Counted from the stretch's first letter, positions 1 through 33,471 are shown. The stretch is 33,471 nt of DNA from Rhodospirillales bacterium (GCA_028818565.1 JAPPNV010000053.1:1-33471); one strand, 5' to 3'. Made by a program: numbers and translations. Notes: generated by a model from the letters alone, not told the origin.

Positions 1-1
1 G

Positions 2-16
2 GAACATATTGAGAAC
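2..16. promoter_or_regulatory. Candidate alphaproteobacterial LexA (SOS) box
   Basis: GAACATATTGAGAAC = GAAC-N7-GAAC, matching the direct-repeat form of the alphaproteobacterial LexA operator; lies at the window edge so the controlled gene is uncertain. Confidence 0.4.
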
Positions 17-67
17 ATACCCTCTTCACGGCGGAGTGTCATGGATAAGCAGGAAAAAGTTTGTTGT

Positions 68-115
68 GGTCCTGAGCGGACTGGACGTCCCCTGGGCGGT
101 CCCGAGCGGTCCGGA
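68..115 (+). repeat. Two imperfect 18-bp direct repeats upstream of the pilus genes
   Basis: GGTCCTGAGCGGACTGGA (68-85) and GGTCCCGAGCGGTCCGGA (98-115), 30 bp apart, just before AT-rich GTATACTTAACC. Confidence 0.5.
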
Positions 116-192
116 GTATACTTAACCCATTGTTTTTACACTATTATCCCCGTTGACAGGCGTGATTCTCCGGGCTCTCCTGCGCTCCCTTC

Positions 193-1884
193 ATGGCCGC
201 AGGAGGCGACGCGGAGATGCAACCCGGACGGTTTTCCGATCTCGTCGAGACCTTTTGCCTGGGTCTCCGGGCGCCCGATCGGCGCCATCGGCGCCGGGTC
301 CGGGGCGCCGTGGCCGCGCTCGTCTGTGCGGGACTGCTGTCGGGCTGCGGAGCGGCGGTCTGGGAGGAGGCGCGCGGCGCGGCCGATGAGGCGGCGCGCG
401 GGATCTCGGCGCTGAGGGAGGCGCCGGAGGGGCCGCGCTTCTCGGCCATCCGGATGATCGAGCGCCCCTGGCTCGGACTGACACGGCAGGAGCGCGCGGC
501 CGACGCGGCCCTGCCCGTGCGGCTGCTTCAGGCGGACGCGGTGACCCTGCCGCTCATGGGGATCGGCGAAGCCTCCGTTCTGGCCCGGCGGATCGAGGCG
601 GCGGCCGGGATTCCTGTGCGCTTCATCGGAGAGGGTCCCGGCAACGGAGACGCCTCCCCGGCCGGCACACCCCCCGGATTCGGCGTCGACCGGCTCTCGC
701 CGGACGGCGGCGTCTGGACCGGTCCTCTCGATGCGCTGCTCGAGACCTGGACGGAGCCGAAGGGCTATGCCTGGCGCTATGGCGGCGACGGCGGCGCCAT
801 CGAGATCGTGCGCCGCGAGTCGGCGGTGTTCCGCATCAACGCGCTCGCCGGCACGCAGCACTACGCGGCGTCCGGCTCGACCGACGACGCCGCGTCGGGC
901 GGCGACGAGGGCGGCGGCGTGCTGACCCGCCAGTCGATCGCGGCCGAGACCGAGTACGACCCCTGGCCCGAGATCGAGGCGCAGGCGAAGGCGCTTGCCG
1001 GACCGGGCGCCTCGGTGACGGCGGCACCGTCGAGCGCGTCGGTGCTGGTCAGCGGCACGCCCCGCGACGTGGACAGGGTGCGGGGCTTCCTGCGACATCT
1101 CAACCGCGAGGTGCTGCGCCCGGTCACGCTCTCGGTGCACGTCTACACGGTGCGCATGGAGCGCGAGGCCGACTACGACTTCGGCCTCGCCGCCCTGGTC
1201 AGGGAGCTGTTTGGCACCTCGGCCCAGCTCGCGGTGTCGCCCGAGTCGGTGGCCATCGTCAGGCCGTCCGCTGCGGTTGGCGACACGCTGTCGGCGACGG
1301 TGCGGGCGCTGTCGCGCGCGGGCACGGTCTCGCGGGTGCTGTCCGCCGACATTCCCTCGCTCAACGGCAAGCCGGCGCAGTTCTTCGAGCTCTACAAGGA
1401 GGCCTACGTCAAGGAGCACCGCACGACGGCGGGCGAGGGCATCGCCCAGACCGAGATCGTGCCGGGAACGGTCTCCTCGGGCTTCGCCGCGAGCTACATC
1501 CCGCGCATCACCGGGCCGGGCGAGGTGCTGGTGCGGCTCTTCGCATCCTTGCGCGACCGTCCGGTGTTCCGCGAGGTCACGGGGGGTGGCGCGACGATTC
1601 AGCTCCCGGCCTACGCCAGCCGCGCGGTGCAGGTGACGCAGCGGATCCGGCGCGGCGAGACGCTGCTGGTGACCGGGTTCTCGAGCAGGCGCGCGGAGGC
1701 GGACGGCTCGGGGACGTTCACGGAAGAGGTGCCGCTTCCCGGTGGCGCGCGGCGGGGTGCGCTGGCGCGCACCGAGCAGGTGCTGCTGGTGAAGGCCGAG
1801 ATCGGCGCGCCGCTCGGAATCATCGAGGCGGCGGAGCTCCCTGGTACGGGGGAACGCCCCGGTCGCCCGGGGAAGCCGCTATGA
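193..1884 (+). CDS. pilN: PilN-type secretin lipoprotein of the type IVb/thin pilus system
   Basis: Lipobox-like LLSGCG near the N-terminus; secretin-like C-terminal half (VTLSVHVYTVRMER..., ...VQVTQRIRRGETLLVTGF); followed by PilO/PilP/PilQ-like genes. Start may be ATG 217. Confidence 0.75.
   Translation: MAAGGDAEMQPGRFSDLVETFCLGLRAPDRRHRRRVRGAVAALVCAGLLSGCGAAVWEEARGAADEAARGISALREAPEGPRFSAIRMIERPWLGLTRQERAADAALPVRLLQADAVTLPLMGIGEASVLARRIEAAAGIPVRFIGEGPGNGDASPAGTPPGFGVDRLSPDGGVWTGPLDALLETWTEPKGYAWRYGGDGGAIEIVRRESAVFRINALAGTQHYAASGSTDDAASGGDEGGGVLTRQSIAAETEYDPWPEIEAQAKALAGPGASVTAAPSSASVLVSGTPRDVDRVRGFLRHLNREVLRPVTLSVHVYTVRMEREADYDFGLAALVRELFGTSAQLAVSPESVAIVRPSAAVGDTLSATVRALSRAGTVSRVLSADIPSLNGKPAQFFELYKEAYVKEHRTTAGEGIAQTEIVPGTVSSGFAASYIPRITGPGEVLVRLFASLRDRPVFREVTGGGATIQLPAYASRAVQVTQRIRRGETLLVTGFSSRRAEADGSGTFTEEVPLPGGARRGALARTEQVLLVKAEIGAPLGIIEAAELPGTGERPGRPGKPL
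1846..1862 (-). repeat. 18-bp-family palindromic repeat (family II)
   Basis: Reverse complement CCGGGGCGTTCCCCCGT, identical to 17422-17438. Confidence 0.6.
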
Positions 1885-3305
1885 GCGCGATCGTCGCCGG
1901 CGGGCGGGCCTGGGCGGCAGGGCTCTACTGGCTCGGCCGGGAGGGCCCGCGCGCCACCGCGCGGACGGCGCGCAGGCTGAACCGGCCCTGGTGCGTGCAT
2001 CACGGCGGGCGCACCGGCTTCGCCGCTGCCGATGCGGGCGAGAGCCCGGAGGGCCCTGACCGTGCGGGTCTTGGCCCTGCGGGTCTTCACCCTGAGGGTT
2101 CTGGCCCTGGGGGCCTGCCGGCGCCGGCGCCAGCGCTGCTGGAGCATCTCGGCGGCGCGTTCTGGATGGCGTTGGTCGAGGGCGAGGCGGATCCGTCCGA
2201 TGCCGGCGGCAGGCGCCGCTTTGCGCTGGTGAAGGCGCGGGACGGCGCGGTGCTGGCGGACGGCGACGAGGTCTTCGACGACCGTGGGGCGGCGCTCGCC
2301 GCCTTCGAGCGGGCGCGGGGCCTGGGCTGGGCGCTGCATGCCACGCCGGGGCTCTTGCCCGATCTGGACGGCAAGGACGAGGTGACGCCGCTGGAGCCGG
2401 CGGCGCTCGCCGCGGCGGCCTCTCGGATGGGTACGTCGATCGCGCTGGGCCGTGTGCGGCCGGCGGCGGGGCGGATGCTGGTTCCGCCGGCGGCCCTGAT
2501 CGGCATTGCCGCGCTGATTGCTGCGGGCGCGCTCTGGCTGCAGCGGGACACCCTCGTGGCGTGGCTGGCGCCGCCCGCGCCAGCCCCGGCTCCGGCGGCG
2601 GTGCTACCCGAGCCGGAGGTCTCGGTCTCGGTCGACCCGGCGGCGCTGATCGCGGCCTGCCGGCGGGCGCTGGCGGAGAACCCGCCCTTCATGCCGGGCT
2701 GGCGGATCGAGCGTATCGGCTGCGCGGCCCGCTTCGCCGATGCGGAGATCGTCGCGGCCGTCCCCGGGCTCGTGGGGCGGGCGGTGCTGCTGGTCCGCTG
2801 GCGGCTGGCCGCCGGTCATGCCGGGGCTGTGCAGCGGCGCGTGGCGGAGGCGCATCTCGGCCGCCGGCACGCGGCGGCGGTGTCGGACGGGCGGGCCTGG
2901 GCGGCGGCGCCGCTCGATCCGGTGCTGCGGGAGGCGGATGGGCGGCAGCCGCCGTTTCTCGCGCTGCGCCGGGCCGTCGACAGGAGCTTTGGCGCGCGCG
3001 GCGCCTTGCTCGGCTACGCCCACGACGCGGACGGCGGCTGGCGGATTGCGATCGAGGACCCGGGGCCGCTGTCCCGCCTGGCCGCTCTGGCGGGCGGCAT
3101 CGGCGGGCTCGAGGTCACGGCGCTCTCGCGCGGTGCGGAAGGGAGATGGCGCCTGGAGGCGCGGCCTCTGGCTCCCGAACGCATGACAGCGTCGCAACTC
3201 CGGGCGCTCGGCGTCGCCGCCGATGGCAGCCGCGTCGGGGCGGGGATCGGTTCGGACGACGGAAAGGAGGTTCCTCATGGAACGCGGCATCGTGGCGACT
3301 CGTAG
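1881..3305 (+). CDS. pilO: PilO-like (PilO2) pilus assembly protein
   Basis: 474 aa with one central TM (LIGIAALIAAGALWL), ATGA overlap with pilN, position between secretin and pilP. Confidence 0.6.
   Translation: MSAIVAGGRAWAAGLYWLGREGPRATARTARRLNRPWCVHHGGRTGFAAADAGESPEGPDRAGLGPAGLHPEGSGPGGLPAPAPALLEHLGGAFWMALVEGEADPSDAGGRRRFALVKARDGAVLADGDEVFDDRGAALAAFERARGLGWALHATPGLLPDLDGKDEVTPLEPAALAAAASRMGTSIALGRVRPAAGRMLVPPAALIGIAALIAAGALWLQRDTLVAWLAPPAPAPAPAAVLPEPEVSVSVDPAALIAACRRALAENPPFMPGWRIERIGCAARFADAEIVAAVPGLVGRAVLLVRWRLAAGHAGAVQRRVAEAHLGRRHAAAVSDGRAWAAAPLDPVLREADGRQPPFLALRRAVDRSFGARGALLGYAHDADGGWRIAIEDPGPLSRLAALAGGIGGLEVTALSRGAEGRWRLEARPLAPERMTASQLRALGVAADGSRVGAGIGSDDGKEVPHGTRHRGDS
2062..2121 (+). 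repeat. 15-bp-period degenerate tandem repeat (variant of family I)
   Basis: GTGCGGGTCTTGGCC / CTGCGGGTCTTCACC / CTGAGGGTTCTGGCC / CTGGGGGCCTGCCGG. Confidence 0.7.
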
Positions 3306-4980
3306 ACGGCGTTCGACAGGACACTCGTGCCGGAGAAACGCCCTGAAGGCGGTTCTGCTGGCCGGGGCGGGCGCGGTGGCCATGACCGGCGCGGCGCCGG
3401 TGCCCGCGCAAGTGCCGGATGACGAGCGGGCCTACCGCCGGGAGGCGCTCGCGCATGCGGGCGCGGTGGAGGCCGCGTGGCGCAGGCTCGAGACCTGGAT
3501 CCTGGAGGAGTCGACCGCTGCCGTGGCATGGCCGGGCGCGGTGCCGCCGGCGGAGACCGGATGGCAGGCGTCGTGGACGCTGCGCGGGCTGGAGGCCAGG
3601 TACTGCGACGACGTCCTGCTGGTCTATCTCGCGCCGGAGGAGCTGAAGGGCACGGGCAACGACCACCGCGCGGTCCACGCCGCGCCGCATACCTACGGCG
3701 GCGGCGACCGACCGGTGCTGCACTGGCTCGAGAACGGCAGAGCCGAAGGCGGCGCCGGACGTGCCGCCGTGACGCTCCCCGCCTGCCTGTCCGAGGCTGC
3801 GCACGGAGGGCCGCTGCCGTCCGGGCGCGCGGCGCTGGCGGGCGGGGTGCCCGACCCCTTCCTCAACACCGTCGAGCAGGTGACGCGCGAGCGGCGCGAT
3901 GAGCCCTGTCCCGCCGGCAGGCACGGCGAGGGCCGCACCCTGATCCGGGAGGTGACGCGGGAGCACGACGGGCGCGGCGATCCGGCGGGCGCCCCGGTCG
4001 AGGGGTCGTGGGAGGTGTCGATCGACCTCTGCCGCGACGACTACAGCCAGTGGGAGCATTACACGCTGGCCTGCCACTGGGACGCCGGGCCGCCGCACAA
4101 CCGGCGCATGGAGGGACGGGAGGTGTGGCGCCGGCTGCGGACGGTGACGGCTACGGGCGAGAGCCTGGGGGCGCCCGAGTTCGTGTCGACCAGCTGCTGG
4201 ACCGACGGCGCCCTGCCGCCGGCGCCGGTGCCGGAGGTTACCGAGGCCTCGCACGAGGAGACGAAGTCCGGATCGTGCCCGGCGGGGTATGTCGGCTCGA
4301 TCGGCTACCGGCGCACGGTGACGCTGCGCTCCACGCGCTTCCCCTGGGACGAAGCCCCGGTGACGCAGACCGTCCGCACGCCGTGGACGGTCGAGAGGGA
4401 CGACTGCGAGGCGGAGGCGGAGCCGGACTGGGGCGGGGCGGACCACGGCGACCACGGGGGAGGCCCCGACGGCGGAACGAGCGGCCCCGGCGGCGATGCC
4501 TGCGGCGGCCCTGCGCCCGGTGAGACGACGGGAGACGTCTGCAGCGCGGACGGAATCGGCGGCCTCGGCGGAGACGGAGACGGCGGGGGCGGCGATGGCG
4601 CGGGCGGCAACGGCGGCTGCTTCCTCACCACGGCGGTGACCGAGCGTCGCGGTGAGCCCGACGACGGCCCGACGCTGACGCTGCTGCGGGCCTTCCGCGA
4701 CGGCTACATGACGGGGACGCCGGAGCGGCGGGCGCTGGTCGCCGAGTACTACGCGATCGCGCCGAAGCTGGTGGCGGCGATCCCGGCGGGCCATGCCGAG
4801 TGGGAGCGGATCGCGCTTGCGGTCGACCTGGCCGCGGACGCCATCGCCGACGGGGCCGGGGACGAAGCCTTCGCCGTCTACGTCGAACTGGTGCGCCGGC
4901 TCAGGGAGGACTGGGGGGCGGCGGCCGGGATCTTCGGCCCGAGGGTCCGGCACGAGTGTCTGGCCGGGAAACGGCCGTGA
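3277..4980 (+). CDS. Secreted Cys-rich protein with C-terminal CFI-box-like domain
   Basis: Strong SD AAAGGAGG 6 nt upstream of ATG 3277; signal-peptide-like N-terminus; CPAG...W.V..C module present twice; Gly-rich linker then GGCFLTTAVTERRG...LTLLRAFRDGYMTGTPERRALVAEYYAIAPKLVAAI. Confidence 0.6.
   Translation: MERGIVATRRRRSTGHSCRRNALKAVLLAGAGAVAMTGAAPVPAQVPDDERAYRREALAHAGAVEAAWRRLETWILEESTAAVAWPGAVPPAETGWQASWTLRGLEARYCDDVLLVYLAPEELKGTGNDHRAVHAAPHTYGGGDRPVLHWLENGRAEGGAGRAAVTLPACLSEAAHGGPLPSGRAALAGGVPDPFLNTVEQVTRERRDEPCPAGRHGEGRTLIREVTREHDGRGDPAGAPVEGSWEVSIDLCRDDYSQWEHYTLACHWDAGPPHNRRMEGREVWRRLRTVTATGESLGAPEFVSTSCWTDGALPPAPVPEVTEASHEETKSGSCPAGYVGSIGYRRTVTLRSTRFPWDEAPVTQTVRTPWTVERDDCEAEAEPDWGGADHGDHGGGPDGGTSGPGGDACGGPAPGETTGDVCSADGIGGLGGDGDGGGGDGAGGNGGCFLTTAVTERRGEPDDGPTLTLLRAFRDGYMTGTPERRALVAEYYAIAPKLVAAIPAGHAEWERIALAVDLAADAIADGAGDEAFAVYVELVRRLREDWGAAAGIFGPRVRHECLAGKRP
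3320..3334 (+). repeat. Family I 15-bp repeat unit
   Basis: GACACTCGTGCCGGA exact. Confidence 0.85.
4933..4960 (-). repeat. Family I repeat, two units (13-bp spacing)
   Basis: TTCGGCCCGAGGG then TCCGGCACGAGTGTC (exact reverse complement at 4946-4960). Confidence 0.8.
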
Positions 4981-6194
4981 GGCGGTCGGCAACAGGGCTG
5001 CGCCTCCTCTGGGCGGCGGCGGGGCTCGGCGCGATGTTCGCCGGCATCGACGCTGCCTGGGGCGAGTCTCCCGGTCCCAACTACAGTTCGCACGGAGCCG
5101 CGTTCCTCGAGCACCTGCTGTCGGGCCGCGTCTGGGTCCTGGAGCGGCCCAACTCGACGCGCGCCGACGACCGGGGCACGGTCTGGGCGCACTACCACGG
5201 GCCCGACGGCACGCTGCTCGCCTGCGCCCATCTCGGCGGCGCCTATGCGGGGGCCACGGCGCGCTGGCGGGTGGTGGGGTCGAGGGCCTTCCGGGCGCTC
5301 TACAACTACCTCGAGCCCGGTGCGGAGCCGGATCCGGCGAGACGGCGCGGCCACACGCCGATCTTCCACGACCCCGGGACCGGCGCGCTCCACAACGAGA
5401 CGCTGTCGGGAACGAGGTGGCGGATCGCCTCGCGCGGCTGGGTGCAGGAGAGCTGGCCGCGGGCGATGAAGGATGCCTGCCCCGGCCTTGCCGTGCCGGC
5501 CTCGCTGCCGGTCAACGAGCGCCAGACCTCGACCGCCTTCGCCACCATGATGGCGCAGGACCCCGCGGCCTCGGTGCGCAACGCGCCGGGATCGCACCTG
5601 CGCGGGCCGGGCGCCACCGGAGTCGCCGCCGCGCAGCGCCGCGTCACGCTGTCGCGCGCGGACCTTGCGAGGTTCCTCGCCGACAACGACGGCTTCGTGC
5701 TGACCGACACCGCCGGCACCCGCCACGTGCTGGTGCTGGGCGAGGCGGGCGACGAGCTCTGGCTGCTCGCGGACGACGGCGCGGTGGCCGACACCGGGCT
5801 GCTGGTGCCGTCCTCGGACGGGACCGGGATCGCGGTCCACTACGAGGGCCTGCCGATACGGCCCAGATACCGGATCGGCGACGCCCTCCCCTTCCTGCCG
5901 ACGGGCGAGCGTTTCACGGCGATGCGCATGACCGACCGGCTCGCGGCGGAGGGGACGCCGGTGGCGCTGCCCTTCCCGGGTCGCGCCGAGACGGTGGTGC
6001 GTCTGGCCGCCGACGGCACGCTTGCGGCGGAGGGCGACGGTGGGGAGAGAGTCCCCGGAACCTGGCGCTGGTCGCGCGGCGAGCTGGTGATGACGCTGGA
6101 GGGGATCCTCGGGCCAGGGACCGAGGCCCGCTATCCCTGGCGCGTGCTCGCCGGCCAGGCGGGACCGGGGACGCTCGTGCCGGGGATCCGATGA
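4977..6194 (+). CDS. Hypothetical secreted protein in pilus operon
   Basis: GTG start in GTGA overlap with upstream stop; hydrophobic N-terminus; no family recognised. Confidence 0.5.
   Translation: MRRSATGLRLLWAAAGLGAMFAGIDAAWGESPGPNYSSHGAAFLEHLLSGRVWVLERPNSTRADDRGTVWAHYHGPDGTLLACAHLGGAYAGATARWRVVGSRAFRALYNYLEPGAEPDPARRRGHTPIFHDPGTGALHNETLSGTRWRIASRGWVQESWPRAMKDACPGLAVPASLPVNERQTSTAFATMMAQDPAASVRNAPGSHLRGPGATGVAAAQRRVTLSRADLARFLADNDGFVLTDTAGTRHVLVLGEAGDELWLLADDGAVADTGLLVPSSDGTGIAVHYEGLPIRPRYRIGDALPFLPTGERFTAMRMTDRLAAEGTPVALPFPGRAETVVRLAADGTLAAEGDGGERVPGTWRWSRGELVMTLEGILGPGTEARYPWRVLAGQAGPGTLVPGIR
6170..6184 (+). repeat. Family I repeat unit (variant)
   Basis: GACGCTCGTGCCGGG close to the stop codon of the 4977-6194 gene. 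Confidence 0.65.
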
Positions 6195-7258
6195 AGGCCG
6201 CGGCACGCAGGCCGGCTCTCGTCCCGGCCGTGGTCCTCTGCGCCGCGTTGACGGTGGCGGCGGACGGCACATGGGCGGGCGGGGAACTCCTGGCGCCGTT
6301 TCCTGGCGCCGCAACGGATGGCGGAGGCAGAACGGCGCAAGTGGCGCCGGAACCCTTGGGCGCGACGGCGGCAAGCCCCGTGGCGCCCGCCGCGCCGGTC
6401 ACGGCCGCGGAGGAGACCGCAAGACCGGCCGAAAACCCCGCCGAACCGGTGACCGGACCCGCCGCGATCGGGAAGCCCGCTGGCAACGGCACAGCGCAAG
6501 ACCGGGCTCGGAATACGCAGGCTGACGTGCCGGCCGGCGGCAGCCGGCTTCTGCGGGCGCTGGCCGGGACGGAGAAGGCGCCGGCCTCGCAGAACGACGG
6601 GACCGCAGGCGCTGCGTCCCGCTCCGGCACGAGTGTCTTCGCTGCCGAGGGCTGTCCCCGCGCGCTGCTGTGGCGGCTGCTGGCGGGCGCGGCCGGGGAG
6701 GCCGACGCGCTGTCGGCGCTCGGGATCGAGCGCGAGATCCTCGCGCTCTGCCGCGAGCGCCAGGAAATCCTCGTTGGCCTGTTCGAGGCGGAAGCCGCGC
6801 TGCGCGAGCTGAGCGCGCCACCGCCGGCCGCGGAACCGGTGGCAAGGACGAGCAAGCCCGTGGCGCCGGCGCCTGCGACGCAGACGATCGCGGCGAGTCG
6901 GGCGGCGACGCCGTCGCCGCTGCGGGCGGCGCTGGTCGCTGCGGAGAACTCGGACGAGGCGGGCCCGAAGGCTCTGGCACGAGTGTCTCCGGCACGAGTG
7001 TCTCCTCGCTACGCGTGGTTTTCGATCATCGGCACCGCGGGCGCGCTCCGTGCCGGCATCACCGACGGATCGGGGGTGTGGTTCGTGCGCGAGGGCGACG
7101 CGCTGCCAGGCGGCGCGAGGATCGCAGCCATCGCCGGGCGCCCGCCAGCGGTCCGGGTGACGGGAGCCGGCGAGGCCTTTGGGCCGGAGACACTCGTGCC
7201 GGAGAGCGGCGAAGCCACCGCGCTGCCGTATCGCGCGCGGCCGGGAGACGCCCCGTGA
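6191..7258 (+). CDS. pilP: PilP-like type IV pilus biogenesis protein
   Basis: ATGA overlap; signal peptide; C-terminal homology-region-like domain (YAWFSIIGTAGALRAGITDGSGVWFVREGDALPGGARIAAI); directly before PilQ. Confidence 0.6.
   Translation: MKAAARRPALVPAVVLCAALTVAADGTWAGGELLAPFPGAATDGGGRTAQVAPEPLGATAASPVAPAAPVTAAEETARPAENPAEPVTGPAAIGKPAGNGTAQDRARNTQADVPAGGSRLLRALAGTEKAPASQNDGTAGAASRSGTSVFAAEGCPRALLWRLLAGAAGEADALSALGIEREILALCRERQEILVGLFEAEAALRELSAPPPAAEPVARTSKPVAPAPATQTIAASRAATPSPLRAALVAAENSDEAGPKALARVSPARVSPRYAWFSIIGTAGALRAGITDGSGVWFVREGDALPGGARIAAIAGRPPAVRVTGAGEAFGPETLVPESGEATALPYRARPGDAP
6623..6637 (-). repeat. Family I repeat unit
   Basis: TCCGGCACGAGTGTC exact. Confidence 0.85.
6973..7002 (-). 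repeat. Family I repeat, two tandem units
   Basis: TCTGGCACGAGTGTC TCCGGCACGAGTGTC. Confidence 0.9.
7174..7203 (+). repeat. Family I repeat, two units
   Basis: GGCCTTTGGGCCGGA GACACTCGTGCCGGA. Confidence 0.8.
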
Positions 7259-8967
7259 CGTGGCAGGGTCGATTGCGGGCACGGTTCCGCGGCTTCGGCG
7301 GTTGGGCGCTGGCGGGGCCGGCGCGCAAGCCGGACCCGGGGCTGGAGCGGTCTGACCTGCCGATCCGGGCGCCCGCGATGGACGCCCGCTTCCGCCGCAT
7401 CTGCGCCGTGTTCGCCGACGGGCGCTGCCTGATCGCCGAGGGCTACGAGCCGGACGACCGGCTGCGCCTCGATCTCGTGGCGCTGCGCCAGGCCGGCGCA
7501 ATCCCGCAGGTGCTCATGGAAGAGAGCGCAACGCTGGAGGAGATCGCCGCGCTCTGGCGGGCGTCCGGGACACTCGTGCCGGGAACCGGCGGCGCTGCGG
7601 TGGACGGCGGCGGCGCGGCGCGGCGCCTGCGTGCCCTGCTGGCGGACGCCGCGGCCGCGCGTGCGAGCGACGTGGTGTTCGAGAACGGGCGCGACGCCTG
7701 CAAGGTCTTCTGCATCGTCAACGATCGCAAGCTGCCGCTCACGGCCCCGCTGACCGCCGAGGAAGGCCAGCGCGTCATGGGCTTCCTCTTCCACTGCAAG
7801 GACGAGGGGTCGTCTCAGACCAGCTACAGGCGGAGCTCCTTCCAGGGCTTCTCGATCCGCGCCGGCGGCGCGGTGCCGCTGCCGGGCGGCATCTCCGCGC
7901 TCCGCTGCGAGCGCGGCCCCCACGACCCCGACGCCGACCACCTCTTCGCACGGCTCTTCTACACCGACCGCCTGGATGCGGACATGACGCTGGAGCGCCT
8001 GGGCTTCTCCGCCGAGGAGGCCGCGCTCTTCGCCGAGATCCGCATGGCGATGCAGGGCGGGGTCTTCATCGGCGGCCGCGCGGGCGACGGCAAGTCCACC
8101 ACGCTCGCCGTCAACCTGGCGCTCCAGATGGCCGAGATGGACGGAAGCCTCAACCTCGTCACGCTCGAGGATCCGGTGGAGTACCGGATCCCTGGCGCCA
8201 TTCAGATCGCGGTGCCGACGGCCGGTGCCGGCGAGACCCGCGCCGGGCACTTCAAGGAGGCGCTGATGCACTTCTGCCGGGTGCATCCCGCATCCGGCAT
8301 GGTCTCCGAGATCCGTGACGCCGACGCCGCGCGGCAGGTGCTGCAGTGCGTCGACACCGGCCACCAGATCTGGACCACCATCCACGTCCACAACGCCAAC
8401 GCCATCCCCTTCCGGCTGATAGACATGGGCATCGGCGCGGCCGAGATGGCGAAGCCGGGCAACGTGGCGCTGCTGATGAAGCAGACGCTGCTGCCGAAGC
8501 TGTGTCCGGCCTGCGCGCTCGACCGCCCGGCGGAAGGCCGCGCGGTGCCGGAGGGGCTGGTCTCCCGGCTCGGCGGACTCGAGGGCCTGCGCTTCAGGAA
8601 CGCGGCGGGCTGCGCCGAGTGCCGCCGGTCGCGTGGCGGCGAGGTCTCGGCGCGCGCCTGGAACGGCTACCTGGGACAGACCGCGATCGCCGAGACCATC
8701 CGCCCGGACGCGGGCTATCTCGGCTTCGTGCGGGCGGGCGACCCCCTCGGTGCCTGGGCTTACTGGCGCAAGGAGATGGGCGGGGTTCCCATCGGGGTGC
8801 GCATCCGCGCCCTGGTGAAGCAGGGCGCGGTGGACCCCTTCGATGCGCTGCTCAAGGGCGGGGCGGGAGAGCACGAGGCCCAGGCCGATCCCCGGCCCGA
8901 GTGTCCCCGGCACGAGTGTCCCCGGCCCGAGGGTCCGGTGGGGGAAGCCGGAGGGGGGTCCCCATGA
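7255..8967 (+). CDS. pilQ: PilQ-type secretion/pilus ATPase (GspE superfamily)
   Basis: Walker A GGRAGDGKSTTL, Walker B-like LVTLEDPVEY, CxxC pairs near C-terminus (CPAC, CAEC). Confidence 0.85.
   Translation: MTWQGRLRARFRGFGGWALAGPARKPDPGLERSDLPIRAPAMDARFRRICAVFADGRCLIAEGYEPDDRLRLDLVALRQAGAIPQVLMEESATLEEIAALWRASGTLVPGTGGAAVDGGGAARRLRALLADAAAARASDVVFENGRDACKVFCIVNDRKLPLTAPLTAEEGQRVMGFLFHCKDEGSSQTSYRRSSFQGFSIRAGGAVPLPGGISALRCERGPHDPDADHLFARLFYTDRLDADMTLERLGFSAEEAALFAEIRMAMQGGVFIGGRAGDGKSTTLAVNLALQMAEMDGSLNLVTLEDPVEYRIPGAIQIAVPTAGAGETRAGHFKEALMHFCRVHPASGMVSEIRDADAARQVLQCVDTGHQIWTTIHVHNANAIPFRLIDMGIGAAEMAKPGNVALLMKQTLLPKLCPACALDRPAEGRAVPEGLVSRLGGLEGLRFRNAAGCAECRRSRGGEVSARAWNGYLGQTAIAETIRPDAGYLGFVRAGDPLGAWAYWRKEMGGVPIGVRIRALVKQGAVDPFDALLKGGAGEHEAQADPRPECPRHECPRPEGPVGEAGGGSP
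7569..7583 (+). repeat. Family I repeat unit
   Basis: GACACTCGTGCCGGG. Confidence 0.8.
8891..8935 (-). repeat. Family I repeat, three tandem units
   Basis: CCCGGCCCGAGTGTC CCCGGCACGAGTGTC CCCGGCCCGAGGGTC in the pilQ 3' end. Confidence 0.9.
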
Positions 8968-10019
8968 TCGCCCGGCTGGCCGCGCCGTTCCGCCGCCTCC
9001 ACGCCGTGCTCGTCATGGGGCGGAAGGCGCGGGTCGATTGTTTCCAGACCGTGGCCGACCTGCTGGATGCAGGCTTCGAGCTGGAGCGGGCGCTGGACGT
9101 GACCGCGCAGGCGCTCGCCGGCAGGGGGGCACGTGCGCGCCTGATCGGGTCCTGGCGGGCGGCGTTGCCGGCCGGCCGCTTCGCCGAGACCATGGCGGCC
9201 TCGGTGCCGGCGGCCGAGGCGATGATCTTCGAGGCCTACGGCAGGGTGGAGGCCGGGCGCCTCTTCGCCGCCGCCGCGCGGGTCGCCGAGCTGCGCGAGC
9301 GCCAGATGGCGGCGGTCAGGAAGGCGCTCGCCATGCCGCTGCTTCTCGGCGTCGCGGTGGTGACCATGCTGTGGGCGGCGGGCGGCTGGTTCGTGCCGGT
9401 GCTGGAGGGCGTGGTGCCGCCCGAGCGCTGGGGGCCGGCCGCCGCGGTCTTCCGCGCCGCCTCGTCCTGGCTGTTTGCGCACCCTCTCGGGTTCGCGCTC
9501 CTCTGCGCCGCCGTGGCGGCTCCGGTGGGCGCCGCCATGCTGTTCTGGACCGGGCCGGGGCGGACGGCGCTCGACCGGATCGCCCCCTTCTCGCTCTACC
9601 GCACCGTCACCGGCTCGGCCTTCCTGTTCGTGGTGCTGGAGTTCCTGGGCGCCGGGCTGGATCTCAACGACCGCGCCTTCGAGGACCTGAAGCGCCGCGC
9701 GGGCGCCTATGCGCGCCACCGCATCGCCGCGATCCAGCGCCACATGGTGCAGGGCGCCGGGTTGGGGCGCGCCATGACGCTGGCGGGCCACGGCTTCCCC
9801 GACCCCGCGCTGGTCCCGGTGGTGGCCGCGCTCGACGGCGTGCCCGGCTGGGAGGTCAAGCTCTCGCGCTTCGTCGCGCGCTGGGTGGACCGCTCCGAGG
9901 ACCTGCTCCGGACCCGCGCCGCCGGGCTGAACGCGGCGCTCCTGATCCTGGTCACCCTGGCGGTCGCCGCCGGCATCGACGCCATGTTCTCGATCCTGCA
10001 ACAGGCCGGGCGGTCTTGA
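8964..10019 (+). CDS. pilR: PilR-like inner membrane platform protein (GspF/T2SSF superfamily)
   Basis: Three hydrophobic segments, T2SSF-like arrangement, directly downstream of PilQ. Confidence 0.75.
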   Translation: MIARLAAPFRRLHAVLVMGRKARVDCFQTVADLLDAGFELERALDVTAQALAGRGARARLIGSWRAALPAGRFAETMAASVPAAEAMIFEAYGRVEAGRLFAAAARVAELRERQMAAVRKALAMPLLLGVAVVTMLWAAGGWFVPVLEGVVPPERWGPAAAVFRAASSWLFAHPLGFALLCAAVAAPVGAAMLFWTGPGRTALDRIAPFSLYRTVTGSAFLFVVLEFLGAGLDLNDRAFEDLKRRAGAYARHRIAAIQRHMVQGAGLGRAMTLAGHGFPDPALVPVVAALDGVPGWEVKLSRFVARWVDRSEDLLRTRAAGLNAALLILVTLAVAAGIDAMFSILQQAGRS

Positions 10020-10039
10020 TCCACGCGAAAGGAGACACG

Positions 10040-10678
10040 ATGAGAGAAACCGCAGGTTTCGGACCCTCCGGCCCCCTTCCCCCTTCGGGCCGCGCGCCCG
10101 GCGGCGCACGCCGCCTCATGCGGCGCTATGCGGCGCGGCGCTACCGGCGCGGCTTCAGCCTGTTCGGCGTGCTGCTGGGGCTGGGCCTTGCCGCCGTGGT
10201 GATCGTGGGCGCCGTCGGCACCTACAACGCGGCGCGCGAATCCGCCAACCGCTCGGCCGCGCTGACGCTGCTGAGCCAGCTCCGGGCCAACGTCGAGGCG
10301 GCCTTCGCCGGCGCGCCGAGCTACGGCAACGCCGCCGACCTGGTGCCCGCCATCGACCGCCGCGGCGGCATTCCGGGCGGCGCGCGGGTGGTGGTCGGCA
10401 GCAAGGCCACCATCCGCCACCCCTTCGGCGGCGCGGTGACCGTCACCGGAGGGCCGGGCGGTATCACCAACCGCTTCCGCATCGTCTTCGAGGACGTGGA
10501 CGACGCGATCTGCGCGGCGCTGGGCGATGCCTTCGCCGGGCGCAGCCGGGCGCGCGCCGGCCTGGTCGAGATGGTGGTGAACGGCACCGCGCTGGCCTCG
10601 CCCGTCACCAACGCGCAGGTGACCGCCAACTGCGACGACGGCGACGCGGCCAACGACATCGGGTTCACCTTCGGATGA
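10040..10678 (+). CDS. pilS: PilS-like major prepilin
   Basis: Prepilin-like RRG|FSLFGVLLGLGLAAVVIVGAV; SD AAAGGAGA; C-terminal Cys (AICAALGD, ANCDDGD). Confidence 0.75.
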   Translation: MRETAGFGPSGPLPPSGRAPGGARRLMRRYAARRYRRGFSLFGVLLGLGLAAVVIVGAVGTYNAARESANRSAALTLLSQLRANVEAAFAGAPSYGNAADLVPAIDRRGGIPGGARVVVGSKATIRHPFGGAVTVTGGPGGITNRFRIVFEDVDDAICAALGDAFAGRSRARAGLVEMVVNGTALASPVTNAQVTANCDDGDAANDIGFTFG

Positions 10679-10708
10679 GACACTCGTGCCGGGGACCCTC
10701 GGGCCGCA
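10679..10708 (+). repeat. Family I repeat, two tandem units directly after the pilS stop codon
   Basis: GACACTCGTGCCGGG GACCCTCGGGCCGCA. Confidence 0.85.
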
Positions 10709-10733
10709 GTCCGCTTCAGACGAGTCTGTTCGG

Positions 10734-12044
10734 ATGAGCGGGAAGATGGACAGGCGGGCGCGCAAGCCCCGCATTCCCAAGCGCCGGCGCGGCGCCTGGC
10801 AGGGAGTTTCCCTGTACCGGGGAGTTCCCCTGTTCCGGCGGCCGATGCTGCGGCTGATGAGGCCGCGGCCACTGCACTGGCGGGGCCGCCACGGGCGCGG
10901 TCGCGACCGGTGCGGCGCCGGCGCGCTGCTGGGCGTGCTGCTGCTGGCCTCTCTCGCGGGCGCGGCGCTCGCCGTCCACTACGAGGCGCGGGCGCACGAG
11001 AAGGCGGTGGCGCTCGACCGGGCCGCCGGACGGGTGTTCGCCGGCTGGGTGCAGGCGGCGCACCGCGCGACCCAGGCGCACGCCGCGGCCTTCGAGGCCG
11101 CGCTCGAGGCGCAGCTCGGCATCCTGCTGACCGTGGCGCGTCTGCGCACGCTCGGCACGGCCCCGCCGGACCTGCCGGAGCGTCCGGGGCGCGATGCGGC
11201 GATGACGCTCGGCGTAATCCCGGACGGGACGGCGCGGGGCGGACCGGGGAGTTCCCCCGTGCCGATGGCGTTCGGCGTTCTGGAACCCCGCTCCCCGTCG
11301 CGGCCGACGGCGATGCGCGCGGGCGCGCTCGACGCGGGGCTCGCGGCAGTGGCGCCGGGGGGAGGCGCGTTCATGGAGGCGCACCGGCCGGCGATCGAGG
11401 CCGCGCTCGGGCGTCCGCTAGCGGCGGACGCGCTCTGGGTCACCGCCGATCTGGGCCTGCGCTACCGGGAGCGCGCGCTCCATCGCCGCGCCCAGCCGGG
11501 ACGGCCCTGGCTCAACCGCATGGAGACCGCGCTGCGCATGGCCCCGCCCGGCGCGGCCGGCCCGGCGCATCCCGCGCGGCGGGACGTCGCGGATGCGGGC
11601 GAGGTGGACGCGGAGGTAGTGGAGATCGGGACGGACATCGCCGTCAGCGGCAGTGCGGACATCGGCGGGCAGGCGGAAGCGGGGAGCGCAAGGGCGGCAG
11701 CGGTCGAGGCCGGTGACGTCGCGGCTCCCACTCTGAATGTCGCGGCGGAGCTCGTGGTGGGCGCCGCCCTGACGGACCGCCTGATGGCGGACCGGGTGAA
11801 GGCGACGCAAAGGCTGGAGGCCGGCGCGCTGCGCGCGTCGGACGTCCTCGATGCGGCGTCGCTCTCGGCCGCGACATCTGTGGCGGTCGACGGCGGCGCT
11901 TCGGCGAACGCGATGGCCGGAGAGACGCTGACGGCTTCAGGGGAGCTCGGCGCGGGCGCCGGCGCGGCGGGCGGCGTCTACGGCCCCGACGCCGCGATCG
12001 GCGTTCTCACCGTCGGCAGCTGCGCCGGCTGCGAGGGCGACTGA
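10734..12044 (+). CDS. PilV-like pilus tip protein, copy 1
   Basis: Prepilin-like hydrophobic helix GAGALLGVLLLASLAGAALAV; repetitive V/A-rich C-terminal region ending LTVGSCAGCEGD, resembling the end of the next gene. Confidence 0.5.
   Translation: MSGKMDRRARKPRIPKRRRGAWQGVSLYRGVPLFRRPMLRLMRPRPLHWRGRHGRGRDRCGAGALLGVLLLASLAGAALAVHYEARAHEKAVALDRAAGRVFAGWVQAAHRATQAHAAAFEAALEAQLGILLTVARLRTLGTAPPDLPERPGRDAAMTLGVIPDGTARGGPGSSPVPMAFGVLEPRSPSRPTAMRAGALDAGLAAVAPGGGAFMEAHRPAIEAALGRPLAADALWVTADLGLRYRERALHRRAQPGRPWLNRMETALRMAPPGAAGPAHPARRDVADAGEVDAEVVEIGTDIAVSGSADIGGQAEAGSARAAAVEAGDVAAPTLNVAAELVVGAALTDRLMADRVKATQRLEAGALRASDVLDAASLSAATSVAVDGGASANAMAGETLTASGELGAGAGAAGGVYGPDAAIGVLTVGSCAGCEGD
10800..10838 (+). 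repeat. Family II palindromic repeat, two tandem 18-bp units
   Basis: CAGGGAGTTTCCCTGTAC CGGGGAGTTCCCCTGTTC CGG. Confidence 0.85.
11244..11264 (+). repeat. Family II palindromic repeat unit
   Basis: CCGGGGAGTTCCCCCGTGCCG. Confidence 0.75.
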
Positions 12045-12051
12045 GGCGGCG

Positions 12052-13218
12052 ATGAAACCCCTCCGCAAGCATCGACCCGACGGACGTGGCGCAGGCCGGT
12101 GTTTGAGCCGGGGATTGCGGCGAAGGGCGAGCCGGGCACTCAGTGTCTTCGGTGCGCTGCTGGCGCTGGGGCTGCTGGGCATGCTGGTGCTGGGCGCCAC
12201 GGTGTTCTTCGAGACCCGGGCGCTGGAGCGGCGCGGACACCTGGCGGCGGTGCAGCTCGCGGTCCTCGCCGAGGCCGCCGCCTCCCACGCCCACAGCCGC
12301 TTCGCGGACCTGCTGGCGCAGGCGCAGGGCGGGCCGTCGGAGCTCACCGTGGCGGGGCTGAAGGCGGATGGCGCGCTCCCGCAGGAGTTCTCGGAGACCG
12401 ACGCGCTCGGGCGCGGCTACCGGGTGCTGATGCTGGCGGCGGGCGCCGATGCCTTCGACCTGCTGGTCATGGAGACGGTCGGAACCGGCGACACGGTGCG
12501 CCCGGCGGCGGCGCTGCTGGAGGCGACCGGGCCCCGCATCGGCCTCGCCGGCCCGTCCCGGCTCTCGGGACCCACCGTGGACGCCGACCTGGGGGCCTTC
12601 CGTGCCGCCTTCGCGGGCGCGCCGCGGGAGGGCGCGCTGGCGGCGCTCCGGCGTTTCGACCACGGCGGGGTGTTCGGCGATCAGCTCTACCGCGTCGCGA
12701 TCCCCGGCTTCGCCGACGCCAACCGCATGGAGGCCGATCTCGACATGGGCGGCAACGCCATCGAGGGCGCGGGCACCGTCGAGGCGGCGAGGCTGGAGGT
12801 GGCGACCGACGTGGAGGCCGGTGGCGACCTCACCGTGACCGGCGATCTCGTGGTGGGACGCGCGCTGGAGGTCGGGGGCACGGTCGAGGCGACGGAACGG
12901 ATCACGGCCGGGGCCGCGCGCATTCAGGGCGCGGTCATCAGCGATTCGATGAGCGCGGCAGGCGCGGTGCGGGCGCGGACGGTGGAGGCGGCCGGGCTGG
13001 TCGAGGCGGGCTCGATCGGCGCCGCAGGCGCCGTGGCCGCCGGCAGCGCGCGGCTGGGCGGTCTCGACGCCGCCTCGGTGACGGCGCGCAGGGTGACGGC
13101 GGGAACGGTATCGGCGTCCGCTGCCAACGCCGCCCGCATGCGCTTCGACGGCAGGCTCGACGCCGACAGCGCCGGGATCTCGCGCCTCGTCGTCGGACGC
13201 TGCCAGGGGTGCCGGTGA
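12052..13218 (+). CDS. pilV: PilV-like pilus tip adhesin, copy 2
   Basis: Prepilin-like RALSVFGALLALGLLGMLVLGA; NRMEADLDMGGNAIEGAGTV motif typical of PilV; repetitive C-terminal region ending LVVGRCQGCR. Confidence 0.7.
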   Translation: MKPLRKHRPDGRGAGRCLSRGLRRRASRALSVFGALLALGLLGMLVLGATVFFETRALERRGHLAAVQLAVLAEAAASHAHSRFADLLAQAQGGPSELTVAGLKADGALPQEFSETDALGRGYRVLMLAAGADAFDLLVMETVGTGDTVRPAAALLEATGPRIGLAGPSRLSGPTVDADLGAFRAAFAGAPREGALAALRRFDHGGVFGDQLYRVAIPGFADANRMEADLDMGGNAIEGAGTVEAARLEVATDVEAGGDLTVTGDLVVGRALEVGGTVEATERITAGAARIQGAVISDSMSAAGAVRARTVEAAGLVEAGSIGAAGAVAAGSARLGGLDAASVTARRVTAGTVSASAANAARMRFDGRLDADSAGISRLVVGRCQGCR

Positions 13219-13231
13219 CACTCGTGCCGGA
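13217..13231 (+). repeat. Family I repeat unit at the gene junction
   Basis: GACACTCGTGCCGGA exact, overlaps the stop codon of the PilV-like gene. Confidence 0.85.
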
Positions 13232-13232
13232 G

Positions 13233-13622
13233 ATGCGGGCGTGGGCGGTCGCGATGCTTCTCGTCTCGATGGCGGCCGTGACGGCCATCGCGCAGGAACG
13301 GGATCCGGAGACCCTCGTGCCGGAGACCCTTGGGCCGGAGACCCTCGTGCCGGAGAGCGCGGCCTGGGACCTGGAACGGGCCTTCGTCGAGATGGAGCGG
13401 CTGCAGGCGGAGGTGGCGGTGCTGAAGGGTATCGCCCGCGCCCAGGCGGCGCTGCTGGCCTGGAACCGCGAGCGCGCCGACAGCGGCGCCGGAGCGGCGG
13501 CGCTGTCCGAGCGGCTCTGCGACGAGCCGGGGCTCGAGATCTGGTGCCGGGCGCTGCCGGCCACCTTCGGCGTCGGCGCGGCGGAGGTGGCAGACGACGG
13601 ACACGGGAAGGACGAGGAGTAA
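13233..13622 (+). CDS. Small secreted protein
   Basis: Signal-peptide-like MRAWAVAMLLVSMAAVTAIAQ followed by 15-bp repeat-encoded ETLVPETLGPETLVPE and an Ala-rich helical segment; GTG 13215 also possible as start. Confidence 0.45.
   Translation: MRAWAVAMLLVSMAAVTAIAQERDPETLVPETLGPETLVPESAAWDLERAFVEMERLQAEVAVLKGIARAQAALLAWNRERADSGAGAAALSERLCDEPGLEIWCRALPATFGVGAAEVADDGHGKDEE
13310..13354 (+). repeat. Family I repeat, three tandem units
   Basis: GACCCTCGTGCCGGA GACCCTTGGGCCGGA GACCCTCGTGCCGGA. Confidence 0.9.
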
Positions 13623-14848
13623 TGACGGACGCGATTCTGGCGGGCGCGGTGCTGGCGGCAATGGCGGGGCTGGCGGTCCATGACGCACGGCGCGCCCTGG
13701 TCGATCCGCGCATGGTGCTGGCGCTGCTCGGTGCGGCGGCGGCATGGCGCTTGGCGGGCAGCGGAGGGGGCGAAGACGCATGGCCGCGCCTCGCCGCCGG
13801 CGTGCTCGGCGCCGCGCTCGGCGTGGCCGCCGTGATGGTTCCCATCGGCGTCGCCGCATGGCTCGGGCGGCGCTGGCCGCTCTATCCCGGCGACGCGATG
13901 ATGCTGGGCGCGTTCGGCTTCCTGCTCGGCGTGCCCGGCCTCGCCTGGACCATGCTACTGGGCTCGGCCCTCGCGCTCGTCCACCGCTTTTGCGTCCAGC
14001 GCAAACGCGGCCGTCCCGTCCGCAAGGGGCTGGTGCCGCTCGGTCCGGGCATGTGCGCCGGGGCGGCCGCGGTGTTCCTTTGCATGAACTTCGGCGCCGC
14101 CCTGGCGCAGGACGCGCGGGATGTGAAACCAACCCCTCTGCCGGCCGTATCGGCCGGGGGCGGTGTGCCGGCGCTTGCGGCGACCGAGCTTGGCCCAGCG
14201 CTCGAAGCGCTGCCGCCGGAGCTGGCCGGGCGGGTGGTGTCCGTCGAGACGGCCGGGGCACTGCCCTTCCCGGCGTTGGTGAGGCGGCTCGTGGCGCTCG
14301 CGGGCGTGGCGATGCGGATCGAGGAGCGCCCGGCGCGGACCCTCGGGCCGGAGACGCTCGGGCCGAACATCGCTGGCGGCGGGGTCGTGCTCGAAGACCC
14401 GCCGCCGCTGCGCCCGGTCTGGGAGGGGCCGCTCTCCGGCCTGCTCGACCGGGTGGCCTGGCTCAGCGGCTACGACTGGTCCTGGGAGGAAGGCGCCGTC
14501 GTCTTCCACCGCTACTGGGACGTTGAGCAGCGCGGCCCGGCGCCGGGCCCGGAAACCGCGCAGGCCGCCGCGCCGGAATCGGTGAGTGGCGGCTGGGCCG
14601 TCGATCCGGACGAGCACCGCACGCTCAGGGGCGTGCTCGAGAGCTGGGCCGCCCGCGCCGGCTGGACGCTGGTCTGGAACGCCGGACGCGACTACGGCCT
14701 GGGCGCGGCGGCGGTATTCGGGGGCGGTTTCCTGGAGGCCGCCGACCTGCTGCTGAGCGGACCCGCGACGATGCGGGTGCTGGACGTCCGCGCGTATGCG
14801 GCGAACCGCCACCTGGTGGTGGACGATGCAGACGGGGCGGGCTGGTGA
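13622..14848 (+). CDS. Prepilin peptidase (A24-like) fused to a PilL/TcpQ-like periplasmic domain
   Basis: N-terminus with multiple TMs and the two expected Asp sites (HDARRALVDPRMVL; YPGDAMMLGAFGFLLG), last TM PLGPGMCAGAAAVFLCMNF, then ...LRGVLESWAARAGWTLVWNAGRDYGLGAAAVFGGGFLEAADLLL; no stop codon between the domains. Confidence 0.7.
   Translation: MTDAILAGAVLAAMAGLAVHDARRALVDPRMVLALLGAAAAWRLAGSGGGEDAWPRLAAGVLGAALGVAAVMVPIGVAAWLGRRWPLYPGDAMMLGAFGFLLGVPGLAWTMLLGSALALVHRFCVQRKRGRPVRKGLVPLGPGMCAGAAAVFLCMNFGAALAQDARDVKPTPLPAVSAGGGVPALAATELGPALEALPPELAGRVVSVETAGALPFPALVRRLVALAGVAMRIEERPARTLGPETLGPNIAGGGVVLEDPPPLRPVWEGPLSGLLDRVAWLSGYDWSWEEGAVVFHRYWDVEQRGPAPGPETAQAAAPESVSGGWAVDPDEHRTLRGVLESWAARAGWTLVWNAGRDYGLGAAAVFGGGFLEAADLLLSGPATMRVLDVRAYAANRHLVVDDADGAGW
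14338..14367 (+). repeat. Family I repeat, two tandem units
   Basis: GACCCTCGGGCCGGA GACGCTCGGGCCGAA. Confidence 0.85.
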
Positions 14849-15363
14849 GGGCGGCGCGCATCGTGCCGCTGCTCGGCGCGGCGGCGCTCGCGGGCCTGCT
14901 CGCGGGTTGCGTGTCGTGGACGCCCGAGCCGCCGGTCGCGACTGCACCGATTCGGCCGGATCCGGCGGAAGCGCGCCTGATCGAGGCGGCGGAGCGGGCC
15001 GAGCGGGCGCTCGCCTCCCTCGCCCGCGCGCTGCCGGCGCCGGACCCGCAATCGGGCCTGCCAGATTCGGACTCCCTCCCCGCCGCGCTGCGGAGGCCCG
15101 TGACCGTCGACTGGTCGGGTCCCATCGAGGCGCTGGCGGCCGAGCTTGCGGGCCGCGCGGGGTACCGCTTCGCCGAAGCCGGGCGTCCGCCGGCGCGGCC
15201 GCTGATCGTGGCCGTCGAGACGGAGGGCGAGCCGCTGATCGCGGTGCTGCGCGACCTGGGCCTGCGCGCGGGCGGCGCGGCCACGCTCACCGTCGATGCG
15301 GCGAACCGGACGGTCCTGCTCGACTGGACCGCTCCTTCGCAAACGCCGGGGGAGGACGGGTGA
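14845..15363 (+). CDS. dotD: DotD/TraH-like T4SS lipoprotein
   Basis: Lipobox LLAGC; VTVDWSGPIEALAAELAGRAGYRF...LRDLGLRAGGAATLTVDAANRTVLLDW; followed by DotC and DotB. Confidence 0.75.
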   Translation: MRAARIVPLLGAAALAGLLAGCVSWTPEPPVATAPIRPDPAEARLIEAAERAERALASLARALPAPDPQSGLPDSDSLPAALRRPVTVDWSGPIEALAAELAGRAGYRFAEAGRPPARPLIVAVETEGEPLIAVLRDLGLRAGGAATLTVDAANRTVLLDWTAPSQTPGEDG

Positions 15364-16220
15364 TGCGGTGGCGCCTGCCCCTTATTGCCGCAGCGGCGCT
15401 CGTGGGTCTTGCGACGCAGGGCGTCCCCGCGCCGGCCGTGCGGGCGGCAGAGCCGCCGCCCGACCTTGCGTCCGTGCAAGCGTTCGTGCCGGAGGCCGGG
15501 CCGGACATTCCATTTGCCATCGGGAAGCGCGCCTCGGCCGTGCGGCTGGCCGCCCTTGGGTTCGGGTCCCGCGCGGGGCTCGCGCGGCGCGCCTGGGAAA
15601 TCGCGGCCATGCTGGAGCGCCACGAGGCGCGGCTGAGCGCCATCTACCGCTTTGGCGACCTGGTGCTGCGCGAGGGCGGGTTCACGGTGCTGCCGCCGGT
15701 CGTGGCCGAGACCCGCCGCGCCTTCCGGCTGGACACTCGTGCCGGAGACACTCGTGCCGGAGACCGGGCGGGCACGCAAGCGGCGAGCGCCGAGCGCGTT
15801 CTCAGGATTGTGGAGCCGGCGCGGCTGGTGAGCGCGGCGCCCGGCTGGGGCGACTGGCTGCGGCGCTCATGGGCGGCCGCCGAGCCGCCGGCCCCGGTGC
15901 TGTTCCCCAGGGACGGGGACGAAGAGGCGCGCTGGCGCCGCCTGCTGGCCGAGGGCTGGGCGGAGGGCCGGGCGCTCGCCGACGACATCTTCGCCGCCGA
16001 CCTCGACCGACTCAACCGCACCTTCACCGGCGTCGTCCTCTGGCACCGGCTGCACCGCGCGGCCACGGTCACCGCGCCCGCCATCGAGATCGACCGTGCC
16101 GGAGTCTCCGGCCATGAGAGCCTGATGCGGATCGGTGCGGCTTCGGCCCGGATCGCCCGCCCGGCGCGCTTCGAGCTCGACGCCGGGCGCTGGGCGCCGC
16201 CTGCGGGAGGTGCGCGATGA
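15363..16220 (+). CDS. dotC: DotC/TraI-like T4SS protein
   Basis: TGATG junction; signal peptide; RRAWEIAAMLERHEARLSAIYRFGDLVL...VLPPVVAETRRAF...GWAEGRALADDIFAADLDRLNRTFTGVVLW pattern of DotC. Confidence 0.8.
   Translation: MRWRLPLIAAAALVGLATQGVPAPAVRAAEPPPDLASVQAFVPEAGPDIPFAIGKRASAVRLAALGFGSRAGLARRAWEIAAMLERHEARLSAIYRFGDLVLREGGFTVLPPVVAETRRAFRLDTRAGDTRAGDRAGTQAASAERVLRIVEPARLVSAAPGWGDWLRRSWAAAEPPAPVLFPRDGDEEARWRRLLAEGWAEGRALADDIFAADLDRLNRTFTGVVLWHRLHRAATVTAPAIEIDRAGVSGHESLMRIGAASARIARPARFELDAGRWAPPAGGAR
15732..15761 (+). repeat. Family I repeat, two identical tandem units
   Basis: GACACTCGTGCCGGA GACACTCGTGCCGGA inside dotC. Confidence 0.95.
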
Positions 16221-17383
16221 AGGCCGTGCCCGCCGCACCGGACGACCGGACGACCTGGTGGCCGGAAGCCGCGCACGGCTTCCCGGCGGAGAAGCTCGAC
16301 GCGTTCCTGCTCTGGGCCTCCGACCGGGGGGCCTCCGACATCGCCTTCCAGACCGGCTGCCCGGCCTTTGTCGAGATCGACGGCAGGCTGGAACGGGCCA
16401 CCGCCGCATCGCTCGACGGCGTGGTCATGGGGCGGCTCTGCGAGCGCCTCTACGACGCCACCGGCGAAGGCATCCTGCGCTCCGGGCGCGCCATCGACTG
16501 CTCGCACTCGATCCGGGTGGCGCGGGGGCTCTCCCAGCGCTTCCGCTGCAACCTCGCACCGGTGCAGGGCGCGGCCGGGTTCGCCGTCAACATCACGCTC
16601 CGCGTGCTGCCGGGACGTCCTCCCGCCTTCTCCGAACTCGGGATCGAGGACGGGATCGTGGCGGCCTGGGACCTCTGCAAGGGGCTCACGCTCGTCACCG
16701 GGGTGCCGGGCTCGGGCAAGTCCACCCTGCTCGCCGCCGGCACGCGGCGTCTGCTGGAGCTGGGCGCCGGGCGCATCCAGTCCTACGAGGCGCCCATCGA
16801 GTACGTCTTCGACGCCATCGCAACGGACACCGCGTTGATGTCGTCGGCCGAGATCCCGCGCCACTTCCCGAGCTTCGCCGAGGGGCTGAGGTCCAGCCTG
16901 CGGCGCCGGCCAACCGCGGTGATCGTGGGCGAGGCGCGCGACCGGGAGACCGTCGAGGCGGTGATACGCGCCGCCGACTACGGCATCGCCGTGTTCTCGA
17001 CGACCCACACCATCGGGGTGGCGGCGACGGTGCGCCGCATGCTGGCCGAGTTCCCCGCGCATGAGCGCCCGGAGCGGGGCGCCGCGCTGATCGACGCCAT
17101 GACCCTGGTGGTGACGCAGGTGCTGCTGTCCAACCCGAAGGGCGGGCGGACGGCGCTGCGCGAGTGGCTCGCCTTCGACTCAGGGCTCAAGGCGGCGCTG
17201 CTGGAGAGCCCGCAGGCGAGCTGGCCCGCGAGGATCGGCGCGGCGCTGGCCGCCACCGGCAACGACCTCGCGGCGTCCGCCGGGCGCGCTCACAGGGCGG
17301 GCCTTATCGAGGACGACGGTCACAGGCGGATCCTCGCGGGCAGCGAGGCGGCCGGAGGTCCTGAAGGGAGCGGCGGGAGATGA
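16217..17383 (+). CDS. dotB: DotB/TraJ-like T4SS ATPase
   Basis: Walker A GVPGSGKSTLLAAG; Asp/His boxes typical of VirB11/PilT family; located after DotD/DotC. Confidence 0.9.
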   Translation: MKAVPAAPDDRTTWWPEAAHGFPAEKLDAFLLWASDRGASDIAFQTGCPAFVEIDGRLERATAASLDGVVMGRLCERLYDATGEGILRSGRAIDCSHSIRVARGLSQRFRCNLAPVQGAAGFAVNITLRVLPGRPPAFSELGIEDGIVAAWDLCKGLTLVTGVPGSGKSTLLAAGTRRLLELGAGRIQSYEAPIEYVFDAIATDTALMSSAEIPRHFPSFAEGLRSSLRRRPTAVIVGEARDRETVEAVIRAADYGIAVFSTTHTIGVAATVRRMLAEFPAHERPERGAALIDAMTLVVTQVLLSNPKGGRTALREWLAFDSGLKAALLESPQASWPARIGAALAATGNDLAASAGRAHRAGLIEDDGHRRILAGSEAAGGPEGSGGR

Positions 17384-17398
17384 GAGGGAGGAAAGGAA

Positions 17399-17689
17399 TT
17401 GGAGCCGGCGGAGGTGGCGGACCGGGGCGTTCCCCCGTGGCGGGACTCGATGCGCCCGGTGCGCTTCTACGTGTTCGACGCCCGCCTGCTGATCCTGGCG
17501 GTGCCGTGGCTGTTCCTGCCCACCTGGTGGACCACGGCCCTGGTCGTGGTGGCGATGCTGGCCTGCCGCGCGGCGGAAGCGCGCGGCTACCGCTTCGGCG
17601 CGGCGGTGCGCGCGCTGAGGGCGCTGAGCGCCGGACGGCGCCGGGCGCTCCATGCCGCGCGCCTTCGGCGCTTCGCGGACTTCGGGTGA
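17399..17689 (+). CDS. icmT: IcmT/TraK-like small membrane protein
   Basis: FYVFDARLLILAVPWLFLPTWWTTALVVVAMLACRAAEARGYRFGAAVRALRALSAGRRRA; start TTG 17399 with GGAGG or ATG 17450. Confidence 0.7.
   Translation: MEPAEVADRGVPPWRDSMRPVRFYVFDARLLILAVPWLFLPTWWTTALVVVAMLACRAAEARGYRFGAAVRALRALSAGRRRALHAARLRRFADFG
17422..17440 (+). repeat. Family II palindromic repeat unit
   Basis: CCGGGGCGTTCCCCCGTGG; matches reverse complement of 1846-1862. Confidence 0.65.
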
Positions 17690-18159
17690 TGTGCGGCGTG
17701 CTGGCGATCGTGCTGCTCGCGGCATCGGCGGCGCCCGCCTCGGCGGAGTTCCGCTACGTGCCTCCGGCGGAGGCGGAGTCCGCGGCGGAGCCGGCGGCGA
17801 AGGGCACGGGCGCGCTGCACGAGGATATCGAGCCCCGCCCCGGTCCCGGCCAGGCGGTCTCCGGCGCGAGTGTCTCCGGGCCGAGTGTCTGGCGGGTCCA
17901 TGCCGGGGAAATGCTGCGCGGCGTGCTGGCGCGCTGGGGCGCGCGGGCCGGCACCGAGGTGCTGTTCCTGACCGACCGGCGCTACCGGCTGGAGGGGGAA
18001 GCGGAGTTCCAGGGCGGGTTCGCCGACGCCGCAGGGGCGCTGTTCGCCGCGCTTGCGCATCTGCCGCATGCACCGGAGGGCGCGCTCTCGGCGGACCGCG
18101 CAACGCTCGCCGTGACCCACCGGCTGCCGGGTCCGGCGGAAACGGGAGGGAGGCCATGA
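17689..18159 (+). CDS. PilL/TcpQ-like periplasmic protein
   Basis: Signal peptide; VWRVHAGEMLRGVLARWGARAGTEVLFLTDRRYRLEGEAEFQGGFADAAGALFAAL matches the TcpQ C-terminal pattern. Confidence 0.65.
   Translation: MCGVLAIVLLAASAAPASAEFRYVPPAEAESAAEPAAKGTGALHEDIEPRPGPGQAVSGASVSGPSVWRVHAGEMLRGVLARWGARAGTEVLFLTDRRYRLEGEAEFQGGFADAAGALFAALAHLPHAPEGALSADRATLAVTHRLPGPAETGGRP
17860..17889 (-). repeat. Family I repeat, two tandem units
   Basis: TCCGGCGCGAGTGTC TCCGGGCCGAGTGTC. Confidence 0.85.
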
Positions 18160-19079
18160 ACGGCTGGCTTGGAAACATCGCGATCGCGGGACTGCTTGCC
18201 TTGCCGTTGGCGGGGGCGAACGAGGCCGCGACCGGGAGCGAGCCGGGTCTTGGGCCCGGGGGTCTGGTAGCGGCGCTGCGGGCCAACGGCGCGGAAATCC
18301 TCCCCCTCGGCGCACGGGGCGGTCTGGAGGGGTACTTCGTCACCCCGGCTCGGGGCGGAGGCTACGGCCTCTACGTGACCGGCGACGGTCACGCGGTCGC
18401 GGGGCTCCTCTACGGGCCGGACGGGAGGGAGCTCACCGGCGCCCAACTCGCGGCGTCCCGACCCGCAGCGGCGGTGTCGCACGGGGCCGAGGCCCGCGCG
18501 CCGGAGACCCTCGGGCCCCGGACCTTCGGGCCGCAGACCCTCGGGCCGCAGACCGCGCCGCCGGCCGTCACCGCTCATGCGGAACCTCGAGACTCCGTGG
18601 CTGCTCCGTGGCCGGCATCCATAGCCGGCCTGTTCGAGCGCAGTGCGGCCGCCTTCGGCTTCACGCTGGGCCAGCGGGGCCCCGTGGTGGTTCTGCTGGG
18701 CGATGCGACGTGCTCGTGGTCGCGCGCGGCGGCGGCGCGGCTGGGACGGGCGGCGCTGGACGGCAGGCTGCAGCTCCGCGTGGTGCCGGTGGCGGTTCTC
18801 GGCGGGGCGGCGGCGCGCCGCGCGGCGGCGATTGCCGCGAGTCCCGATCCGGCGCGCGCGTGGTTCGGAGGCGGCGGCGCACCCGGCCGGGCCGGCGCCG
18901 AGAGGATCGCCCGCAACAACGCGCTGCTCGACCAATGGGGTGCAAGCGCCGTGCCGCTGATCGCCTGGCGGACGCGGGACGGCGCGGTTGGGCACCGCAT
19001 CGGCGATATCGACGAAGTCGCCACCTGGCTCCGAGACACCCTCAGGGTGGGAGACACTCGTGCCGGAGGCGAACCTTGA
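18156..19079 (+). CDS. DsbC/DsbG/TrbB-like thioredoxin-fold protein
   Basis: GPVVVLLGDATCSWSRAAAARLG active-site region and cis-Pro-like ASAVPLIAW; active site reads CSWS. Confidence 0.6.
   Translation: MNGWLGNIAIAGLLALPLAGANEAATGSEPGLGPGGLVAALRANGAEILPLGARGGLEGYFVTPARGGGYGLYVTGDGHAVAGLLYGPDGRELTGAQLAASRPAAAVSHGAEARAPETLGPRTFGPQTLGPQTAPPAVTAHAEPRDSVAAPWPASIAGLFERSAAAFGFTLGQRGPVVVLLGDATCSWSRAAAARLGRAALDGRLQLRVVPVAVLGGAAARRAAAIAASPDPARAWFGGGGAPGRAGAERIARNNALLDQWGASAVPLIAWRTRDGAVGHRIGDIDEVATWLRDTLRVGDTRAGGEP
18244..18267 (+). repeat. Degenerate family I variant related to 2062-2121
   Basis: CGGGTCTTGGGCCCGGGGGTCTGG. Confidence 0.5.
18506..18550 (+). repeat. Family I repeat, three tandem units
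   Basis: GACCCTCGGGCCCCG GACCTTCGGGCCGCA GACCCTCGGGCCGCA. Confidence 0.9.
19035..19067 (+). repeat. Family I repeat, one degenerate and one exact unit
   Basis: GACACCCTCAGGGTGGGA GACACTCGTGCCGGA. Confidence 0.8.
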
Positions 19080-19717
19080 GTAGCCGCCTCCAGTCCGTGC
19101 GGGCGGCGGCGCGGAACTTCGCGTTCCACCGCGACCAGCACCACGGCTGGCGCCGCGCCGCCGCCTGGCTGCTCGCCTGCAACCTGCTCACCGCGGTGGC
19201 ATTCGCCGGATACGTCTGGCTGCACACGACGGTCTACATCGCCGTCGCCGCGACGCCGGACGGAAGGCTGGTGCGACTCACCCCGCTCGACGAGCCGATC
19301 ATGTCGGACGCGGCGCTCCGGAACTGGACGGTCTCGGCGGTCACCGAGGCCTTCACCCTCGGCCACCACGACTGGCGGCTCAGGCTCGCCGGCATCCGCG
19401 AATACTTCACCGACACGGGCTACGAGTCCTTCCTCAAGGGGCTCGACGAGAGCCTCTTCCTCGACCGGCTGCGCGACAACCTGCAGGTGGCCTCGGCGGT
19501 GGCCCGGGGCGCGCCGGTGATCGTGGACACGCGCTTCTTCGCGGGCCGCGTCGGCTGGGCCGTCGAGTTCCCCCTCCTGGTCACCTTCGCGGCTGGCACG
19601 CGGAGGGTGAGCCAGGAGCTGGTCGCGCAGGTGCTGGTGATGCGGGTGCCGCTCGACGAGCGGCCTGCCGGCATCGCCATCGAACAGCTCATCGCCGGAA
19701 AGGGAGGCGGGGCATGA
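19076..19717 (+). CDS. dotI: DotI/IcmL/TraM-like T4SS protein
   Basis: Single N-terminal TM, then ...LNWTVSAVTEAFTLGHHDWRLRLAGIREYFTDTGYESFLKGL (IcmL-like); TTG start in TTGA overlap. Confidence 0.8.
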   Translation: MSSRLQSVRAAARNFAFHRDQHHGWRRAAAWLLACNLLTAVAFAGYVWLHTTVYIAVAATPDGRLVRLTPLDEPIMSDAALRNWTVSAVTEAFTLGHHDWRLRLAGIREYFTDTGYESFLKGLDESLFLDRLRDNLQVASAVARGAPVIVDTRFFAGRVGWAVEFPLLVTFAAGTRRVSQELVAQVLVMRVPLDERPAGIAIEQLIAGKGGGA

Positions 19718-20703
19718 GGACCAGCGTCGCCGCAATTCTGCTTCTCGCGCTGCTGCCCCTGACGGCGGCCGCGCAGGAGGGCACCGAACTGCTGGCGCCG
19801 CTGGAGCGGCAAACCGACGCGTGGTCGGGCCATGCGCTCTCCGACGACGACGCGGCGCGCCAGGGGCGGGCGGCGCTCCCCTTCACCAGGGCCCAGATCG
19901 AGACCCTGGGGCGGCTGCTGAGGGAGACGCAGGAAGCCACGGCCAGGGGCGCCGGCACGCCGCCGAGAGGACGTTTGCGGCGCGTCCGCCTCGAAGCACC
20001 GGGGGGCTCGCTTGTCTTGGGGGGCGGGATCCCCGAGATCGCTCTCCGGCGCGGCTACGTCACGGCCGTCTCCTTCACCGACTCGACCGGCGCGCCCTGG
20101 CCCATCGAGGAGGCGCTGGTCGACCGCCGCTTCCTGCCGCCCGACTCCCAAGGCGGTACGGAAGAGGATGCCCCGGGCAGCAGCCACCTGCTCTACCTGG
20201 CGCCGTCCGCCGCACATCTTGGCGGCAACGCGGTGGTGAAGCTGCGGGGGCTGGCCGAGCCGGTGGTGGCATCCCTGCGCGGCACCGGCGCCGACGCCGA
20301 CTTCCGGGTCGAGATCCGGCTCGGCGTGCCCGGCCCCAACGCCGATCCGGGCGCGCTCGCGCAGCCGCGCGGCTTCCATGCCGGCGATGCGGTGCTGCTG
20401 GGCCTGCTTGGCGGCGCCATACCGCCGGATGCCGAGCGGCTTGCCGTCGAGGGCGGAAGCGCCGGCGACCGCGCCTGGCGCCGGGGCGGTGACCTGCTGC
20501 TGCTCACTCGCGCCAACCTGCTCTCGCCGGGCCCTCTCGCGGCCGAGCGCGGTCCCGGCGGTCGCTGGGCCTACCGCCTCGCCGACACCCCCCTCGTCCT
20601 GGTGAGCGACGGGGGCCGGGAGAAGCGGCTGGCGCTGGGCGATGCGGGGACCGGTGCCGACTGGCGGGAGATCCACGAGTTGGAGGACGCCGATGAGGAC
20701 TGA
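19714..20703 (+). CDS. dotH: DotH/IcmK/TraN-like T4SS outer-membrane core protein
   Basis: GGGIPEIALRRGYVTAVSFTDSTGAPWPIEEALVDRRF pattern of IcmK/DotH; signal peptide. Confidence 0.8.
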   Translation: MRTSVAAILLLALLPLTAAAQEGTELLAPLERQTDAWSGHALSDDDAARQGRAALPFTRAQIETLGRLLRETQEATARGAGTPPRGRLRRVRLEAPGGSLVLGGGIPEIALRRGYVTAVSFTDSTGAPWPIEEALVDRRFLPPDSQGGTEEDAPGSSHLLYLAPSAAHLGGNAVVKLRGLAEPVVASLRGTGADADFRVEIRLGVPGPNADPGALAQPRGFHAGDAVLLGLLGGAIPPDAERLAVEGGSAGDRAWRRGGDLLLLTRANLLSPGPLAAERGPGGRWAYRLADTPLVLVSDGGREKRLALGDAGTGADWREIHELEDADED

Positions 20704-21868
20704 CGGCAAGGAGGCGGCGCGGGGGCCGATCATGGCGGGCGCCATATATATAAGTGTGCTGCTGGCCGCCGGTGCGGCGGCAGGCCTCGCCGGTCCCGGC
20801 TGGGCCCAGGTTCCGGACAACCGGGACCTCAGGCTCGATCCCGAGGACAGCGTGTCGCGGGCCTACGGCGAGACGCTGGACGCGCGCGACGGCCAGCGCC
20901 TCGATGCGGCGCGCGAGGCCGGCGAGACCTTCCTGCCCCTCTTCCAGGGATCGTCCTCCGCGCCCGAAGACACTCGTGCCGGAGACCCTTGGGCCGAAGA
21001 GCCTCGGGCCGGAGACGCAAGGGCGTCTGCCGCCGCGCCGCCGCAGCCGGCCTACGAGGGATACCGCCGGCCCGAGCCGGAGCACGCTTCGGGAAGGGAA
21101 CCGGGGCAGGCGGGAGACTTCCGGCCGGAGGGTCTCGTAAACGTGCTGATCGAGGCCTGGACCCGGCCGCCCGAGATCGTCCGCGTGCGCTGGCCGGAGA
21201 CACTCGCGCCGGAGACCCTCGGGCCCGAGGCGGCCGCCCGCGCTCCCGGCGCCAACGAGGACAGGGATGTCCGGGCGGTAGCGGATCGCGAGAGGCGGGC
21301 GGCCGATCCCATCCTACCGCGGATCGCGGCCGGGACCGGGCTCTACGCGCGCACCATGTACGCCGTCGATTCCGACTACCCCGGCCCGGTCCTGCTGGAG
21401 ATCCTGGAGCCGCCGCTCGCCGGCGCCGTGGCCTCGGGCGCGTTCACACTGGTGGGCGAGCGCCTGGTGCTGCGCCTCGGCCGACTCGAATACCGGGGCC
21501 GGAGCTTCGTCGTCGACGCCTGGGCCGCCGGGCTCGACTGCGCCTGCTACGGCGTGGACGGAGAGGTCGACAGCCACTGGTTCGAGCGGGTGCTGCTGCC
21601 GTCCGCCGTGCGCTTCGCCGAGGGCTTCCTCTCCGCCCTCTCGCGGCCCTCCGAGACCGTCACGATCGGCGAGGACGTGCGCTACGAGCGCCGCGGTTCC
21701 GCGACCCGCGACGCTGTCCATGCGGGGCTCGCGACGGCGGCGCGGACGGCGGGCGACGTGCTGCTCGAGAGCGCGCCGGACGGTCCCACCGTGCGGATCG
21801 CTCGCGACACCGAGTTGGTGGTGGTGTTCGCCGCGCCGCCCGATCCGCGGGACGGCCGCGATGGCTGA
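20693..21868 (+). CDS. dotG: DotG/IcmE/TraO-like T4SS core protein (VirB10-like C-terminus)
   Basis: GLYARTMYAVDSDYPGPVLLEILEPPLAGAVASGAFTLVGERLVLRLGRLEYRGRSFVVDAWA...VDSHWFERVLLPSAVRFAEGF pattern of the IcmE/VirB10 C-terminal domain. Confidence 0.8.
   Translation: MRTDGKEAARGPIMAGAIYISVLLAAGAAAGLAGPGWAQVPDNRDLRLDPEDSVSRAYGETLDARDGQRLDAAREAGETFLPLFQGSSSAPEDTRAGDPWAEEPRAGDARASAAAPPQPAYEGYRRPEPEHASGREPGQAGDFRPEGLVNVLIEAWTRPPEIVRVRWPETLAPETLGPEAAARAPGANEDRDVRAVADRERRAADPILPRIAAGTGLYARTMYAVDSDYPGPVLLEILEPPLAGAVASGAFTLVGERLVLRLGRLEYRGRSFVVDAWAAGLDCACYGVDGEVDSHWFERVLLPSAVRFAEGFLSALSRPSETVTIGEDVRYERRGSATRDAVHAGLATAARTAGDVLLESAPDGPTVRIARDTELVVVFAAPPDPRDGRDG
20969..21013 (+). repeat. Family I repeat, three tandem units
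   Basis: GACACTCGTGCCGGA GACCCTTGGGCCGAA GAGCCTCGGGCCGGA inside dotG. Confidence 0.9.
21120..21134 (-). repeat. Family I repeat unit (variant)
   Basis: TCCGGCCGGAGGGTC. Confidence 0.5.
21199..21228 (+). repeat. Family I repeat, two tandem units
   Basis: GACACTCGCGCCGGA GACCCTCGGGCCCGA. Confidence 0.85.
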
Positions 21869-22400
21869 GTCGAAGGACCTCGGCCAGGCCATGATCTCGC
21901 TGGTCAGCGACCTCGAGCCGGGCCTGCTGATCCTGGTCACCGTGGTCTGCTACCTGCTCGCGCTGATCGCGTTGGCCCAGGGGCTGCTGCGCCTGCTCAA
22001 GACTTCCGAGGACAAGTTCCACGCGCCGTCCGCCGGCGGCACGGCGCTCTCCTTCCTGCTCTGTATCGTCCTCGCCGCGCTCCCCTCCTGGCTCGATGCC
22101 GCAGCTGAGAGCCTGTTCGGCACGGCGAGCCCGCCCGGCACCGCGAGTCTCGGATACGGCGGGCGGGGCGCCGACTACGACGCGCTGCTGGCGGCGGTGT
22201 TCGCCCTGGTCGCGCTGGTCGGGCTGTTCGCCTTCATCCGGGGCACCTTCGTGCTCCGCGCTGCCGCCGACGCCCGGCCCGGCGCCACCGGCGCCCGCGC
22301 CTTTGCCCACATGGCCGGCGGTATCGCCGCCTGGCACCTCGGCGCCGTGATCGACGCCGTCCAGACCAGCCTCGGCATCGAAGTGCTGAGCATCCGTTGA
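21861..22400 (+). CDS. TraQ/IcmC-like T4SS membrane protein
   Basis: About four hydrophobic segments, position directly after DotG and before TraR/IcmD-like gene. Confidence 0.55.
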   Translation: MAESKDLGQAMISLVSDLEPGLLILVTVVCYLLALIALAQGLLRLLKTSEDKFHAPSAGGTALSFLLCIVLAALPSWLDAAAESLFGTASPPGTASLGYGGRGADYDALLAAVFALVALVGLFAFIRGTFVLRAAADARPGATGARAFAHMAGGIAAWHLGAVIDAVQTSLGIEVLSIR

Positions 22401-22414
22401 AAGGATTTTTCCGA

Positions 22415-22867
22415 ATGAACCTCACAGGAATCGCAAGAATAATCCGGCGCATCCTGCTGGAGCTGAAGAGGCTCCGTTCAGGGATCGAGGGCGCCGCACC
22501 GCCTGCCGGCCCCCTCGCGGCCGTGCTGATGGTCGCGGCGTGGCTCGCCGGCTCGAGTGTCTGGACCGCGGGGCCGGTGCTGGCGGTCTCGCTGGGCGAC
22601 ATGGCGAAGGAGGCGGCGGGCGATCTCGAGACCGTGCCGCTGCTGATCGCCATCGCCTTCTACATCATCGGCGCCGCCATCGTCGGCTTCGGCCTGCTGA
22701 AGCTCAAGCGCCACGTCGACCACCCGCAGCAGACCACCATCGGCTCGGGGCTGATCGCCATCCTGATCGGCGTCGCGCTGATCGCCGCGCCCGCCGTCAT
22801 CAACGCCTTGGGCGACACCTTCGGTATCGACGGCGGCAGCCACACCGTCCTCAAGCCGAAGCTCTAG
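22415..22867 (+). CDS. TraR/IcmD-like small membrane protein
   Basis: GDMAKEAAGDLETVPLLIAIAFYIIGAAIVGFGLLKLKRHVDHPQQTTIGSGLIAILIGVALIAAPAVI; SD GAAAGGA upstream; position between TraQ- and TraU-like genes. Confidence 0.6.
   Translation: MNLTGIARIIRRILLELKRLRSGIEGAAPPAGPLAAVLMVAAWLAGSSVWTAGPVLAVSLGDMAKEAAGDLETVPLLIAIAFYIIGAAIVGFGLLKLKRHVDHPQQTTIGSGLIAILIGVALIAAPAVINALGDTFGIDGGSHTVLKPKL
22547..22561 (-). repeat. Family I repeat unit (degenerate)
   Basis: GCCGGCTCGAGTGTC. Confidence 0.45.
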
Positions 22868-22896
22868 AAGCCGGAGCTCCGGGAGACGCTCGCATC

Positions 22897-25800
22897 ATGC
22901 CCCTCTCGCTCGCAGCCGCCGCCGACGACCTGCAGCGCCTGAGCTGGACGCTGCGCCGGAAGCCGCTCGAGAGCTTCCTGGCGCCGCAGGCGGCCGTGCC
23001 GCTCGAAGGCGGCGGCGTTCTGGTCTGCCACGACGGCTCGCTGGTCTCGCTCATCGCCGTCGACGGGAGCCGGTCCATGATGGGCGCGGAAGAGCTGGAG
23101 CGCTTCGTCGAGGTTGCGGCGCTGCGCCTCAACACCGCCTTCGCCCATCCCGGCCACGCGCTGCACGTCGTGTTCGAGCGCGCGCCGGACGAAGCCGCAA
23201 CGCTGGCGGAGGGTCATGCGGGGGCCGCGCGGCGGCAAGCCCGCCGGCTCGGGCTCGACCTCGACGACCTGCTGGCGGAGCGCGCGGGCCGCCTGGCGCC
23301 GCTGATCGCCGCCGAGACGCTCGTCATCGCCTGCTGGACGCGGCCTTCCGTTCTGCCGCGCGATCGGCTGGAGCGCGACCGCAAGGGGCTCCGCAGGAAG
23401 CTGCGCGACTGGCTGCCCGGGGCCGGCGAGGCGCAGTGTGCGCATCTCGCGCTCGAAGGGCTGTGGGCGCGCCACGAGGCGCTGCTGGACGCGGTCTCCG
23501 CCGTGCTCGCCGAGACCGGGATCGCGGGCCGCAGGCTGACGGACGAGGCTGCGTTGCGTCTCATGCGGCGCATGGTCAACGGCGCGGCGTCGACGGCGCC
23601 GGACTGGCGCCCGGTCACCGCCGCCAACGACGCGCCCGCGCGGCTGACCGAGCCCCCGGAGGCGGGCGCTTTCCCGCCGCCTTTGGCACCGCAGCTGCTG
23701 GTCCGGGAGCCGGAGCGGACCGGCGGCGGCATCCGCATCGGCGGGCGCCTCTACGGCGCGCTCGACATGAGCCTGGGGCCGCGCAAGGCGCGGCCGTTCA
23801 CGGAGCTGATGGCGGGGCTGGCGGCCGCCGGGCTCCGGCCCGAGGGTCTTCCCTGCCGCTTCTCGCTGCTGATCGAGGGCGGCGGCCTGCACCGGCTGGA
23901 CGCGGCGATCTCCCGCGTCGCCTCCTCCTTCCTTGCCTTCTCTTCCGCCGACAGCCTGCTCGCCAGGAACGCGCTGAGGGACCTTGCGGCGCTTGGCGGC
24001 GACGCCCATGCCATCGTCCGGCTGCGGCTCGGATTGCTCACCTGGGTCGCAGCGGAGGACGCCCAGGCTGCGCTCGCCGCCCGGCTCGGCCGCCTGCAGC
24101 AGGTGGCGGAGGGCTGGGGCGAGGCGGCGTTCACCGCGCTGACCGGCGATCCGCTGGAGAGCTTCGCGGCCTCGGTGCCCGGTTTCTGCTGCGGCGCCAC
24201 CGCGGAGCCCGCCCTGGCGCCGCTTGCGGAGGCGCTTCGGCTGTTGCCCGTAAGCCGCCCGGCGCCGCTGGGCGCGGGTAGCGACGCGGGCGCCGCACAC
24301 CTGTTCCGCTCGCCCGACGGCAAGCCCCTGCCTCTGGCGGCGGACCAGGGCGGGGACTACGGCTTCGAGCTGATCTACGGCCTGCCCGGCCAGGGCAAGT
24401 CGGTGCTGATGAACGCACTGGGACTGGCCTTCTCGCTCCAGGGCGGCCAGGCGCGGCTCCCGCTCGCCGCGGTGATCGACATCGGCCCGTCGTCCTCGGG
24501 CCTGGTCTCCCTGGTCCGCGAGGCGCTGCCGCCGGACCGCCGCCACGAGGCCGGCTGGTTCCCGCTCCGCATGACGCCCGAGCACGCGATCAACCCCTGC
24601 GACACCCAGCTCGGCTGCCGCAGCCCCCTGCCGGCCGAGCGCGCTTTCCTGACGAACCTGCTCGGCCTGATGGTGACCCCGGCCGGGACCGCCGGCGTGC
24701 CCGACGGCATGCGCGAGCTGCTGGGACCGGCGCTCACCGGCGCCTACGCGATGCGCTCCGACAAGGTGCCGGGGGCGGAGCCTCACGCCTACACGGAAAG
24801 CCGCGACGCCGAGGTCGATGCCGCGATCGCGGCAGCCGGGCTGCGCCTCCCCGGCGATCCCCTCTGGTGGGAGGTGGTGGACCTGCTGTTCGACGCGGGC
24901 GCGGTGGACGCGGCGGCACGGGCGCAGCGCTACGCGGTGCCAACCCTCGTCGACCTGCTTGCCTCGGTGCGCGAACCCGCCGTGCAGGGGTTGGTCGGCG
25001 ACGCGCGCTACGGCTCGGGCGGCGAGACCGTTACCCAGGCCTTCATTCGCATCCTGACGGCGCTCTCGGGCGACTGGCCGGTGATGTTCGCGCCTACCGC
25101 CTTCGACGTCGGCGGCGCGCGTCTCGCCGCGATCGACCTCGCGGAGGTGGCGCCGCAGGGCTCGGCCGAGGCCGACCGGCAGTCCGCCGCCTTCTACCTG
25201 CTGGCGCGCCACGCGCTCACCCGCCACTGGTGGATCGCCGACGACGCTCTCGGCGCGGTTCTGGAGCCCTACCGCGACTGGCATGCCGCGAGGCTGCGCG
25301 AGATCCGCGAGTCCCCCAAGCGCCTCTGCTACGACGAGTTCCACCGCACCGCGGGCGCGCCCGCCGTGCGCGCCCAGGTCGAGCGCGACGTGCGCGAGGC
25401 GCGCAAGCTCCGGGTGCGGCTCGCGCTCGCCTCCCAGCGCCTCGACGATTTCGGCGGCGCGCTCGCCGAGCTCGCCAACCGCTACTGGATCCTGGGCGCC
25501 GGCGGCAAGGTGGCGGAAGCCGAAGCGCTCGCCGCGATGTTCTGCCTGAGCGGCACGCTCGACGACGCCGTCCGCTACCGCCTCACCGGACCCGGCCGCG
25601 ACGGCGCGCCGGCGCTGCTGATCGCGGCCGGCCAGGGCGGACGCTTCGAGCATCTGTTGGTCAACACGCCGGGCCCGGTCGAGCTCTGGGCGCTGACCAC
25701 CAGCCCGGCGGACGCGGCGCTGAGGCGCCGGGTCCATGCGCTGCTGCCGGCCGCGGCGGCGCGTGCGGCGCTGGCGCGCGCCTTCCCCGAAGGCACGGCG

Positions 25801-25974
25801 CGGCCGCGCATCGAGAGCGAGCTCGCCCGCCTGGATGCTTCGGAGACGGGGGGCGCGGCGTCCGAGGAGGCCGTGCTCGACCGCGTCGCTGCGGAGGTCG
25901 CGCGGGCGTTCGCCGAGGATCGATCCGATCCACCCCGGCCGGTCCCGGACGGGCCGGCCCCATCTCACCTCTAA
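22897..25974 (+). CDS. traU: IcmB/DotO/TraU-like T4SS ATPase
   Basis: 1025-aa ORF with Walker A YGLPGQGKSVLMNALG and VIDIGPSSSG; CYDEFHRTAGA; large VirB4-class ATPase. Confidence 0.85.
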   Translation: MPLSLAAAADDLQRLSWTLRRKPLESFLAPQAAVPLEGGGVLVCHDGSLVSLIAVDGSRSMMGAEELERFVEVAALRLNTAFAHPGHALHVVFERAPDEAATLAEGHAGAARRQARRLGLDLDDLLAERAGRLAPLIAAETLVIACWTRPSVLPRDRLERDRKGLRRKLRDWLPGAGEAQCAHLALEGLWARHEALLDAVSAVLAETGIAGRRLTDEAALRLMRRMVNGAASTAPDWRPVTAANDAPARLTEPPEAGAFPPPLAPQLLVREPERTGGGIRIGGRLYGALDMSLGPRKARPFTELMAGLAAAGLRPEGLPCRFSLLIEGGGLHRLDAAISRVASSFLAFSSADSLLARNALRDLAALGGDAHAIVRLRLGLLTWVAAEDAQAALAARLGRLQQVAEGWGEAAFTALTGDPLESFAASVPGFCCGATAEPALAPLAEALRLLPVSRPAPLGAGSDAGAAHLFRSPDGKPLPLAADQGGDYGFELIYGLPGQGKSVLMNALGLAFSLQGGQARLPLAAVIDIGPSSSGLVSLVREALPPDRRHEAGWFPLRMTPEHAINPCDTQLGCRSPLPAERAFLTNLLGLMVTPAGTAGVPDGMRELLGPALTGAYAMRSDKVPGAEPHAYTESRDAEVDAAIAAAGLRLPGDPLWWEVVDLLFDAGAVDAAARAQRYAVPTLVDLLASVREPAVQGLVGDARYGSGGETVTQAFIRILTALSGDWPVMFAPTAFDVGGARLAAIDLAEVAPQGSAEADRQSAAFYLLARHALTRHWWIADDALGAVLEPYRDWHAARLREIRESPKRLCYDEFHRTAGAPAVRAQVERDVREARKLRVRLALASQRLDDFGGALAELANRYWILGAGGKVAEAEALAAMFCLSGTLDDAVRYRLTGPGRDGAPALLIAAGQGGRFEHLLVNTPGPVELWALTTSPADAALRRRVHALLPAAAARAALARAFPEGTARPRIESELARLDASETGGAASEEAVLDRVAAEVARAFAEDRSDPPRPVPDGPAPSHL
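23834..23848 (-). repeat. Family I repeat unit inside the TraU-like gene; last one recognised in the window
   Basis: TCCGGCCCGAGGGTC. Confidence 0.6.
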
Positions 25975-25991
25975 CCGAAAGGAGGCACGGA

Positions 25992-26408
25992 ATGTTGCAC
26001 ATGAACAGGGTCACGCTGCTGGGCCATGCGGGACGCGATCCGCGAGGCCGCGAGCTCGGGGAGGGCGAGAGGACGACGTCCTTCACCGTCGCCACCAGCA
26101 GGCGGTGGAAGGCGGACAGCGGAGAGGCGGTCGAGAAGACCGAGTGGCACCGCATCGTCGTCTACGGCAACGCCGTCAAGCCGGCCGAAGACATGGTGCG
26201 CAAGGGCTCCCTGGTGCTGGTCGAGGGCCGGCTCGCGACCCGCGAGTACGACGACAGCAAGGGCATCAGGCGGCAGGTGACCGAAGTGATCGTCGCCGGG
26301 CCGCAGGGCGTGGTGAACGTGCTGAGCCCGAAGCCGGCGACGGGCGAAGGGGCCGCGCCGGTGCCGGAGAAGGACGACGGCGGCGGCGATGGCGACGATG
26401 ACGCCTAG
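25992..26408 (+). CDS. ssb: Single-stranded DNA-binding protein
   Basis: MLHMNRVTLLGHAGRDPRGRE...TSFTVATSRRWK...EKTEWHRIVVYGN...VRKGSLVLVEGRLATREYDDSKGIRRQVTEVI; SD AAAGGAGG. Confidence 0.95.
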   Translation: MLHMNRVTLLGHAGRDPRGRELGEGERTTSFTVATSRRWKADSGEAVEKTEWHRIVVYGNAVKPAEDMVRKGSLVLVEGRLATREYDDSKGIRRQVTEVIVAGPQGVVNVLSPKPATGEGAAPVPEKDDGGGDGDDDA

Positions 26409-26937
26409 GGTGGCCTTGCTGGCGGCTGTCGTGCCGCTGGTCCTTCTGCTGTGGACGGCGGCGGCGGGGGCGGAGGCGCAGCCTTCCGTCCGCGCCGCGT
26501 CGCCGCCGGCGGCGGTCAGCGACGCGGCGTGCGATCCGGCGGTGGCCGAGGCGCTGGCCAGGAGCGCCGAGGCCGGGGTCGAGGCCGACCTCGCCATCAT
26601 CCGCCATCCCGACCAGGGGATTCGCAACCCCGATTCGATTTTCGACTTCTCGTGCATTTGGGACCTGTTCGACTACAGCGCCTTCGACGTGCTGTTCGAT
26701 CCGGCGGGCGCGCTCGACGACATCCTCGACCTGGCGCGGAGGCGGCTCTGCGCGGCGGCCCGCGACGCCTACCGCCGGTACCTGGGCCGGGCGCTCGACG
26801 CCTCGGTCTACACCGTGCCGGCCCGCCGGCTTCCCGGCCTCGGCCTGGGCCGCGAGCGGCGCAACCTCCTCGACGGCGCGGGGGCGCGGAGCGGAGACGG
26901 CGAGCTGTTCCGGGGCGTCGTGGAGGGTGGGCGATGA
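26389..26937 (+). CDS. Hypothetical secreted protein of T4SS operon
   Basis: Signal peptide; FDFSCIWDLFDYSAFDVLFDPAGALDDILDLARRRLCAAARDAYRRYL; overlaps ssb end and next start. Confidence 0.55.
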   Translation: MATMTPRVALLAAVVPLVLLLWTAAAGAEAQPSVRAASPPAAVSDAACDPAVAEALARSAEAGVEADLAIIRHPDQGIRNPDSIFDFSCIWDLFDYSAFDVLFDPAGALDDILDLARRRLCAAARDAYRRYLGRALDASVYTVPARRLPGLGLGRERRNLLDGAGARSGDGELFRGVVEGGR

Positions 26938-28094
26938 AGACCCGAAGGGTCTTGCTTCGCGTTGCCGGGCATGGGGGCGCCGGGGCTCTGCTGTTGGCCG
27001 TCGCCCTTTTGGGGCCGGCGGAAGCCCTGGCTCACGCCTGCGACCGCACCGACAACGACCGCCGCGAGGCGAGCCGCGTCATCCGCGATCTCACTGGCGA
27101 GATCGACGAGATGGAGCGGGCGATCATCGAGGCGCTCCGCCTCCAGACCGGCCAGCTCTCGGGCTACACCGCGCAGAGCGCAAGGGCGATCACGGGCGCG
27201 CTCGATTCCCAGACCAGGCTGCAGGCGCAGATCGCGCGCGAGGCGGCCGAGACGGAAGCCATGCGGGCGCGCCGTCCTGCCCGGGGCGCCTGCGAGGGCA
27301 TCACGGGGCTAGCCGGACTCGCCGCGACGGGCCAGGCAAGCGCCGGCGCCCGCGCGAGCGCCGCCTTGACGGAGACCGGGCGAATCATCGGCGACCGCGC
27401 CGTGGTCGAGCGGCCGGGCGCGGCGGCCGGCGACGCCGCCCGTTTCGAGACCATCGCCAGGACCTACTGCAATGCCGCGCGCGCGGGCGAGGACTCCAAT
27501 CTGTGCGGGGGCGAGAGCGCCCTCCATGGCGCGGACCTGAAGGCCGGCTCCCTGTTCGACCGCCGCACCTACGCGAGCGAGGCGGAGCTGCGCGCCGCTG
27601 TCGAGCTCTCGCGCAACCTGGCGGCGCCGGTAGTGCACGACCCGCCGCCCATGGCTTCTGCCGACACCGAGCGCGAGCGCCGCCGCGTGCTGCTGGCGCG
27701 GGCGGCGGACGCAAGGACGGCGCTGGCCGGGGACTATTTCGCGGAGGCCCGGGCGCTGAGGGCGCCCGGCGCCGGGCTCGGGAGCTGGGCCGCACAGGTG
27801 GCGTCCGGTCTCGGGCGGGACCCGGACGGACCGGTGAGCCGCTACGAGCTGCTCGAGCTGCTTGCGAGCCGCCGCTTCGAGGACCCGGACTGGTTCGTGC
27901 GCCTGCAGGGAATGTCGGCCGAGAACCTGCTGCGCGAGCTGGTGACGCTGCAAGCGGTCTCTCTCATGCTCGACTGGCAGCGCTACCGCAGCGACGAGCG
28001 CAGGGGCGCCATCGACGCGGCGTCGCTCGCGCTCGCGGCGGAAGAGATGCGCCGCCTGCCCGGCCTCGCCAACCCGGCGGCCGGGGCGAACTGA
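26934..28094 (+). CDS. TraW-like conjugal transfer protein
   Basis: Signal peptide, coiled-coil-like central region, position just before DotA/TraY as in IncI-type clusters; assignment by synteny. Confidence 0.5.
   Translation: MKTRRVLLRVAGHGGAGALLLAVALLGPAEALAHACDRTDNDRREASRVIRDLTGEIDEMERAIIEALRLQTGQLSGYTAQSARAITGALDSQTRLQAQIAREAAETEAMRARRPARGACEGITGLAGLAATGQASAGARASAALTETGRIIGDRAVVERPGAAAGDAARFETIARTYCNAARAGEDSNLCGGESALHGADLKAGSLFDRRTYASEAELRAAVELSRNLAAPVVHDPPPMASADTERERRRVLLARAADARTALAGDYFAEARALRAPGAGLGSWAAQVASGLGRDPDGPVSRYELLELLASRRFEDPDWFVRLQGMSAENLLRELVTLQAVSLMLDWQRYRSDERRGAIDAASLALAAEEMRRLPGLANPAAGAN
26937..26953. repeat. Perfect 7-bp-arm palindrome at the start of the TraW-like gene
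   Basis: AAGACCC GAA GGGTCTT, immediately after ATG 26934. Confidence 0.7.
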
Positions 28095-28098
28095 GACC

Positions 28099-30303
28099 GT
28101 GCAGGCGTTCCGCTTCCTGTTCGCCCCCGAGCTCGGCCGTCCCATCGCCGATGCCTTGCGGTCCGCGGCCGTGCTGCGGACGCTGATCGGGGCGGTGCGC
28201 CGTCCGCGGTTGTCGCCTACCGGGACGGGCGCGGGACCGCGGAACGCAGTCTCCCGTTCCGGCCTCGCGTGGGCCGTGCTGCTGCTCGCGACCGCGGGCC
28301 TCGGCGTGACCGCGATTCCTCCGCCCGAGCCGGCGTTCGGCCAGTCCATCGATCGGGGGCTCTTCGCCGACACCGACAGCCTGACGCGCGAGGTCCTGGA
28401 CTTCCTGGGCGGGCTGGGGGCGGACAACCCCTCGGCGGTGGGCGACATGCTGTTCGCCTTCAATACAGGCGTGCTGGTGCTGGCGGGCTTCCTGCTTATC
28501 TGGCACGCCGCCGCCGGTACCGTGGATACGGCGCGCGAAGGCCGCTTCGGCTTCGGCGCCTGGGCGATCGTCCGCATCGTTACGGCAATCGCCCTGATGG
28601 CGCCGCTGCCGGGCGGGCTCAACGGGGCGCAGCACGCCGTGGTGGGTTTGGCCCACCTCGGCGGCGACTTCGCCAACGCCGTCTGGAAGCCCTTCTCAGA
28701 GGAGGCGCTGGCCGAGAGCCGGCCCATCGTGCCGCGCCCCCGCGAGGCGCTCTGGCGCGCGGCGATTTCCCGGACCCTCATCGCCGAGACCTGCGCAAGG
28801 GCCGCCAACGGGAGCGCGGCGCTCGCCGGCGACGACGCCTACGTCGAGATCGACGAGGACGAGGACGACGGGATCGCCTGGTTCAGCTACGACGGCGAAG
28901 GCCGCGGCATGCCCGACGGCATGTGCGGCTCGATCCGCTTCTCCGGCCTTGAGGCGGACGGCGCCCCCGGGCTCGCGGCCGAGGGGCACCGGCGGGCGCT
29001 GACCGGCCTGCTCCCGGCCATCCGATCCATCGCCGCCGGCCTCGCCGCCCACTACGTCCCCGGGACCCCGCTCTACGGCCGCCCGCTGCCGGACATCGAC
29101 GCCCTGCTCGCCGCCCGGGACCTCGCGGGCGCTTACGCCCGCGTCCTCGACGGCGCGCTCACGGAGGCCGCCTCGGAGGAGCGCGAGACCCTTGCGCAAG
29201 TGGTGGCCGAGGACGCGCGGGAGGCGTCCTGGATGGCGGCGGCCTCCTTCTTCAACACCATCGCCCACCGTGCCGGCCTCTTTCAGGCCGCCGCCCATAA
29301 CGTGCCGTCCGTGGCGTTGCCGGTGCCGAGCCTCGACGAGTGGACGCCGGCGGCGGATGCGGCGGTGAAGGGAGTCGCCGCCCAGCTCGCCCGCTCTGCC
29401 CGCTACCACCCGATGCTTCTGTCCGCCGCGAACGCCGGCGCGGGCGCCCTCCCCGCTACGGACGGCGAGAGCGGCGGGATGGTCTCGGGCCTGCTGGAGT
29501 TCATCGACCTCGACTCCGTCATCGTCGCCGACAGCGGCAACCCCATCGCCGACCTGGCCGCGCTCGGCCACGGGCTGCTCAACGCCGCGCTCGCCGCCGT
29601 CGCGGCGTTGATGGGCGCCGCCACGGGCTCGGGGCTGCTCGAATCCATCCCCTTCATCGGCAAGGGTCTCGACGTGTTCGAGTCCGCCTGGCAGGTCTCC
29701 GACGCCCTGGTCTCGACCCTGCTGGGCCTCCTCATCGTCGCGGGCGCGGTGCTGGCCTACGTGCTGCCGGCGCTGCCCTTCATCCGCTTCCTGTTCGGCA
29801 TCGTCGGCTGGATCCTGAACGTGGCCGTCGCCGTGCTGGCGGTGACCGTGTTCGCCGCAGCCCACGTCACCCGCGAGGACGGGGACCGGCTCACCGTCCA
29901 GGCCACCCGCCAGGGCTGGCTGTTCCTTCCCGCGCTCGTGCTCAGGCCCGCGCTGATGCTGCTGGGCCTCATCCTCGGCTATTTCGTCTTCCTCGCCGGG
30001 ATCGGGATCTTCAACCAGGTGTGGCTGCCGCAGATGCGCGATGCCGGCGCCTCCGGCGGGCTCGGGCCGGTCGGCTTCCTCGCCATGCTCGCGCTCTACG
30101 TCATCGTCGCCTACGGGCTGATGAACGCGTCGTTCAAGCTGATCGACCTGCTGCCGTCCGCCGTCCTCGACTGGATCGGCGGACGGGCCGGAGCCGGCGA
30201 CGACGCGAGCGACCGCACGGGCGGCGCTGCGGTGGGCGGCATCTCGCGGCTGGGCGCGGTCCGCGTCGGCGCGCGCGCAAGGCGGGGCGGAGCCGGGAGC
30301 TGA
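28099..30303 (+). CDS. traY: DotA/TraY-like polytopic T4SS membrane protein
   Basis: 734 aa, N-terminal signal-like helix, large periplasmic region, C-terminal multi-TM block (AVLAYVLPALPFIRFLFGIVGWILNVAVAVLAVTVFAAAHV...). Confidence 0.8.
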   Translation: MQAFRFLFAPELGRPIADALRSAAVLRTLIGAVRRPRLSPTGTGAGPRNAVSRSGLAWAVLLLATAGLGVTAIPPPEPAFGQSIDRGLFADTDSLTREVLDFLGGLGADNPSAVGDMLFAFNTGVLVLAGFLLIWHAAAGTVDTAREGRFGFGAWAIVRIVTAIALMAPLPGGLNGAQHAVVGLAHLGGDFANAVWKPFSEEALAESRPIVPRPREALWRAAISRTLIAETCARAANGSAALAGDDAYVEIDEDEDDGIAWFSYDGEGRGMPDGMCGSIRFSGLEADGAPGLAAEGHRRALTGLLPAIRSIAAGLAAHYVPGTPLYGRPLPDIDALLAARDLAGAYARVLDGALTEAASEERETLAQVVAEDAREASWMAAASFFNTIAHRAGLFQAAAHNVPSVALPVPSLDEWTPAADAAVKGVAAQLARSARYHPMLLSAANAGAGALPATDGESGGMVSGLLEFIDLDSVIVADSGNPIADLAALGHGLLNAALAAVAALMGAATGSGLLESIPFIGKGLDVFESAWQVSDALVSTLLGLLIVAGAVLAYVLPALPFIRFLFGIVGWILNVAVAVLAVTVFAAAHVTREDGDRLTVQATRQGWLFLPALVLRPALMLLGLILGYFVFLAGIGIFNQVWLPQMRDAGASGGLGPVGFLAMLALYVIVAYGLMNASFKLIDLLPSAVLDWIGGRAGAGDDASDRTGGAAVGGISRLGAVRVGARARRGGAGS

Positions 30304-30340
30304 CCCTGTCCGCGATGCATTTCATCCGAACCGGAGGCCC

Positions 30341-32347
30341 ATGGACATGAGATTCATCCAACCCGGGATCTGCGTCATGCTGCTCGCCGCGGGAGCGGGC
30401 TGGGCGGCGTGGCTGGCCGGCGGCGACCGCCCGGTGGACGCGGCAGCCATCGGCCTCGGCGCCGCCGTCGCGGCGGCCTTCGCCGCCTACATGGCGTCCG
30501 ACCGCAAGGACGCCGCCCTCTGGCTCCGTTTCGGCCTCTACGGCGGGGCGCTCGCGGTGTGCGTGGCGTCCTTCTGGACCGGCGTCGTGCGTCCCCTGCA
30601 GCACGCGCCGTCGTGGGGGGCGGTCATGGCCTGGCTCGGGGCGCTCGACGGCATGCGGCTGGTCATGCTGGTCGCGCCGGGCCCGGCCGTCGTGCTGCTC
30701 CTGGTGCTCTGGTTCGAGGTGGCCGTGGCGAGCCTGCGCCATCTCGGCGGCGGAGACCGGCGCCGGCGCGCCGAGTCCGACCTCCACGGACACGCGAGGC
30801 TGCTCGGGCGCCGCTTCCTGCGGCGCCTGGCGAAGCGCAATGGCATCCTGCTCGGCCAGTGGGGCGGGCGCAGGGGCGCGCCGCTCATCGGCTGGGCGCT
30901 GGAAGGCTCCGCCATCACCGTCGCCCCGCCGCGCACCGGCAAGGGGGCGCTGATCGCCCTCAACCTGCTCTCGCCCGAATACCGGGGATTCGAAGGATCG
31001 ACCGTCACCATCGACCCGCGCGGCGAGCTCTGGTGCATCGCCTCGCGGCGCCGGCGCCAGATGGGACGCCGCGCCGTGCTGCTCGATCCCTTCGGCGTGG
31101 CGAGGGAGCACAAAAGGGAGTTCGGCGAGCACTGCCATCTGCCGGACGTGAGGTCCGCGACCTACAACCCGCTGGAGTTCATACGGGAGGACGAGAGCCA
31201 GGCGGTGCGCGACATCAACGTGCTGCTCGACGCGCTCCTCACCCCGCCCCGCCCCGGCGCCCACGACAACTCCCGGCACTTCTACGAATCGGCCCGTGCC
31301 ATCATCGCCGGCTACATCGCCTGGGTGCGGTTCAGGGGACCGAGGGAGAAGCGCAACCTCAAGCACGTGCACGCGCTGCTCTCGCAGTCGCCGGAGGAGC
31401 GCAAGCGGTTCGCCGCCGACATGGCCGTGGAGCAGCCATTCGCCGGCGGGCTCACCCATATCGCAGTCGAGCGCCAGGCCCAGGTGGGGGCCGAGGAAGG
31501 CGGCTCCAACTTCACCACCATCGCCAACCAGCTGGCCTTCCTCAACTACCCCGAGCTGCTGGCCAACACCGCGCGGTCGAGCTTCGATCCGCTGAGCCTC
31601 GCCGGCGGCGGCACCGATATGTTCGTGGTGGTGCCCGAGGACGCGGTCGAGCACGTCAAGGGCTGGCTCCGGCTCTGGGTCGCCATCCCCAACGCGGTGG
31701 CGGCGCGGAAGCCGCTGAAGCGCGACATGCTGATCGTGATCGACGAGATGCCCCGCATCGGCTTCCTCAAGCCGGTGATGGACGGCTACACCATGGCCGC
31801 CGGCAAGGGCGTGCACTTCTGGTGCTTCGCGCAGTCGATCTCGGCGCTGGACTCGAGCTGGGGCAAGGAGCACCGCAGGACGCTGCTGCACCTCGCCGAG
31901 GTGGTCCAGGTGCTGGGCTTCCCGAGGACCGACGCCGAGGGCGCGGAGGAGCTGTCGAAGGCCATCGGCACCGCCACCTTCGAGAACCGGACCGAGAGCC
32001 GGTCGGGGACCATCGCCGAGAGCCGGGTGCTCAGCGCCAACACGCAGTGGCAGGCGGGCGAGTCGCTGGGCCTCGTGCGCGAGCGCCTGGTGACGCCCGA
32101 CGAGCTGATGACGCTGGGGCCGGACCGGCAATACGTGATCGCGGCGCCCAAGGACATCCCGCGCGACGCGCTGCACCTGCACCACGCGCGCTACTGGCGG
32201 CGCCCGGACGCTGAGCACCACGCCGATCCCAACCCCTTCGTCGTGCGCAAGGAGCGCGCGGCGAAGAGGGCGGCGGGCCGGCCGGCGGCGCCCGTTCCGC
32301 GGGCGTGGACGGCGCTGCGAAGGGGATTGGGAAGGAGGGGGGCATGA
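30341..32347 (+). CDS. VirD4/TraG-type conjugative coupling protein
   Basis: N-terminal TMs, Walker A APPRTGKGALIALNLL, VTIDPRGELWCI, LIVIDEMPRIGFL, FWCFAQSISALDSSWG. Confidence 0.85.
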   Translation: MDMRFIQPGICVMLLAAGAGWAAWLAGGDRPVDAAAIGLGAAVAAAFAAYMASDRKDAALWLRFGLYGGALAVCVASFWTGVVRPLQHAPSWGAVMAWLGALDGMRLVMLVAPGPAVVLLLVLWFEVAVASLRHLGGGDRRRRAESDLHGHARLLGRRFLRRLAKRNGILLGQWGGRRGAPLIGWALEGSAITVAPPRTGKGALIALNLLSPEYRGFEGSTVTIDPRGELWCIASRRRRQMGRRAVLLDPFGVAREHKREFGEHCHLPDVRSATYNPLEFIREDESQAVRDINVLLDALLTPPRPGAHDNSRHFYESARAIIAGYIAWVRFRGPREKRNLKHVHALLSQSPEERKRFAADMAVEQPFAGGLTHIAVERQAQVGAEEGGSNFTTIANQLAFLNYPELLANTARSSFDPLSLAGGGTDMFVVVPEDAVEHVKGWLRLWVAIPNAVAARKPLKRDMLIVIDEMPRIGFLKPVMDGYTMAAGKGVHFWCFAQSISALDSSWGKEHRRTLLHLAEVVQVLGFPRTDAEGAEELSKAIGTATFENRTESRSGTIAESRVLSANTQWQAGESLGLVRERLVTPDELMTLGPDRQYVIAAPKDIPRDALHLHHARYWRRPDAEHHADPNPFVVRKERAAKRAAGRPAAPVPRAWTALRRGLGRRGA

Positions 32348-32976
32348 CGACGGAGAAGGAGCCGCAAGGAAACGGAGGCGGCGCGGCGGGCGCCGAAGCG
32401 GGCGAGGGAGCGGCGCACGGCCTGCCGACGGCTGGGGACATGGCGGACGAAGGCTCCGGCGCGGAGCCCGAAGCGAAGCCGGGCGACGATCTCCGGCGTC
32501 TGAACGGGAACATGGAGCAGCTGCTCGAAGGGATGGACAACCTGTTCCAGGAGCTCGTGAGGACGGGTTCGAAGCTGGACTCCCTGAAGGTGCCGGAGGC
32601 GAAGCCTGCCGATGCCGCGAACGCCGGCCCGGCAGCGGAGCCGGCGCCGGCGGAGGACGCCGCCCCTGACGCCGACGGCGCTTCGGACGCGGACGGAGAG
32701 GCCGGGCAGATGGCGGATTTCTACCGCTGGGTCGAGACCGACCGGCGACGGCGGCGGCGATGGTCGCTCGCCGCCATGGCGGCGGCCGCGCCGGCGGCGT
32801 TCCTGCTCGGCATGCTGGTCCAGCACCAGTTCCAGCCGATCCCCCTGCACGACCCGAGCGGGGGCTGGAGCGGATGGATATGGGAGACCCACGGCCGCGC
32901 CATCGTCGATTGCGCGGTCGATGCCATGCGGACGAACGGGGAGGTGGATTGCCGGCTGGCCGTCCGGCGGCCGTGA
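32344..32976 (+). CDS. Hypothetical single-TM protein with acidic/Ala-rich N-terminal region
   Basis: ATGA overlap with coupling protein gene; TM SLAAMAAAAPAAFLLGMLV near C-terminus. Confidence 0.5.
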   Translation: MTTEKEPQGNGGGAAGAEAGEGAAHGLPTAGDMADEGSGAEPEAKPGDDLRRLNGNMEQLLEGMDNLFQELVRTGSKLDSLKVPEAKPADAANAGPAAEPAPAEDAAPDADGASDADGEAGQMADFYRWVETDRRRRRRWSLAAMAAAAPAAFLLGMLVQHQFQPIPLHDPSGGWSGWIWETHGRAIVDCAVDAMRTNGEVDCRLAVRRP

Positions 32977-33094
32977 CGCCGCCGGAGCCGGCCGGACTGC
33001 CGCGCCCCCGCGTGGCTTTCCCGCGCGCGCATGCCCCGGGTGGAGAGGGCTTCGGGGCACGGCGCCCTGAAGGATGGCCGGAAAGGAACGCGAG

Positions 33095-33471
33095 ATGACC
33101 GACAGCGACGGCACCGGGACCGACGACACGGCGATGAGCAACGCGTTCGCCAGGGCGGGCTACACCGTCCCCGGCATCGAGACGTCGTCCGAGGACGGGC
33201 GCGAGCCCCGCCACTACGCCTCGCCCACTGCGGCCATCAGCGACCACGCCGCCCTCTACGGCGCCACCCCCGGCCCCGACGAGCCCGACAACCGCCCGGT
33301 GTGGGACGAGGCCGAGGCCTTCGCCGGGATCGAGCAGGCCGTCCACACGCTGATCCAGAGCGTCGCCCCCGACGGCACCCAGCTCGCCGACGAGCGCGAA
33401 AGCCTGCTGTGGGGGTTCGTGAACATGCTGCACGCGCAGGCGGGCCGCATCGACCGGACAGTGGACGGGCT
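33095..33471 (+). CDS. N-terminal part of a hypothetical protein running off the window
   Basis: ATG with AAAGGAACG upstream; open to window edge (MTDSDGTGTDDTAMSNAFARAGYTVPGIETSSEDGREPRHYASPTAAISDHAALYG...). Confidence 0.5.
   Translation, partial: MTDSDGTGTDDTAMSNAFARAGYTVPGIETSSEDGREPRHYASPTAAISDHAALYGATPGPDEPDNRPVWDEAEAFAGIEQAVHTLIQSVAPDGTQLADERESLLWGFVNMLHAQAGRIDRTVDG

Follow-up and report, generated by a model that had tools for sequence, protein, structure and literature searches.

Fifteen-base-pair DNA units inserted within conjugation genes of a Rhodospirillales genus, with sister 18-bp families and a possible junction-specific mover

How does one and the same 15-bp sequence come to lie many times inside the genes of a conjugation module, with their reading frames left open? 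The question is raised by a contig of 33,471 nucleotides from a Rhodospirillales bacterium (GCA_028818565.1), analysed over its whole length and here called the window; it encodes a conjugation module of the MPF_I kind (thin-pilus plus Dot/Icm-like). The 15-mer GACACTCGTGCCGGA, the family A unit, occurs in ten exact copies (at 3320, 4946, 6623, 6988, 7189, 13217, 15732, 15747, 19053 and 20969), and with up to three mismatches there are 34 matches, spread over about 21 places and both strands. All but two of the units lie wholly within one gene (Table 1). A preliminary description of this DNA had listed the same ten positions, each correctly, and its count of about 25 close variants at about 21 loci in both orientations agrees with these figures. 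The reading favoured here, with a probability of roughly 55%, is that the 15-mer is a micro-unit inserting at the level of DNA: whole units are seen to have been inserted, and an enzyme nicking the unit junction is proposed to move them.

Chance, which the preliminary description had dismissed, is indeed no explanation. Dinucleotide shuffles of the window lead to an expectation of 2.53 family A matches with up to three mismatches (maximum 7), and shuffling codon order within genes, with codon usage kept, gave no exact copy and 1.3 within three mismatches, both far below the observed numbers. Codon usage, which the same description had proposed to model, thus yields no excess of the 15-mer.

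Table 1. Positions of repeat units and of the host module in the window
Feature	Gene or region	Coordinates	Strand	Remarks
Family B 18-bp units, 2	PilN C-terminus	1829..1863	-	L077 empty
A unit, 1	orf3 N-terminus (HSCRR)	3320..3334	+	
A units, 2, 13-bp offset	orf3 C-terminus (FGPRV..RHECL)	4933..4960	-	
A unit, 1	orf4 C-terminus	6170..6184	+	L096 and L087 empty
A unit, 1	PilP-like gene (SGTSV)	6623..6637	-	
A units, 2	PilP-like gene (LARVSPARVS)	6973..7002	-	
A units, 2, first degenerate	PilP-like gene (AFGPETLVPE)	7174..7203	+	
A unit, 1	PilQ ATPase	7569..7583	+	three orthologs lack 18 bp here
A units, 3	PilQ C-terminus (RPECPRHECPRPEGP)	8891..8935	-	
A units, 2	boundary of PilS/prepilin-like genes	10679..10708	+	L081 lacks about 45 bp
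Family B units, 2	prepilin-like gene	10798..10832	+	
Family B unit, 1		11243..11259	+	L078 and L080 empty
A unit, 1	spans pilV stop codon	13217..13231	+	also in L083; not in L078, L076, L081
A units, 3	orf11 (TLVPETLGPETLVPE)	13310..13354	+	L083 partial; others without
A units, 2	PilL/TcpQ-like gene	14338..14367	+	clean 30-bp insertion relative to orthologs
A units, 2	DotC/TraI (DTRAGDTRAG)	15732..15761	+	one in L081; none in L076, L078, L080, L088, L089, L092
Family B unit, 1	orf16	17421..17437	+	
A units, 2 clear and 1 degenerate	second TcpQ-domain gene	17845..17889	-	copy number varies in orthologs
A-like units, 4	TraL/Dsb-like gene	18491..18550	+	orthologs with fewer or extra units
Related 18-bp unit GACACCCTCAGGGTGGGA		19035..19052	+	adjoins A unit
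A unit, 1	TraL/Dsb-like gene C-terminus	19053..19067	+	array length highly variable in orthologs
A units, 3	DotG/TraO	20969..21013	+	
A unit, 1, degenerate	DotG/TraO	21120..21134	-	
A units, 2	DotG/TraO	21199..21228	+	L078, L075, L048 empty
A-like unit	small gene preceding TraU (AGSSV)	22547..22561	-	
A unit, 1	TraU	23834..23848	-	clean 15-bp insertion relative to seven orthologs
MPF_I/thin-pilus conjugation module hosting the units	secretin, PilQ ATPase, PilS, PilV/Shufflon_N, TcpQ, DotD, DotC, DotB, DotI, DotH, DotG, SSB, coupling protein	193..32347	+	

All six translations of the 15-mer are used in genes of the window, as had been claimed, and the peptides earlier placed in orf3, PilP and DotC are found there. 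Counted by array, there are about eight cases of TLVPE, four of RHECL/RPEGL, three to four of SGTSV, three of DTRAG and one each of PARVS and HSCRR. Counted by unit, TLVPE/TLGPE comes first with 15 of 35, which would follow if proteins tolerate hydrophilic linkers best. The weight that the preliminary description laid on six-frame openness was misplaced: 67% of random tandem 15-mers at the GC content of the window (74%) are likewise open in six frames, so the property needs no special explanation. A protein motif was rejected, all six frames and both strands being in use. For the same reason it is very unlikely that peptide linkers such as TLVPE or DTRAG were selected and share their DNA by coincidence. 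The prevalence of TLVPE/TLGPE and the position of many inserts near termini would suit such linkers, but orthologous sites do not preserve the peptides, which most orthologs lack, and codon shuffling does not produce the excess.

Contigs with related elements from other members of the genus were aligned to the window. Over all pairs, 35 of 38 indels containing a repeat were multiples of 15 bp, compared with 15 of 147 other indels (events at one site being partly counted more than once). For 41 of 106 arrays, some ortholog was empty and gapless at the exact junction when the flanks were joined by script, with neither duplication nor loss of the target; the orthologs are 70 to 90% identical, which blurs some junctions, and the sites are not all independent. 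Among the cleanest cases is a site in a helicase gene (strawberry-notch-type, judged by the domain of the related L095 gene), where the unit is absent from L129 and L131-L133 but present in L128 and L130, the flanks having hardly changed. The empty allele reads GGCTGGGAGACCGTG and the filled one GGCTGGGA-GACACTCGTGCCGGA-GACCGTG. In L078 (9220-9345), A units lie inside units of an 18-bp family, B, whose sequence is restored when they are removed. These observations support the view that A units are target-specific micro-insertions at the DNA level and not peptide motifs. The preliminary description had likewise held that the 15-mer spreads as DNA, and the clean 15n-bp insertions that it proposed to seek in orthologous pil and dot genes were found.

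The flanks of A arrays show a target rule. The base to the left is a purine in 65 of 68 flanks, and to the right stands G (61 of 68) followed by A (54 of 68). Of 34 sites in empty alleles, treated as independent, 17 read R^GA, against a background of 2.66% (p ~2e-18). This target equals the junction between two units; the 15-mer starts with GA and its last base is A or G, so that R^GA arises anew with every insertion. When the phase of insertion was examined in 31 arrays, the R^GA junction (phase 0) was optimal in 23, and in 29 it fell short of the best phase by one match at most. Sites without GA at the right usually have A at the left, an arrangement that also fits microhomology on either side.

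Since R^GA equals the unit junction, 2 to 6 bp of microhomology could mimic a recognition site. The strongest competing explanation, which has a substantial though lesser probability, is template switching during replication: a nascent strand whose end reads GGA or GA anneals to a distant tandem array, copies n units and returns, adding exactly 15n bp with no duplication, after which slippage alters array length, and no dedicated enzyme takes part. Template switching explains the exact 15n length, the junction-like targets and the absence of target duplications, and it fits the tandem arrays, given that 70 same-strand neighbours in the elements compared follow one another at exactly 15 bp and 6 at any other spacing below 60 bp. 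The six bases (GGAGAC) that the helicase-gene site shares with the unit junction and the failure to find a Y1 transposase in eight genomes of the genus also agree with it. However, any part of the unit could then serve as microhomology, CCGG above all in GC-rich DNA, and the phase should vary; it is nearly fixed. Matches rarely extend past GAC (A at position +4 in only 6 of 68 flanks), and the preference for conjugative elements of one genus is left unexplained. Religation of restriction fragments at CCGG was also considered and was dropped, left flanks having no consistent CGGA.

In the host genome (4.14 Mb), 14 exact 15-mers occur, all on three contigs (C192, which is the window, C199 and C101) totalling 41 kb. 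Multiple 15-mer matches were restricted to the same genus among 60 relatives sampled, with reversed-pattern controls at 0 to 1 per genome, and a scan of 84,980 species genomes for the tandem form returned four MAGs only, assigned to Rhodospirillales/Alphaproteobacteria and matching this genus. Two members of the genus, G002 and G006, had no match to the strict 15-mer pattern. Whether enrichment is genome-wide or confined to the element had been raised in the preliminary description; it is found in conjugative-type elements only, the remainder of the genome showing none. Plasmid and viral collections gave no convincing copy of A or of the 18-bp families B and C, and on other alphaproteobacterial plasmids the module's relatives showed no comparable tandem excess at 15 or 18 bp, a Methylorubrum megaplasmid having a mild one. 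An assembly artefact or a chance product of GC-rich DNA is scarcely credible: fragmented assemblies, the named ones being MAGs, would allow for it, but the same families recur in several separately named MAGs, reading frames are clean, and both the reversed-pattern controls and the shuffles (dinucleotide and codon) speak against it.

A units are also present on contigs with F-type T4SS genes, encoding TraB/TraV (L084), TraN (L031) and a TraW_N match (L028), and on RadC and helicase contigs (L095, L128 and L130), and family A thus crosses unrelated conjugation systems. On long contigs the units are concentrated in the transfer-gene region. One genome, G007, holds both A-bearing and C-bearing elements, which speaks for spread within element lineages.

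Elements without the 15-mer (L092, L061, L088 and L089) bear units of at least two further families, B and C, which occur in the same element families as A. The 18-bp unit of family B (ACCRGGGNGTTCCCCYGN) forms 51 arrays, 21 of which have empty orthologs; it too is cleanly inserted and has a target of its own, G^Y, with G at -1 in 39 of 51 and T or C at +1 in 46 of 51. As B units also occur in the window, the earlier inventory was right for the 15-mer and incomplete as a whole. Family C (18 bp, core CACCCCTNCGGGYGG) is confined to sister elements, its exact form being present only in G005:C95 and a few G007 contigs; several of the contigs with this form are relatives of the window module. The target rule, the sister families and the occurrence in F-type T4SS genes are additions to the preliminary description.

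Most shuffles fold less well than the consensus units of B and C. For A there is no such advantage (z ~ +0.3), and a single-strand hairpin is not supported for this family. Bases 4 and 9 of family A co-vary as A-T or C-G (206 Watson-Crick pairs compared with 104 in permutations), giving a dyad, CMC-TC-GKG, with co-varying arms; this may reflect a dyad constraint or merely two subfamilies. Such a dyad, together with the folding of B and C and the restriction of units to mobile elements, would be in keeping with functional sites in DNA or RNA (for protein binding, as transfer or packaging signals, or for transcript control) that were multiplied to the benefit of the element and are not selfish. 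This is improbable: copy number and position differ at nearly every site among related elements, some of which do without the 15-mer, the units are located inside coding genes, and several unrelated families fill the same role.

As the comparisons show, whole units (n x 15 bp) are added at short R^GA sites resembling unit ends, in either orientation and any frame. With R^GA recreated at both edges, the site can accept more units or grow into a tandem array. A length of 3n without stops keeps the host gene open, and selection presumably retains inserts in tolerant linkers and termini. In the mechanism proposed, a sequence-specific DNA-processing enzyme would nick the junction and move short single-stranded pieces between junction-like sites; such an enzyme is favoured over template switching because the phase is nearly fixed and the units are confined. 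One candidate is the HUH relaxase (MOB_F, TrwC-like) carried by these elements, TrwC-type relaxases of this class being encoded on L103 and L120. It is proposed by analogy with TrwC of R388; a nick-and-join reaction would fit units that are restricted to conjugative elements, cause no duplications and are specific for the junction. A comparison by eye with oriT regions upstream of relaxase genes recognised no unit-like sequence. A RAYT/Y1 transposase was rejected as the mover: PF01797 is absent from eight genomes of the genus, whereas five control genomes were positive. The wider proposal sees in the units a class of nano-elements of 15 to 18 bp, 3n long and resident in genes of conjugative elements, with a junction-specific DNA-processing enzyme, for instance the relaxase of the element, as their mover; it is less likely than not.

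REP and REPIN sequences are short dispersed units, often palindromic, for which a Y1 (HUH) transposase (RAYT) acting in trans is the proposed mover. They are overwhelmingly extragenic and occur with a RAYT gene (PMC3116915), whereas the present units are intragenic in a genus where no such gene was detected in the eight genomes. Rickettsia palindromic elements, to which the preliminary description had likened the 15-mer, are about 150 bp (PMC10969869). The likeness holds for a tolerated DNA insert, in frame, within unrelated protein genes; it fails for length, distribution and folding, the units here being 15 or 18 bp, often tandem, used in all six frames and restricted to elements of the conjugative type. 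Yeast mitochondrial GC clusters (for example, GC42) are short GC-rich repeats with a preferred target, AG, and no known autonomous enzyme (PMC4478555). They resemble the present units as proliferating repeats with a short target preference (R^GA for A and G^Y for B) but are 42 bp, mostly intergenic and organellar, whereas those described here are intragenic, 3n long and bacterial. By the features tested, length and location, the units belong to neither group.

PARCEL is a 25-residue protein motif (PMC2996958) that shares intragenic tandem repetition, dyad symmetry in the DNA and, in some taxa, a tie to mobile elements; here the unit is 15 bp of DNA with five-residue translations in six frames. 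TrwC of R388 catalyses site-specific integration of DNA into 17-bp targets (PMC3264647). This is a sequence-specific nick-and-join reaction at very short targets, by an enzyme family that these elements carry, but the known reaction integrates transferred plasmid DNA and not 15-bp units. In contrast to MITEs, the 15-bp unit lacks terminal inverted repeats, and comparison with exact-junction empty sites shows no target-site duplication, and unlike a VNTR it is not one locus but 106 dispersed arrays, 41 of them with empty orthologs. The sfx sites of shufflons cluster at the 3' end of pilV and occur with Rci, whereas the units are spread over 20 kb; the window proteins scanned gave no match to a recombinase family. 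A limited search of the open-access literature, which leaves novelty unproven, returned only unrelated papers for the 15-mer itself, no matching intragenic short hairpins and no description of these units.

Should a dedicated mechanism move the 15-mer, few mobile-like DNA units reported would be as short; if confirmed, it would also rank among the shortest shown to enter many distinct sites according to a target rule, doing so inside core transfer genes with the reading frame intact. Filled and empty alleles side by side provide a natural record in which recognition of a few bases by an enzyme can be set against replication error. Through such units mobile elements can gain new protein linkers in frame. 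Unrelated conjugation systems of one uncultured genus would share such parasites, their carriers being plasmid-like elements.

Sister elements without the 15-mer (the A unit) carry two further dispersed repeat families, B and C, each of 18 bp. In one element 18-bp B units are interrupted by 15-bp A units, a nested insertion.

An inverted pair of A units, 27 bp apart, recurs within similar sequence in three elements and possibly forms a hairpin or terminator-like structure; the window showed no such pair. A 17-bp repeat, CCGGCATCAGCGGATGC, whose copy number varies at a single place, is presumably non-coding, since 17 cannot be divided by three.

Repeat coordinates and associated features
Feature	Element (genome:contig)	Position
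B/C families, no 15-mer	L092; L061; L088; L089	321-16000; 3438-8253;; 
A units within B units	L078	9220-9345
Inverted A-unit pair	L075; L079; L082	10017-10058; 8242-8283; 4355-4396
17-bp repeat	L078; L048; L079	2903-2932; 81; 13625
Inverted repeat	L103	10500-10560
PilV	Window	12052-13218
A units with F-type T4SS	L028 (G000:C199); L031 (G000:C161); L084 (G007:C115)	

On contig G005:C95 (L092, L120-L123), apparently chromosomal genes come after a conjugation module that includes TrwB/TrwC, and this arrangement on a single contig suggests an integrated conjugative element. Upstream of a TrwC-like gene, the inverted repeat CTGCACA-CC-TGTGCAG is a possible oriT; it bears no clear resemblance to the repeat units. 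PilV has a Shufflon_N domain, but the window proteins that were scanned gave no match to a recombinase family.

The 15-bp A units also share contigs with F-type T4SS genes, so they reach a second type of conjugation system within this genus.
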